A stretch of 64,000 nucleotides of DNA from an uncultured beta proteobacterium. Its GTDB lineage: Bacteria > Pseudomonadota > Gammaproteobacteria > Burkholderiales > Burkholderiaceae_C. Below, piece after piece: positions 1 through 64,000 of the stretch. The stretch is taken from contig CAIJPE010000241.1 of the NCBI GenBank assembly GCA_903822435.1, positions 24,327 through 88,326 on the forward strand. Reading direction: 5' to 3'. The stretch's first letter is position 1. Every line of letters starts with the position of its first letter. The notes beneath the pieces were generated by a model, which saw only the letters and a program-made list of their open reading frames with translations, did not search any database and was not told the origin of the DNA. The translations under genes were made by a program, and so were the position numbers.

Positions 1-2
1 CG

Positions 3-962
3 CGCCGCCTGGGCCTCTCAGGCGCCCGGGTACGGGTGCTGGCCGAGATCCAGCTGCAGAAGATCGTCGCGGCCATCGAAACCGAGAACCCGTCCTTCTG
101 CGTCATCGACTCCATCCAGACCGTCTACTCCGACGACCTGACCTCGGCGCCGGGCTCGGTGGCGCAGGTGCGCGAGTGTGCCGCGCAGCTCACGCGGCTG
201 GCCAAGACGCGCGGCTGCACCGTGGTGCTGGTGGGCCACGTCACCAAGGAAGGCGCCCTGGCCGGCCCGCGCGTGCTGGAGCACATCGTCGACACGGTGC
301 TGTACTTCGAGGGCGACACGCACTCCAGCTTCCGCCTGGTGCGCGCCATCAAGAACCGCTTCGGCGCCGTCAATGAGATCGGCGTGTTCGCCATGACCGA
401 GCGTGGCCTGAAGGGTGTGAGCAACCCGAGTGCGATCTTCCTGTCCACCCACGGCGAGCCGGTGCCGGGCTCGTGCGTGATGGTCACGCTGGAGGGCACT
501 CGGCCGCTGCTGGTGGAGATCCAGGCCCTGGTGGACGGCGGCGGAGGCAGCCCCAGGCGCCTGTCGGTGGGTCTGGACCGCGACCGCCTGGCCATGCTGC
601 TGGCCGTGCTGCACCGGCACGCAGGCGTGTCCTGCATGGACCAGGACGTGTTCGTCAATGCCGTGGGCGGCGTGCGCATCGGCGAGCCCGCGGCTGACCT
701 GGCCGTGCTGCTGGCCATCCAGGGCAGCCTGCGCGGGCGGGCCCTGCCGCGAGGCTTCTTCGCCTTTGGCGAGGTGGGGCTGGCCGGCGAGGTGCGGCCC
801 GCCCCGCGCGGCCAGGAACGGCTGCGCGAGGCGGCCAAGCTGGGCTTCAGCGTGGCCGTGGTGCCCAAGGGCAATGCGCCGAAGAAGGCCATCGAGGGCC
901 TGGCGGTGCACCCGGTGGAGCGGATCGAAGAGGCGATTCAGGTGGTGCGCGAGCTCGGCTAG
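3..962 (+). CDS. radA: DNA repair protein RadA, C-terminal part (5' truncated by window edge)
   Basis: Open frame from window start; FCVIDSIQTVYSDDLTSAPGSVAQVRE, LVGHVTKEGALAGPRVLEHIVDTVLYFEGD and KNRFGAVNEIGVF are hallmark RadA sequence; Lon-like C-terminal domain. Confidence 0.96.
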   Translation, partial: RRLGLSGARVRVLAEIQLQKIVAAIETENPSFCVIDSIQTVYSDDLTSAPGSVAQVRECAAQLTRLAKTRGCTVVLVGHVTKEGALAGPRVLEHIVDTVLYFEGDTHSSFRLVRAIKNRFGAVNEIGVFAMTERGLKGVSNPSAIFLSTHGEPVPGSCVMVTLEGTRPLLVEIQALVDGGGGSPRRLSVGLDRDRLAMLLAVLHRHAGVSCMDQDVFVNAVGGVRIGEPAADLAVLLAIQGSLRGRALPRGFFAFGEVGLAGEVRPAPRGQERLREAAKLGFSVAVVPKGNAPKKAIEGLAVHPVERIEEAIQVVRELG

Positions 963-1107
963 TCGCTCGAATCGGCGGCTTGCACAAGCAGTCGTGCGCC
1001 CACGCACAAGTGCGGCCACGGCCCTTCTCCTACCCTCCGATGGTGCGGTGCAGCAAGGCGGGCGTGGTGTCAGCCGGCTCGCGTCGCTTCCACAGGAGCC
1101 TCGGACC

Positions 1108-2040
1108 ATGCAACACCTTACCTCCCCGGCCGGACGCCATCTCTGGCGTCGTGCCACGCCACTCTCACGCTGCAGCGCCGCTGGCGTCGCAGCCCTCGGC
1201 CTGTCGGCCCTTGCGCTGACGGCCACGACGGCCCATGCCGAGGCCGCCAAGCCACCGGCCGAGTGCGCCGCGCTGCAGGCCAAGTACCCTCAGTTCAAGG
1301 GCAAGTCGCTGGTCAACGCGATCAACCCGCACACCCCTGGCTACGAGACCATCGACCCCAAGGACCCTAACAAGTACATCGGCTTCGACATCGACCTGGG
1401 TGAGAGCATCGGCGCCTGCCTGGGCTTCAGCCTCAGCTACAAGCCGGTCACTTTCGCGGCGCTGCTGACCACGCTTCAGGCAGGCCAGGCCGACATCGTG
1501 ATCTCCGACATCTATGCGACCGAAGAGCGCGCCAAGGCGGCCGACTTCATCACCTATTCGAAGGTCTTCGATGGCGTGCTGGTGGCCAAGGGCAACCCGA
1601 AGAAGATCACCGGCATCAATCCCTCCATGTGCGGCACGGTGGCTGCCGAGAACACCGGCTATGTCGAAGTGCCGTTGATCCAGGCCCTGGCGCCCCAGTG
1701 CAAGGCGGCCGGAAAGCCTGAACCCGAGATCCAGCTCTACGACAACAACCAAAACTGCATCCAGGCCATCCTGGCCGGTCGCGCCGACACCTACGTCAAC
1801 GACGTCAACACGGTCGACAGCGCCGTCAAGGCCTATCCGGACAAGCTGGAGAAGGCGACCGCGGTCACGATTCCCTACTCCGTGGGTATCGCCGTGCCCA
1901 AGGGCAAGACCGACTTCCGCGACGCGGTCATGGCTGCACTCATCGCCCTGCAGAAGGCCGGCATCCATGCCGACCTGCTGAAGAAGAACGGCCTGCCGGT
2001 CGACAACCTCGAGGCCCCGAAGCTGCTCGTGGTCAAGTGA
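1108..2040 (+). CDS. ABC transporter substrate-binding protein (amino-acid/polar solute family 3-like)
   Basis: ATG at 1108 after an aggag-like RBS; signal peptide ending AHAEA; SBP_bac_3-like IGFDIDLGESIG...ADIVISDIYATEERAKAADFITYSKVFDG; next gene is an ABC permease-ATPase. Confidence 0.88.
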   Translation: MQHLTSPAGRHLWRRATPLSRCSAAGVAALGLSALALTATTAHAEAAKPPAECAALQAKYPQFKGKSLVNAINPHTPGYETIDPKDPNKYIGFDIDLGESIGACLGFSLSYKPVTFAALLTTLQAGQADIVISDIYATEERAKAADFITYSKVFDGVLVAKGNPKKITGINPSMCGTVAAENTGYVEVPLIQALAPQCKAAGKPEPEIQLYDNNQNCIQAILAGRADTYVNDVNTVDSAVKAYPDKLEKATAVTIPYSVGIAVPKGKTDFRDAVMAALIALQKAGIHADLLKKNGLPVDNLEAPKLLVVK

Positions 2041-3710
2041 TGGAGCTGTTCCTCCACTACCTCACGCTGCCCTACCTGGTTCAGGGCGTCGTCTTTACGC
2101 TTGCCGCCACCGGCATCGGGCTGGCGGGCGGGGTGGTGGTGGGACTGCTGCTGGCGGCCATGCAGTTGAGCCGATTCAAGCCGCTGGCAGCCTGCGCCCG
2201 CGGCTACGCGGTGATCTTCCGCGGCACCCCCCTGGTGCTGCAACTGGTCTTCGTCTACGACGCCTTGCCGCACATCGGCATCAGGCTGCCGGGGCTGCTC
2301 GCTGCCGGCGTGGCGCTGGCGGCCAACGAGGCCACCTTCATCGCCGAGATGTTCCGCGCCGGCGTGGTGGGGGTGGACCGTGGCCAGGTTCTCGCGGGCC
2401 AGGCGCTGGGCATGACGCCCCGCGTGCTGATGCAGCGCATCGTCGCGCCGCAGGCTTTGCGCTCGATGATTCCCGCGGCGGGCAACGAGGCGGTCAGCAC
2501 ACTGAAGAACTCCTCTCTCGCCTCGGTCATCGCGGTGCAGGAACTCACGCTTCGCAGCACGCAGCTCGCGTCATCGACCTTCGACTTCTTTTCGATCTTC
2601 TTCGCCTCGGGCTTGCTGTATCTGGTGCTGACCGGCGCCATCAGCATGGTGCAACTGGCGCTGGAAGCGCGCTTCGACCTGGATCGGCAGACGACGCTGC
2701 GCGGGCTGGCGCGATGGTTGCCGTGGCGCCGCGCCGCGCCGCCGGCCGCGGCCGCCGTCGTGCCCGTAGCCGTGGCCGCAGAGGCCACGGCGCCTGAAGC
2801 TGATCAGATAGTGCCGCTCGTGTCGGCATCACCCGCTTTGCAGGCGGCCAGCCGCGCGGCCCGGGCCGCGCGGCTGGCGCAAGCGGCTGTCGCCCTGCGC
2901 ATCAATGGTGTGTCCAAGGCCTATGGCCCTCATCCGGTGCTCCAGGACTTGAGCCTCACGGTCCAGGCCGGCGAGGTGGTTGCGCTGCTCGGCCCGAGCG
3001 GCTCGGGCAAGAGCACGCTGTTGCGTTGCATCAACCACCTCGAGAGCTGGGACGCCGGGCAGGTCCATGTGGGCGGCCACCGCCTGGGCTACCGCCCTGA
3101 TGGCCAACTGATGACCCCCCGCGATCTGGCCCGCGAGCGCGGACGCCTGGGCGTGGGCATGCTGTTCCAGCAGTTCAATCTGTTCGCCCACCTCAGCGCG
3201 CGCGAGAATGTGGCAGGCCCACTGCGCTGGGTGCACGGCTGGTCGGCCAAGGATGCCGACCTGCGGGCGCTGGAGCTGCTCGGCCGGGTCGGCCTGGCTC
3301 ATCGGGTCGACGCCTTGCCGCGACACCTGTCCGGAGGCCAGCAGCAGCGCGTGGCCATCGCCAGGGCACTGGCGCCAGGGCCCAGCGTGCTGCTCCTGGA
3401 CGAGCCCACTTCGGCACTCGACCCCGAGCTGGTCAACGAGGTACTGGATGTGATCCGGCGCCTGGCAGTCGAGGAAGGCTTGACGATGGTCATCTCGACC
3501 CACCAACTGCGCTTTGCCGCCGAGGTGGCCGATCGCGTGGTCTTTCTGTCCGGAGGACGCATCGTCGAAAGCGGGCCGGCGCTGGAAGTCCTGCAGCACC
3601 CGCAGCACCGTGAGACCGCCCGCTTCCTGCGCGTGATGTCGGCCGACGTGTTGCCGACCCCTTCGACCCCCGCGGCCGTGCAAGCCCCGCCTGCCAAGGA
3701 CTCAAGATGA
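2040..3710 (+). CDS. Fused ABC transporter permease and ATP-binding protein (polar amino-acid type)
   Basis: N-terminal HisM/GlnP-like permease (EATFIAEMFRAGVVGVDRGQVLAGQALGM) and C-terminal ATPase (Walker A GPSGSGKST, signature LSGGQQQRVAIARAL, Walker B VLLLDEPTSALD) in one frame; start overlaps the stop of the upstream gene. Confidence 0.92.
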   Translation: MELFLHYLTLPYLVQGVVFTLAATGIGLAGGVVVGLLLAAMQLSRFKPLAACARGYAVIFRGTPLVLQLVFVYDALPHIGIRLPGLLAAGVALAANEATFIAEMFRAGVVGVDRGQVLAGQALGMTPRVLMQRIVAPQALRSMIPAAGNEAVSTLKNSSLASVIAVQELTLRSTQLASSTFDFFSIFFASGLLYLVLTGAISMVQLALEARFDLDRQTTLRGLARWLPWRRAAPPAAAAVVPVAVAAEATAPEADQIVPLVSASPALQAASRAARAARLAQAAVALRINGVSKAYGPHPVLQDLSLTVQAGEVVALLGPSGSGKSTLLRCINHLESWDAGQVHVGGHRLGYRPDGQLMTPRDLARERGRLGVGMLFQQFNLFAHLSARENVAGPLRWVHGWSAKDADLRALELLGRVGLAHRVDALPRHLSGGQQQRVAIARALAPGPSVLLLDEPTSALDPELVNEVLDVIRRLAVEEGLTMVISTHQLRFAAEVADRVVFLSGGRIVESGPALEVLQHPQHRETARFLRVMSADVLPTPSTPAAVQAPPAKDSR

Positions 3711-4948
3711 AGCACCACACCCTGCCCGTTTCCGCCAAGACCGTTCATTGGGGCTACTTCAGCAAAGCCGTCGCGCCGTCGGTCGTCGTCAGTTCCGGCG
3801 ACCGCGTCACCATCGAGACGCTCACCCACCATGCCAACGACGATCACGAACGCATGGTCGCCGGCGACCCTGGTGCCGAGTCGGTGTTCGCATGGACGCG
3901 CGAACACAAGGGCGTGTCGCGGCGCGGCGCCGGCGCCGTGACCGGGCCTTTCAAGCTCGGCGAAGGCGAAGGCCTCGGCGTGCATTTGTTGACCGGCCCG
4001 GTGGTCGTCGAAGGGGCCGAGCCCGGCGACGTGCTGGAGGTGCGCATCCTGGACGTGCGCCCTCGGCCCAGTTGCAACCATTGCTACGCGGGCCGCTGCT
4101 TCGGCTCCAACGCTGCCGCATCCTGGGGCTTCCACTACCGCGATCTGATCGAGGAGCCCAAGCCCCGCGAGGTGGTGACGATCTTCGAACTCGACACCTC
4201 GGGCGAGCCTTTTGCACGGGCGGTCTACAACTACGTGTGGACACCGCAGACCGACCCCGATGGCGTGGTGCACGCCACGATCGACTACCCCGGTGTGCGT
4301 GTCGACCACACGTTGGTGAAGCGGCGGGAGGACATCCTGCGCAACGTCAAGGTGCCGGCCCGCCTGCACTTCGGCACGATGGGTCTCGCGCCATCGGAGT
4401 CCGACTTCGTCAGCTCCATCCCGCCCAGCTACACCGGCGGCAACATCGACGATTGGCGCATCGGCAAAGGCGCGCGAATGTACTACCCCGTGGCCGTGCC
4501 CGGCGCGTTCTTCTCGGTCGGTGATCCGCATGCCGCCCAGGGCGACAGCGAACTCGGCGGCACGGCCATCGAGACCTCGCTGACGGGCGACTTCGAGTTC
4601 ATCCTGCACAAGCAGTCCGAGCTCGGCGGTACCCTTCTCGAAGGCCTGGACCACCCGTTGCTGGAGACCGACTCGCAATGGTCGGTCTACGGTTTCACAT
4701 ACCCCAATTACCTGGCAGCCCTGGGGCCCGACGCACAGACGCTCATCGCCGCCAAGTCAGCGCTCGACCCGGCCATGCGCGATGCCTTTCGCAAGCTGCG
4801 CCGGTTCCTCATGACGGTGCACCGCCTCAGCGAGGACGAGGCCATCGCGTTGTTGTCGGTCGCCGCGGATTTCGGCGTGACACAGGTGGTGGACGCGAAC
4901 TGGGGCGTCCATGGTTCGATCCGAAAGAGCGTGTTCACGAACCCTTGA
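3707..4948 (+). CDS. Acetamidase/formamidase family protein
   Basis: FmdA/AmdA-like: VHWGYFSKAVAP, GDRVTIETLTHHANDDHERM, GPVVVEGAEPGDVLEVRILD, GDPHAAQGDSELGGTAIE; ATGA overlap with upstream stop. Confidence 0.92.
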   Translation: MKHHTLPVSAKTVHWGYFSKAVAPSVVVSSGDRVTIETLTHHANDDHERMVAGDPGAESVFAWTREHKGVSRRGAGAVTGPFKLGEGEGLGVHLLTGPVVVEGAEPGDVLEVRILDVRPRPSCNHCYAGRCFGSNAAASWGFHYRDLIEEPKPREVVTIFELDTSGEPFARAVYNYVWTPQTDPDGVVHATIDYPGVRVDHTLVKRREDILRNVKVPARLHFGTMGLAPSESDFVSSIPPSYTGGNIDDWRIGKGARMYYPVAVPGAFFSVGDPHAAQGDSELGGTAIETSLTGDFEFILHKQSELGGTLLEGLDHPLLETDSQWSVYGFTYPNYLAALGPDAQTLIAAKSALDPAMRDAFRKLRRFLMTVHRLSEDEAIALLSVAADFGVTQVVDANWGVHGSIRKSVFTNP

Positions 4949-7424
4949 CCGCCGCGCTGCCCCGCGGTGCCGCCCGGCCGGCAAACAAGGACTTGCGGAT
5001 GACCGCGTGCACGCCCCAGTTGCCGTCCACCACCTGTGTCACACCAAAGTCGACGGCCACTGAAATCAGCGAAATGGCCTCGTCCTCGGTCAAGCCGATG
5101 GCGGTCATCAGGAAGCGCCGCGTCTTTCGGAAGGCATCGCGCATGGCCGGATCGAGCGACGACTTCTCGTAGATCGCGCTGCGCGCCTTCGCGCCGAATT
5201 CCTTCAGGTAGTCGGGGTGGCTGAAGCCGTGGATCACCCACTCGTCAGCGGTCTCGACCAAGGGGTAGTCAATGTCGGCGAAGGGTTCGTCGGTCAGATC
5301 CTTCGCCTTGTGAAGGACGATCTGGAAGACGCCCGTCAACGAGCACTCGATGGCGGTGCCGCACAGTTCGCTATCGCCCTGGGATGCATGCGGGTCGCCC
5401 ACCGAGAGCAGCGCGCCGTCGACCCCCACGCGCAGGTACAGGGTGGCGCCTTTGGCGATGCGCCAGTTGTCCAGGTTGCCGCCAAAGCACGAGGGCGGTA
5501 CGGAGTCGACGAGGCCGGTCTCGGCCGGTGCCACCGCGATCACGCCGAAGTGCGGGCGCACCGGGATGCTCACGCCCTGGAGCACGTCGTGGTTCTCGAC
5601 GATCGACGCGCGATCGACCGGGATGCCCGGGTAGTCGATGGTCGGGTGCAGCACGCCATTCGGGTCGCGCTGCGGCGTCCAGCGAAAGTTGTACACGGCC
5701 TGGGCGCAGGCATGGCCCTGGCTGCAGTCGACTTCGTAGATGGTCACCACCTCGCGCTGCTTGGGCTCCTCGATCAGGTCGTCGTAGTGGAACCCCCACC
5801 AGGCGGCAGCGTTGCTGCCGAAGGCCCGACCCTCGTACTTGGCGCTGGCCGCCAGCCGCGGTGCCATGTCGAGGATGCGCACCTCCAGCACGTCGCCGGG
5901 CTGCGCATCGTTGACGTAGATGGGCCCGGTGCAGATGTGCACGCCGAAGCCTTCGCCGCTGCCGCGGCCGTAGATCGAGGCATCGGTGGGACCGGCGCCC
6001 CGCCGGTCCACGGCCTTGTGCTCGCGCGTCCAGTGAAACACGCTTTCGGCCCCGGAGTCGCCCTTGATCATGCGTTCATGGTCATCGTAGGCATGTTGGG
6101 TCAAGGTCTCGATCGTCACGATGTCGCCGGAGGCAATGGACAGCACGGGCGGAATCGAGCGGCCGAAGTAGCCCCAGTGAACGGTCTGCGCGGTGGCGGG
6201 CAGGTGGTGGTGGTGACCGGCTGCTGCGCCGTTGCCGCAGGGCGTGGCGGGCGGTGCCTGGGCGGCCGTGACGGTGGGGCTGTCGGGCACGGCGTGCGCA
6301 TCGAGGGTTGCGGTGAAGGCCACCGGGTCCTGGGCCGGGGTCTCGAAGTAGCCCGACGGCCAGCCGCGCCGGATGCGCTTGCGCAGGGATTGCTGGCTGA
6401 CCTCGTTGGCCTGCTGCCGGTATTGGCGCGGCGACATGCTGTAGCGGTCGCGGAAGCAGTGGCTGAAGTGCGCGGGGTCGTTGAACCCCCAGCGGTAGCA
6501 GATGTCCGAGATCGACAGGTGCCCGTACTGGCGGTTCGCCAGGTCGGCGCGGCACCGCTCCAGGCGGCGCTGGCGCACGTAGGTGGTGAAGGTCTGGCCA
6601 AGTCCCTCGAAGAGCTTCTGTACCAGGCGTTCGGAGACCCGTCCGTGGGCTGCGACAGCGGCCAGGGACAGTGCGGCGTCGCTCAGGTTGGCGTCGATGT
6701 AGAGACACAGTCGGCTCACCGTGGCAGCTTGCGTGCTGCTGATGGCTGGCGAGGCCGGACCCTGTCGAGCGGCCAGGCTCGTCGCAATGAACTCCGACAG
6801 CGCGGACTCGACCGGCGCGATGTCATCGTCGTCCAGCGTGTCGAAGGCGTCCGCCAAGGCGGTGAGCGTCCCCGCGAACATGCGACCCAGTCCCGCTCGG
6901 CCCGACAGGTGCCCCAAGGTGGAGGCTGGGCTACCGGGCAGCCGGGCTTTCAGGCTGCTGAGGGGCATCGACACCATGAATTGGCGAAAGCGGGAGCGGA
7001 AGTCCAGACCGGCCTGCGCCCTGGCCGGCCCGAAGACGATGTCGCCCGGGGCCAGTTCGATGCGCTGCCGACCATCGTGCAGGGACGCGTCTCCGCCCAG
7101 ATGAAGGGCCAGCCAGACGCCATCGGCTTCGGTGCCCAGCCGCTGGATGGTCTGCGGCGACGAGTGGATGTGCGCCATGCCGACCCCGCGCCCCGTGCGG
7201 CCGGCGGTCAGGGTGCCGAAGAGGGGCGCCGCTTCCCGCGCCATTTCGGGTCGAAGGCAGTGCACCTGCAGGACATCGCGCCATGCGTGGGGCCGCTGGT
7301 GCACCGGATAGGAGTCGGTCGAGAACTGAACGCAGTGCACGGCGGTGCCTTCCTGGTGTTTGTCCAGGATGGGCAAGACACGTGCCACTCCTCGCGTGGG
7401 GAGGAGGCCCGCGCGGCGCGGCAC
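4935..7424 (-). CDS. AraC-family regulator fused to an acetamidase/formamidase domain
   Basis: Single 829-aa frame: AraC-type sensor plus HTH (SISDICYRWGFNDPAHFSHCFRDRYSMSPRQYR), a linker, then a full FmdA/AmdA-like domain (VHWGYFGRSIPPVLSIASGDIVTIETLTQHAYDDHERM...GDPHASQGDSELCGTAIE). Confidence 0.87.
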   Translation of the reverse strand: MPRRAGLLPTRGVARVLPILDKHQEGTAVHCVQFSTDSYPVHQRPHAWRDVLQVHCLRPEMAREAAPLFGTLTAGRTGRGVGMAHIHSSPQTIQRLGTEADGVWLALHLGGDASLHDGRQRIELAPGDIVFGPARAQAGLDFRSRFRQFMVSMPLSSLKARLPGSPASTLGHLSGRAGLGRMFAGTLTALADAFDTLDDDDIAPVESALSEFIATSLAARQGPASPAISSTQAATVSRLCLYIDANLSDAALSLAAVAAHGRVSERLVQKLFEGLGQTFTTYVRQRRLERCRADLANRQYGHLSISDICYRWGFNDPAHFSHCFRDRYSMSPRQYRQQANEVSQQSLRKRIRRGWPSGYFETPAQDPVAFTATLDAHAVPDSPTVTAAQAPPATPCGNGAAAGHHHHLPATAQTVHWGYFGRSIPPVLSIASGDIVTIETLTQHAYDDHERMIKGDSGAESVFHWTREHKAVDRRGAGPTDASIYGRGSGEGFGVHICTGPIYVNDAQPGDVLEVRILDMAPRLAASAKYEGRAFGSNAAAWWGFHYDDLIEEPKQREVVTIYEVDCSQGHACAQAVYNFRWTPQRDPNGVLHPTIDYPGIPVDRASIVENHDVLQGVSIPVRPHFGVIAVAPAETGLVDSVPPSCFGGNLDNWRIAKGATLYLRVGVDGALLSVGDPHASQGDSELCGTAIECSLTGVFQIVLHKAKDLTDEPFADIDYPLVETADEWVIHGFSHPDYLKEFGAKARSAIYEKSSLDPAMRDAFRKTRRFLMTAIGLTEDEAISLISVAVDFGVTQVVDGNWGVHAVIRKSLFAGRAAPRGSAAVKGS

Positions 7425-7446
7425 CGGCTGATGGCATGGACGATCG

Positions 7447-8085
7447 CTACAGGCTTGTCAGGGCCAAGCCTCCCGTGACGGTGGCCGCAATCCCCAGGAC
7501 GGCCAGCCCCACGGTGCGCCGCCGGTGCGTCATCAGCCACAGGCCCACCCCACTGAGCGACAGCGCGATCAGGCAGCCTGCCAGCGTATCCACCAGCAGG
7601 ATCCAGGGCACCGTCATCCCTGTGCCCTTGTGCAGGTTGGTGAGGGTCGCCAGCACGCCGTTGTCGAGCGTGCGCACGCTGACCGAGCGCATGCCCGCCC
7701 AGGTCTCGGCCTGAACGCCATGCCGCGGCCCGCCGAAGGTGACCGTCCAATGCTCGGGTTGCATGAGGGGTGCCGTCCCGCCTGCATCGTCCTTCTCGGC
7801 CCAGGGTACCGGCCGCGCCGCTTCCACCTTCACCGCGGTGGCTGGCCCATCCAGTTTGAGCGTGCCCTGCAGCCACAAGGCCAGGGCCTGGGCACTGGCC
7901 GGTGCCGGCTCGGGCAGGGCGATCTGCGCGTTGCTGCGCCGCTGGGCCATGGACGGCAGCTTGAGCACCGCCCGGTGGTTCAGCCAGATACCGCTGAAGC
8001 CGAACAACAGCCCGAGCACCGCTCCCCAAAGGCCCAGCCAGCCGTGCGTCCTGCGCAGCCAAAGCACGGCCTTCGGGTTGGCCAT
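7447..8085 (-). CDS. PepSY-associated transmembrane-helix protein
   Basis: LRRTHGWLGLWGAVLGLLFGFSGIWLNHRAV and several TM segments; ATG overlaps the TonB receptor stop (ATGA). Confidence 0.8.
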   Translation of the reverse strand: MANPKAVLWLRRTHGWLGLWGAVLGLLFGFSGIWLNHRAVLKLPSMAQRRSNAQIALPEPAPASAQALALWLQGTLKLDGPATAVKVEAARPVPWAEKDDAGGTAPLMQPEHWTVTFGGPRHGVQAETWAGMRSVSVRTLDNGVLATLTNLHKGTGMTVPWILLVDTLAGCLIALSLSGVGLWLMTHRRRTVGLAVLGIAATVTGGLALTSL

Positions 8086-10307
8086 CAGAAGTCCAGCGTC
8101 GCCGTCAGCAGCACGCTGCGCGCCGGCAGCACCGTCAGCAGGTCGGTGCCCAGGGGATTGGCGCTGCTGCTGTTGGTTGCCGGGCCGGCCACGGCGACGA
8201 TGTTGTGGCGGTCCAGCAGGTTGTTCACGCCGAGCTGCAGTTTGGCGCTGCGGGCGAAGCTGAAGGGCTCGCGGATCGTGTAGTTCACGAACAGGTTGGT
8301 CAGCACCACGGGGTCGATGGTGAAGGCCTGGTGCGTGCCGTCCTTGCCGTCGTTGTACATCTTGCCCACGCGATTGACCGACAGGTTGGTGGACCAGGGG
8401 CCCGCCTTGTAGCTCAATCCCAGCGTCTCGGTGTTGGAAGGCGCGCCAGCCACCCACTGGCCGCTGATGGCGCCGCTGTCGTACTTCAGGCTGCCGGCCA
8501 TGGCGTTGGCGTACACGCTGAAGCCCTGGCCGATGGCGAAGTTGCCTTCCACCTCCACGCCCTGCGTCACCTGGGTGCCGCTGAGCACGTAGCCGATGTT
8601 GCCATTGGCATCGGGCGGCAGGGCTGTGTAGGTACCGTCCAGCTTGGTGTGATAGACGTCGGCGGCCAGCGACAGGTCGGCCGATTGCCACACGGTGCCG
8701 AACTGCACGGTCTTGGTCTTGGTCGCCTTGGGCGGCGGCGAGACCTTGGCGTCCTTCACGTCGAAGATGCTGGTGCTGGGGATCTGGTCGCCTGCGGCGA
8801 GCTGCGCGTAGGCCGTCCAGTTGCGCCGGATCTCGTAGTGCACGTCCAGCGCCGGCAAGGTGTCGGTGTAGGTCTGCGCGTTGCGGATGAAGGGCTGGCC
8901 ACCGGTGATCACGCCCGTGGAGGCGTTGTAGGTTCCGCCCAGCTGGCCGACCGCGCCGCCGTTGTCCTGCAGGTGCACGAAGTCCTGTCGGTAGCTGGCG
9001 AACTTGAGGCCCGGTGTGGCCGTCAGGCCCGGCGTCACCTTGAAGGCGTATTCCAGGTAGGGCTGGAAGGTGGTGGTGACGTAGGTCTCGGTGAAGTTGG
9101 GGCTGGGTCGGATGGCCCAGGTGCGCGGGTCGGCCGGGATCTGGTAGCGGCGGCTGTCGGCGCGGTCGAACCACAGGCCGGTTCGCAGGGTGCCCATGGC
9201 CGAGTCCTGGCTCACGCGCAGCAGGTTGCCGGCCGTGACGTAGGCGTTGAGCTTGTCCGTGCCGCTGGTGGCCGAGACAGTACCCGTGCTGTATTTCTGC
9301 GCGTTGTGGTACTGGTAGCGGTAGACCTTGTCTTCGAGCTTCCAGCCGCCGCCCAGGTCGGTGGCGATGCCCACGTAGGCGAAGCTGGTGTACAGGTCGT
9401 AGAAGTTGTAGCCGTAGTAGTCGCTGCGCGTGGGGTCGTCGGTCAGCAGCAGGTCGTAGGCGCCCTTGTTGACGTTGTCGCGCGTCACGCCCTTCAGGTT
9501 GGGCGTGTTGTTGCGCAGTTCCAGGTACGAGATGAAGCCCGTGAGCTGGGTGCCCGGTGCAATGGTCGTCTGGTACTTGGCCGACAGGGTCTTTCGGCGC
9601 TGGGCGTTGTAGGTCTCGTAGCCGTCGGATTCCAGCTGCTGCACGTTGACCAGCAGGCCTGACTTGCTGTCGCCGCCAAAGAGCCCCGTGTTGTGCTCCA
9701 GGCCCGCCACCTTCGTGCCCCACGAGCCCAGGGTGCCGCTGATGCTGGTGCGCTTCTCGTCCTCGATGACCCGCGATTGCAGGAACACCGAGCCGCCGAA
9801 CGTCGCCTGCCCGATGCTGGCCGCCGTGCCGGGGCCGCGGTCGACCACCACGCCACCCAGCATGTTGGCCGGGAAGAAGGCCCATGAGTGGTGGCTCACG
9901 CCGTTGGTGTCGTTGAAGGGGATGCCGTCGAAGGCATAGACCATGTTGCTGTCGGACAGTCCGCGCAGCGTGATCTTGCTGTCACCCAGGCCCACGCCGT
10001 TGGGCGAGTAGCTGAAGGCGCCCGGCGTGTTGGCCACGATCTGGGTGTAGTCCGACAGCGGCGTCGTGGCGTTGCGGATGAACTCGTTGCCAACGACCGA
10101 CAGGGCCGATCGGGCTTCCAGCGAACCTTGTGAGGGCGCGGTTTCCACCGCAGGGGCCGTCTTGCTGATCTTCCCGGTGATGACGACGGATTCGACGCCA
10201 GCAGCGGTCTGGGCGGTGCTGGGGGTGGCCAGGCACAGGGTGGCCAGGGCCGTGGCGAGGTGGGTGGCCAGCGGCGTGAGCGCCGGGCGTTGGGGCGTGC
10301 GGGTCAT
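8085..10307 (-). CDS. TonB-dependent receptor
   Basis: Signal peptide; plug domain (NTPGAFSYSPNGVGLGDSKITLRGLSD), beta-barrel repeats, terminal aromatic (TATLDF). Confidence 0.93.
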   Translation of the reverse strand: MTRTPQRPALTPLATHLATALATLCLATPSTAQTAAGVESVVITGKISKTAPAVETAPSQGSLEARSALSVVGNEFIRNATTPLSDYTQIVANTPGAFSYSPNGVGLGDSKITLRGLSDSNMVYAFDGIPFNDTNGVSHHSWAFFPANMLGGVVVDRGPGTAASIGQATFGGSVFLQSRVIEDEKRTSISGTLGSWGTKVAGLEHNTGLFGGDSKSGLLVNVQQLESDGYETYNAQRRKTLSAKYQTTIAPGTQLTGFISYLELRNNTPNLKGVTRDNVNKGAYDLLLTDDPTRSDYYGYNFYDLYTSFAYVGIATDLGGGWKLEDKVYRYQYHNAQKYSTGTVSATSGTDKLNAYVTAGNLLRVSQDSAMGTLRTGLWFDRADSRRYQIPADPRTWAIRPSPNFTETYVTTTFQPYLEYAFKVTPGLTATPGLKFASYRQDFVHLQDNGGAVGQLGGTYNASTGVITGGQPFIRNAQTYTDTLPALDVHYEIRRNWTAYAQLAAGDQIPSTSIFDVKDAKVSPPPKATKTKTVQFGTVWQSADLSLAADVYHTKLDGTYTALPPDANGNIGYVLSGTQVTQGVEVEGNFAIGQGFSVYANAMAGSLKYDSGAISGQWVAGAPSNTETLGLSYKAGPWSTNLSVNRVGKMYNDGKDGTHQAFTIDPVVLTNLFVNYTIREPFSFARSAKLQLGVNNLLDRHNIVAVAGPATNSSSANPLGTDLLTVLPARSVLLTATLDF

Positions 10308-10501
10308 CGGATTCTCGATTGCTTGGGTGAAAGGCTTGGGCGCAGACAGCGCCAGGCCGCAGCCTGACCAGCGGCTGGGACACCCGTGTGAAAGTCGCGT
10401 GTCGTTGCGGCCCGCAGACATCCGCGTGGCGGGTCAGGGTCCAGTCAGCGGAACCGTGAGATAAGGCGTTTGCCTTTCAGCTGCCCGGCACCGTTGGTTC
10501 C

Positions 10502-11896
10502 ATGCCCAGACCCCCTCAGCCTGCCACCCCACGCGCGTTTGAATCCCTGCTGCTGGCCGCTTGCATGGCGCTGGCCGCCTGCGCGCACCGCGCGGAAGCG
10601 CCCCCGCCCGGCCCGGCCCGGTCCTGGGTGCAGGCCGCCGCAGACGGGTCCTACAGCGTGCGGGCCATCGCACCGCCCGGGGCCTGCCCGACCGTGCGGT
10701 GGTCGGGCGGCCAGCTCGACATGGCGGTCCGCGTGGCGCCCGCCACCGTGCCGCCGCGGGTGGGTGTGGCCGATGCCAAACCGTCGGTCTTCGACCAGGC
10801 CACCTGCGAAGCGACCTTGCCCGCCGCACTGCGCGACGGCCGCGAACTGCGGGTGGGCGATGCCCGGCTGAGGGCCCCGATGGCCGAGATCCGCCACATC
10901 GTGCTGCTGGCCGACACGGGCTGCCGCATGAAGGCGGCCGACCAGGCCTTCCAGGATTGCAACGACCCGGCGCATTGGCCCCTGGCCGCGCTCTCGGCCA
11001 GCGCCGCCGCGCAGGCGCCGCAACTGGTGATCCACGTCGGCGACATTCACTACCGCGAAAGCCCGTGCCCGCCGGCCAGCGGCGGCTGCGCCGGCAGCCC
11101 CTGGGGCTATGGCCAGGACGTGTGGGACGCCGACTTCTTCGCACCGGTCGCGCCGCTGCTCGCCGCCGCGCCCTGGGTGTTCGTCCGCGGCAATCACGAG
11201 TCGTGTTCACGGGCCGGCGTGGGCTGGTTCCGCCACGTCGATGCCCGCCCGTGGTCGCCGAAGTCCTCTTGCCAGTCCCCCGCCGACGACGCCACCGGCG
11301 ATTTCACCGAGCCCTATGCCGTGGCCCTGTCGGCCGATACCCAACTGATCGTCTTCGATTCAGCGGCCGTTGCCCGCAAGCCCTATGCGGCCGGTAGCGC
11401 GGCTGCGCAGCGCTTGGCGGCGATGCTCGCGCGGGCCGATGAACTGGCGCAGGCCAAGCCGCACAGCCTCTTCCTGAACCATCACCCGGTGCTGGGCTTT
11501 GCCGGCAGCGACGATGGCCAGCCCGGGCCGGGCAATGCAGCCCTGCAGGCGTTGATGGCGCAGCGCCACCCGGACCGCTTGTATGCCGATGGCGTGGACG
11601 CCGTGTTCAATGGGCATTACCACCTGTTCGAGGCGCTGGACTTCGCCAGCGGCCACCCCGCCACCTGGGTCACGGGCAACGGCAGCTCGGCCAGCGAAGG
11701 CCGGGTGGATCCCGCGGCTGCGTTGCGGGCCCAGCCCGCCCCCGGCGCCGTGGTGCAGGGCTTCGCCACGCAGCCGGGCTTCGGCTACACCACGCTGGAC
11801 CGCGAGGCCGAGGGCTGGCGCCTGACCGAATGGAACGTGGCAGGCCAGGCGGTCCAGCGCTGCCGGCTGCAGGGCGCTCGCCTGGCCTGCGATTGA
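10502..11896 (+). CDS. Secreted metallophosphoesterase
   Basis: Lipoprotein-like N-terminus (LAACAH) and calcineurin-like motifs: LLADTG, VIHVGDIHY, VRGNHESC, FLNHHPVLGF, FNGHYHLFE. Confidence 0.88.
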   Translation: MPRPPQPATPRAFESLLLAACMALAACAHRAEAPPPGPARSWVQAAADGSYSVRAIAPPGACPTVRWSGGQLDMAVRVAPATVPPRVGVADAKPSVFDQATCEATLPAALRDGRELRVGDARLRAPMAEIRHIVLLADTGCRMKAADQAFQDCNDPAHWPLAALSASAAAQAPQLVIHVGDIHYRESPCPPASGGCAGSPWGYGQDVWDADFFAPVAPLLAAAPWVFVRGNHESCSRAGVGWFRHVDARPWSPKSSCQSPADDATGDFTEPYAVALSADTQLIVFDSAAVARKPYAAGSAAAQRLAAMLARADELAQAKPHSLFLNHHPVLGFAGSDDGQPGPGNAALQALMAQRHPDRLYADGVDAVFNGHYHLFEALDFASGHPATWVTGNGSSASEGRVDPAAALRAQPAPGAVVQGFATQPGFGYTTLDREAEGWRLTEWNVAGQAVQRCRLQGARLACD

Positions 11897-11909
11897 CCGT
11901 GGCGGCCCT

Positions 11910-12668
11910 TCAGGCGTCAAACTTCTCGCGCAGGGCCTGCGTCAGCCCGTAGACCAGCCGATCCCACTCGTTGCCCAGCCGGTAGGCGTAGGTGGGCAGG
12001 CGCTGCGTCCAGTGGAACTTCCGGCTGCGCCCCGGCGGGGCGGCGATGGTCGAGGCGATGCGGTCGTCGTGGCCGCAGGGCGTGGGCGTGGCCAGCCGCA
12101 CTTTCAGGCCGAAGCGCCAGCCCTGGTCGAAGACGTGGTCGTAGGGCAGGCTCATCGGCAGCAGGCCCTGCGCGTAGGCGGTGGCGGCGCGTCGGTTCAT
12201 CAGGTAGGCGCTGGAACCGGTGCAGCGGCTGAGCATCACGGCCAGATGGTGTCCGTGGCCGAGGGCCAGCACCGGCACCGGCGTGCCGGAGTGCACCGCC
12301 GACAGTTTCACCACGTCCCACCGGTCGGCATGGGCCACCAGACTCTCCAGCACGCCGGGCAGTCCGGGATGCAGCAGCACATCGTCCTCCAGCACCAGCG
12401 CGAAGTCGGCCGTGCTCGCCAGGAACTGCCGCATCACCGCCACGTGCGACAGGTAACATCCCAGCTCGCCCGGTAGCGGCGTCATGCCGTGTTTGCGACG
12501 GTACGAAGGTTCGTCCAGCGCTGCACGCTGTTCGGGCGTCAGTTGCCCCGCGTCCACGGCCGAAAGCCGCGTGAACGGCAGCCGCAGGCCCTGCAACTGT
12601 TCCGTGATGCGCGCCAGTCGGTCGGGCGCCCTGTCGAGGTTGATCACCCATGTCTGAACGCGGCTCAT
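11910..12668 (-). CDS. Glycosyltransferase family 25 protein (LPS biosynthesis type)
   Basis: VINLDRAPDRLARI, GELGCYLSHVAVMRQFL, FALVLEDDVLLHPG are GT25 hallmarks. Confidence 0.88.
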   Translation of the reverse strand: MSRVQTWVINLDRAPDRLARITEQLQGLRLPFTRLSAVDAGQLTPEQRAALDEPSYRRKHGMTPLPGELGCYLSHVAVMRQFLASTADFALVLEDDVLLHPGLPGVLESLVAHADRWDVVKLSAVHSGTPVPVLALGHGHHLAVMLSRCTGSSAYLMNRRAATAYAQGLLPMSLPYDHVFDQGWRFGLKVRLATPTPCGHDDRIASTIAAPPGRSRKFHWTQRLPTYAYRLGNEWDRLVYGLTQALREKFDA

Positions 12669-12708
12669 TGCCTCCATTCTGCGCTGCCTCGGCCCGCCGG
12701 AGCCGCCC

Positions 12709-13122
12709 GTGATCAACGGGGCCTGGCTCGGTTGGGCGCTGGCTGTGGCGGCCGTGGCCGCGGGCTATGTGGCCTACGGCTGGCGCGGCGTGGTGCTGGC
12801 CTTGTCGGGGGTGGTGTTCTGGCTGCTGCTGCAGTTCAGCCGATCGCTGCGCGTGCTGCGGCAGGCGGCCGGCCGCCCGGTGGGCGCGGTGGCCAACGCG
12901 GTCATGCTGCAGGCCCGCCTGCACCCGGGCATGCGGCTGCCGGACATCCTCAAGATCACCCGCAGCCTGGGCCGCAAGGTGGCCGACGAGCCCGAAATCT
13001 TCGCCTGGACCGATGCCGGCGGCGACGCCGTTCGCGTCGAGTTGCGCGATGGCCGCGTCACCGCGTGGCAATTGCACCGGGCCGCCGAGCCGGCGGCGCC
13101 TAAAATCAGCCCCATCCCTTGA
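12709..13122 (+). CDS. Hypothetical membrane-anchored protein upstream of ilvE
   Basis: 137-aa ORF with N-terminal TM segments, divergent from the GT25 gene and 17 nt before ilvE. Confidence 0.65.
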   Translation: MINGAWLGWALAVAAVAAGYVAYGWRGVVLALSGVVFWLLLQFSRSLRVLRQAAGRPVGAVANAVMLQARLHPGMRLPDILKITRSLGRKVADEPEIFAWTDAGGDAVRVELRDGRVTAWQLHRAAEPAAPKISPIP

Positions 13123-13139
13123 AGACACCAGGAGCACCC

Positions 13140-14063
13140 ATGTCGATGTCCGACCGCGACGGCAAGATCTGGATGGACGGCCAGCTCGTCGAATGGCGCG
13201 ATGCCAAGATCCACGTGCTCTCGCACACGCTGCACTACGGCTGCGGCGCCTTCGAGGGCGTGCGGGCCTACAACACGGCGCAGGGCACGGCCATCTTCCG
13301 CCTGTTCGAGCACACCGAGCGGCTGTTCAACAGCGCCAAGATCCTGCGCATGAAGATCCCCTTCACCCCGGCGCAGGTGATGGAAGCCCAGCGCGAGGTG
13401 GTGCGCGTCAACAAGCTCGAGAGCTGCTACCTGCGCCCGCTGGTGTGGATCGGCGACCAGAAGCTGGGCGTGAGCCCCAAGGGGAACACCATCCACCTGA
13501 TGGTCGCGGCTTGGCCCTGGGGCGCCTACCTGGGCGAAGAGGGCATGAAGCGCGGCATCCGCGTGAAGACCAGCAGCTACACGCGCCACCACGTCAACAT
13601 CACCATGACCCAGGCCAAGGCGGTGAGCAACTACACCAACTCGATCCTGGCCAACATGGAAGCCACCGACGAAGGCTACGACGAGGCCCTGCTGCTGGAC
13701 CCGAGCGGCTTCGTCAGCGAAGGCGCCGGCGAGAACCTCTTCGTCATCAAGAAGGGCGTGGTCTACACGCCCGACCTGTCGGCCGGTGCGCTGAACGGCA
13801 TCACCCGTGACACCATCCTGCACATCTGCAACGACCTCGGCCTGAAGCTGGTGGAAAAGCGCATCACGCGGGATGAGGTCTACATCTGCGACGAGGCCTT
13901 CTTCACCGGCACGGCGGCCGAGGTCACGCCCATCCGTGAACTCGACCGGATCGAGTTGGGCTCGGGTTCGCGCGGGCCCATCACGGAGCGCATCCAGACG
14001 GCCTTCTTCGACATCGTCAATGGCCGCAACCCCAAGTACGCCGAATGGCTGACGGCGGTCTGA
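13140..14063 (+). CDS. ilvE: Branched-chain amino acid aminotransferase
   Basis: GKIWMDGQLVEWRDAKIHVLSHTLHYGCGAFEGVRAY, TMTQAKAVSNYTNSILA, SEGAGENLFVIKKG, FFTGTAAEVTPIRE. Confidence 0.97.
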   Translation: MSMSDRDGKIWMDGQLVEWRDAKIHVLSHTLHYGCGAFEGVRAYNTAQGTAIFRLFEHTERLFNSAKILRMKIPFTPAQVMEAQREVVRVNKLESCYLRPLVWIGDQKLGVSPKGNTIHLMVAAWPWGAYLGEEGMKRGIRVKTSSYTRHHVNITMTQAKAVSNYTNSILANMEATDEGYDEALLLDPSGFVSEGAGENLFVIKKGVVYTPDLSAGALNGITRDTILHICNDLGLKLVEKRITRDEVYICDEAFFTGTAAEVTPIRELDRIELGSGSRGPITERIQTAFFDIVNGRNPKYAEWLTAV

Positions 14064-14065
14064 TC

Positions 14066-14272
14066 ATGAGCGAACCCAAAGCCCTGGTGGAACTGGCCGC
14101 GGCCGACCTGGTCGGCCCGGGCGTCACCTTCTGCCCCAACCCGCGCATGCCCTTGTGGAGCAACCACCCGAAGGTCTACATCGACGTGGCGAGCACCGGC
14201 GAAGGCCGCTGTCCGTATTGCGGCACGGTCTACCGGCTGAAGGCCGGCGAGAAGCTGCCCGCTGCCCACTGA
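14066..14272 (+). CDS. Zinc-finger domain-containing protein
   Basis: 68-aa protein with FCPNP, HPKVYIDV and CPYCGTVY; short overlap-free spacing after ilvE. Confidence 0.85.
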   Translation: MSEPKALVELAAADLVGPGVTFCPNPRMPLWSNHPKVYIDVASTGEGRCPYCGTVYRLKAGEKLPAAH

Positions 14273-14299
14273 AGGCCCTGGGGCCCCGCGGCCCGGACC

Positions 14300-17053
14300 T
14301 CACTCCAGCACGTAGACCAGCGCGGTCCGGGCGGGCACGGTCAGCTTGCCGGTTGCGGTATCCCACCGCGCGCCCTCCACCGGGCGCCTGTCGGCGGCCT
14401 GCGCCGAGCGGTGCACCGGGTGCAGGACATAGCGGCGGCCGATCCCTTCCGGCACGGCGAGCGTGGCGGGCTCCAGGCCCGGGTTCAGCGCGTACAGCAC
14501 CTCGGCAAAGCCCGCACCATCCAGGCCGCGGCCGTCCAGCTGGCCCACGATCAGGCCCGGCACCTGGGCCGGACCGGTGTTCAGGAAGCGCAGCCGCGCG
14601 GCCACCTCGTCGGCCGTGCGCAGCCTGAACAAGGTGCTGCTGGCGCGGATCTTCAGCAGGTCGAAGAAGGCATCGCGCGTGAAGCGGATCTCGGCCGGCC
14701 CGGGCTTGATGGCCGGGTCGGCCAGCAAGGGCTTCAAGGCCGGCCACAGGCTGCCGTTGTCGGCCTTGGGGGGCAGGCCACTGCCGAAGTGGTTGTCGGA
14801 AAAGGTCCAGTCCAGCCGATTGAACCAGTCGCCGCTGTCGTAGCTGTTGCGGTCCCCACTCTTGCTGCGCAGGCCTTCCACGCCAGCGTGGAAGTAGGCC
14901 AGGCCCTGGCTGAAGGCCGTCACGGCCAGCCCCAGCACCTGCACCCGGGCCCGCTCGGCGGCTGTCGTGGCCGGCGGCAGCTTGAGCACGTCGATGTCGA
15001 AGAGCGTCGGGTTGTCGTGGTTCTCGACGTAGTTCACCACTTCGTCGGGCTGGCTGGCGTAGCCGGCCGGCTTGTGGTCGTAGTCGATCCGGGCCAGCGT
15101 CTTCACGCTGCCGTCGTGGGTGGTCATGCGGTAGTTGCGCAGCGTGCCGGCCAGGCCCACGCGCACGCCATCGGTGGCTTGCAGAAGGGCTTCCCGGCCG
15201 GTCTCGCCGGCGGCCAGGGCGGCGGGGTTCGGGGCCAGGTGCAGGCCGTTGACCCAGCCCTGGCGGCGCAGGGTGGCTGCGGCGTCGTCGCAGCATCCGC
15301 CGCCGCGCACGGCATCGCGCCCGCGGTCGCTGAAGGTGGCGATGCCGCTGCCCGCCAGGGCGCCCTGCGCGGCCTGCACGAAGCGCTGGCCGTCGGCCAC
15401 TTCGCCGAAGTTCCAGCCCTCGCCCAGCAGGTGGATATGCCGGCCCGTGGCGCGGTCCACCGCCTGTTGCAGCTGCTCCATCGCCGCGCGCGGCTGGTGG
15501 CCCATCAGGTCGAAGCGGAAACTGTCGATGCCGTAGTCGCGTGCCCACACCACGGCGGTGTCGATCATCAGGCGGGCCATCATGCGGTTCTCGGTGGCCG
15601 TGTTGGCGCAGCAGGTGCTGGTGGTGACGCGGCCCTGCAGGTCCAGCCTGTGGTAGTAGCCCGGCACGATGCGGTCGAGCACGGAGCGCGCGGCCTGCCC
15701 CGAGGCCGAGGTGTGGTTGTAGACCAGGTCCATGCCCACTCGCAGGCCCGTGCGGTGCAGGGCCTGCACCATCTGCCGGAACTCTCGGATGCGCACCGCG
15801 CCGGCCGTGGCGTCGCTGGCGTAGCTGCCTTCGGGGGCGCCGTAGTGCCAGGGGTCGTAGCCCCAGTTGAAGCAGTCGGTGGCGGCGGTGGCGGCGATGG
15901 TGGCCTGCTGGCTCTCGCTGTCCGGCGCGCCTTCGGGCGAGGGCGTGACGCAGCCGGTCTCAGGCACCGAGGCGAAATCGAAGACCGGCAGCAGGTGCAG
16001 ATCGGTCACCCCGGCGCGCGCCAGCGCGGCCAGGTGCCGCATGCCGTCGGAGGCGGTGTCGGTGAAGGCGAGGTACTTGCCGCGGTGCGCGTCGGGCACC
16101 GTGCGGTCGCTGGCCGAGAAGTCGCGCAGGTGCAGCTCATAAATCACCATGTCGGTGGCGGCCTTCACGGTGGCAGGGTGGGGTTCCGTGCCCCAGCCTG
16201 CGGGCAGCGTGTCCGGCGCGTCCAGCCGGCCGATCCAGCTTCGGGCTGAATCGGCGCCCAGGCTCAGGGAGTAGGGGTCGGTCACCCGGTTGCGCACCCA
16301 GCCTGCACCTGCCGCGTGTACATCGACCAGAAAGGTGTACGAGCCGCCGCCGAGGTCGCGCGGCACGGTCTGTTGCCAGATGCCGGTGGCGGCATCGCGG
16401 TGCAGGCCCAGGCGGGTGCTCGCCGGGCGCTGGCTGTCGGGGTACAGGCACACCGAGACCTGCCGGGCCGTCGGCGCCCAGAGCCGGAAGGACGTGTGCC
16501 CCGAGGCCACCGCCACGCCCAGCGGTACGGCGGATGCGCGCTCGGCGTAGCGGTCGTCCAGCAGGCCGGCCATCTGCAGCGCGGTGCTGCGCAGCACCCG
16601 CCCGGCCGCGTCGAGTTGGGCCAGCAGCACCGGCTGCTGCAACCAGGGCAGGGGCAGCTCCTTCATCGTGGCAGGCAGGCGCAGGGTCACGCCCGTGCCG
16701 GCGTATGCAAAGCGCCGGACCAGGGCTGGCGGCAGCGCCGCTGCGCTGCGCGACATCGCCAGCCGGCCATCGAAGCCCGCGGGCGCGTGTCCCGCCTCGG
16801 CCGTACGGCCGGCGCTGGCCGACTTCAGCAGCACGAAGCGGCCTTCCGCCGCCACGCCGGGCCAGCGCAGCGTGCGGCGGTCGAGCCAGAGCGCGGCCGC
16901 CGTCTCGGGCCCGCCGGCCTGCAGGATGTGCGAGACCTCGGGCGCATCACAGTCTGCCAGCCCGGGCGCATGGGGGTGCGGATTCGCCCGGGCCGCCCCG
17001 GCGCCGGCCACGCTGGCCACCAGGGCCAGGGCGGTGATGAAGTTCAAGCGCAT
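14300..17053 (-). CDS. pulA: Pullulanase-type alpha-1,6-glucosidase (GH13), secreted
   Basis: Signal peptide from ATG at 17053; MVIYELHLRDFSASD, CFNWGYDPWHYGAPEGSYA, VGMDLVYNHT, YGIDSFRFDLMGH, GEGWNFGE, YVENHDNPTLFD. Confidence 0.93.
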   Translation of the reverse strand: MRLNFITALALVASVAGAGAARANPHPHAPGLADCDAPEVSHILQAGGPETAAALWLDRRTLRWPGVAAEGRFVLLKSASAGRTAEAGHAPAGFDGRLAMSRSAAALPPALVRRFAYAGTGVTLRLPATMKELPLPWLQQPVLLAQLDAAGRVLRSTALQMAGLLDDRYAERASAVPLGVAVASGHTSFRLWAPTARQVSVCLYPDSQRPASTRLGLHRDAATGIWQQTVPRDLGGGSYTFLVDVHAAGAGWVRNRVTDPYSLSLGADSARSWIGRLDAPDTLPAGWGTEPHPATVKAATDMVIYELHLRDFSASDRTVPDAHRGKYLAFTDTASDGMRHLAALARAGVTDLHLLPVFDFASVPETGCVTPSPEGAPDSESQQATIAATAATDCFNWGYDPWHYGAPEGSYASDATAGAVRIREFRQMVQALHRTGLRVGMDLVYNHTSASGQAARSVLDRIVPGYYHRLDLQGRVTTSTCCANTATENRMMARLMIDTAVVWARDYGIDSFRFDLMGHQPRAAMEQLQQAVDRATGRHIHLLGEGWNFGEVADGQRFVQAAQGALAGSGIATFSDRGRDAVRGGGCCDDAAATLRRQGWVNGLHLAPNPAALAAGETGREALLQATDGVRVGLAGTLRNYRMTTHDGSVKTLARIDYDHKPAGYASQPDEVVNYVENHDNPTLFDIDVLKLPPATTAAERARVQVLGLAVTAFSQGLAYFHAGVEGLRSKSGDRNSYDSGDWFNRLDWTFSDNHFGSGLPPKADNGSLWPALKPLLADPAIKPGPAEIRFTRDAFFDLLKIRASSTLFRLRTADEVAARLRFLNTGPAQVPGLIVGQLDGRGLDGAGFAEVLYALNPGLEPATLAVPEGIGRRYVLHPVHRSAQAADRRPVEGARWDTATGKLTVPARTALVYVLE

Positions 17054-17061
17054 GCCAAACG

Positions 17062-17074
17062 GTAGCAAAACTAC
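17062..17074. promoter_or_regulatory. Putative HexR-like operator GTAGCAAAACTAC
   Basis: Inverted repeat GTAG-N5-CTAC, 8 nt upstream of pulA ATG; same sequence at 52478 and, as reverse complement, at 20371. Confidence 0.7.
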
Positions 17075-17149
17075 GGAATCCATGAGCCCGGACGATCCCT
17101 GTGCCGCGGCCATCTCGCGAGAAACCCCGGCTGCCGCGTGGGGGAAACC

Positions 17150-17162
17150 GTACTTAAACTAC
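17150..17162. promoter_or_regulatory. Putative HexR-like operator, one mismatch (GTACTTAAACTAC)
   Basis: Matches the recurrent motif except GTAC half-site; 4 nt before the ATG of the GH13 gene at 17167. Confidence 0.5.
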
Positions 17163-17166
17163 AGAG

Positions 17167-18690
17167 ATGACGGCTCCCCATCTGCCCCATCCCGACATCA
17201 GCCCGGTACCCGTGGACGACCCCGGCAGCAGCTTGCCGCACGGCTGGGAGCGTGGCGCGGTGATGCAGATCTTCGTGCGCAGCTACCAGGACAGCAACGG
17301 CGACGGCATCGGCGACTTGCCGGGCCTCACGTCGCGGCTGGACTACCTGCAGGACCTGGGCGTGCAGGCACTGTGGCTGATGCCCATCACGCCCAGCCAG
17401 GACGGCGACCACGGTTACGCCGTCACCGACTACCGCGCCATCGAACCGGCCTACGGCACGATGGACGACTTCGACGAACTGCTGCGCCAGGCCCACGCGC
17501 GCGGCCTGGGCGTGATCCTGGACTGCGTGATCAACCACAGCGCGGCCCGCCACCCGCTGTTCCTGCACGCCAGCCACTCGCGCGGCAGCCCGTACCGTGA
17601 CTGGTACGTGTGGGCCGACGAGGCGCCGCCGGGCTGGCAGGTCATGGGCGGCGACCCGTGGCGCCGCACGCCCACCGGCTGCTATTACGGCGGGTTTTCG
17701 GCGCACATGCCCGAATTCGACCTGCGCAAGCCCGAAGTGGTGGCCTTTCATGAAGACCACCAGCGTTTCTGGTTCAACCGGGGCGTGGACGGATTGCGCT
17801 TCGACGCCGTGGGCAACCTGTTCGAAAACGGCCCCGATGCCTGGGAATGCCAGCCCGAGAACTACGCGCTGATGGCCCGGATGCGCGCCCTGGCCGACCG
17901 CTACGAGCGCAGGCACATCGTGTGCGAAGCGCCGGGGGACCCACGGGGCTTCGGCGCCGCCGGCGGCGCGGCTTTTGCCTTCGACCTCAACGCCCACATC
18001 GTGAAGGCCGCGCAAGGCAATCTCGAGGCGGTTGAAAAAGTTTGTGCTTACTACATCGATGCGCACCACGGGATGGCGAGCTTCGCTTCCAACCACGACA
18101 GCTTCGCCGGCCGGCGGGTGTGGGACCAGCTGGGCGGCGACCTGCTCGCGTGCAAGCTGGTCGCCGCCACGACCTTGCTGCTGCCGGGCCAGCCTTACCT
18201 CTACTATGGGGAGGAGGTGGGCATGTCGGGGGCCCGCGGCCTGAGTGGCGATGCCGAACTGCGGGCGCCCATGAGTTGGGCCGCCGACCCGCAGCACGCA
18301 GGGTTCACCACCGGCCGGCCCTACCGCGCACTGGCGGCGAACGTCCACACCCACAACGTGGCCCGTGCGGCAGCCGACCCGGCCTCGTTGCTGGCGTTCT
18401 ACAAGGCCATGATCGGGCTGCGCAAGCGGCGGCGCTCGATCGCGCGGGGTCGCTACGAATCGCCGTTCGTCGCCGGCCCGGTGATGGGCTTCCAGCGCTT
18501 CGAGGGCGACGAACGCACCCTGGTACTCATCCACTACGGCCGGGAGCGGGCCTCGGTGCGGGTGCCGGGCCTGAGCCGGGGTGCGCGCCTCGTACCGCTG
18601 CACCCGGCCGGTGCTGCTGCTTTGGCTCCGGCCGGCGGGCGGCTCGACCTGCCGCCCCGCTCGGTCCATGTGTACGAGGTGATCGGATGA
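17167..18690 (+). CDS. GH13 alpha-glucosidase-like enzyme, no signal peptide (predicted cytoplasmic)
   Basis: IFVRSYQDSNGDGIGDLPGLTSRLDYL, VILDCVINHSA, VDGLRFDAVGNLFE, VCEAPGD, ASNHDSF. Confidence 0.9.
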   Translation: MTAPHLPHPDISPVPVDDPGSSLPHGWERGAVMQIFVRSYQDSNGDGIGDLPGLTSRLDYLQDLGVQALWLMPITPSQDGDHGYAVTDYRAIEPAYGTMDDFDELLRQAHARGLGVILDCVINHSAARHPLFLHASHSRGSPYRDWYVWADEAPPGWQVMGGDPWRRTPTGCYYGGFSAHMPEFDLRKPEVVAFHEDHQRFWFNRGVDGLRFDAVGNLFENGPDAWECQPENYALMARMRALADRYERRHIVCEAPGDPRGFGAAGGAAFAFDLNAHIVKAAQGNLEAVEKVCAYYIDAHHGMASFASNHDSFAGRRVWDQLGGDLLACKLVAATTLLLPGQPYLYYGEEVGMSGARGLSGDAELRAPMSWAADPQHAGFTTGRPYRALAANVHTHNVARAAADPASLLAFYKAMIGLRKRRRSIARGRYESPFVAGPVMGFQRFEGDERTLVLIHYGRERASVRVPGLSRGARLVPLHPAGAAALAPAGGRLDLPPRSVHVYEVIG

Positions 18691-20357
18691 GCATGACCCG
18701 CGTCCCTGCCATTGCCTGGGCGGCGCTGGCCTTGGCACTGCCGCGACAACCAGCTGCGGCGCAGCCTGCCGACCCCGCGCCCATCGACATCCGCCCCGTG
18801 GCCGCGAACGCCGCGCACAGTGCCTTGCCGGCCGGGTGGGAGCACGGTGCCTTCATGGAGATCTTCGTGCGGGCCTGGCGCGACACCGATGGCGATGGCA
18901 TCGGCGACCTGCGCGGCGTGACGCAAAGCCTGGACTACCTGCGCGACCTGGGCATCCGCGGCATCTGGCTCATGCCCATCATGAAGAACGCCGACGGCGA
19001 CCACGGCTACGCCACCACCGACCACCGCGCCATCGCCCCCGAATACGGCCGGCTTGCCGACTTCGACGAGCTCATCGCGCAGGCACACCGCCGCGGCATC
19101 GGCGTCATCATGGACTACGTGGTCAACCACAGCGCGGCGGCCAACCCCTTGTTCGTCGAAGCCCGCAAGGGGCCAGGCAACCCCTGGCGCGACTGGTATG
19201 TGTGGTCCGACACTGCGCCGCAGGGCTGGGACATCTGGGGCAAGGACCCCTGGTACCACGTGGGCGGCCAGCCCTGGCTGTTCACCGGCGAGGTCAAGGA
19301 CCTGCCCAAGCCCCCGGCCGGCGCCCGCGACTTCTACTTCGGCACCTTCGGGCCCGACATGCCCGACTTCAACCTGCGCAACCCGGACGTGGTGGCCTAC
19401 CACCGCAGCAGCCTGCGCTTCTGGCTCAACCGCGGGCTGGACGGCTACCGGCTCGACGCCGTGCCGCACCTGATCGAAAACGATGCCGTGCACTGGAACG
19501 ACCAGCCCGAGAGCCGGGCGCTCACCAAGTCGCTGCAGGACCTGATCAAGTCCTACCCGAACCGCATGGTGGTCTGCGAGGCCACGGCCGAGCCGCAGGC
19601 CTACGGCGACCCGGCCGTCTGCGGCGGGGCCTTCGCCTTCGGCTACGTGCACCACATCGTGCAGGCGGCGCGGGGCGACGTGGCCTCGGTGCGGCGAGTG
19701 GCGGACTACTACCTCACCGCCCGCCCCACGATGGCCACCTTCCTGTCCAACCACGACATCTTCGCGGGCCCGCGGCTGTGGGACCAGGTGGCGGGCGACG
19801 AGGCGCGCTACAAGGTCGCCGCGGCCACCTACCTGCTGCAGCCGGGCACGCCCTTCATCTACTACGGCGAGGAAATCGGCCAGGCCGGCGTGCCGGGCCT
19901 GCGCGGCGACTTCCCCATCCGCAGCCCGATGAGCTGGACGGCCGACCCGTTGCGTGCAGGGTTCACCACCGGCAGCCCGTTCCGGCCCGTCTCGCCCAAC
20001 GCGGCCACCCACAACGTGCAGGCCGAGGTGGGCGATCCGCACTCGATCCATCGCTTCTACAAGGCCATGATCGGCCTGCGCAACGCCTGGCCTTCGATCG
20101 CTCGCGGCGGCTACGAGGCGGCGTTCGCCGAGGGTGCCGTGGCGGGCTGGCAGCGGCGCTGGGGCCTCGAGCGTACGGCGGTCGTGATCAACTACGGGAC
20201 TGCCGGCGCGGAAACCCGCGTTCCCGGCCTGCCGCCCGGCGCGCGGCTCAGGCCCGTCTGGCCCGTGGATGCCGCCGCGGCCCGTGCCGACGGCGACGGG
20301 CAGGCTCGCTTGTGGATGGCGCCGCTGTCGGTGCGTGTCTTTGCGATCCAACCTTGA
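18687..20357 (+). CDS. GH13 alpha-glucosidase-like enzyme with signal peptide, paralogue of the upstream gene
   Basis: ATGA overlap with 17167 gene; N-terminal signal (LALPRQPAAAQPA); FVRAWRDTDGDGIGDLRGVTQSLDYLRDLGIRGIWLMPIM; same architecture as preceding ORF. Confidence 0.9.
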   Translation: MSMTRVPAIAWAALALALPRQPAAAQPADPAPIDIRPVAANAAHSALPAGWEHGAFMEIFVRAWRDTDGDGIGDLRGVTQSLDYLRDLGIRGIWLMPIMKNADGDHGYATTDHRAIAPEYGRLADFDELIAQAHRRGIGVIMDYVVNHSAAANPLFVEARKGPGNPWRDWYVWSDTAPQGWDIWGKDPWYHVGGQPWLFTGEVKDLPKPPAGARDFYFGTFGPDMPDFNLRNPDVVAYHRSSLRFWLNRGLDGYRLDAVPHLIENDAVHWNDQPESRALTKSLQDLIKSYPNRMVVCEATAEPQAYGDPAVCGGAFAFGYVHHIVQAARGDVASVRRVADYYLTARPTMATFLSNHDIFAGPRLWDQVAGDEARYKVAAATYLLQPGTPFIYYGEEIGQAGVPGLRGDFPIRSPMSWTADPLRAGFTTGSPFRPVSPNAATHNVQAEVGDPHSIHRFYKAMIGLRNAWPSIARGGYEAAFAEGAVAGWQRRWGLERTAVVINYGTAGAETRVPGLPPGARLRPVWPVDAAAARADGDGQARLWMAPLSVRVFAIQP

Positions 20358-20370
20358 GGGCAGGCGACTT

Positions 20371-20383
20371 GTAGTTTTGCTAC
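20371..20383. promoter_or_regulatory. Putative HexR-like operator GTAGTTTTGCTAC
   Basis: Exact reverse complement of the 17062 site; between the GH13 stop and malK. Confidence 0.68.
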
Positions 20384-20489
20384 GTCTGCCGATCCGTGGA
20401 TACCCCGAACTGGTGCTAACTCCTTGATTTCAATGGGTTCGTCAGCGGCGTCCGGGGCTCTTCCGGATTGTTGGGTGATGGGCGGCCTT

Positions 20490-20502
20490 GTATATTGTCT
20501 AC
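20490..20502. promoter_or_regulatory. Weak HexR-like half-site match GTATATTGTCTAC
   Basis: Degenerate match to the motif, about 40 nt before malK GTG. Confidence 0.3.
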
Positions 20503-20542
20503 AGCCTGGGCCGTCGGCTCGGCAGGAACCCCAGGAGCCCCC

Positions 20543-21647
<1,105 letters not shown>

Positions 21648-21658
<11 letters not shown>

Positions 21659-22862
21659 CGGCCTTGGGCGGTGGCGCGTGTTCGCACTGGCCGTGGCGGG
21701 GCTCGCCTTGGCGGGGGCCAGCGAGCCGGCGCGACCGCAGCAGGGCACGGCCAGCCCGCTGCGCCTGCTGATCTGGATCAACGGCGACAAGGGCTACAAC
21801 GGCCTGCAGAAGGTGGGTGATGCCTTCGCCGCCGAGTCGGGCGTGCAGGTGGTGGTGCAGCACCCCGAGGGCGCGCCCGACAAGTTCGGCTCGGCGGCCG
21901 CCGCCGGCAAGGGCCCGGACATCTTCTGCTGGCCGCACGACCGCGTGGGCGAGTGGGCCCGCTCCGGCCTGATCGTGCCGGTGAAGCCGCCCGCGCGCAT
22001 CAAGGCCGAGATCGAAGACAGCGCCTGGCGGGCCTTTACCTACAAGGGGCAGATCTGGGGCTACCCGCTGTCCATCGAATCCATCGGGCTCATCTACAAC
22101 AAGGCCCTGGTGCGCACGCCGCCGGCCACCTTCGACGAGGTCATCGCGCTGGACGATCAGCTCAAGGCCCAGGGCAAGGCCGCGATCCTGTGGAGCTACA
22201 ACCAGTCCTTCTTCAGCTGGGCGCTGCTGTCGGGTCCGGGCGGCTACGTGTTCGCCCGGCGCCCCGACGGTGAACTCGACCCCCGGCAGGTCGGCGTGAA
22301 CAACGCCGGCGCCGTGACCGGCGCCCGGATGCTCGAGCGCCTGGTCAAGGAAGGCCACATGCCCAAGGGCGCCCGCTACTCCGAGATGGAAGCCGCCTTC
22401 AACCGCGGCCAGGTCGCCATGATGATCAGCGGGCCCTGGGCCTGGGACAACGCGAAGAAGAGCGGCATCGACTTCGGCGTGGCGCCCATACCGGCCGTGG
22501 TGCCCGGGCACCCGAGCAAGACTTTCGTGGGCGTGCTGGGCTGCACCATCGCATCGCCCAGCAAGCTCAAGGACGTGGCGCGCGAGTTCATCGAGAACCA
22601 CCTGCTGAAGGTCGAGAGCCTGAAGACCATCTCCGCCGACGTGGCGCTGGGCACGCCGGCCAACAAGGCCTACTTCCGCGAGCTGAGCAGCGACCCCCGC
22701 ATCGTGGCCACCATGGCCAATGCGCAGAGCGGCGAGCCCATCCCCAACATCCCCGAGATGGGCAAGTTCTTTCCCGCGATGGACGCCGCGCTGGAGGCCA
22801 TCACCAACGGCCGCCAGAGCCCGCAGGAAGCTCTCGACGGCGCAGCCGCCCGCATGAAATGA
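21648..22862 (+). CDS. malE: Maltose/maltodextrin-binding periplasmic protein
   Basis: Signal peptide; [35 protein letters not shown] and [14 protein letters not shown] resemble MalE; located malK-malE-malF-malG. Confidence 0.93.
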
Positions 22863-24385
22863 GGCCTCCGAAGCGCGGGCTCCAGTGGACGATCGTTGCG
22901 GTGGCGGCGCTGGCGCTGCTGTGGCTCGTGTTCGCGCTGATGAGCGCCGGACAGGCGCTGGCCGCGGTGGGTGCGGCGGCCTTCGGTGCTACGGCCCTGT
23001 ACGTCTATGGCGTGGCGCGCACGGTGGCCTGGAAATACCTGTACCCGGGTGTGGCGGGCATGCTGCTGTTCGTGGCCTTTCCGCTGCTCTACACGGTGCA
23101 GATCGCCTTCACCAACTACTCGTCGAGCAACCTGCTCGACCGCTCCCGGGCGCGGGCCTACCTGCTGGACCAGACGGTGGCCAACGAGGCGCGCTCGCGC
23201 CCCTTCACGCTGCATGCCGAGGGCGCGGCCTGGCGCCTGTTGCTCGGGCCGCACGAAGGCGACGCGGGTGAGCCGCTGGTTTCGGCGCCGCTGAAGCTGG
23301 ATGGCACGCCCGCCCCTGCCCCGGTGGCGATGCAAGCCCTGGGCACCCTGTCGCTCGGCGCGCCGCTGGGCTTGCGCGGCATCATCGGCCACCGCGACGC
23401 GCTGGCCGCGCTGCGCCTGCAACTGCCGGATGGCAGCGTCATCCGCTACGCCGGCCTGCGTGAGTTCGGGCCCATCGAGCCTCTGTGGAAGGAGGGCCCC
23501 GACGGTTCGCTCACGCAGCAGTTGACCGGCGTGCGATTCAAACCCAACCCCGACACCGGCTTCTACGAGACCGTCGAGGGCGAGCGCCTGCAGCCCGGCT
23601 TCAAGGTCGGCATCGGCCTGGCCAACTACGCCCGCATGCTGCTGGATGCCGATTTCCGCAGCCCTTTCCTGAGCATCTTCATCTGGACGGTGCTGTTCTC
23701 GGGATTGACGGTGCTGTTCAGCACGGCGCTGGGCATGACCCTGGCCGTCCTGCTGGAGTGGCAGAACCTGAAATTCCGCGGCCTGTATCGCACGCTGCTG
23801 TTCCTGCCCTATGCCGTGCCGGGCTTCATCAGCATCCTGGTGTTCAAAGGCCTGTTCAACCAGAACTTCGGCGAGATCAATGCGATCCTGGACGCCGTCT
23901 TCGGCGTGCGGCCGGCCTGGTTTGCCGACCCGCTGCTGGCCAAGGCGATGCTGATCATCGTCAACACCTGGCTGGGTTACCCGTACATCATGATCCTGTG
24001 CACGGGCCTCATCAAGGCCATCCCGGCCGACCTGTACGAGGCCAGTGCCATCGCCGGCGCCAAGCCGCTGACCAACTTCCTGAAGATCACCGCGCCGCTC
24101 ATCGCGCGGCCGCTCACGCCGCTGCTCATCAGCGCCTTCGCCTTCAATTTCAACAACTTCGTGCTCATCAGCCTGCTCACCGACGGCCGGCCCGACTACC
24201 TCAACACCAAGCTGCCGGCCGGCACAACCGACATCCTGGTGAGCTACACCTACCGCATCGCCTTCACCGACAACGGCCAGAACTTCGGCCTGGCCGCGGC
24301 CATCAACACCCTGGTATTCGTCATGGTGGCGGTGATGGCGCTGGTGCAATTGAAGATCACCCAACGCTCGGAAGGGAGGCGCTGA
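22859..24385 (+). CDS. malF: Maltose ABC transporter permease MalF
   Basis: ATGA overlap with malE; large periplasmic loop and EAA region ([30 protein letters not shown]). Confidence 0.93.
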
Positions 24386-24389
24386 CGCC

Positions 24390-25280
24390 ATGGCCATCGT
24401 TACCGGCAAAGGGGCCCGCTGGCGCGTCGTGGCGGCGCACGTGGCCCTGTGCGCCTTGCTCGTGCTGACGCTGTTCCCGCTGCTGGCGGTGGTCAGCATC
24501 AGCCTGCGGCCGGGCAACTTCGCCACCGGCTCGCTCATTCCTTCGACGATCAGCTTCGAGCACTGGCAGCTGGCCCTGGGCATCCCCTACACGCAGCCCG
24601 ACGGGGTGGTGGTCAAGCCGCCGTTTCCGGTGCTGCTGTGGCTGTGGAACAGCATCAAGGTGGCCACGCTTTCGGCCCTGCTCATCGTGGCCATCAGCAC
24701 CACGGCGGCCTATGCCTTTGCACGCCTGAACTTCGTGCGCAAGAGCTGGGTGCTCAACAGCATGCTGGTGCTGCAGATGTTCCCCGTGGCCGTGGCGCTG
24801 GTGGCCATCTACGCCATCTTCGAAGGCATCGGCACCCGGCTGCCCTGGCTGGGCGTGGAGACGCACGCCGGGCTGATCCTGGCCTACCTGGGGGGCGTGG
24901 CCATGCACGTCTGGACCATCAAGGGCTACTTCGAAAGCATCCCGCAGGAGATCGAGGAGAACGCCAAGGTGGACGGCGCCACGCACTGGCAGGCCTTCCG
25001 CCTGGTGCTGCTGCCCATGGCCGTGCCGATCCTGATGGTGGTCTTCGTGCTGGCCTTCATCGGCACCATCATCGAGTACCCCGTGGCCAGCGTGCTGCTG
25101 CGCGAAGAGCCCAACCTCACGCTGGCCGTGGGCAGCAAGTTCTACCTGTACGAGCAGAAGTACCTGTGGGGCGATTTCGCCGCGGCGGCGGTGTTGAGCG
25201 GCTTGCCGATCACCTTGGTGTTCCTGCTGGCCCAGCGCTGGATCGTCTCGGGCCTGACGGCCGGCGGTGTGAAGGGATGA
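24390..25280 (+). CDS. malG: Maltose ABC transporter permease MalG
   Basis: TM protein with EAA motif ([28 protein letters not shown]), directly after malF. Confidence 0.93.
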
Positions 25281-25284
25281 ATCG

Positions 25285-26880
25285 ATGAAGGCGTTGCTCG
25301 CTGCGGCCTGCGCCGCCATGCTGGCGGCCCAGGCGCAGGGACAGACCATGGTCGACTACGCGAATGCCACCGACAAGGCCCTCGCCGGCGTCTTCGAAGC
25401 GCGCGAGCAGGACTGGCGAAATGGCGCGGTGAGCTACCAGGTGCTGGTCGACCGCTTCGCGCCCCCGGCCGACCGCGCCGCCAAGCGCTCGCTGTACCCA
25501 CCGCCCAAGGTGCTGCGCAACTGGGACGAGCTGCCCAAGGCCGGCGCCTACCTGAAGGACGCCAAGGTCTGGAGCCACGAAGTGGATTTCTGGGGCGGCG
25601 ACCTGCCAAGCCTGAAGAGCAGGCTCGACTACGTGCAGCAACTCGGCGTGGACGTGCTCTACCTCAACCCCATCCACCTGGCCTACACCAACCACAAGTA
25701 CGACGCGCTGGACTACCAGCAGGTATCACCCGAATACGGCACGCGGGACGATGTGAAGCAGCTGGCGGCCGAGCTGCACCGCCGTGGCATGAAGCTGGTG
25801 CTGGACGGCGTGTTCAACCACATGGGCCGCAAGGCGCCCGTGTTCCAGCAGGCCGAGGCCGATGTGAAGAGCCCCTACCGCGATTGGTTCGTCTTCGGGC
25901 CGCAGTACGCCGGTGGCGCGCGCGGCTGGGCGAACGTCGAGAACCTGCCCGAGCTCAATCTGGAGAACCCGAAGGTGCGCGAGTACATCTACGGCGGCCG
26001 CGACTCGGTGGTGCGCAGCTGGCTGCGCGACGGCATCGACGGCTGGCGGCTGGACGTGGCCTATGACATCGGATTCGCCTTTCTCGCCGAGCTGACCCAG
26101 GCCGCCCATGCCGAGAAGCCCGGCTCGCTGGTGGTGGGCGAGATCGCCAACTACCCGGCACAGTGGTACCCCTCGGTAGACGGGGTGCTGCAATTCACCC
26201 TGCGCCAGATCCTGCTGGGCACGGCCGCCGGCCGCATCGAGGCTGCCTCTGCCAGCCGCATGATCACCCGCATGATCGTCGACGCCGGCATCGAGAACAT
26301 GCTCAAGAGCTGGGTCTACCTGGACAACCACGACACCGAGCGGCTGGCCACCGTGCTGCCCGACGAACCCGCTCGCCGGCTCGCCCAGGTGCTGCAGTTC
26401 ACGCTGCCCGGTGCGCCCAACCTGTACTACGGCACCGAGCTCGACATGGCCGGCGGCGCCGACCCGGCGATGCGTGCCCCCATGCGCTGGGACCTGGTGC
26501 GCGACGACCACCCCCCGCTGGCCTTCAACCGCCAGCTGCTCGCCATGCACCGCCAGCAGCGTGCCCTGCGCGTGGGCAACTACCGCACCGCCGAGGCCAC
26601 GCGCCTCATCGCCTTCGAGCGCTATACCGACCGCGTGGCCGACAGCGTCATCGTGCTGGTCAACCCCGCTGCCTCGCCCGTGACCGAGACGGTCCTGCTC
26701 ACCGATTCCAAGCTGATGGACGGCGGCCGCCTGATCGACCTGCTGGGCCCCGCCGAGCAGCCGCCCATCCGGGTCTGGTCCTCGCTGCTCCATGTGACGC
26801 TGCCGGCCCACGGCTTTCGCGTGCTCAAGCCCGACCTGGCACCGCCCGGCGGCTACACGCACTACAAGCGCGTGCAGTGA
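25285..26880 (+). CDS. GH13 alpha-amylase/cyclomaltodextrinase-like enzyme with signal peptide
   Basis: VLYLNPIHLAYTNHKYDALDYQQVSPEYG, LVLDGVFNHMG, IDGWRLDVAYD, VVGEI, YLDNHDTERL; 4 nt after malG stop. Confidence 0.9.
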   Translation: MKALLAAACAAMLAAQAQGQTMVDYANATDKALAGVFEAREQDWRNGAVSYQVLVDRFAPPADRAAKRSLYPPPKVLRNWDELPKAGAYLKDAKVWSHEVDFWGGDLPSLKSRLDYVQQLGVDVLYLNPIHLAYTNHKYDALDYQQVSPEYGTRDDVKQLAAELHRRGMKLVLDGVFNHMGRKAPVFQQAEADVKSPYRDWFVFGPQYAGGARGWANVENLPELNLENPKVREYIYGGRDSVVRSWLRDGIDGWRLDVAYDIGFAFLAELTQAAHAEKPGSLVVGEIANYPAQWYPSVDGVLQFTLRQILLGTAAGRIEAASASRMITRMIVDAGIENMLKSWVYLDNHDTERLATVLPDEPARRLAQVLQFTLPGAPNLYYGTELDMAGGADPAMRAPMRWDLVRDDHPPLAFNRQLLAMHRQQRALRVGNYRTAEATRLIAFERYTDRVADSVIVLVNPAASPVTETVLLTDSKLMDGGRLIDLLGPAEQPPIRVWSSLLHVTLPAHGFRVLKPDLAPPGGYTHYKRVQ

Positions 26881-26895
26881 CGCGACGTGCATGGG

Positions 26896-27735
26896 TCATC
26901 CGCCCCGGTGCTCACGCGGCGTGCGCCCGTAGCGGACGCGGAATTCCGCATTGAAGTGCGACATCGTGCGGTAGCCGCAGGCTTGCGCCACGGACCCGAT
27001 CGGCTGGCCCGATTGCTTGAGCAGCACGCAGGCCTGGCTGCACCGGACGTCATTGAGGTAGGCCGACCAGGTCTTGCCCGTTTCGCGCCTGAAGAAGCGG
27101 CTGAAGGCCGCCGGCGACACGTGGGCCACGCGGGCAGCCGACTGCGGACTCAGGTCTTCGTGCAGATGTCGGTGGACCCAGTCGATGACCCGGTCGATGC
27201 GGCGCTCGGAGCCCACCGGCCCACCACTGCGCAGCGCGCTGGTTGCCAACGGTCGCAGGTCGCCCGGATGCAGCCATAGGCAGCGCAGGATGCCCAGCAA
27301 ACCGCCCAGCCGGGCCAGCGCGTCGGCCTCGCGCATGGCCACCAGCGTCTCGGTGACGGCCGCATGGCAGGCGCCTCCGATGGCCAGGCCGCGGCCCGCT
27401 TGTTCGGCCAGGGGCCGCAGGGCCGTGAGTTCAGGCAGCAGGGGTTGCTCCAACAGGGCGAGCGGAAACTGCACCACGGTCACCTGCCCCGGCAAGCCAC
27501 CCTCGGCCCCTGTGCTGAGCCAGGCGTGGGGCACCAGCGGACCCAGCAGCACCAGATCGCCGCCGGCAAAGGGCGCCGCGCTATCGCCCACGAAGCGCAC
27601 CCCGGCGCCTTGCTCGATCCACGTCAGTTCCAGCTGCAGGTGGCGGTGCCGCGGACCTGCAAAGCCCGGCGTCTCGAAACGGAGGAACCGGAAGGCGCGG
27701 TCCGGGTGGGTGACGTGCTCTTCGTTGACCCGCAT
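26896..27735 (-). CDS. AraC-family transcriptional regulator
   Basis: N-terminal cupin-like sensor; C-terminal HTH: ARVAHVSPAAFSRFFRRETGKTWSAYLNDVR...GSVAQACGYRTMSHFNAEFRVRYGRTPREHR. Confidence 0.9.
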   Translation of the reverse strand: MRVNEEHVTHPDRAFRFLRFETPGFAGPRHRHLQLELTWIEQGAGVRFVGDSAAPFAGGDLVLLGPLVPHAWLSTGAEGGLPGQVTVVQFPLALLEQPLLPELTALRPLAEQAGRGLAIGGACHAAVTETLVAMREADALARLGGLLGILRCLWLHPGDLRPLATSALRSGGPVGSERRIDRVIDWVHRHLHEDLSPQSAARVAHVSPAAFSRFFRRETGKTWSAYLNDVRCSQACVLLKQSGQPIGSVAQACGYRTMSHFNAEFRVRYGRTPREHRGG

Positions 27736-27867
27736 GCGTCCATTCTGGCGACTTGCGGGCCATCCGGGTGTCGAAATCGGTCATTCGAGGCTTGGCGCCC
27801 GTGCCCGCCAGCGGCCACACTGCCGATCCATCGCAAGACCCCGCAAGCGCCTGCCAGGCCGCGCCCG

Positions 27868-29490
27868 ATGAAGCCCGAATCCGAAGCCTGGTGGCGCGGT
27901 GCCACCCTCTACCAGATCTATCCCCGCAGCTTTGCCGACAGCAACGCCGACGGTATCGGCGACCTGGCCGGCATCATGGCCCGCCTGCCGTACGTGGCCA
28001 GCCTGGGCGTGGACGGGGTGTGGCTCTCGCCGTTCTTCCCGTCGCCCATGCGCGACTTCGGCTATGACGTGACCGACCACTGCGGCGTGGACCCGATGTT
28101 CGGCACCTTGGCCGACTTCGACGCGCTGGTGGCCCGCGCGCATGCGCTGAACCTGAAGGTCGTCATCGACCAGGTGTGGTCGCACACCGCCATCGAGCAC
28201 CCGTGGTTCCAGTCCAGCCGCCGGGGGCCCGAAGACCCTTTCGCGGACTGGTACGTGTGGGCCGATGCCAAGGACGATGGCAGCCCGCCCAGCAACTGGC
28301 AAAGCTGGATGGGCTGCGCCACCTGGACCTGGGAGCCGCGCAGGAAGCAGTACTACCTGCACAACTTCCTGCCGCAAATGCCCGACCTGAACTTCCACAA
28401 CCCGGCCGTGCAGGAGGCGGTGCTGGCCATCGCCCGCTTCTGGCTGGACCGTGGCGTCGACGGCTTTCGCCTCGACACCGCCAACTATTACTGCCACGAC
28501 CGCAGCTTCACCGACAACCCGCCCCAGCCGCCCGAGCGCCGCGGCGAGCTGCCGGCGGCCATGCAGCAGCACCTGAACAACGTGTGCCAGCCCGAGACCC
28601 TGCCCTTCCTGGAGCGGTTGCGCACGGCCATGGACGGCTACCCGGAGCGCTTCGCGGTGGCCGAGATCGGCTCGGCGCGCAATCTCGAGCGCATGGTGGA
28701 GTACACCCGGGGCAGCGACCGTCTGCACACCGCGTACTCCTTCCTGCTGCTGGGCCCGCGCCCCACGCCGGCTGCGCTGGCCGAGATGATGGTCCACTGG
28801 CAGCAGGGCGAGGCCGCGACCGCCTGGCCTTCGTGGGCCGTGTCCAACCACGATGTGCCGCGGGTGGCCACCCGCTGGGGCCGCGGTGACCCGGTGCGCG
28901 CCCGCCAGCACCTGGCCCTGCTGGCCTGCCTGCGCGGCACGGTCTTCCTATACCAGGGCGAGGAACTCGGCCTGCCGCAAAGCGAGGTGCCCTTCGAGCA
29001 TCTGCAGGACCCCTTCGGCAAGGCGCACTGGCCGCGCGACAAGGGGCGGGACGGGTGCCGCACCCCCATGCCCTGGCAGGCGGCAGCTCCCGCGGCGGGT
29101 TTCACCACGGGCGTGCCGTGGCTGCCGGCCGATGCGGCCCACGCCGCCCTGGCGGTGGATGCGCAGGAAGCCGACCCCGGCTCGACGCTGCACCTGAGCC
29201 GCCGCCTCATGGCCCTTCGACGGTGCCATGCGGCGCTGCGGCTCGGGGCCTTCGAGTCGCGCCATGCCGACGAGTCCCTGTTGGTCTTCGAGCGCTGCGG
29301 CGACGCAAGCCGGGTGCTGTGCGCCTTCAACCTGGGCGACGCCGCTTCGGCCTTCCCGCTGGGGTTCGACCCCCGCGGCCAGGACGAGGCGCTGTGGCTC
29401 CACGGCGCCCGTATCGATGGCCGCCGTCTGTTGCTGCCGCCCGGCGCGGCCTGCATCCTTCCGCTCCCACCCGAGGACCGATGTCGATGA
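27868..29490 (+). CDS. GH13 alpha-glucosidase (oligo-1,6-glucosidase-like), no signal peptide
   Basis: WWRGATLYQIYPRSFADSNADGIGDLAGI, VDGVWLSPFFPSPM, FGYDVTDHCGVDP, VDGFRLDTANYY, VSNHDVPR, YQGEELGLPQ. Confidence 0.93.
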   Translation: MKPESEAWWRGATLYQIYPRSFADSNADGIGDLAGIMARLPYVASLGVDGVWLSPFFPSPMRDFGYDVTDHCGVDPMFGTLADFDALVARAHALNLKVVIDQVWSHTAIEHPWFQSSRRGPEDPFADWYVWADAKDDGSPPSNWQSWMGCATWTWEPRRKQYYLHNFLPQMPDLNFHNPAVQEAVLAIARFWLDRGVDGFRLDTANYYCHDRSFTDNPPQPPERRGELPAAMQQHLNNVCQPETLPFLERLRTAMDGYPERFAVAEIGSARNLERMVEYTRGSDRLHTAYSFLLLGPRPTPAALAEMMVHWQQGEAATAWPSWAVSNHDVPRVATRWGRGDPVRARQHLALLACLRGTVFLYQGEELGLPQSEVPFEHLQDPFGKAHWPRDKGRDGCRTPMPWQAAAPAAGFTTGVPWLPADAAHAALAVDAQEADPGSTLHLSRRLMALRRCHAALRLGAFESRHADESLLVFERCGDASRVLCAFNLGDAASAFPLGFDPRGQDEALWLHGARIDGRRLLLPPGAACILPLPPEDRCR

Positions 29491-30299
29491 TCGATATCCA
29501 CAGCCCCTACCCGCTGAGCCCGGGGCAGATCGCACAGTTCGAACGCGAGGGCTTCATCAAGCTCAAGCAGGTGCTGTCGCCCGAGGCGCTGGCGCACTAT
29601 GGGTCCGAGATCACCCGCCTGACCCTGGCGCTCAACACCCAGGACCGGCCGCTGTCCGAGCGCAGCACCTACGACCGCGCCTTCCTGCAGGTGATGAACC
29701 TGTGGGAGCACAGCGCCCGCGTGCGCGAGTTCGTGTTCGGCCCGCGACTGGGCCGCATCGCGGCGCAGTTGATGCGCGTGTCGGGCGTGCGCCTGTACCA
29801 CGACCAGAGCCTGTACAAGGAGCCGGGCGGCGGCATCACCCCGGCGCATGCCGACCAGACCTACTGGCCGCTGGACAGCGACCGCACCGTCACGGCGTGG
29901 GTCCCCTTGCAGGCCGTTCCGCGAGAGCTCGGCCCGCTGGCCTTCTATGCCGGCAGCCAGCACGTGCCCTTCGGCCGCGACCTGGGCATCGGCGACGAGA
30001 GCGAACGGCAGATCACGGCCCACATGGAAGCGCACGGCTTCGAAATCGTGGACGAGCCCTATGACCTCGGCGAGCTCAGCTTCCACGGTGGCTGGACCTT
30101 CCACAAGGCCGGGCCCAACCGCAGCGACCAACCCCGCTCGGTGATGACGATCATCTACATGGACCACCAGATGAAGCTCGGTGCGTGCACCAGCGACATC
30201 CAGCGCAACGACGCGGCCCAGTGGTGTCCGGGCGCCCGGGTGGGCGAGGTGATCGACACGCCGAAGAACCCGGTCGTCTACCGGTCCTCCATGGGCTGA
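29481..30299 (+). CDS. Phytanoyl-CoA dioxygenase (PhyH) family protein
   Basis: FEREGFIKLKQVLSPEAL, LYHDQSLYKEPGGGITPAHADQTYWPL, FHGGWTFHKAGPNRSDQPR; overlaps the GH13 stop by 10 nt. Confidence 0.87.
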   Translation: MSMIDIHSPYPLSPGQIAQFEREGFIKLKQVLSPEALAHYGSEITRLTLALNTQDRPLSERSTYDRAFLQVMNLWEHSARVREFVFGPRLGRIAAQLMRVSGVRLYHDQSLYKEPGGGITPAHADQTYWPLDSDRTVTAWVPLQAVPRELGPLAFYAGSQHVPFGRDLGIGDESERQITAHMEAHGFEIVDEPYDLGELSFHGGWTFHKAGPNRSDQPRSVMTIIYMDHQMKLGACTSDIQRNDAAQWCPGARVGEVIDTPKNPVVYRSSMG

Positions 30300-30307
30300 T
30301 CCCCGGG

Positions 30308-32617
30308 GTGAGCCGCAACGTGACCCGCAACCTGGCCGCCCGCGCGATGACAGCGGCGGCTTGCGTGCTGGCCATCGCCATGCCATGGGTGGCCCGCGCC
30401 GCCCCCGGGGACCTGACCCGCTGGGTCGATCCCTTCATCGGCACCGATGGCACCGGCCACGTCCTGCCGGGCGCCACGCGGCCTTTCGGCATGGTCGCTC
30501 CGAGCCCCGACAACGCGGGCGGGGGTTGGGACTACACCTCCGGCTATCAGTACCGCGCAACGCGGATCCTGGGATTTTCGAACACCCACATGAGCGGCAC
30601 CGGCATCCCCGACCTGGGCGATGTGCTGTTGCAGCCGGCATCGGGCAGGCTCTGGGACGTGCACACGCAGGACTTCGCCAGCACCTACGACAAACGCACC
30701 GAGCAGGCACACCCCGGCAGCTATGCGGTCACCCTGCACCCGCACGGCGTGCGGGTGGAACTCACCGCCACGCAGCGGGTGGCCCTGCACCGCTACACCT
30801 TCAGGCGCCCGGGGGCGGCGCAGGTGCTGGTGGACCTGCAGCATGGCCTGCAGTACGGCCAGGCCCCGCGGGTCGTGGCGGCCGAGGTGCACACCGACGC
30901 CGCCGGCGAAATCAGCGGCACGCTGCAGGTGAAGGGGTGGACCGAGCGGCAGGTCTCGTTCGTGCTGCGCTTCGACCGGCCCGTGGTGCGCGTGCGGACA
31001 CTGCCGGCGCGGCCGGGCGACAAGGCGCCCCGGCTGCTGCTGGACTTCGAGCTGGGGCGCCAGCCGGTGCTGCAGGCCCGGGTGGCCTTGTCGACCGTGG
31101 ACGTGGCCGGTGCCCGCGCCAACTTGCTCGAGGCTGCGGCCCTGCCGTTCGACCGCGTGCGCGACGACGCGCGAGCCGAATGGAACGGGCTGCTCTCACG
31201 CGCCCGGATCGAAGCGCCAGACCGCTTCAAGCGCATCTTCTACTCCGCGCTGTACCGCTGTTTCATGCACCCCAGCGACATCGCCGACGCGGACGGCCGT
31301 GTGCGCGGCCCCACCGGGGTCGTCATCCAGGCCCCGGGCGGGCGCTACTACAGCACGCTGAGCCTGTGGGACACCTTTCGCGGCCTGCACCCCCTGCTGA
31401 CGCTGCTGGTGCCCGAGCGTGTCGATGGCTTCGTCCAGACCCTGATCGCTCACCAGCAGGCCCAGGGCTACCTGCCCCTTTGGACGGCCTGGGGCCGAGA
31501 GACCCACACGATGATCGGCAACCCGGCGCTTCCGGTCATCGCGGATGCCGTGGCCAAGGGCTTCAGGGGTTTCGACCGTGGGCAGGCCCTGCAGGCCATG
31601 CTGCAGACCGCCACGGCCGAGCGGCCCCGAGCCCCGTCCTGGGCGCAGCACGGCTGGTCACTGCTGGATCAGCACGGCTACCTGCCTTTCGACCTGGCGG
31701 ACGGTGAGGCCGTGAGCAAGACGCTGGAATACGCCATCGGCGACGATGCCGTGGCCCGCGTGGCCCGCGCCGCGGGGCGCACCGACCTGGCCGATCGGTT
31801 TTCGCACCGCGCGCAGTCCTGGCGGCTGCTGTGGGACGAGGCCTCGCAGATGATGCGCGGCAAGGACAGCCAGGGCCGCTGGCGCACGCCCTTCGATCCG
31901 TTGGAACCCACCAGCCCCCTGAACAACCCCGGCGACTACACCGAAGCCAACGCCTGGCAGTACACCCTGGCGCCGGCCCTGCACGACCCGCAGGGCCTGG
32001 TCGCGCAGATGGGCGGGCCGCGGCCCTTCGAGGCCTGGCTGGACCGCTTCTTCACCGTGCAGGCGCCGGGGGACAACAAGCACCTCGGGCAAGAGGCCCT
32101 GATCGGCCAGTACGCGCACGGCAACGAGCCCAGCCACCATGCCGCCTACCTCTACGCCTTCACCGAGGCCCCGTGGAAAGGCCACGCCCTGATCGGGCGG
32201 ATCGTCCGGGACTTCTACGGCAACCGCCCCGACGGCATCACCGGCAACGACGATTGCGGTCAGATGAGTGCCTGGCTGGTCCTGTCCACCCTCGGTTTCT
32301 ACCCGGTGGTAGTGAGCAGCGGCGAGGTGGTGCTGGGCGCCCCGCAGGTGCGGTTCGCGCGGCTGCAACTGGCCGGCGGGCACGTGTTGCGCATCCGCGC
32401 GGAGGGCTTCGGCCCCGGGCACACCTGGGCCTCGCGGGCCACGCTCGACGGCGTGGCGCTCGACCCCGTGGCCGTGCGCCATGCCGACCTGCTTCGTGGT
32501 GGCGAACTGGTCTTCACGCTGAAGCCCCCCCGGGGTTTCCACCCGGGCCCTGGACACTCGGCGGGCCGCCGTGCCGCTACCATTGCCGGGCCCGTTACCC
32601 GACGGGCTGGAGACTGA
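30308..32617 (+). CDS. GH92 family glycosyl hydrolase (alpha-mannosidase-like), secreted
   Basis: VDPFIGTDGTGHVLPGATRPFGMVAPSPDN, FSNTHMSGTGIPDLGDVLLQP, LWDTFRGLHPLLTLL, GNDDCGQMSAWLVLSTLGFYPV are GH92 hallmarks; exact start among GTG/ATG codons near 30308-30347 uncertain. Confidence 0.9.
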   Translation: MSRNVTRNLAARAMTAAACVLAIAMPWVARAAPGDLTRWVDPFIGTDGTGHVLPGATRPFGMVAPSPDNAGGGWDYTSGYQYRATRILGFSNTHMSGTGIPDLGDVLLQPASGRLWDVHTQDFASTYDKRTEQAHPGSYAVTLHPHGVRVELTATQRVALHRYTFRRPGAAQVLVDLQHGLQYGQAPRVVAAEVHTDAAGEISGTLQVKGWTERQVSFVLRFDRPVVRVRTLPARPGDKAPRLLLDFELGRQPVLQARVALSTVDVAGARANLLEAAALPFDRVRDDARAEWNGLLSRARIEAPDRFKRIFYSALYRCFMHPSDIADADGRVRGPTGVVIQAPGGRYYSTLSLWDTFRGLHPLLTLLVPERVDGFVQTLIAHQQAQGYLPLWTAWGRETHTMIGNPALPVIADAVAKGFRGFDRGQALQAMLQTATAERPRAPSWAQHGWSLLDQHGYLPFDLADGEAVSKTLEYAIGDDAVARVARAAGRTDLADRFSHRAQSWRLLWDEASQMMRGKDSQGRWRTPFDPLEPTSPLNNPGDYTEANAWQYTLAPALHDPQGLVAQMGGPRPFEAWLDRFFTVQAPGDNKHLGQEALIGQYAHGNEPSHHAAYLYAFTEAPWKGHALIGRIVRDFYGNRPDGITGNDDCGQMSAWLVLSTLGFYPVVVSSGEVVLGAPQVRFARLQLAGGHVLRIRAEGFGPGHTWASRATLDGVALDPVAVRHADLLRGGELVFTLKPPRGFHPGPGHSAGRRAATIAGPVTRRAGD

Positions 32618-32619
32618 GC

Positions 32620-33351
32620 ATGCCAGCTGCCACCAGGGCCGCCCTTGTCGTGGGCGCAGGCGACGCCACCGGCGGCGCCATCGCGCGCCGCTTCGCCCGC
32701 GAGGGCTACACCGCCTGCGTCACGCGCCGCACGGCCGATGCGCTGCAGCCGCTGGTCGAGCGCATCCGCGCCGAGGGTGGGCAGGCCGTCGGCTACGGCT
32801 CGGACGCACGCGACGAGGCCGCCGTCACGGCCCTGGTGGCGCAGATCGAGCGTGAGGTCGGTCCCATCGAGGTGGCCGTCTTCAACATCGGCGCCAACGT
32901 GCGCTTCAACGTGGCCGACACCACCGAGCGCGTATACCGCAAGGTCTGGGAGATGGGCGCGCTGGCGGGCTTCCTGATGGGTCGCGAGGTGGCCAAGGTG
33001 ATGCTCCCGCGCGGCCGCGGCACGATCCTCTTCACCGGCGCCACGGCCAGCCTGCGCGGCTCGGCGGGTTTCTCGGCCTTCGCCGGCGCCAAGCATGCCC
33101 TGCGGGCCCTGGCGCAGAGCATGGCGCGCGAACTCGGGCCGCAGGGCGTCCACGTGGCGCACATCGTGATCGACGGCGCCATCGACACCCGCTTCATCGC
33201 CGAGAACTTCCCCGCCCGCTATGCCCTGAAGGACCGCGCCGGCATCCTCGAACCGGACCACATCGCAGACAACTACTGGCACCTGCACCAGCAGCCCCGC
33301 AGCGCCTGGACGCACGAGCTGGACCTGCGGCCCTGGATGGAAGCTTTCTGA
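32620..33351 (+). CDS. SDR family oxidoreductase
   Basis: ALVVGAGDATGGAIARRFAREGY and FNIGANV; Ser/Lys catalytic region FTGATASLRGSAGFSAFAGAKHAL; starts 2 nt after GH92 stop. Confidence 0.9.
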   Translation: MPAATRAALVVGAGDATGGAIARRFAREGYTACVTRRTADALQPLVERIRAEGGQAVGYGSDARDEAAVTALVAQIEREVGPIEVAVFNIGANVRFNVADTTERVYRKVWEMGALAGFLMGREVAKVMLPRGRGTILFTGATASLRGSAGFSAFAGAKHALRALAQSMARELGPQGVHVAHIVIDGAIDTRFIAENFPARYALKDRAGILEPDHIADNYWHLHQQPRSAWTHELDLRPWMEAF

Positions 33352-33366
33352 AGGAGCCGCCGCGTC

Positions 33367-33964
33367 ATGAACAGCCCGCATCCACCGCGCATCGAGTTCT
33401 ATTTCGATTTCGGCAGCCCCACCACCTACCTGGCGCACACCCAGCTTCCGGCCATCGCGGCCGCGACCGGGGCCGAACTGGTCTGGCGCCCGATGCTGCT
33501 GGGCGGCGTGTTCAAGGCCACGGGCAACGCCAGCCCCGTGAGCGTGCCGGCCAAGGGCGCCTGGATGGGCCAGGACATCGCGCGCTGGGCCGCCCGCTAT
33601 GGCGTGCCCTTCCGTTTCAACCCGCACTTTCCGATCAACACCCTGACATTGATGCGTGGCGCGGCGGGCCTGCAGCTGCGCCACCCCGAGCTGTTCAAGC
33701 CCTACGCCGATGCCGTCTTCGAGGCGATGTGGGTGCACCCTCGCAACCTGGGCGAACCGTCAGAAGTGGGCGCGGTTCTGGCGCCACTGGGCATCGAGCC
33801 TGAAGCCTTCATGGCCCTGGTGTCCGACCCGGCGGTCAAGGCTGCGCTGGTGGCCGCCACCGAAGAAGCGGTGGCGCGGGGCGTGTTCGGTGCGCCGACG
33901 TGCTTCGTCGGCACCGAGATGCACTTCGGCCAGGACCGGCTGGACTTCGTGCGCCAGGCGTGCC

Positions 33965-33975
<11 letters not shown>
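33367..33975 (+). CDS. 2-hydroxychromene-2-carboxylate isomerase / DsbA-like thioredoxin-fold protein
   Basis: [46 protein letters not shown] and [28 protein letters not shown]. Confidence 0.9.
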
Positions 33976-34867
<892 letters not shown>

Positions 34868-34906
34868 GGCGGGCTCCTTGGGGTGGGTCGTCCGTGGATC
34901 GGGCTT

Positions 34907-35593
34907 CTAGATGTCCAGCTTGTCGAGATCGGCGCCGGTGCGTTGCAGCCACAATTTCAGGCGCTGGCGATCCAGCAGGCCCAGCCCGCCGCCGCCGGTG
35001 TTCATCGCGGCCCAGAAGCTGGCGCCTTCGGCATCCAGCTTCTGCAGCAGCGCGTCTGGCAGCTTGCGCAGCCGCAGCGTGCTGGCGCCCTGGGCTTGTG
35101 CGCGCTCGATCAGGCCCGAGGCGGTGAGCTGCTCGAAGCGGTCGCCGCGTACCTCGTTGAGCACCAGCACCAGCGGCAGCACGGCGCCCGGGCCGTCGAG
35201 CCAGCGCGCCAGCAACTGCACCGAGTCATGGCCGGCATCCATCACGTGCCAGTAATGCAGCGTCACGCCCAGGCCGCCCGCCAGTTCGGCCACGCCGGCT
35301 TCGTCCAGCCATCGGGTGAGCGAGGCCTGCGTCTGCGCGGCCAGGTCCACCAGCACCCGCCGTGCCGGGTCGGCCACGGCCGCCTCGATCACCGGGTCCA
35401 GGCTGTCGTGCGCGTCCAGCGGCATGGGCGCGGCGTAGTCGGCGTAAAAGCGCAGCAGCGCACCGTGCGAGCGGTCGGTGTCGAAGCCGATGAAGGGCTG
35501 CTGGCGGTCGATGAAGTGCTGGGCCAGCACGCGGGCCAGCAGCGACTTGCCGACGCCACCTTTCTCGCCGCCGATGAAGTGGATGTGACTCAT
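34907..35593 (-). CDS. ParA/MinD-like P-loop ATPase (deviant Walker A)
   Basis: MSHIHFIGGEKGGVGKSLLARVLAQHFI, then FIGFDTDRSHG; 39 nt upstream of the caspase gene on the same strand. Confidence 0.82.
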   Translation of the reverse strand: MSHIHFIGGEKGGVGKSLLARVLAQHFIDRQQPFIGFDTDRSHGALLRFYADYAAPMPLDAHDSLDPVIEAAVADPARRVLVDLAAQTQASLTRWLDEAGVAELAGGLGVTLHYWHVMDAGHDSVQLLARWLDGPGAVLPLVLVLNEVRGDRFEQLTASGLIERAQAQGASTLRLRKLPDALLQKLDAEGASFWAAMNTGGGGLGLLDRQRLKLWLQRTGADLDKLDI

Positions 35594-35629
35594 GCTGGGG
35601 TCTGTGCTGCAGATGGAGGGCCGACGATC

Positions 35630-35902
35630 CTATCGCACGGCCTGCGTGGAGCCCGTCGCGCGCCACTTTGCGAGCCGCGTGCGCGCTGCAGCCACCTCGG
35701 TGTCCACGCCAGCCTGCGCATCGGCCCAGCGCGGAGCGACCAGCACATCGGGCGCCACGCCCGCATCGGGTGGGTCACCCGGTGCGAAGTGGGCCAGCAG
35801 CGGGATCTCCACGCCCACGCCCGAGGCCGGCAGCGGGGCTTGCCCCAGCAGCAGGCCGGGCGACAAGGCCCAGGTGGCCGCAAGGCGGCGGGCAAGCAGC
35901 AT
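35630..35902 (-). pseudogene. Possible remnant of an S41-type peptidase C-terminus
   Basis: LLGQAPLPASGVGVEIPLLAHFAPGDPPDAGVAPDVLVAPRWADAQAGVDTEVAAARTRLA resembles the terminal segment of S41-like peptidases, with no catalytic domain present upstream. Confidence 0.35.
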
Positions 35903-35981
35903 GGATCGAGACCTCCGACGATGCAGATACGAGCCCCTGCGCGTTGCGCCGAAGCCACCGCCGCAATGTACCGTCCGGGGC

Positions 35982-37355
35982 ATGACCGCCCACCCCGTGC
36001 GCATCCGGCTGTTCGCCCTGGCCTGGCCCCTGTTCCTGGAACTGCTGCTGGGCATCTCGGTCGGCGTGGTGGGCACGGCGCTCGCCGCGCGCTTGTCGGA
36101 CACGGCCGGTGGCGCCTTTGCGCTGGCCAACCACATCACCGGCATGCTCTTCATCCTGTTCCGCGTGGTGGGTGCTGGCGTGGGCGTGGTGGTGTCTCAG
36201 AATCTGGGCGCCGGCCGGCGTGCTGCAGCCGATGCGGTGGCCCGTGCGGTGCTGGGCGCGAGCAGCTGGATCGGGGGCCTGACGGCCTTGGCCTCGCTCT
36301 TGGGCGCGCGGGCGCTGCTGCACCTGCTGCAAGCCCCGGCCGAGGTGCTGCCCCTGGCCACGCCGCTGCTCTATGCCTTGGCCCCGGCCCTGTTGCTGGA
36401 TGCCTGGAATGCGTCGATGGCCAGCGTGATGCGCGCCCACCTGCGGTCCCGCGACACGCTGGCGGTGATGCTGGTCATGCACGCCGTCCACCTGCTGCTG
36501 GCGGTGCCGCTGATGCTGGGCGTGGGTACCTGGCCGGGACTGGGCCTGCCCGGCTTTGCGCTGGCGTTGGTGGTGGCGCGCTGCACGGCGCTGGCCCTGC
36601 ACCTTTCGCTGTGGCGCAGCCGGCTGGCGCTGGTTCCACGGGCCGCGGACTGGTGGAGCCTGCCCCGTACGGAGTTGGCGGCCGTGGCGCACATCGGCCT
36701 GCCTGGCGCGGCCGAGAACATGGCCTACCGGCTGGCCTTCATGGTCAGCGTGGCGGTGGCCGGCGGCCTGGGCGCGCGCGCGCTGGCCACCCAGGCCTAT
36801 GCCCAGCAGGTGATCGGCCTGGTGCTGTTGTTCGGCCTGTCCACCGGCCTGTCTGCCGAGACCCTGGTGGGCCACCTGGTGGGCGCCGGGCAGCTGCGCC
36901 AGGCCCATGAACTGGTGCGCCGGGTGCTGGCACGCGGCCTGGCGGTGAGCGTGGCCGTGGCCTGCAGTGCAGCCCTGGCGGGCCCCTGGCTGCTGAGGGT
37001 CTTCACTTCCGACCCCGGGATCATCCACGACGCCACCGTGCTGCTGTGGCTGACGGTGCTGCTGGAGCCCGGGCGCACCTTCAACATCGTCGTCATCAAC
37101 GCCCTGCGGGCGGCCGGCGATGCCCGATTCCCGGTGCTGGCGGGTGCGGCCAGCATGCTCGTCGTGCTGGCCGGTGGCAGCTGGCTGTTGGGCAGCGACG
37201 CGGGGCTGGGGTGGGGCCTGCCGGGCCTGTGGATCGCCTATGCGGCCGATGAATGGCTGCGCGGCCTGATCATGTGGCGCCGCTGGGCCACGCTGGCCTG
37301 GGTGCCGCATGCCCGCGCGAGCCGCCGGCGGCTGGGCGCCGCAGCCCTGCCATGA
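35982..37355 (+). CDS. MATE family efflux transporter
   Basis: About 12 TM segments; LALTWPL-like N-terminus (LALAWPLFLELLLG), NHITGMLFILFRVVGAGVGVVVSQNLGAG, GLPGAAENMAYRL. Confidence 0.88.
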   Translation: MTAHPVRIRLFALAWPLFLELLLGISVGVVGTALAARLSDTAGGAFALANHITGMLFILFRVVGAGVGVVVSQNLGAGRRAAADAVARAVLGASSWIGGLTALASLLGARALLHLLQAPAEVLPLATPLLYALAPALLLDAWNASMASVMRAHLRSRDTLAVMLVMHAVHLLLAVPLMLGVGTWPGLGLPGFALALVVARCTALALHLSLWRSRLALVPRAADWWSLPRTELAAVAHIGLPGAAENMAYRLAFMVSVAVAGGLGARALATQAYAQQVIGLVLLFGLSTGLSAETLVGHLVGAGQLRQAHELVRRVLARGLAVSVAVACSAALAGPWLLRVFTSDPGIIHDATVLLWLTVLLEPGRTFNIVVINALRAAGDARFPVLAGAASMLVVLAGGSWLLGSDAGLGWGLPGLWIAYAADEWLRGLIMWRRWATLAWVPHARASRRRLGAAALP

Positions 37356-37440
37356 GCCTGCAGCAGGCCCCTCAGGCGATGCGTGCGGCGCGCATCGGCC
37401 ACCAGCGCCCATGCCCCTGTGCAAGCCAGGAGCAAGGGCT

Positions 37441-38670
37441 TCATGCGGCCTCCACGTGCCAGCCCCACCCCGGCAGCGCCTGCCCGGCCACCGAGCGCGG
37501 CTCGGGCCCCAGGTTCACGGCCACCTGCAGCCCGCGGCCTTGGGCCTGCCGCTGGAAGGCCACGGCCGCCTCGTCCCCGGTCGCCAGCCAGGCCAGGGAG
37601 CCCCCCGCCAGTCCGTTGGCCAGCGCCGGGTGCGAGCGCTTGAGGTGCATCAGCCGTGTACAGAGTTCCTGCTCGGCCCGCGTGGACCAGTCGATGGCGT
37701 CCTTGTCGAAGAAGGCCAGCTGGCGATTCAGGCCGGCTTCCTGGCCGCCGTACAGCAGCGGCATGCCGGGCAAGGTAGCGGCCAGCACCGCCATGCCTTG
37801 CCAGGCCGGGCCGAAGAGGCTCGCGTCGCTGCCCTGCCAGCTGTTGCTGTCGTGGTTGGCCGTGAAGGTCATGCGGTAGGCATCCGCCGGGTACAGAGCC
37901 TGCCGGCGCTCCCACCAGGCATGAAGGTCGCTCGCGCGGCCCTGGCCGCGGGCGATCTTCTTCAAGACATCGAAGAGCGTCCAGTCGTAGCTCATGTCGA
38001 AGGCCCGCCGGTGGAGCTCGGGTGCGTCGGACTCGGCCAGCATGAACATGGGCTTGATGCGGTCCAGCGCGGTGCGGGCCTGCTCCCAGAAGGGCGTGGG
38101 CACGAGGCTGGCCACGTCGCAGCGAAAGCCGTCGATGTCGGCTTCGCGCACCCAGTGCGCCATGGCGTCCATCATTGCGGGCCACAGGGTGGGGCGGCCG
38201 TAGTCCAGGCCGATCACGTCCCACCAGTATTCGGGCTCGGCCTCGGGGCTGGGCCGGTAGGTGTAGGGGTGGATCTCGCCTTGCGCGTTGCGCTGGTACC
38301 ACTCGGGGTGCTGGTGCACCCAGGCGTGGTCCCAGGCGGTGTGGTTGGCGACCCAGTCGATGATCACCTTCAGGCCCAGCGCGTGGGCCTTGTCCACCAC
38401 GCGGCGGAAGTCGGCCGCGGTGCCGAACTCGGGGTTCACCGCGGTGTAGTCGCGGATGGAGTAGTAGCTGCCCAGCGTGCCCTTGCGGTTCTTCACGCCG
38501 ATGGGCTGGATGGGCATGAACCACAGGATGCCCACGCCCAGCGCCTGCAGGCGCGGCAGGTGGGCCTCGAACGCGGCCAGCGTGCCCTCGGGCGTGAACT
38601 GGCGCACGTTGACTTCGTAGATGCTGGCCTGGCGCGACCAGTCGGCGTGGTGCAGGAGGGGTGCGGTCAT
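37441..38670 (-). CDS. GH13 alpha-amylase-like enzyme, no signal peptide
   Basis: ASIYEVNVRQFTPEGTLAAFEAHLPRLQALGVGILWFMPIQPIG, VIIDWVANHTAWDH, IDGFRCDVASLVP, FTANHDSNSW. Confidence 0.91.
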   Translation of the reverse strand: MTAPLLHHADWSRQASIYEVNVRQFTPEGTLAAFEAHLPRLQALGVGILWFMPIQPIGVKNRKGTLGSYYSIRDYTAVNPEFGTAADFRRVVDKAHALGLKVIIDWVANHTAWDHAWVHQHPEWYQRNAQGEIHPYTYRPSPEAEPEYWWDVIGLDYGRPTLWPAMMDAMAHWVREADIDGFRCDVASLVPTPFWEQARTALDRIKPMFMLAESDAPELHRRAFDMSYDWTLFDVLKKIARGQGRASDLHAWWERRQALYPADAYRMTFTANHDSNSWQGSDASLFGPAWQGMAVLAATLPGMPLLYGGQEAGLNRQLAFFDKDAIDWSTRAEQELCTRLMHLKRSHPALANGLAGGSLAWLATGDEAAVAFQRQAQGRGLQVAVNLGPEPRSVAGQALPGWGWHVEAA

Positions 38671-38788
38671 CGTCGGGTGCGGTTAGGGAAGGAACAGAGG
38701 CCCGGCGCATGGCTTTGGCCTCTCCACGGTGACCCACACGACGGCGGCACGCAACGCCTTGTGCCGGGCCTCGCCACTATGATGGGCG

Positions 38789-39535
38789 ATGGTCATGAGC
38801 ATGGCGCATTGGCTCGGCGAAGGCGGGCGATTCTTCAACCCCCATGCCGTGGTGCGGGAGGTGCCGCTGATGGCCGGCGCGCACTGCGTGGTGATCGACA
38901 ATGCGCTGGCCGACCCCGCCGCCATGCGCCTGTGGGCTGCCACGCAGCCCTTTCTGCCGCCGGTCGGTTACCCGTATCCCGGCCTGGTGAGCGAGGTGCC
39001 CCAGGATCTCTCCCAGCGCGTGGCCGAGTGTTTCGCCGCCCATGCCCGCAGCGCGCTTCAGGGGCGACGCACGCTGGATGTCGCGGTGCGCCTGTCGCTC
39101 ATCACCACGCCGCCCGCGGAGCTCGCCCCCGTCCAGTGGCTGTGCCATCGCGACCGCTTCGTGCACGGTCGCCCCGACATCCTTTTTGCCGCCGGGGTGC
39201 TGTACCTCTTCGAAGACCCGGCGCTGGGCGGCACGAGCTTCTACCGGCCCCGCAAGCCGCCCGCCGAGACCGAGCAACTGGTGGCCGACAGCCAGGCGCT
39301 GGATGCCCATGCCTTCAGCGCCCGCCATGGCTGGCAGCCCGGGTACATGAACGGGAGCAACGCCCACTTCGAACGCGTGGCGCAGGTGCCGGCTGCGTGG
39401 AACCGCATGATCTTCTACGACGGCGGGCTGTTTCATTCCGCCGATGTCGGCGAGCCGGCGCGCATGAGCGCCGACGCCCTGCAGGGGCGGCTGACCCTCA
39501 ACAGCTTCATCACCTGCCGCAAGGCTGCGACCTGA
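38789..39535 (+). CDS. DUF6445-like family protein (2OG-oxygenase-like fold suspected)
   Basis: CHRDRFVHGRPDILFAAGVLYLFEDPALGGTSFYRPR and MIFYDGGLFHSADV; type of protein often found near tryptophan-halogenase-like genes. Confidence 0.7.
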   Translation: MVMSMAHWLGEGGRFFNPHAVVREVPLMAGAHCVVIDNALADPAAMRLWAATQPFLPPVGYPYPGLVSEVPQDLSQRVAECFAAHARSALQGRRTLDVAVRLSLITTPPAELAPVQWLCHRDRFVHGRPDILFAAGVLYLFEDPALGGTSFYRPRKPPAETEQLVADSQALDAHAFSARHGWQPGYMNGSNAHFERVAQVPAAWNRMIFYDGGLFHSADVGEPARMSADALQGRLTLNSFITCRKAAT

Positions 39536-39563
39536 GCGCCCGCGGCGGACGTTCCTGCACCCA

Positions 39564-40097
39564 TCAGCAGTCGTCGACGACTGCCTTGCTGGCGCCGGAG
39601 ATCTGCGCCTTGCAGCGGTCCGAAGCGCGGGCCTGGTCGCGCAAGGCCTGCTCCTTCATGCGCTTGGCCTCCTGCTCGCGGGCGGCGGCGAACTTCTTCG
39701 CGTTGTCCAGGTCGGCTTCCAGGCCGGGTGCCGCCTTCGGCCGCTCGATGGTGGCGCTGCGGTCGGTGCCCACCTTCAGGAAAGTGTAGAAGATCTCCTT
39801 GGCGCCGCTGGGCCACACCGCGGTGACGTCCGGCGTGCGGATGTTGTCGGTCTTGCCGTCGCTCTGGTAGGTGCGGGTCACCGGGGCCGTGCCGATGGGC
39901 TGGCCGCCCTCGAACAAGGTCGCGCCCTCGGGACTGGTGGTGTAGGTGAGCATGGCCGAGGTCGGCGGTGGGCCGCCGGCGCAGGCGGCCAGGCCCATGA
40001 CGGCGGCCAGTGCCGCCAGGCGGAGCATCGGGGTCAGTCGGTGCATCGGGGCGATCGACGAGGTCATGGACGGGTTGATCGACGGCTTGATGGACAT
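39564..40097 (-). CDS. Putative lipoprotein with PEGA-like segment
   Basis: Lipobox-like GLAACAGG; TTSPEGATLFEGGQPIGTAPV resembles PEGA domain; start codon uncertain among several ATGs. Confidence 0.7.
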   Translation of the reverse strand: MSIKPSINPSMTSSIAPMHRLTPMLRLAALAAVMGLAACAGGPPPTSAMLTYTTSPEGATLFEGGQPIGTAPVTRTYQSDGKTDNIRTPDVTAVWPSGAKEIFYTFLKVGTDRSATIERPKAAPGLEADLDNAKKFAAAREQEAKRMKEQALRDQARASDRCKAQISGASKAVVDDC

Positions 40098-40116
40098 TGG
40101 GTTCTCCCCAAAGTGG

Positions 40117-41637
40117 CTAGGCGGCCATGCGGCCGGGTGCGGCGCAGTTATCGGCGATGAAGCGGCTGTGCGTGGGCATGACTTCCACGCAGGCCTGGAT
40201 CACGCCTTCCACTTCGGCCAGGTACTCGGCAATCTCGGCTTCGGTCCGCAGGCCGGCCAGCGGGTGGCTCGACGCGGGCTGGATGCGCTGCCCGTGCAGC
40301 ACCTGCAGCCAGCTCAGCTTGGTGAACAACTCATTGCCTTCGCGGACCACGCGGCCATGGGCCTTGAACAGCGCGATGCGCTCGGCCAGGCTCTGCGGGA
40401 TCTCCATCTCGCGGCAGTAATTCCAGAACGGCGAATCGGTGCGCTCGGTGGCCTTGTAGTGCAGGATGATGAAGTCCCGCACCCACTCGTACTCCTGGCT
40501 CATGATGCGGTTGTACTGGTCGCGGTCGGCGGCGGCGAAGTCGGGCCCCGGGAACATCGTCAGCAGGTGCGCGATGCCCATTTGCACGAGGTGGATGCTG
40601 GTGGATTCCAGCGGCTCGATGAAGCCGCAGGCCAGGCCGATGGACACCACGTTCTTGTTCCACGCCTTCTTGCGCTTGCCCGTGACGAAGCGGATGGGCC
40701 GCGGGTCGGCCAGCGGGGCGCCATCCAGGTTGCCCAGCAGCACGGCCGTGGCTTCGTCTTCGCTGATGTACTTGCTGGAGAACACGTGGCCGTTGCCGAT
40801 GCGGTGCTGCAGCGGAATGCGCCACTGCCAGCCCGCCTGCCGGGCCGTGGAGCGCGTGTAGGGCGTGATCTCCTTGACCGATGCGCAGGGGACGGCCACC
40901 GCGCGGTCGCAGGGCAGCCAGTGCGACCAGTCTTCGTAGCCGGTCTTCAGCGCCCCTTCGATCAGCAGGGCGCGGAAGCCCGAGCAGTCGATGAAGAGCT
41001 CGCCCTCGATGCGCTGGCCCGACTGCAGCATGACCGAGGTGACGTGGCCATCGCCTTCGCGCGTGGCCACCTCGGTGATCTTGCCTTCGATGCGCTGCAC
41101 GCCCCGCGCTTCGCTGTAGCCGCGCAGGAACTTGGCATACAGCGAGGCATCGAAATGAAAGGCGTAAGCGATCTGCGACAGCGGCGAATTGGGCAGGTCC
41201 ATGCGGGGCCGCATGAATCGGTTCTGCGCACACGCCGCGGTGTTGATGGAGTAGTTCTCCAGCGGCCCGGCCTTGCCGGCCTGGTGCATCTTCAGCCAGT
41301 ACTGGTGGAAGTCGACCGTGGCGTTTTCCTGCCCGATCACGCCGAAGCCATGGATGTAGCGGTCGCCGAGCCGGGCCCAGTTGACGAACTCGATGCCGAG
41401 CTTGAAGGATCCCTGCGTCTGCTTGACGAACTCGTCTTCGTCGAAGTCGAGCAGCCGGTTGAACAGCGAGATCATCGGGATGGTGGCCTCGCCCACGCCG
41501 ATGGTTCCGATGTCGTCCGACTCCACCAGCGTGATCGGGTACTGCCCCTGGAGCACCTTCGCCAGGGCCGCTGCGGTCATCCAGCCGGATGTGCCGCCGC
41601 CGATGATCACCACGCGCAATTGCTGCTTCGTATCCAT
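40117..41637 (-). CDS. Flavin-dependent tryptophan halogenase family protein
   Basis: VVIIGGGTSGWMTAAALAKVL; GVGEATIP; SFKLGIEFVNW (lysine at catalytic position); GWQWRIPLQHR (WxWxIP); GLACGFIEPLESTSIHLVQ. Confidence 0.95.
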   Translation of the reverse strand: MDTKQQLRVVIIGGGTSGWMTAAALAKVLQGQYPITLVESDDIGTIGVGEATIPMISLFNRLLDFDEDEFVKQTQGSFKLGIEFVNWARLGDRYIHGFGVIGQENATVDFHQYWLKMHQAGKAGPLENYSINTAACAQNRFMRPRMDLPNSPLSQIAYAFHFDASLYAKFLRGYSEARGVQRIEGKITEVATREGDGHVTSVMLQSGQRIEGELFIDCSGFRALLIEGALKTGYEDWSHWLPCDRAVAVPCASVKEITPYTRSTARQAGWQWRIPLQHRIGNGHVFSSKYISEDEATAVLLGNLDGAPLADPRPIRFVTGKRKKAWNKNVVSIGLACGFIEPLESTSIHLVQMGIAHLLTMFPGPDFAAADRDQYNRIMSQEYEWVRDFIILHYKATERTDSPFWNYCREMEIPQSLAERIALFKAHGRVVREGNELFTKLSWLQVLHGQRIQPASSHPLAGLRTEAEIAEYLAEVEGVIQACVEVMPTHSRFIADNCAAPGRMAA

Positions 41638-41709
41638 GACGGTGGAAGGTGTGAGGCGTTGCCGGTAGAACGATTATGGGCAGGCACCCGGTCGGCTTGG
41701 CAAGCCCAA

Positions 41710-41748
41710 AATGAAAAGCCCCTCACCGACGGGCGTCGGCAAAGGGCT
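41710..41748 (-). terminator. Putative intrinsic terminator after the TonB receptor gene
   Basis: Minus strand AGCCCTTTGCCGAC-GCCC-GTCGGTGAGGGGCT hairpin followed by TTTCATTTT; 17 nt past the TonB stop. Confidence 0.6.
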
Positions 41749-41764
41749 CGGAGCGCTCGGGCCC

Positions 41765-44563
41765 TTACTGCAGCTTGTAGCTCAGCTTGAAGCCGTAGCT
41801 CGCACCGGTGTTGTTCTCGGTGTTGAGAGAGCCATCGGCCTTCAGTTCGCGGTAGGTCGGCTTGTTCAGGTTGTTGCCTTCGACGCGGAAGCCCAGGCCC
41901 TTCAGCGGACCTTCCTGGAACTCGTAGCCGATCTGCGCCGACACCCAGGAAGAGCCCTGGATGTTGATCAGCGCCGGGTAGCCCCCCACCGTGGTGTTGG
42001 TGACGCTGCCGACGTAATCGGAGCGGTAGTTGTCGGCCACGAAGGCGCTGAATCCATTGCGTTCGTAGTACAGCACCAGCTTGGCGTTCAGCTTGGACAG
42101 GCCAGGCAGCGGCATGCTCAAGCCGCCGCTGGGCACCTGCTGGTTGGGGTTCAGGCCGATCAGGTTGGGCAGCACGACCGAGCTCATCGTGTTGGAGTAA
42201 CTGGTCTCGATGCCGAAGCCGTTGAGCATCGGGGTCATCAGGTTGAACGGCAAGGACGCCGCCAGCTCGATGCCCTTCAAGTCCCCGCCGGTGCCGTTCA
42301 AGGTGGTGGTGAAGGTGCCGATCGTGCCGCCCGGCGGTACCGTCAGGCCCAGCGACTGCGCGTAGGACGCGAAGTCGAAGGCGGTGTTGGTGGCCGGCGT
42401 GATGTAGGTGTCCAGCTTCTTGTAGAACGCCGCCGCGCTGAAGTAGGCCTTGTTGCTGACGTACTTTTCATACGACAGGTCCAGCGCCGTGGCCTTGAAG
42501 GGCTTGAGGTTCGGGTTGCCCGCCGAGCCGACGAAGCGGCCGAAGGTGGCATTGGACGCATTGGTGTCCACCGCCGCCGCGAAGGAGTTGCGCATGTCGG
42601 TCAGGGTTGGCCGCGCGATCTGCTCGGACAGCCCCAAGCGCAGGAAGCTGCCGTTGCCGAAGTCGCCCTTCAGGTTGAGCGATGGCAACACGTCGGTGTA
42701 CTTGGTGCCGTCGGTCGTGAAGCCACCGGCCGGGTTGTTCAACGTCACCGCCGACGTCACCTGTGCGCGGTAGCCCGCCGAAGACTGGTCGGTGTTGACG
42801 ATCTGCGCGCCCACGCTGCCAGTGATCGGGATGCCCGCGTACTGGGTCTCCAGGTTGGCCTTGAGGTAGGCCGTGGTGACCTTCTCGGTCACCGTCCAGG
42901 ATTTCGACAGGATGTCGTCGTTGTACTTGCGGATCACCACCGCGCCCGGCCACAGGCTGGCTTGCGGATCGAAGGTGAGCAGGTTCAGGCCCGTGCCGCC
43001 GACGTTGTTCTGCACGTAGGCGCCGGCCGGCAACGGGATGCGGTCGTAGCCGCCGTTGGTGGCCGAGCCGAGCACGCCTTCGTCGGTGATGCGGTCCTTG
43101 CTGCGCTTGGAGAAGTTGCCGCCGAACTGAAGGTCGGTGAAGACGCTGCCCTCGGCGAGGTCACGGCGAAAGTCCAGGCGCACCGCATCGAGCTTGTCGG
43201 TGATGGTCGGGCCCTTGATGTAGCCGGCCTGCGGCACGGTGCGGCCGGCGTAGGGGCCGGTGGTGTACTGCACGCCGCTCCAGCCCGACTGGTCGCGCAC
43301 GGCGATCTGGGTGGGGTCGGTATAGGCCCCGGGGTTGCCCAAGGTGAACTGGGGTGTGCCTCCGCCATTCGTGAAGCTCAGGGTGTCGGCCGTGGTGATG
43401 CCGGCATAGGCCTCGATGTCCTTCTCGACGCGGGTTGCCTTGTTGTGGTTGAAGTCCAGCGACCCGGTCCAGGCGTCACCGAACTTGAGCTTGGACTTCC
43501 AGCCGGCCGACTCGATCTTGTCGTCGTCGAAGATGTTTTCGCTGTAGGCGATCAGGCCGCCCGGCGCGAGTTGGAAGGTGCCGCTCTGGACCACGCCGCC
43601 CACCACCGTGGCATTGGTGATGTCGCCGTTGTTGGTGCCGGCGTTGGCCTTCATCTTCTTCAGCGCCGTGTTGATCTTGGCGGAGTAGATGTCGATCTGG
43701 GTCGAGAAATTCTTGTTCGGCTTGTAGCTGAGGATCGCGGCCAGGCCGTCGCGCTTGTCGGTGTTGCGGTCGCTCTCGTAGCCCAGGCCGCCGCCGAAGG
43801 GGACGTTGATGCCGGTGACGGTGGTGCCGTCGGTCTTGGTGATGGTGGGGCTGTTGCCCCAGCTGCCATTCACCAGGGAGTTCGACGTGCCGTCGGCGTG
43901 CACGTAGCCCACCGCCACGCCCAGCTTGCGGTCGAGGAACTGGTCGATGTAGGTGAAGCTGTAGCGGTGGCCCTTGCCGGTGTCGGGCAGGCCCTGGCCG
44001 GTCTTGGTCTCGGCCGCCGTGGCGCCGATCACGCGCGAGCCGAAGGCCAGCGGGTCGATCAGCAGGTTGTCGATGGTGCCGGCCAGGCCGGCCGTCATCA
44101 GCGAGGCGTCGGAGGTCTTGTAGACGGTGGCGCCGGCGATCAGTTCGGCCGGGTACACGCTCAGGTCCACGCCGCGGCTGTCGCCCGTGCTGGTCTGTTC
44201 ACGCCCGTTGAGCAGGTAGCCGTTGAAGTCGGGGCCCAGGCCGCGGATGGTGACGTTCGTGGCGTTGCCGTTGCGGTCGCGCTGGGTGGTCACACCTGGC
44301 AGGCGGGCCAGCGATTCCGCGATGCTGGTGTCGGGCAGCTTGCCGATGTCTTCGGCCGAGATGGCTTCGACCACCCCGTCGGCGTTCTTCTTGACGCTGA
44401 TGGCGCTTTCGATGCCGCGGCGAATGCCCGTGACGGTGATCTGCTGCGCTGCGGGCGCGTCCTGGGCCAGGACCGTGCCCGAGGCAGACAACAAAGTGGC
44501 CACGGCAGCGGCCACCGGGGTGGCGCGCAGCCAGGGGCCGCGGGTGGAGGTCGGTTTCTTCAT
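41765..44563 (-). CDS. TonB-dependent receptor, probable maltodextrin/alpha-glucan importer
   Basis: Signal peptide; QITVTGIRRGIESAISVKKNADGVVEAISAEDIGKLPDTSIAESLARLPGVTTQRDRNGNATNVTIRGLGPDFN plug; ends YGFKLSYKLQ; next to halogenase and amylase. Confidence 0.94.
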   Translation of the reverse strand: MKKPTSTRGPWLRATPVAAAVATLLSASGTVLAQDAPAAQQITVTGIRRGIESAISVKKNADGVVEAISAEDIGKLPDTSIAESLARLPGVTTQRDRNGNATNVTIRGLGPDFNGYLLNGREQTSTGDSRGVDLSVYPAELIAGATVYKTSDASLMTAGLAGTIDNLLIDPLAFGSRVIGATAAETKTGQGLPDTGKGHRYSFTYIDQFLDRKLGVAVGYVHADGTSNSLVNGSWGNSPTITKTDGTTVTGINVPFGGGLGYESDRNTDKRDGLAAILSYKPNKNFSTQIDIYSAKINTALKKMKANAGTNNGDITNATVVGGVVQSGTFQLAPGGLIAYSENIFDDDKIESAGWKSKLKFGDAWTGSLDFNHNKATRVEKDIEAYAGITTADTLSFTNGGGTPQFTLGNPGAYTDPTQIAVRDQSGWSGVQYTTGPYAGRTVPQAGYIKGPTITDKLDAVRLDFRRDLAEGSVFTDLQFGGNFSKRSKDRITDEGVLGSATNGGYDRIPLPAGAYVQNNVGGTGLNLLTFDPQASLWPGAVVIRKYNDDILSKSWTVTEKVTTAYLKANLETQYAGIPITGSVGAQIVNTDQSSAGYRAQVTSAVTLNNPAGGFTTDGTKYTDVLPSLNLKGDFGNGSFLRLGLSEQIARPTLTDMRNSFAAAVDTNASNATFGRFVGSAGNPNLKPFKATALDLSYEKYVSNKAYFSAAAFYKKLDTYITPATNTAFDFASYAQSLGLTVPPGGTIGTFTTTLNGTGGDLKGIELAASLPFNLMTPMLNGFGIETSYSNTMSSVVLPNLIGLNPNQQVPSGGLSMPLPGLSKLNAKLVLYYERNGFSAFVADNYRSDYVGSVTNTTVGGYPALINIQGSSWVSAQIGYEFQEGPLKGLGFRVEGNNLNKPTYRELKADGSLNTENNTGASYGFKLSYKLQ

Positions 44564-44664
44564 GGGGTGGTGTCTCCAGGGACTCACGTGGGCAGGTTTA
44601 CCGCCGGCGCGGGCTGTGAGTGCCCACGCCGATCCGTCGATCGGGTTCGTTCAGCCCGCACTGT

Positions 44665-44677
44665 GTATCAAAACTAG
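44665..44677. promoter_or_regulatory. Degenerate HexR-like operator GTATCAAAACTAG
   Basis: Two outer-half mismatches to GTAGCAAAACTAC; 101 nt upstream of TonB receptor ATG. Confidence 0.35.
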
Positions 44678-44828
44678 ATTCTTCTGCTACCTGCGAAAAC
44701 CCTAGATCGGTGCGCCCATGAGCTCGGATTCGGGGCCTGCTTCACGGCTCTTCCTCTGGGAATGGCCGTGCTCGGCCGCATTACATGCACCAAGATCTGT
44801 GCGTGAAGGTCGTGCACTGCGAGAATTT

Positions 44829-44841
44829 GTAGCCAAACTAC
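44829..44841. promoter_or_regulatory. Putative HexR-like operator GTAGCCAAACTAC (within TTGTAGCCAAACTACATT)
   Basis: Exact GTAG-N5-CTAC with flanking T/A extending the palindrome; 86 nt upstream of the amylase ATG. Confidence 0.7.
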
Positions 44842-44927
44842 ATTGTCAAAAAAGCAACAGCCCGGCCCCGCAGAAACCCGGAGCCTGGCTTGGGATCGCG
44901 GCTTGCCCGGCCCAGAATCACGTCTCG

Positions 44928-47570
44928 ATGGAGCTTCATGCCTTCCGCCGCCGCGTTCGATGGGTGCTGTGTGCGGCCGTGTTGGCCGCTGTGCTGCCGG
45001 TACGCGCTGCCGGCTTGCGGCTGCACGTGCCGTCGCCCGACTGGCGCGACCAGGTCATCTATTTCGCGATGACCGACCGCTTTGCCGACGGCGACCCCAC
45101 CAACGACGACCAGGGCGCTGGCGAGTACAAGCCGGGCGAACTCGGCCGCTACAACGGCGGCGATCTGGCCGGCCTGCGGCAGCACCTGGACTACATCCGC
45201 GGCCTGGGGGCCACGGCACTGTGGATCACCCCGCCGGTGGCCAACCAGTGGGTGGACCCGGCCGGCACCTACACCGGCTTCCACGGCTACTGGGCCGAGA
45301 ACTTCATGCAGGTGGACAAGCACCTGGGTGAGCTGGCCGACTACCAGCGCCTGTCCGATGCCCTGCACCGCCGCGGCATGTACCTGGTGCAGGACATCGT
45401 CGTCAACCACACGGGCAACTACTTCGCCTACCGCGGCGGCTGGGATCCGGCGGACCCGGCCCGCTTCTACGACCCCCATGACGCATCGCCCCCGGTCCGG
45501 CGGCCCTCGCAGCCGCCTTTCGACCTGAACGACCCGCGCGATCCGGCCCAGCGGCGTGCCGGCATCTACCACTGGACACCGGATGTCCGCGACTACAACG
45601 ACCGCAACCAGGAGCTGAACTTCCAGATGTCGTCGCTGGACGACCTGAACACCGAGAACCCGCGGGTGCGCCAGGCGCTGCGCCGCAGCTACGGCTTCTG
45701 GATCCGCGAGGTGGGCGTCGACGCTTTCCGGGTCGACACCGCGTTCTACGTGCCGCCAGACTATTTCGCGGACTTCCTGGGTTCACGCGATCCCCAGGCC
45801 CCGGGCATGAACGAAGTGGCCCGGCGCACCGGGCGCCGGCAGTTCCTGGTCTTCGGCGAGGGCTTCGGCATCGACAAGCCCGGCCAGGACCAGCAGGCCC
45901 GCAAGATCGAGCGCTACATGACCGAGGACCGGGCAGGGCGGCCGCCGCGGGCGCTGATGCCGGGCATGCTGAACTTCCCGCTCTACGGAGCGCTGGGCGA
46001 CACCTTCGCCCGGGGCCGGCCGCCGGCCGAGCTGGCCGACCGCATCCAGCGGATGATGCGCATCCACGCCCGGCCGCACCTCATGCCCAGCTTCGTGGAC
46101 AACCACGACGTCGACCGCTTCCTGGCCGGTGGCAGCGAAGCCGGGTTGCGCCAGGCCCTGCTGGCGATCATGACCCTGCCGGGGATCCCGGTGATCTACT
46201 ACGGCACCGAGCAGGGCTTTCGCGAGCAGCGGGCCGCGATGTTCGCCGCCGGCTTCGGGTCGGGCGGCCGCGACCATTACGACACTTCCGCGCCGCTGTA
46301 CCGCACGGTGGCCGAACTCACGGCGCTGCGGCGCAGCCACCGGGTGTTCTCGCGTGGCAATCCCACCGTGCTGCACGCGAATGCAGCGCAACCGGGGGCC
46401 CTGGCCTGGCGCATGGCCCTGCCGACCCCGCAGGGCCGGCCGGCGCAGGGCGAGCAGGCCTTCGTCGTCTTCAACACCGGGCAGGACGAGGCGCTCTTGC
46501 CGCAACTCGAAACCGGCCTGCCGGCCGGCACGGTGCTGCAGGGTGTGTACGGCCTGGGTGGCCCACCTGCCGACCTCGTGGCTGGCCCGGGCGGCCGCAT
46601 CAGCCTGCGCCTGGCGCCCGGCAGCGGGCAAGTGTGGGTGGCCAGCGGCCGGCGCCAGACGCTCGCGCCCACGCCCTCGAAGCTCTCGGTCGACCCGCTG
46701 CCCGGCGAGCGCCTCGGTGGGGATTTCGAGGTGCGGGGCAGCGCCCGCGCCGTGACGCGGCCCCTGCTGGTGGTGGACGGCGACCTGTCCGAGGCGCGGC
46801 CGCTGGCGGTGTCCGACGCAGGCCGCTGGACAGCCACGGTCGATACCAGCCGCATGGTCGATCCCTCGGTGCGGCACACGCTCACGGTCTGGTCGGAGGG
46901 CGAGGCCGTGACCCCTGCGGTGGCTTTCGTGGTCCAGCGCGAGTGGCAGGCGGTGGCCGACGTCGAAGACCCCGCCGGCGACGACCGGGGGCCCGAGGGC
47001 CGCTACCGCTACCCGAGCGACAGTGGCTGGGGCGACAACCACCAGATGGACCTGCGACGGGTGCGCGTGGCCACCTCGGGCGGGGCTCTGCGCCTGGACT
47101 TGACCACCGCGGGGCTGACCGCCGCCTGGAACCCGCCCCAGGGCTTCGACCACGTGGTCTTCACGATCTACATCGAGCTGCCGGGCCTGCCGGGCGGCGA
47201 AACGGTGATGCCGCTGCAGAACGCCAGCCTGCCCGGCGGGATGCGCTGGCACCGGCGCCTGCGGGTGGGCGGGTGGTCGAACGCACTGCACGCCTCGGAC
47301 GGAGCTTCGGCCACGACCGAGGGGCGCTCGATGACGCCCGCGGCCCGGGTGGCGGTGGACCGCGCCACGAACTCCGTGAGCCTCGTGCTGCCGGCATCGG
47401 TGCTGCTGGGCTCGGCGTCGTTGTCGGGCACGCGAATCTACGTCACCACCTGGGACTACGACGGCGGCTACCGTGCGCTGGCACCGCAGGTGCAGCCTTT
47501 CGCGATGGGCGGTGGCGAGCCCGGTGACCCGCGCGTGATGGACGACAGCCCCATCATCGTCGTGCCCTGA
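44928..47570 (+). CDS. Secreted GH13 alpha-amylase with C-terminal glucodextranase-like domain
   Basis: Signal peptide; DQVIYFAMTDRFADGDPTND, VVNHTGNY, VDAFRVDTAFY, FVDNHDVDRF; C-terminal DPAGDDRGPEGRYRYPSDSGWGDNHQMDLRRVRV...DYDGGYRAL resembles the glucodextranase C-terminal module. Confidence 0.92.
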   Translation: MELHAFRRRVRWVLCAAVLAAVLPVRAAGLRLHVPSPDWRDQVIYFAMTDRFADGDPTNDDQGAGEYKPGELGRYNGGDLAGLRQHLDYIRGLGATALWITPPVANQWVDPAGTYTGFHGYWAENFMQVDKHLGELADYQRLSDALHRRGMYLVQDIVVNHTGNYFAYRGGWDPADPARFYDPHDASPPVRRPSQPPFDLNDPRDPAQRRAGIYHWTPDVRDYNDRNQELNFQMSSLDDLNTENPRVRQALRRSYGFWIREVGVDAFRVDTAFYVPPDYFADFLGSRDPQAPGMNEVARRTGRRQFLVFGEGFGIDKPGQDQQARKIERYMTEDRAGRPPRALMPGMLNFPLYGALGDTFARGRPPAELADRIQRMMRIHARPHLMPSFVDNHDVDRFLAGGSEAGLRQALLAIMTLPGIPVIYYGTEQGFREQRAAMFAAGFGSGGRDHYDTSAPLYRTVAELTALRRSHRVFSRGNPTVLHANAAQPGALAWRMALPTPQGRPAQGEQAFVVFNTGQDEALLPQLETGLPAGTVLQGVYGLGGPPADLVAGPGGRISLRLAPGSGQVWVASGRRQTLAPTPSKLSVDPLPGERLGGDFEVRGSARAVTRPLLVVDGDLSEARPLAVSDAGRWTATVDTSRMVDPSVRHTLTVWSEGEAVTPAVAFVVQREWQAVADVEDPAGDDRGPEGRYRYPSDSGWGDNHQMDLRRVRVATSGGALRLDLTTAGLTAAWNPPQGFDHVVFTIYIELPGLPGGETVMPLQNASLPGGMRWHRRLRVGGWSNALHASDGASATTEGRSMTPAARVAVDRATNSVSLVLPASVLLGSASLSGTRIYVTTWDYDGGYRALAPQVQPFAMGGGEPGDPRVMDDSPIIVVP

Positions 47571-47601
47571 GCGCGGCAGGCCGGCGCACAGGCAGAGCCC
47601 A

Positions 47602-47637
47602 CAAAGCAAAACGGCAGGTGCCGAAGCACCTGCCGTT
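47602..47637 (-). terminator. Strong intrinsic terminator with C(UUCG)G tetraloop
   Basis: Perfect 12-bp stem AACGGCAGGTGC/GCACCTGCCGTT around loop 47622-47625; minus strand reads TTCG loop followed by TTGCTTTGT. Confidence 0.75.
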
Positions 47638-47657
47638 CTGGCTGGAAGGCCGAAGAA

Positions 47658-47849
47658 TTACTTCTTGGCTTCTTCCTTCTTCATTTCGGCCTTGGCGGCC
47701 TTGGCCTTCTTGGCCTTCTTGGCCTTCATCGGGGCGCTGGCGGAGGCGGCGGGGGCGTCGGCCTTCATCGGGGCGCCACCGGCGTGCGAAGCGGCTTGGG
47801 CGCTGAAAGCGAAGGCGGTCAGGAGGAGGGCGCTGAGGATCTTGGTCAT
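47658..47849 (-). CDS. Small secreted Ala/Lys-rich protein
   Basis: 63 aa: MTKILSALLLTAFAFSAQAASHAGGAPMKADAPAASASAPMKAKKAKKAKAAKAEMKKEEAKK; signal peptide and adjacent terminator support it. Confidence 0.7.
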   Translation of the reverse strand: MTKILSALLLTAFAFSAQAASHAGGAPMKADAPAASASAPMKAKKAKKAKAAKAEMKKEEAKK

Positions 47850-48105
47850 GTGAATCTCTACAAAGGTTGATGCGGGAAGGGCATTTCAGGACGACCCGTG
47901 ATCCGGGTTGTCCCCAGTTCGTCGGTCAACCGGGGCAGCGCAACGACTCGTCGCACCAATACACCGGTTGACCCACAACGGCGCTGCGCAGATTCGGTTG
48001 ACAGGTTTTTGCAAGCCCGCGGCAAGGTCGCCGAAAGGCCTGCCCGCATCCGGCCCGCCCGGATCGGCGTACAGCCTTCACCAGCCCCACCGCTAACATC
48101 CCCCC

Positions 48106-49308
48106 GTGCGATCCCCATTTCCCGCCGGCCGGCCTTCGCGCCAGGCCTTCCTCGTCGTCTGTCTGGCGATGGTCCTCCACCCCAGTCGGGCAGAACCCTA
48201 CCGCCCGACCGCCGACACCCAGGTGCTGGCCACCGTGCCGGCCCGGGCCAGCGATCCCCGGGCGCGGGAGCTCGTCGCCCTGCGCGAGGCGTGGCGGGCC
48301 GATCCGCAGGACGTGGAGCTGTCGGTCCGCCTGGCCCGCCGCTACTTCGACGAGGTGGCTGCCGAGGGCGATCCGCGCTACGTGGGCTACGCCCAATCGG
48401 CGCTGCAGCCGTGGTGGGCGCTGGCCGATCCACCGCCTGCCGTGCGGGTGATGCGGGCCCTGCTGCTGCAGTTCGATCACCGTTTCGATCCGGCGCTGGC
48501 CGACCTGGACGCCGTGCTGAAGCTCGAGCCGCAGAACGGGCAGGCATTGTCCTGGCGCACGGCCATCCTGATGGTGCAGGCCCGCTATGCCGAGGCCCGC
48601 CAGAGCTGCGAACAGATGGCCCCCCTGACCACGCCGCTGGTGGCCGTGGCCTGCCGGGCCCAGGTGGACGCCGCCACCGGTCATGCACCGGCGGCAGCCC
48701 AGGCGCTGCACCGCGCCCTGGCCGAAAGCCCCGATGCGTCGCCCGACGAGCGCTTGTGGGCGCTGACCCGCCTGGCCGAGACCGAAGAGCGCCGCGGCGC
48801 CTTCGACGAGGCCGAGCGCGCCTTCAAGGAAGCCTTCTCGCTGGCGGTGCCTGACGTCTACCTGCTGGCGGCTTACGCCGATTTCCTGCTCGACCGCGGC
48901 CGGGCCGCCGACGTGCTGGCGCTGCTGAAGGGCCGCGAACGGGCCGACGTGCTGCTGCTGCGCCTGGCGCAGGCCGCGAAGATGGCGCACACCGACAACG
49001 CCGCGCGCCTGGCGGCCGAGATGGCCGCGCGTTTCGACGCGGCACGCCGTCGCGGCGACACCACCCACCGCAAGGAAGAATCGCGTTTCGTGCTGGCGCT
49101 GCAGGGCGACGCGCCGCGCGCCCTGGCCCTGGCGCAGGAAAACTTCGCCGTGCAGCGCGAGCCCATCGACGCCCGCATCCTGCTGGAAGCCGCGCTCGCC
49201 GCCCGCAACGCCGCGGCCGCGCGCCCCGCGCTGGACTGGATGGCCGCCAGCGGCATCCAGAGCGTGGCGCTGCAACCCCTGGCGGATCAACTGAGGGCGC
49301 TCCAATGA
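48106..49308 (+). CDS. TPR-repeat periplasmic protein
   Basis: Signal-like N-terminus and TPR-like helices (FDPALADLDAVLKLEPQNGQALSW; RRGAFDEAERAFKEAFSLAVPD); ATGA overlap with the HupE gene. Confidence 0.75.
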   Translation: MRSPFPAGRPSRQAFLVVCLAMVLHPSRAEPYRPTADTQVLATVPARASDPRARELVALREAWRADPQDVELSVRLARRYFDEVAAEGDPRYVGYAQSALQPWWALADPPPAVRVMRALLLQFDHRFDPALADLDAVLKLEPQNGQALSWRTAILMVQARYAEARQSCEQMAPLTTPLVAVACRAQVDAATGHAPAAAQALHRALAESPDASPDERLWALTRLAETEERRGAFDEAERAFKEAFSLAVPDVYLLAAYADFLLDRGRAADVLALLKGRERADVLLLRLAQAAKMAHTDNAARLAAEMAARFDAARRRGDTTHRKEESRFVLALQGDAPRALALAQENFAVQREPIDARILLEAALAARNAAAARPALDWMAASGIQSVALQPLADQLRALQ

Positions 49309-50468
49309 CCCGGGTCGCCCGCCTGTTCGTGCTGGCCGCGATGCTGCTGGCCGCCAGCCTGTCCGCGCAGGCCCACAAGCCGTCCGACAGCTATCTCTCC
49401 ATCAGCGTCCAGCCCGATGGCACGGTTACCGGGCGTTGGGACATCGCGCTTCGCGACCTGGACTTCGCCATCGGCCTGGACGCCGACGGCGACGGCAACA
49501 TCACCTGGGGTGAGGTGCGTTCGCGCCATGCGGCCATGGCCGCGTACGCAGCCGCCCGCTTCACGCTGGCCACGGACGGCGTGCCCTGCACGGTGGCGGT
49601 GGGCGAGCAACTGGTGGACGAGCACACCGACGGCGCCTACACGGTGATGCCCTTGCGGTTCGAGTGCAGGCAGCCTGCCGGGGGCGCATCGGGGGCCCCG
49701 CCCAAGAGCCTGACGATGGGCTACACCCTGTTCGCGGACATCGACCCGCAGCACCGCGGCCTGCTCAACCTGAGCAGTGGCGGCGCCACGCGTACCGCGA
49801 TCTTCGGCCCCCAGGCGGCCCTGCAGACCTTCGAACTGCGCGAGACCAGCCGCCTCACCCAGCTGCTGGATTACCTGCGCGAAGGCGTCTGGCACATCTG
49901 GGTGGGCTTCGACCACATCCTGTTCCTGCTGTCGCTGCTGTTGCCGGCGGTGGGCCTGTGGGCGGGGCGGACCTGGACCCCGGTAGACCGCTTCAAGCAG
50001 GCCTTCTGGGATGTGCTGAAGATCGTCAGCGCCTTCACGGTGGCGCACTCCATCACCTTGTCGCTGGCCACGCTGGGGGTGATCACGCCGCCATCGCGGC
50101 TGGTGGAGTCGTCGATCGCGGCCAGCGTGGTGCTGGCGGCCTTGAACAACGTGTTCCCGGTCTTCCACGGCCGACGTTGGATGGTGGCCTTCTTCTTCGG
50201 TCTCATCCATGGTTTCGGATTTGCCAGCGTGCTGGTCGATCTCGGGCTGCCGAAAGGCGCCCTGGCGCTGGCGCTGCTGGGCTTCAACCTGGGCGTGGAG
50301 TGCGGGCAGCTGACCATCGTCGCGGCCTTCCTGCCGCTGGCCTTCGCCTTGCGCCGCAGCGCCTTTTACCGCCGCGCGGTGCTGACCGGCGGGTCGCTGG
50401 TGATTGCCGTGGTGGCTGCGGTCTGGTTCATCGAGAGGGCGTTCAACGTCAAGTGGCTGCCGTTCTGA
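49305..50468 (+). CDS. HupE/UreJ family protein
   Basis: FDHILFLLSLLLPAVGLWAG, FTVAHSITLSLATLGVITPPSRLVESSIAASVVLAALNNVFPV, FFFGLIHGFGFASVL. Confidence 0.88.
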   Translation: MTRVARLFVLAAMLLAASLSAQAHKPSDSYLSISVQPDGTVTGRWDIALRDLDFAIGLDADGDGNITWGEVRSRHAAMAAYAAARFTLATDGVPCTVAVGEQLVDEHTDGAYTVMPLRFECRQPAGGASGAPPKSLTMGYTLFADIDPQHRGLLNLSSGGATRTAIFGPQAALQTFELRETSRLTQLLDYLREGVWHIWVGFDHILFLLSLLLPAVGLWAGRTWTPVDRFKQAFWDVLKIVSAFTVAHSITLSLATLGVITPPSRLVESSIAASVVLAALNNVFPVFHGRRWMVAFFFGLIHGFGFASVLVDLGLPKGALALALLGFNLGVECGQLTIVAAFLPLAFALRRSAFYRRAVLTGGSLVIAVVAAVWFIERAFNVKWLPF

Positions 50469-51298
50469 TCGGCGGGCAAGCCGGCCGACGGGGCGGCCGA
50501 AACCGGCGCCACGGGCTGTACCTCGAAGGCCAGGGTCACGAAGCGGCTTTCCCATTGATCGGCCAGCTGTTCGGACAACCGCAGGTCGGTGCCGCGCAGG
50601 ACCCAGCGACCGGGCAGCGGCACCGGCACACTGAGGCGGCCCTGGGTGTCGGTGCGGCGCCAGATGCCGATCGGGCTGCTCTCGCTGCGCAGCTCGATGG
50701 CCTGGCCGGGTAGCGGCTGGCCGTCGCGCAGCACCTGGGCCACCAGCGTGGCGCCGGGCTTCAAGGCGCCGCCGTCGCTTTCGATCCGAATGTCCATGCC
50801 CATGTCGGTGGCGGCGGTGGGCGCGGCGCCCACGGTGCCGAATTCGATGCGGGCATGCTTGGTGTAGCGCTCGTGCCACTTCACGCCCCGCCGCTGCATG
50901 TCGATCCAGGCCTCGCGCACGGCCGGCGGCGGCTGGATGTCCTTGAAGTAGATGGCCACCTTCTCGGGCGGCATGTCGACCTCGAAGGGCGTGAGCTGGG
51001 CCCAGCAGCCCTGGGCCCGTTGTGGGGCCTTGAGCACGAGCGAAGCCGGTTCGTTGCGCAGCGGCTGCAGCGGCACGCGGTGCGTTTCGCCCCGGGGGCT
51101 GCTGACACGGCAGCCTTGACGCGCCAGGTATTCGCGCCCAATGCCGCTGTCGTAGCGCGGATACTGGTTGCCGGTGCCCAGGGCCAGCAACGGCTCGCCG
51201 TTCGCCGCGGGCAGGGGCTCGAACCAGGTGTCGTGGGCGTGGGCGCAGGTGGCGGCACAGGCCAGTGCCGCGGCCAATCCAAGGTGATGAGGCTTCAT
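50366..51298 (-). CDS. DUF4198-like periplasmic protein
   Basis: Signal peptide then AHDTWFEPLPA; PGATLVAQVLRDGQPLPGQAIELRSE...TDTQGRLSVPVPLPGRWVLRGTDLR. Confidence 0.85.
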   Translation of the reverse strand: MKPHHLGLAAALACAATCAHAHDTWFEPLPAANGEPLLALGTGNQYPRYDSGIGREYLARQGCRVSSPRGETHRVPLQPLRNEPASLVLKAPQRAQGCWAQLTPFEVDMPPEKVAIYFKDIQPPPAVREAWIDMQRRGVKWHERYTKHARIEFGTVGAAPTAATDMGMDIRIESDGGALKPGATLVAQVLRDGQPLPGQAIELRSESSPIGIWRRTDTQGRLSVPVPLPGRWVLRGTDLRLSEQLADQWESRFVTLAFEVQPVAPVSAAPSAGLPADQNGSHLTLNALSMNQTAATTAITSDPPVSTARR

Positions 51299-51372
51299 GC
51301 AGGCAGGTACGCGGCGGCGGCCCGCCTGGATGCGTGCCGCGGCCTGCCGCCGGTCGTTCGCCGTCCGAGGCC

Positions 51373-52425
51373 CTATCCCGAGTGCTGCTCCAGGGCCAGT
51401 TTCGCGCCGCCCAGGGCGGCCAGGGTGTCGGTGATCAGCGCCGTGGGGATGGCCTGCAGGTAGGCCTGGAAGCGGCCCTTGGCCTCGAAGCGCTCGCGGA
51501 AGGCCGACTCGAAGAAGCGCTCTCCCAGGCGTGGCACGATGCCCCCGCCGATGTACATGCCCCCCCGCGCGCCCAGCACCAGGGCCACGTTGCCGGCAAA
51601 GCTGCCCAGAAGCGCGCAGAAGGTGTCGACCGTGCGGCTGCAGACGTCGTCGGTGCCGGCCAGGGCGCTGTCGACGATGTCGCCGGCTGTCAGTGTGACC
51701 GCCGGCACGCCCAGCACGGCCGCCACGCCCCGGTGCAGCGTGGGCAGCCCGATGCCCGACAGCAGGCGCTCTGCCGACACGTGGGCGTGTTCGCGGCGTA
51801 CGGCGGCCAGCAGGGCGCTTTCGAAGTCGTCGGCGGCCGACAGCGTGGCATGACCGCCTTCGCCCGGTATGGCGGCCCATCCATGCCGCGTGGGCACGAG
51901 GCCGGCCACGCCCAGGCCGGTACCCGGGCCGATCACGGCCAGCGTGCCGCGCGGCGTTTCGGCCGTCGCGGTGGCGGCCCGGCTCGGGATCGGCCTGACC
52001 TGGTGCCCTTCAAGACCCGGCAGCGACAGCGCCAGGGCCTCGAAATCATTGAGGATCAGCAGTTCGGCCAGGTTCAGCGCTTGCCGGGTCTGCGCGCGAG
52101 AGAAGACCCAGCCGCTGTTGGTCAGGCCGATGAGGTCGCTGCCCACGGCCGTGGCGACCGCAAAGGCAGCCGCGCCAGGCGGTGCGAAAGCCGGGCCCAG
52201 CGCCTGGGCCAGGCCCGCCAGGTACGCGCGAGCCGCCTCGGCCGGGCCTGCGTGGTCGGCCGCCCGCAGGGTGCTCACGTGCTGGGCGTGCGCCTGCCCT
52301 TCGGCCAGCCAGCCGAAGCGGGCATTGGTGCCACCGATGTCGGCGACCAGCCAGGGGCGGGGCAGGGCCGGGGCAGAGCCGGCGGCGGGCAAGGGGAGGG
52401 GGCTCGTGGCGGTCAGGGGGTTCAT
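51373..52425 (-). CDS. glk: Glucokinase
   Basis: LVADIGGTNARFGWL, LLILNDFEALALSLP, VIGPGTGLGVAGL, IPGEGGHATLSA, GGMYIGGGIVPRL. Confidence 0.93.
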   Translation of the reverse strand: MNPLTATSPLPLPAAGSAPALPRPWLVADIGGTNARFGWLAEGQAHAQHVSTLRAADHAGPAEAARAYLAGLAQALGPAFAPPGAAAFAVATAVGSDLIGLTNSGWVFSRAQTRQALNLAELLILNDFEALALSLPGLEGHQVRPIPSRAATATAETPRGTLAVIGPGTGLGVAGLVPTRHGWAAIPGEGGHATLSAADDFESALLAAVRREHAHVSAERLLSGIGLPTLHRGVAAVLGVPAVTLTAGDIVDSALAGTDDVCSRTVDTFCALLGSFAGNVALVLGARGGMYIGGGIVPRLGERFFESAFRERFEAKGRFQAYLQAIPTALITDTLAALGGAKLALEQHSG

Positions 52426-52477
52426 CCGTCGAGGGCCGCCCGACGGGTCGGGCGCCCGGTGGTGGGTGCGCGGCACG

Positions 52478-52490
52478 GTAGCAAAACTAC
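52478..52490. promoter_or_regulatory. Putative HexR-like operator GTAGCAAAACTAC
   Basis: Identical to the 17062 site; 52 nt upstream of glk ATG. Confidence 0.7.
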
Positions 52491-52563
52491 AGGGTGCCAA
52501 CAAGGGTTCAAACGAGAGGTTCGGCGTGTTCTGGGGCTGTCCGTATCGATGGCGTGGATGTCC

Positions 52564-52576
52564 GTAGTCAAGCTAC
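52564..52576. promoter_or_regulatory. Putative HexR-like operator GTAGTCAAGCTAC
   Basis: GTAG-N5-CTAC palindrome; 29 nt upstream of the first plausible ATG of the glk-rpiR fusion. Confidence 0.67.
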
Positions 52577-52605
52577 AAGTCGGGCCGAACACCCGGCCCG
52601 GCTCG

Positions 52606-54642
52606 ATGGGGGCCGGCGATGTCTTGCACAATGCGCGCGAGGTGCCCGTGGACCCTGGCGCCGAGGAAGATCACGGCCCCCGCATGATTCCCTATCCCAG
52701 CCCGCGTCTGTTGGCCGACATCGGTGGCACCTACGCCCGCTTTGCGGTCGAGGTGGCGCCGGGTGTATTCGAGTGCGCGGCGTCACTGCTGTGCGCCGAC
52801 CACGCCGACTTCGAAGCCGCGGTCAATGCCTACCGCCACGGCCTGCCGTCCGGCGTGGCGACGGCCGTCGAGCATGCGGCCGTGGCCATCGCCAATCCGG
52901 TGGAGGGCGACGAGGTCCGGATGACCAACTACCACTGGCGGTTCTCCAGCGAGCAGATGCGCCAGCGCCTGCAGCTGCAGACCCTGGTGGTGGTCAACGA
53001 CTTCACCGCGCTGGCCATGGCCCTGCCGCGGCTGTCGCCCGGCCAGCGGCGCCAGGTGGGCGGCGGCGTGGCGCGCGAGCACAGCGTGGTGGGTGTGCTG
53101 GGCGCCGGCTCCGGCCTGGGCGTCAGCGGGCTGATCCCCGTGGCCGACGGCTACGTCGCGCTGGGCACCGAAGGGGGCCATGCCAGCTTCTCGCCGCGCG
53201 ACGAACGCGAGATCGCCATCCTGCGGTACGCCTTGAAGCAGTACTCGCATGTGTCCTTCGAGCGGCTGCTGTCCGGTCCGGGCCTGGAGCTGATCCATCG
53301 CGCCTTGCGCGCGCACGCCGGGCTGTCGGCCCAGGCCCTGCCGGCGCCCGAGATCACGCGCCGCGCCTTGTCCGGCCACGACGCCGGGTGCGTGCAGGCG
53401 CTCGACGCCTTCTGCGCCGTGCTGGGCACGGCGGCCGCCAACCTGGCGGTCACGCTGGGGGCTTTCGGCGGCATCTACATCGGCGGCGGCATCGTGCCGC
53501 GGCTGGGCTCGTACTTCGACCGCTCGCCCTTCCGCAACCGCTTCGAGGACAAGGGTCGCTTCACCGAGTACCTGCAGGGGATCCCCACCTACGTGGTCAC
53601 GGCCGAGCAGGCCACCTTCTTCGGCGCCTCGGCGATCCTGGCCGCCCAGCTGCGCTCCCGCCAGGTCGACAGCGGCTCGGCCATCCTAGGGCGCATCGAG
53701 CGGGCCCGCGAAGGCCTGTCACCGGCTGAACGGAGGGTGGCCGACCACGTGCTGGGCCACCCGCGTGCCGCGCTGTCGGACCCCATTGCCGAAATCGCCC
53801 GTGCGGCCCAGGTCAGCCAGCCGACGGTGATCCGCTTTTGCCGCTCGCTGGGCTGCGAGGGCCTGTCGGATTTCAAGCTGCGCCTGGCCTCGGGACTGTC
53901 GGGCACCATTCCGCTGACCCATACCCAGGTCACGGGCACCGACTCGATGCTGGAGCTCGGCGTGAAGGTGCTGGGCAACACCGCCTCGGCCATCCTGCAG
54001 GTGCGCGAGCAACTCAACCGCGACACGCTGGCCCGGGCGGTCGACCTGCTGGCCGGTGCCGGCCGCATCGACTTCTACGCCGTGGGCCACTACGGCGTGG
54101 TGGCCGACGACGCGCAGTTCAAGTTCCTGCGTTTCGGCGTGCCCTCCACCTCGTACACCGACCCCCGGCTGCAGGTGCTGGCTGCCAACGTGCTCAAGAC
54201 CGGCGATGCGGTGGTGATCATCAGCAGCAGCGGCCGCATCGACGGCCTTCTGGCGGTGGCCGAGACGGCCCGGGCGCGCGGCGCCACGGTACTGGCCATC
54301 ACGGCCAGCCACTCGCCGCTGGCCCGGAAGGCCGACGTGGCCCTGATCGTGGACCACGTGGAAGACGTGGCCACGCACGTGCCGATGGTCAGCCGCATCC
54401 TGCATCTGCTGGTCATCGACATCCTGGCCGTGGGTCTGGTCATGCGGCTGGGCGAAGAGCGCGTGGCGGCGCTGCCCCAGAACGCGGCCGACGGGTTCGA
54501 GGAAGGCCGCCTTGCGCTGCAGCCGCCGGCCGATGCCGCGCCCGAGCCGGCCGATGCCGCGCAGTCTGCCGCCGCGCTGCGCGTGGGTCCGGGCATCAGC
54601 ACGGCCAGCCAACTCTCGCGCCTGACTTCACACAGCCGCTGA
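52606..54642 (+). CDS. Bifunctional glucokinase / RpiR (HexR)-family transcriptional regulator
   Basis: N-terminal glucokinase (RLLADIGGTYARFAVEV, GAGSGLGVSGL, GTEGGHASFSPRD, GGIYIGGGIVPRL) and C-terminal RpiR HTH plus SIS domain (LSPAERRVADHVLGHPRAALSDPIAEIARAAQVSQPTVIRFCRSLGCEGLSDFKLRLA; DAVVIISSSGRIDGLLAVAETARARGATVLAIT). Start may be 52606, 52642 or 52684. Confidence 0.93.
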   Translation: MGAGDVLHNAREVPVDPGAEEDHGPRMIPYPSPRLLADIGGTYARFAVEVAPGVFECAASLLCADHADFEAAVNAYRHGLPSGVATAVEHAAVAIANPVEGDEVRMTNYHWRFSSEQMRQRLQLQTLVVVNDFTALAMALPRLSPGQRRQVGGGVAREHSVVGVLGAGSGLGVSGLIPVADGYVALGTEGGHASFSPRDEREIAILRYALKQYSHVSFERLLSGPGLELIHRALRAHAGLSAQALPAPEITRRALSGHDAGCVQALDAFCAVLGTAAANLAVTLGAFGGIYIGGGIVPRLGSYFDRSPFRNRFEDKGRFTEYLQGIPTYVVTAEQATFFGASAILAAQLRSRQVDSGSAILGRIERAREGLSPAERRVADHVLGHPRAALSDPIAEIARAAQVSQPTVIRFCRSLGCEGLSDFKLRLASGLSGTIPLTHTQVTGTDSMLELGVKVLGNTASAILQVREQLNRDTLARAVDLLAGAGRIDFYAVGHYGVVADDAQFKFLRFGVPSTSYTDPRLQVLAANVLKTGDAVVIISSSGRIDGLLAVAETARARGATVLAITASHSPLARKADVALIVDHVEDVATHVPMVSRILHLLVIDILAVGLVMRLGEERVAALPQNAADGFEEGRLALQPPADAAPEPADAAQSAAALRVGPGISTASQLSRLTSHSR

Positions 54643-54699
54643 GCGCCCGGCCCGCCGGGGGCCGCCGCGCACCAGGCGAGCCGATAGAATCAGATAGCT

Positions 54700-54813
54700 T
54701 CCGAGGAGCGTTGCGACGGGCGTCCCTTCAAGTCCCTGAAGGCCGCGTCCGCCAGGCTCGGAGCGCTGCCGGGCCCGGAACCTGTTCCTCCGGCGGCTGG
54801 CAACGGCGCTCGT
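54700..54813 (+). ncRNA. SAH (S-adenosylhomocysteine) riboswitch-like leader of metH
   Basis: CCGAGGAGCGTTGCGACGG...GCCAGGCTCGG...CAACGGCGCTCG; P1 CCGAG/CTCGG and pseudoknot GAGCG/CGCTC pair; located just upstream of metH. Confidence 0.85.
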
Positions 54814-54834
54814 CCACACCTGCGGACCTGTGCC

Positions 54835-57576
<2,742 letters not shown>

Positions 57577-57615
57577 CCGTCAAGGTCAGGGGCTCGGCCG
57601 CCGCGCACCGATCCT

Positions 57616-57635
57616 GAGCCCGGTATTGCGGGCTC
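57616..57635 (+). terminator. Possible terminator-like hairpin after metH
   Basis: GAGCCCG-GTATTG-CGGGCTC perfect 7-bp stem; no clear U tract. Confidence 0.35.
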
Positions 57636-57747
57636 CGGGTGAGTTTGGTGAGTGTTGGTAATTTCGAGCTGCTTTCCGGTGTGATCGGGTCGTGACGCCC
57701 GCAGGCAGGGGCCATTATCGGGTCCTCTGGCCGCAGGCGCCGTCCGC

Positions 57748-59643
57748 ATGGACTGCCCGGCCGGCGTTTCAACCCCGACCCGAGCAGGCCCACCCTTGAT
57801 CTTCAAATCCCTTCCGCAGCGCCTGGGCGAGCCCCTGCGTGCGCTGACCGCACCCGCCCTGGCCTCGCTGTTGCTGATTGCCTGTGGCGGCGGCAGCGGC
57901 GGCGGCAACGCGACATCCAGCCCATCCACCCAAGTCGCGGCCGCGGCCGCCACCAGCCGGGCCCTGGCCGACACGCCGGCCAAGTCCGCCACCACGCCCA
58001 CCGACATCCCGGCCTCGCGGGCCGAGGCTGCGCGCTTCCTGACGCAGGCCACCTTCGGCCCCACCGCGGCCGATATCGATTCGCTGATGCAGCTGGGCTA
58101 TTCGGCCTGGATCGACAACCAGTTCGGCCTGCCGGCCACCTCGCACCTGGCCTACTGGGACGCTGCCGACGCGGCCATCAAGGCCGTCACGCCCACCTCC
58201 GGTGCCGACCAGGACCAGGTCTGGCAATCGTTCTGGAAGCAGGCCGCCACGGGCCCCGACCAGCTCCGCCAGCGGGTGGCCTTCGCCCTGTCCGAGATCT
58301 TCGTCATCTCGGCGCAGGACAGCGGCGTGGCGGGACAGCCGCGCGGCCTGCCGAACTGGCTGGACATGCTGGGCAGCAAGGGGCTGGGCACCTACCGCAG
58401 CCTGCTCGAGTCGGTCTCGCTGAGTCCGATGATGGGCCTGTACCTGACCAGCCTGCACAACCAGAAGGCCGACAGCTCAGGCCGCGTGCCCGACGAGAAC
58501 TACGCCCGTGAGGTGATGCAGCTGTTCTCCCTGGGCACCGTCAAGCTCAATCCCGATGGCACGCCGGTGAAGGTCAACGGTGCCACCGTGGATACCTACA
58601 CCCCGGCGGACATCGTCGGCATGGCCCGCGTGTTCACGGGCTGGAGCTGGGCCTGCTCGGCCCTGAACAGCAGCTGCTTCAACTATGGCAGCACGGGCGG
58701 CGTGGCCGACCCCGACCGGATGGTCAAGCCGATGATCGCCTACCCGCAGTACCACAGCACCGAGGCCAAGCAGTTCCTGGGCGTGACCATCGCGGCACAG
58801 GCCACGGCAGACCCCGCGGCCAGCGTGAAAGTGGCGCTGGACACCCTGGCCAACCACCCCAACACCGGCCCCTTCATCAGCCGCCAGCTGATCCAGCGGC
58901 TGGTCACCAGCAACCCGAGTCCCACCTACGTGCGTGACGTCGCCGCGGTCTTCGCCGACAACGGCGCCGGCGTGCGGGGCGACATGAAGGCGGTGATCAA
59001 GGCCCTGCTCACGCACGCCGAAGCGCGGCAGACGTCGGGCACCCAGGGCAAGCTGCGCGAGCCCGTGCTGCGGCTGGGCGCCTACCTTCGCGCCTTCCCG
59101 CACACCTCGGACACCGGCAACTGGCGCGTGGGGAACACCGACAGCGCCTCGGGCTCGCTCGGGCAGACCCCGTTGCGCGCCGGCTCGGTCTTCAACTTCT
59201 TCCGCCCCGGCTACGTGGCCCCCGGCAGCCGCACGGCCGCAGCCGGCCTGGTGGCGCCCGAGCTGCAATTGCTCAACGAGACCAGCGTCTCGGGATGGGT
59301 GAACTTCATGCGCGACAACCTCAGCGCCGGGGTGGGCGCCTTCAACGGGACCGTGAACGGCGTGGTGCGCAACCGCCGCGACCTGCAGCGCGACTGGTCG
59401 GCCGAGCTGGCGCTTGCGGCCGTGCCTGCCAACCTGGCCGGCTCGGTGGCTGACAAGCTGCTGGCCGGCCAGCCCAGCGACGCGCTGCAGGCCGAGGTCG
59501 CCAACGCCATTTCCACGATTGCCATACCGGTACTCAACGCCACGGGCAGCAACCAGGCCCAGGTGGACGCCGCCAAGCGGCAGCGCGTGAATGCCGCGGT
59601 GCTGCTCACCGTGGCCGCGCCCGAATTCCTGGTCCAGAAATAA
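57748..59643 (+). CDS. DUF1800 domain-containing protein
   Basis: Lipoprotein-like start (LLLIACGGGSGGG); EAARFLTQATFGPTAADIDSLMQLGYSAWIDNQF; NYAREVMQLFSLGTV; SRQLIQRLVTSNPSPTYVRDVAAVF. Start uncertain. Confidence 0.92.
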   Translation: MDCPAGVSTPTRAGPPLIFKSLPQRLGEPLRALTAPALASLLLIACGGGSGGGNATSSPSTQVAAAAATSRALADTPAKSATTPTDIPASRAEAARFLTQATFGPTAADIDSLMQLGYSAWIDNQFGLPATSHLAYWDAADAAIKAVTPTSGADQDQVWQSFWKQAATGPDQLRQRVAFALSEIFVISAQDSGVAGQPRGLPNWLDMLGSKGLGTYRSLLESVSLSPMMGLYLTSLHNQKADSSGRVPDENYAREVMQLFSLGTVKLNPDGTPVKVNGATVDTYTPADIVGMARVFTGWSWACSALNSSCFNYGSTGGVADPDRMVKPMIAYPQYHSTEAKQFLGVTIAAQATADPAASVKVALDTLANHPNTGPFISRQLIQRLVTSNPSPTYVRDVAAVFADNGAGVRGDMKAVIKALLTHAEARQTSGTQGKLREPVLRLGAYLRAFPHTSDTGNWRVGNTDSASGSLGQTPLRAGSVFNFFRPGYVAPGSRTAAAGLVAPELQLLNETSVSGWVNFMRDNLSAGVGAFNGTVNGVVRNRRDLQRDWSAELALAAVPANLAGSVADKLLAGQPSDALQAEVANAISTIAIPVLNATGSNQAQVDAAKRQRVNAAVLLTVAAPEFLVQK

Positions 59644-59669
59644 GACAAGCGTTGAGCGGATACAAACCC

Positions 59670-61229
59670 ATGACCCACTTCCAGAACCCCTCACGCCGCC
59701 ACTTCCTTCGCCATGCCAGCGCCATGTCGGCCTTGGTGGGCACGGCAGCCCCGCTGGCCTTGAACCTCTCGGCCATCGGCTCGGCCGCTGCGCAGTCGCG
59801 CAGCGAGTACCGCGCCATCGTGTGCCTGTTCTTCTACGGCGGCAACGACGCCTACAACATGGTGCTGCCCACCGACGCAGCCAGCTGGAGCGCCTACACG
59901 GCCACCCGCAACCAGGCGCCGGACCCCATCGCGCTGCTGGCGCCCGGCACCGCGCCCAACCCGGGAGCCGCAGCCGGATCGCCGGCCCGGCTGGGCGGGG
60001 TGTTGCCGATCGCGCCGTTCAATGCCCAGGGCCGCAGCTTTGCGCTGCACCCGGTGATGGGCAACCTGCGCACGATGTTCGACACCGACAAGCGGCTGGC
60101 CATCCTGCCCAACATCGGGCCGCTGGTCATGCCCACCAGCAAGATCCAATACGGACAGTCGGGCTTCCCCAAGCCGGCGCGGCTGTTCTCGCACAACGAC
60201 CAGCAGAACACCTGGCAGGCCCTGGGCCCCGAGGGCACGAGCCGCGGTTGGGGCGGCCGGCTGAGCGATGCGGTCATGGCGGTCAACGGGCGGTCCTCTG
60301 CCTTCACGGCCATCTCGGCCTCGGGCAACGCCGTCTGGCTGGACGGCGACCAGGTCACGCAGTACCAGGTCAACACCACGGGCGCGATCCCGCTCGGGGT
60401 GGACACGGCCGGCAAGGTCTATGGCTCGGCCACGGTGGGCAGCACGCTGCAGCGCCTGGCCAGTTCGGCCCGCACGGCACACCCCTTCGAACTGGACGCT
60501 GCCGCCGTTGGCCAGCGCTCGATTGCCGCCGAGGCCTTGCTGCGCACCGCGCTGAGGCCGGCCAGCGACCCGGCCTTCGGCACGGCGCCGGCTACGGGCA
60601 GCTACAACCCCGCCGCCGACCCGAAGCTGATGTACACCAATCCGCTCACCGGCAACGCCGCGTTCAACTCGCTGGCCCAGCAGTTCCAGGTGGTGGCCCG
60701 CATGATCGATGCGTCCATCGGCAACCGGGTGGGCATGCGCCGACAGGTCTTCTTCGTGAGCATGGGTGGCTTCGACACGCACGATGGCCAGAACAAGGTG
60801 CACGCCGACCTGTACGCTCGCATCGACCAGGCGCTGAAGTACTTCGACGACACCCTGGGCGGGCTGAACGCCCGCAGCCGCGTCACCACCTTCACCGCCA
60901 GCGATTTCGGCCGCACCTTCACCAGCAACGGCGACGGCACCGACCACGGCTGGGGTTCGCACCACTTCGTCATGGGCGGCGCCGTCAAGGGCGGCGACCT
61001 GTACGGTGCCTGCCCGGTGCTCGGGATCAAGAATGCCAACAACAGCGACTTCGACAGCAGCCCGGACCAGATCGGCAACGGCGCCATGCTGCCCAGGACT
61101 TCGGTCGATCAACTGGGCGCGACCCTGGGCCGCTGGTTCGGCCTGACCGACCTGCAACTGCTGGATGTCTTCCCCAACCTGGCCAATTTCGACCCCATCC
61201 AGCGTAACCTCGGGTTCCTGACGGCCTGA
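59670..61229 (+). CDS. DUF1501 domain-containing protein
   Basis: Tat-like leader SRRHFLRHASAMSALVG; CLFFYGGNDAYNMVLP; FVSMGGFDTHDGQ; TFTASDFGRTFTSNGDGTDHGWGSHHFVMGG. Confidence 0.93.
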   Translation: MTHFQNPSRRHFLRHASAMSALVGTAAPLALNLSAIGSAAAQSRSEYRAIVCLFFYGGNDAYNMVLPTDAASWSAYTATRNQAPDPIALLAPGTAPNPGAAAGSPARLGGVLPIAPFNAQGRSFALHPVMGNLRTMFDTDKRLAILPNIGPLVMPTSKIQYGQSGFPKPARLFSHNDQQNTWQALGPEGTSRGWGGRLSDAVMAVNGRSSAFTAISASGNAVWLDGDQVTQYQVNTTGAIPLGVDTAGKVYGSATVGSTLQRLASSARTAHPFELDAAAVGQRSIAAEALLRTALRPASDPAFGTAPATGSYNPAADPKLMYTNPLTGNAAFNSLAQQFQVVARMIDASIGNRVGMRRQVFFVSMGGFDTHDGQNKVHADLYARIDQALKYFDDTLGGLNARSRVTTFTASDFGRTFTSNGDGTDHGWGSHHFVMGGAVKGGDLYGACPVLGIKNANNSDFDSSPDQIGNGAMLPRTSVDQLGATLGRWFGLTDLQLLDVFPNLANFDPIQRNLGFLTA

Positions 61230-61345
61230 GCTTTCCCGAAGGTCGGGTCCGACCGGTCAACCGATCTCCTCGGGCTGGCGTTAGCTGCCGTGTGTGGCGC
61301 CCCCCTTATCATCACACCCCCGCCCTTTACAACCAGGAGCAGACT

Positions 61346-61726
61346 TTGAAGAAGCTGAACATCACCGCGTCGTTGATCGCCGCTGCCGTTGCCGTGTTTG
61401 CGTCGAGCGCCTACGCCGAAGACGCCGCTGCGCCCAAGACCCGCGCTGAAGTCAAGGCCGAGACCAAGAAGGCCGTCAAGGAAGGCACCGCCAATCCTCC
61501 CGGGGAAGGCAGCGGCCCGACCGCGGTCGTCAAGAGCGACAAGAGCCGCGCCGAAGTGAAGGCCGAGACCAAGAAGGCCGTCAAGGACGGATCCGCCAAC
61601 CCCAAGGGTGAAGGCAGCGCCGCCACCGCCGTGCCCGCCAAGAGCGACAAGTCCCGCGCCGAAGTGAAGGCCGAGACCAAGAAGGCTGCCAAAGAAGGCA
61701 AGCTGACGCCTGCTGGCGAAAAGTAA
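61346..61726 (+). CDS. Small secreted Lys-rich repeat protein (DUF4148-like)
   Basis: TTG start after AGGAG; signal peptide (SAYAED); three tandem SRAEVKAETKKAVKEG repeats. Confidence 0.75.
   Translation: MKKLNITASLIAAAVAVFASSAYAEDAAAPKTRAEVKAETKKAVKEGTANPPGEGSGPTAVVKSDKSRAEVKAETKKAVKDGSANPKGEGSAATAVPAKSDKSRAEVKAETKKAAKEGKLTPAGEK
61436..61726 (+). repeat. Three tandem coding repeats of about 105 bp
   Basis: Near-identical cgcgccgaagtgaaggccgagaccaagaaggccgtcaagg units with variable spacer; third unit truncated. Confidence 0.8.
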
Positions 61727-61735
61727 GCTGCACCC

Positions 61736-61753
61736 GCCCGCGTTTGTGCGGGC
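61736..61753 (+). terminator. Possible terminator hairpin
   Basis: GCCCGC-GTTTGT-GCGGGC 6-bp stem just after the 61726 stop; weak T-rich tail. Confidence 0.4.
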
Positions 61754-61774
61754 CCTTGTGCTGTTCCCCGTGCC

Positions 61775-63853
61775 ATGAGAGACGCCGCAGCCGCCCAGCC
61801 GCCCGTCTCGCTGAACCCGGCCCAACTGGAGGCGGTCCACCATCTTGGTGGACCGTGTCTGGTCCTGGCCGGTGCCGGTTCCGGCAAGACCCGCGTGATC
61901 GTTCACAAGATCGCGCGCCTGCTCAAGGCAGGCCTGGAGCCGCCGCAGATTGCGGCCATCACCTTCACCAACAAGGCCGCCGCCGAAATGCGCGAGCGTG
62001 CCAAGGCCCTGGTGGGACCACGCGCCGCGCGCGACCTGGCCATCAGCACCTTTCATTCGCTGGGCGTGCGCATGCTGCGCACCGACGGCACCCGGCTCGG
62101 CCTGAAGCCCAACTTTTCCATCCTGGACAGTGACGACGTGCTGGGCGTGCTGCGCGATGCCGGCGGCAGCAGCGACAACGCGCAAGTCCGCCGCTGGCAG
62201 TGGGCCATCAGCCTGTGGAAGAACCAGGGGCTGAATGCCGATGCGGTCGAGGCTGCCGCGGCGGACGACGACGAGCGCATCGCGGCCCGCGTGATGCGGC
62301 GTTTCGAGGAGCGCCTGGCAGCCTTCCAGGCCGTGGACTTCGACGACCTGATCGGCCTGCCGCTGAAGCTGCTGCAGAGCGACGACGAGGCGCGCGCGCG
62401 CTGGCAGGCGCAGTTCCAGCACATCCTGGTCGATGAATACCAGGACACGAACGCCGTGCAGTACGAACTGCTCAAGGCCCTGGTCGGCCCGCGCGGCGTC
62501 TTCACCGCCGTGGGCGACGACGACCAGAGCATCTATGGCTGGCGCGGTGCGACCATTGACAACCTGCGCCGCCTGCCCGAGGAATACCCGCGCCTGAAGC
62601 TGATCGCGCTGGAGCAGAACTACCGCTCCACCGGGCACATCCTGCGCGCGGCCAATGCCGTGATCGCAAACAACCCCAAGATCTTCGAAAAGAAGCTCTG
62701 GAGCGAGTTCGGCGACGGCGATGTCGTGCGCGTCATCGATTGCGACAGCGAAGAGCACGAGGCGGAGCGCGCCGTGGCCCGCATCCAGGGCCTGCGCGCG
62801 GCCGGCGGCGCGGTGAAGCTGTCGGACTTTGCCGTGCTTTACCGGGCCAACCACCAGGCCCGGGTGTTCGAGCAGAAGCTGCGCGCGGCGCAGTTGCCCT
62901 ACAAGGTCTCGGGCGGTCAGAGCTACTTCGACCGCGCCGAGATCAAGGACCTTTGCGCCTGGCTGCGCCTGCTGGTCAACCCGGACGACGACCCGGCCTT
63001 CCTGCGGGCCATCACCACGCCCAAGCGCGGCATCGGCCATCAGACGCTCGGGGCACTGGGCGAGTTCGCCTCGAAGTGGAAGATCAGCCTGTTCCAGGCG
63101 CTGTTCTCGCCCACCCTGGCCGGCGCGCTCAAGGGCAAGGCCATCGATGCCCTGCAGGAGTTCGGCCGCGAGGTCAACGCGCTGGAGCACCGCGCCCGCC
63201 ACACCACGGGTGCGGAGGACGCCAAGGCGCTGCTGCTGGGCTGGCTGAAGGATATCGGCTACGAGCAGCACCTGCACGACGGCGAAGACAGCGAAAAGCT
63301 CGCTACCGCCCGCTGGAGCAACGTGCTGGACTTCGTGGACTGGATCGGCCGGCGCTGCGGCGGCGAGATCACCGCCGAAGGGGGTGGCACCTTCGAAAGC
63401 GAACGCCACAGCGTGCTGGAGGTGGCGCAGACCATCAGCGTCATCATCAGCCTGGCCGACCGCGCCGACGAGCAGGACGTGGTCACCCTGTCCACCCTTC
63501 ACGCCGCCAAGGGCCTCGAGTGGCCGCACGTGATCCTGGTGGGTGTCAACGAAGGGCTGCTTCCGTTTCGCAGCGGCGGCGACGACAAGGACGCCGAACT
63601 CACCCCCGAGCGCATCGAGGAAGAGCGACGCCTGATGTACGTGGGCATCACCCGCGCCCGCACCACGCTGGTGGTCAGCACGCTGCGCCGCCGCAAGAAG
63701 GGCCGCGACACGGTCATCGGCGTGCCCAGCCGATTCATCAAGGAAATGAAGCTCGACGAAGCGGTGGTGAAGGAAGACCCCCGCGAGCGGCTCAGGAAGC
63801 TGCGCGCCGAACTGGCCGCCCGCACGGGCAGCGTGCCGAACCCGGCAGGGTGA
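61775..63853 (+). CDS. rep: ATP-dependent DNA helicase Rep (UvrD/Rep family)
   Basis: LNPAQLEAVHHLGGPCLVLAGAGSGKTRVI, AITFTNKAAAEMRERA, VDEYQDTNAVQYELLK, VGDDDQSIYGWRGA, TLHAAKGLEWPHVILVGVNEGLLPF. Confidence 0.95.
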   Translation: MRDAAAAQPPVSLNPAQLEAVHHLGGPCLVLAGAGSGKTRVIVHKIARLLKAGLEPPQIAAITFTNKAAAEMRERAKALVGPRAARDLAISTFHSLGVRMLRTDGTRLGLKPNFSILDSDDVLGVLRDAGGSSDNAQVRRWQWAISLWKNQGLNADAVEAAAADDDERIAARVMRRFEERLAAFQAVDFDDLIGLPLKLLQSDDEARARWQAQFQHILVDEYQDTNAVQYELLKALVGPRGVFTAVGDDDQSIYGWRGATIDNLRRLPEEYPRLKLIALEQNYRSTGHILRAANAVIANNPKIFEKKLWSEFGDGDVVRVIDCDSEEHEAERAVARIQGLRAAGGAVKLSDFAVLYRANHQARVFEQKLRAAQLPYKVSGGQSYFDRAEIKDLCAWLRLLVNPDDDPAFLRAITTPKRGIGHQTLGALGEFASKWKISLFQALFSPTLAGALKGKAIDALQEFGREVNALEHRARHTTGAEDAKALLLGWLKDIGYEQHLHDGEDSEKLATARWSNVLDFVDWIGRRCGGEITAEGGGTFESERHSVLEVAQTISVIISLADRADEQDVVTLSTLHAAKGLEWPHVILVGVNEGLLPFRSGGDDKDAELTPERIEEERRLMYVGITRARTTLVVSTLRRRKKGRDTVIGVPSRFIKEMKLDEAVVKEDPRERLRKLRAELAARTGSVPNPAG

Positions 63854-63877
63854 CCGTGCAGGCAGCCCGGCGGGTCT

Positions 63878-64000
63878 TCAGCCGTGCCGGCGTGCGCGCC
63901 GCGCGGCCCAGCCGAGGACCAGCAGGCCGGCCATGAACAGGGCGTAGGTCTCCGGCTCGGGCACGGCCGAGACGTTGCCCTGCAGGCGCAGCGTGATGTC
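63878..64000 (-). CDS. C-terminal end of a PEP-CTERM sorting-domain protein (truncated by window edge)
   Basis: Minus-strand translation DITLRLQGNVSAVPEPETYALFMAGLLVLGWAARRARRHG*; PEP motif, TM helix, Arg-rich tail. Confidence 0.85.
   Translation of the reverse strand, partial: DITLRLQGNVSAVPEPETYALFMAGLLVLGWAARRARRHG

What the first reader, a model, noticed from the sequence alone, without database searches (positions are those of the whole stretch)
17062..52576. A recurrent GTAG-N5-CTAC palindrome marks a putative HexR-type regulon across the maltodextrin locus
Seen directly: GTAGCAAAACTAC (17062, 52478), its reverse complement (20371), GTAGCCAAACTAC (44829) and GTAGTCAAGCTAC (52564). Weaker versions are at 17150, 20490 and 44665. 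All lie in intergenic DNA before pulA, the GH13 tandem, malK, the TonB receptor, the amylase, glk and glk-rpiR. Established: HexR (RpiR family) operators in proteobacteria resemble TGTAATWWWATTACA, the same 15-bp geometry. Inference: the fused glucokinase-RpiR protein controls maltodextrin uptake and hydrolysis as well as hexose metabolism. No LacI-type MalR gene or operator was seen. Under a simple 70% GC model fewer than one exact hit would be expected in 64 kb (rough estimate).
Basis: partly seen in the sequence, partly recalled or inferred. Interest (0 to 1): 0.85.

Follow-up and report, generated by a model that had tools for sequence, protein, structure and literature searches.

The report
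Starch regulon of glucokinase-fused RpiR regulator
A Rubrivivax-group bacterium appears to control its starch, maltodextrin and glycogen genes through one short DNA switch, read by a regulator physically joined to a glucose-phosphorylating enzyme, while a sister regulator with a one-letter-different switch controls glucose-6-phosphate oxidation.

Summary
GTAG-N5-CTAC occurs 5 times in the window (0.07 expected) and only 7 times in the whole 6.07 Mb genome. The sixth copy lies between divergent glgP and glgC-glgA, which extends the regulon to glycogen.

The motif is a footprint in otherwise unalignable DNA between glk and glk-rpiR, and recurs at pulA/GH13, malK/glgP, TonB receptor/amylase and glgP/glgC across many Burkholderiales genera. 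It tracks the fused Glk-RpiR gene: median site score at glgC is 22.6 in 14 congeners with the fusion and -2.7 in 11 without, although most of the latter keep standalone HexR.

Corrections: (1) the operator has the G-type half-site TGTAGT/ACTACA that Pseudomonas RccR binds in vitro; (2) a standalone HexR is also present and its sites are the A-type GTAA-N5-TTAC (zwf, ppc), so the paralogs appear to divide targets by one base per half-site; (3) four of seven KDPG-contact residues are replaced in the fused protein, so KDPG is probably not its effector; (4) weak site 20490 is not distinguishable from background.

No binding or expression data exist here. Repression and effector are inferred.

The parts
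17062..17074 (+). operator GTAGCAAAACTAC between divergent pulA (-) and GH13a (+), 8 bp from the pulA start codon
   Evidence: PWM trained on relatives 17.4; homologous pulA/GH13 intergenic sites in relatives
17150..17162 (+). weaker operator GTACTTAAACTAC, 4 bp before the GH13a ATG
   Evidence: PWM 17.3, rank 6 in window
20371..20383 (+). operator GTAGTTTTGCTAC about 160 bp upstream of malK
   Evidence: PWM 21.3; same position in relatives (L186, L237, L240)
   Evidence: PWM 9.4, below a coding-sequence chance hit
44665..44677 (+). borderline site GTATCAAAACTAG upstream of the TonB receptor
   Evidence: PWM 12.9, rank 7
44829..44841 (+). operator GTAGCCAAACTAC between TonB receptor (-) and secreted amylase (+)
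   Evidence: PWM 25.6; conserved TBDR/amylase sites
52478..52490 (+). operator GTAGCAAAACTAC, glk-proximal site of the glk / glk-rpiR intergenic region
   Evidence: nearly invariant in congeners, with conserved downstream ACAAG
52564..52576 (+). operator GTAGTCAAGCTAC, glk-rpiR-proximal site
   Evidence: conserved in most congeners
52684..54642 (+). glk-rpiR: glucokinase (res 9-320) fused to RpiR HTH + SIS (res ~334-595), proposed regulator
   Evidence: Pfam Glucokinase, HTH_6, SIS; NCBIfam PRK14101 780 bits, below its 920 cut-off
51373..52365 (-). standalone glucokinase, divergent from glk-rpiR (exact start unresolved)
   Evidence: tblastn; PF02685 4.7e-95
14300..17053 (-). pullulanase pulA
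17167..18690 (+). GH13a
18780..20357 (+). GH13b (approximate start)
20543..21658 (+). malK; followed by malE, malF, malG (to 25280) and GH13c (25285-26880)
41765..44587 (-). TonB-dependent receptor, TIGR01782
44928..47570 (+). secreted GH13 amylase with Glucodextran_C domain; start at ATG 44928 (N-terminus resembles a signal peptide)

Best explanation
GTAG-N5-CTAC (full consensus TGTAGYNNNRCTACA) is the operator of the glucokinase-RpiR fusion protein. The protein binds it through its RpiR helix-turn-helix domain, regulates its own gene and the divergent glk, and co-regulates starch breakdown and uptake (pulA, GH13s, malKEFG, TonB receptor, secreted amylase) and glycogen turnover (glgP / glgC-glgA). 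A standalone HexR in the same cell reads GTAA-N5-TTAC at zwf and ppc, so the two paralogs are kept apart by one base per half-site and by different recognition helices (SQPTVIRFCRSLGCE versus SKPTVVRFCRSIGYD). By analogy with HexR and RccR the apo-protein probably represses and a sugar phosphate releases it. Because its KDPG pocket is rebuilt while the phosphate-binding serines 183 and 185 remain, the effector is more likely another sugar phosphate (glucose-6-P made by the attached or neighbouring glucokinase, or glucose-1-P) than KDPG. Shown by comparative evidence: motif, targets, regulator-operator co-occurrence, paralog split, residue changes. Inferred: physical binding, sign of regulation, effector, any role of the kinase domain in sensing.
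For: Rarity and placement: 7 copies in 6.07 Mb, 6 of them in alpha-glucan intergenic DNA; of the candidate sites listed genome-wide, the top 8 by matrix score are all in alpha-glucan intergenic DNA. Autoregulatory footprint next to the fusion in 20 of 21 congeners, standing out of unconserved DNA. Targets recur across genera: of 80 site regions fetched, most fall between divergent pulA/GH13, malK/glgP, TBDR/amylase, TBDR/glk and glgP/glgC, plus further amylases, a cyclomaltodextrinase, pullulanases and a LamB porin. Co-occurrence in 301 family genomes: mean 3.9 refined sites with the fusion (n=68) versus 0.51 without (n=233), Fisher p about 1e-28 for at least 2 sites. Orthologous glgC promoter: 14 of 14 fusion congeners score at least 16.4, 11 fusion-less have median -2.7. 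Paralog split: 17 of 21 standalone-HexR loci have an A-type palindrome at zwf and none a G-type one; both A-type palindromes of this genome lie at zwf and in the ppc/hemC gap. Natural experiment: genus g165 (G200, G283) has the fusion and no HexR, and in G200 the zwf/edd operator is G-type. An RpiR protein is known to bind the same half-site (RccR, SPR; PMC5489143). KDPG residues: HexR SHRHSSS in 20 of 21, fusion YFRRSSI.
Against: No binding or expression data. Genomes are related, so the co-occurrence p-values overstate independence. One fusion-less draft genome (G010, 78% complete) keeps a near-site at glgC, and four fusion genomes in the family have no refined site. The fusion scores below the curated cut-offs of both HexR and PRK14101. 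Repression is not shown; positions relative to mapped transcription starts are unknown.
Confidence: 0.84

Rival explanations
1. The standalone HexR, not the fused protein, reads these sites.
For: Both are RpiR proteins and the operators differ by one base per half-site.
Against: Congeners that keep HexR but lack the fusion lack the sites, including at the orthologous glgC promoter. HexR loci carry A-type sites at zwf, never G-type.
Confidence: 0.06
2. An unrelated maltose regulator (LacI-type MalR or another) that is inherited with the locus reads the palindrome.
For: Most known proteobacterial maltose regulators are not RpiR; the rest of the genome was not screened for LacI genes.
Against: No LacI-type gene among the window ORFs examined. 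Two copies flank the fusion gene itself in most congeners. The half-site is that of an experimentally tested RpiR protein (PMC5489143). In Paraburkholderia the fusion sits with a G-type site at zwf and no starch locus was seen in the flanks.
Confidence: 0.06
3. The fused protein acts mainly as an activator of the alpha-glucan genes rather than a repressor.
For: HexR is reported as a dual regulator in Shewanella (own knowledge of the literature); the fusion-proximal site lies about 100 bp upstream of the start codon; RccR shows opposite KDPG effects on two site types (PMC5489143, PMC10810197).
Against: The pulA and GH13a sites lie 4-8 bp from the start codons, a position typical of repression; the glk-proximal site shows a weak -35/-10-like pattern around it (my reading).
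Confidence: 0.25
4. The palindrome is a chance or structural sequence (terminator, repeat).
For: Inverted symmetry.
Against: 0 of 100 shuffles reach five copies; conserved at orthologous promoters across genera; no stem longer than 4-5 bp.
Confidence: 0.01

Closest known systems
RccR of Pseudomonas (PMC5489143, PMC10810197)
   Same: RpiR protein, HexR paralog in the same cell, 15-bp operator TGTAGT-N3-ACTACA, two paralogs dividing carbon metabolism
   Different: Targets are aceEF, glyoxylate shunt and gluconeogenesis; KDPG sensor with S139/H148/H164/S188; not fused to an enzyme; also uses a 28-bp site. The fused protein is a separate monophyletic group
HexR regulon of Proteobacteria (PMC5343134; Leyn et al. 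2011, not readable here)
   Same: HTH_6 + SIS, 15-bp palindrome geometry
   Different: HexR controls zwf, edd, eda, glk, pykA via TGTAAT-type sites; here a standalone HexR keeps zwf and the fused paralog has starch and glycogen genes
Bifunctional transcriptional regulator/glucokinase, NCBIfam NF010701 (PRK14101)
   Same: Identical domain order glucokinase-HTH_6-SIS
   Different: Score 780 versus cut-off 920. In Paraburkholderia loci it lies downstream of zwf, with TGTAGTTAAACTACA before zwf, not in a starch regulon
LacI-family MalR and MalT maltose regulons
   Same: Control of maltodextrin uptake and hydrolysis
   Different: Different protein families and operators; none seen in the window

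Membership tests
RpiR family (HTH_6 + SIS) | N-terminal HTH_6 and C-terminal SIS domain | tested here: met
   PF01418 1e-18, PF01380 7e-15
HexR proper | NCBIfam PRK11302 score over its 296-bit cut-off | tested here: not met
   236.5 bits; forms a clade separate from standalone HexR, support 0.97 each
HexR proper | Operator at zwf/edd | tested here: not met
   zwf here carries the A-type site linked to standalone HexR; met only in G200 (HexR absent) and in Paraburkholderia
HexR / RccR | KDPG-contact residues S139 H148 R152 H164 S183 S185 S188 | tested here: not met
   Y F R R S S I; four of seven replaced. K270 and R277 not compared
RccR | 15-bp TGTAGT-N3-ACTACA operator | tested here: met
   PMC5489143. 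By sequence only; binding not tested
RccR | aceEF / glyoxylate-shunt targets | tested here: not met
   none of the 7 exact genome sites lies at such genes
PRK14101 bifunctional regulator/glucokinase | Fused domain order | tested here: met
PRK14101 bifunctional regulator/glucokinase | Curated score cut-off 920 bits | tested here: not met
   780.5 bits
Active glucokinase (E. coli type) | NDFTA, EGGH and ER-LSGPG motifs as in E. coli Glk | tested here: met
   alignment to 1q18/9duc; activity not tested
LacI-type MalR regulon | LacI gene in the locus | tested here: not met
   none among the window ORFs examined; rest of genome not tested

The most novel reading that the evidence does not exclude
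The fused glucokinase is itself part of the sensor: the RpiR half has lost the KDPG pocket, and its DNA binding is gated by glucose or by glucose-6-phosphate produced in cis by the attached kinase, so that a catalytic hexokinase and its regulon are one molecule measuring glucose released from starch. Meanwhile the paralog HexR, one operator base away, reports Entner-Doudoroff flux by KDPG.
Probability: 0.35. Interest if true: 0.8.

Novelty: new variant of a known kind. Interest (0 to 1): 0.62.

Why it matters
It gives a natural system for three questions. How do two coexisting RpiR paralogs stay apart by one operator base per half-site? How does a KDPG sensor lose its ligand and take over another pathway? 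Can an enzyme fused to a repressor act as its metabolite sensor? It also predicts the starch and glycogen regulon of many Burkholderiales (Rubrivivax, Roseateles, Pelomonas, Mitsuaria, Ideonella, Inhella and Undibacterium loci), and each prediction can be tested with one gene deletion or one EMSA.

Tried and rejected
1) Helical phasing of the two operators between glk and glk-rpiR (looping): spacings 77-281 bp, no periodicity (p 0.09-0.5 over seven periods); rejected. 2) Structural reading of the fusion from an AlphaFold model: mean pLDDT 64, pTM 0.44 with 13 sequences; not used. 3) Literature on fused Glk-RpiR or on RpiR control of maltodextrin or glycogen: nothing relevant found; Leyn et al. 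2011 is not held, so its beta-proteobacterial HexR motifs could not be checked. 4) Site-rich genomes without the fusion: G196 (9 hits) is made of dispersed GTAGCAGAGCTAC/GTAGCCGAGCTAC copies, which look unrelated.

Full report
OBSERVATION. GTAG-N5-CTAC is present at all five stated coordinates; shuffles give 0.07 expected. In the whole 6.07 Mb draft genome (426 contigs) the pattern occurs 7 times. By hand, 5 or more of 7 falling in a 64-kb stretch (1.05% of the genome) has a probability of about 3e-9. The sixth site (C125:8740) lies between glgP (-) and glgC-glgA (+), with a second near-site at 8903. The seventh (C219:914) lies inside an open frame and has a low matrix score.

GENES. Pfam and NCBIfam place pulA, GH13s, malK and malEFG, a TonB-Xanth-Caul receptor, a secreted amylase with a Glucodextran_C domain, a standalone glk and a 652-aa Glk-HTH_6-SIS fusion around the sites. 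The genome encodes one other protein with HTH_6: a standalone HexR on contig C58, on the same strand as and downstream of zwf.

FOOTPRINT. Between glk and glk-rpiR, 20 of 21 congeners keep at least one site (up to one mismatch in the two half-sites), usually GGTAGCAAAACTACA near glk and TGTAGTGAAGCTACA near the fusion. In an alignment of 12 species these are the only long conserved islands; the first is followed by a conserved ACAAG. The named relatives are Rubrivivax, Roseateles, Pelomonas, Mitsuaria, Ideonella, Inhella, Undibacterium and others.

REGULON IN RELATIVES. I fetched 80 site regions and labelled them with the window's own proteins. The sites fall mostly between divergent pulA/GH13, malK/glgP, TBDR/amylase, TBDR/glk, glk/glk-rpiR and glgP/glgC; most of the rest precede other amylases, a cyclomaltodextrinase, pullulanases, a LamB porin and a second malEF. 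A few look like chance (near FimV-like, SRAP or aldolase genes). Among the genome-wide candidates within one mismatch of TGTARYNNNRYTACA or with exact GTAG-N5-CTAC, the top eight by score are all in alpha-glucan intergenic DNA.

WHICH PROTEIN. Over 301 genomes of the family, the refined pattern GTAGYNNARCTAC averages 3.9 per genome with the fusion and 0.51 without (inputs). The genomes are related, so the p-value is indicative only. A sharper test uses one orthologous promoter: upstream of glgC all 14 fusion-bearing congeners score at least 16.4 (median 22.6), while 11 fusion-less congeners have median -2.7; the exception is one 78%-complete draft at 16.5.

TWO PARALOGS, TWO OPERATORS. Relaxing the pattern to GTAR-N5-YTAC adds only two sites to the genome, both A-type: GTAATTTTGTTAC 22 bp before zwf and GTAACCAGGTTAC between ppc and hemC. 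In 21 standalone-HexR loci, 17 carry an A-type palindrome upstream of zwf and none carries a G-type one. Genus g165 has the fusion but no HexR, and in G200 the zwf/edd operator is G-type. In Paraburkholderia the fusion lies downstream of zwf, with TGTAGTTAAACTACA before zwf, so the G-type preference of the fusion looks older than its starch regulon (inference). The recognition helices differ consistently: SQPTVIRFCRSLGCE in the fusion, SKPTVVRFCRS[IV]GYD in HexR.

LITERATURE. Pseudomonas RccR, a HexR paralog, binds TGTAGTTTTACTACT and TGTAGTAAAACTACA at aceE (PMC5489143), the same half-site as here. Its KDPG contacts are S139, H148, R152, H164, S183, S185, S188, K270 and R277 (PMC10810197). 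The first seven residue numbers match PDB chain 8ju9, which I therefore take to be RccR.

EFFECTOR. HexR keeps S-H-R-H-S-S-S in 20 of 21 loci; the fusion has Y-F-R-R-S-S-I here, and Y-F-R-R variants through most of the clade. The phosphate-binding serines 183 and 185 are kept. KDPG is therefore an unlikely effector; another sugar phosphate is plausible. In RccR, alanine at 139, 148 or 164 abolished DNA binding (PMC10810197), so these changes may also be structural. The glucokinase half keeps the E. coli motifs NDFTA and EGGH.

MECHANISM. Shown by comparative evidence: operator, targets, regulator identity, paralog split. Inferred: repression by the apo-protein and release by a sugar phosphate. 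The pulA and GH13a sites adjoin their start codons, which favours repression; activation at some promoters is not excluded. Looping by fixed helical spacing is not supported.

LIMITS. No binding or expression data; draft genomes; phylogenetic dependence; RegPrecise and Leyn et al. 2011 could not be consulted, so part of this regulon may already be catalogued there.

Noticed in passing
window 4935-7424 (-): 829-aa ORF joins an AraC-type regulator (AraC_binding_2 + HTH_18) to an acetamidase/formamidase domain: a second enzyme-regulator fusion in the same window, next to a separate FmdA gene and an ABC transporter.
   Followed up: no
G000 C318:12749 (L349:3250): The only other A-type palindrome of the genome lies between ppc (PEP carboxylase) and hemC, suggesting ppc as a HexR target.
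   Followed up: partly
window 38789-44587: TonB receptor, Trp_halogenase-family gene and DUF6445 gene recur as a group beside the starch genes in many relatives.
   Followed up: partly
L278 (G200 C14:2169) and L370: Genus g165 keeps the fusion, lacks standalone HexR, and in G200 has a G-type operator between edd and zwf.
   Followed up: partly
L326 (G010), L321 (G035), L322 (G026): Fusion-less congeners show possible decayed remnants of the operator upstream of glgC (for example TGTAGTTTGACTATG), consistent with recent loss of the regulator.
   Followed up: partly
window 33965-34867 (-): Caspase-domain (Peptidase_C14) protein beside the carbohydrate genes.
   Followed up: no
window 30185-32617 (+): GH92 family glycosidase inside the maltodextrin locus, without a G-type site.
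   Followed up: no
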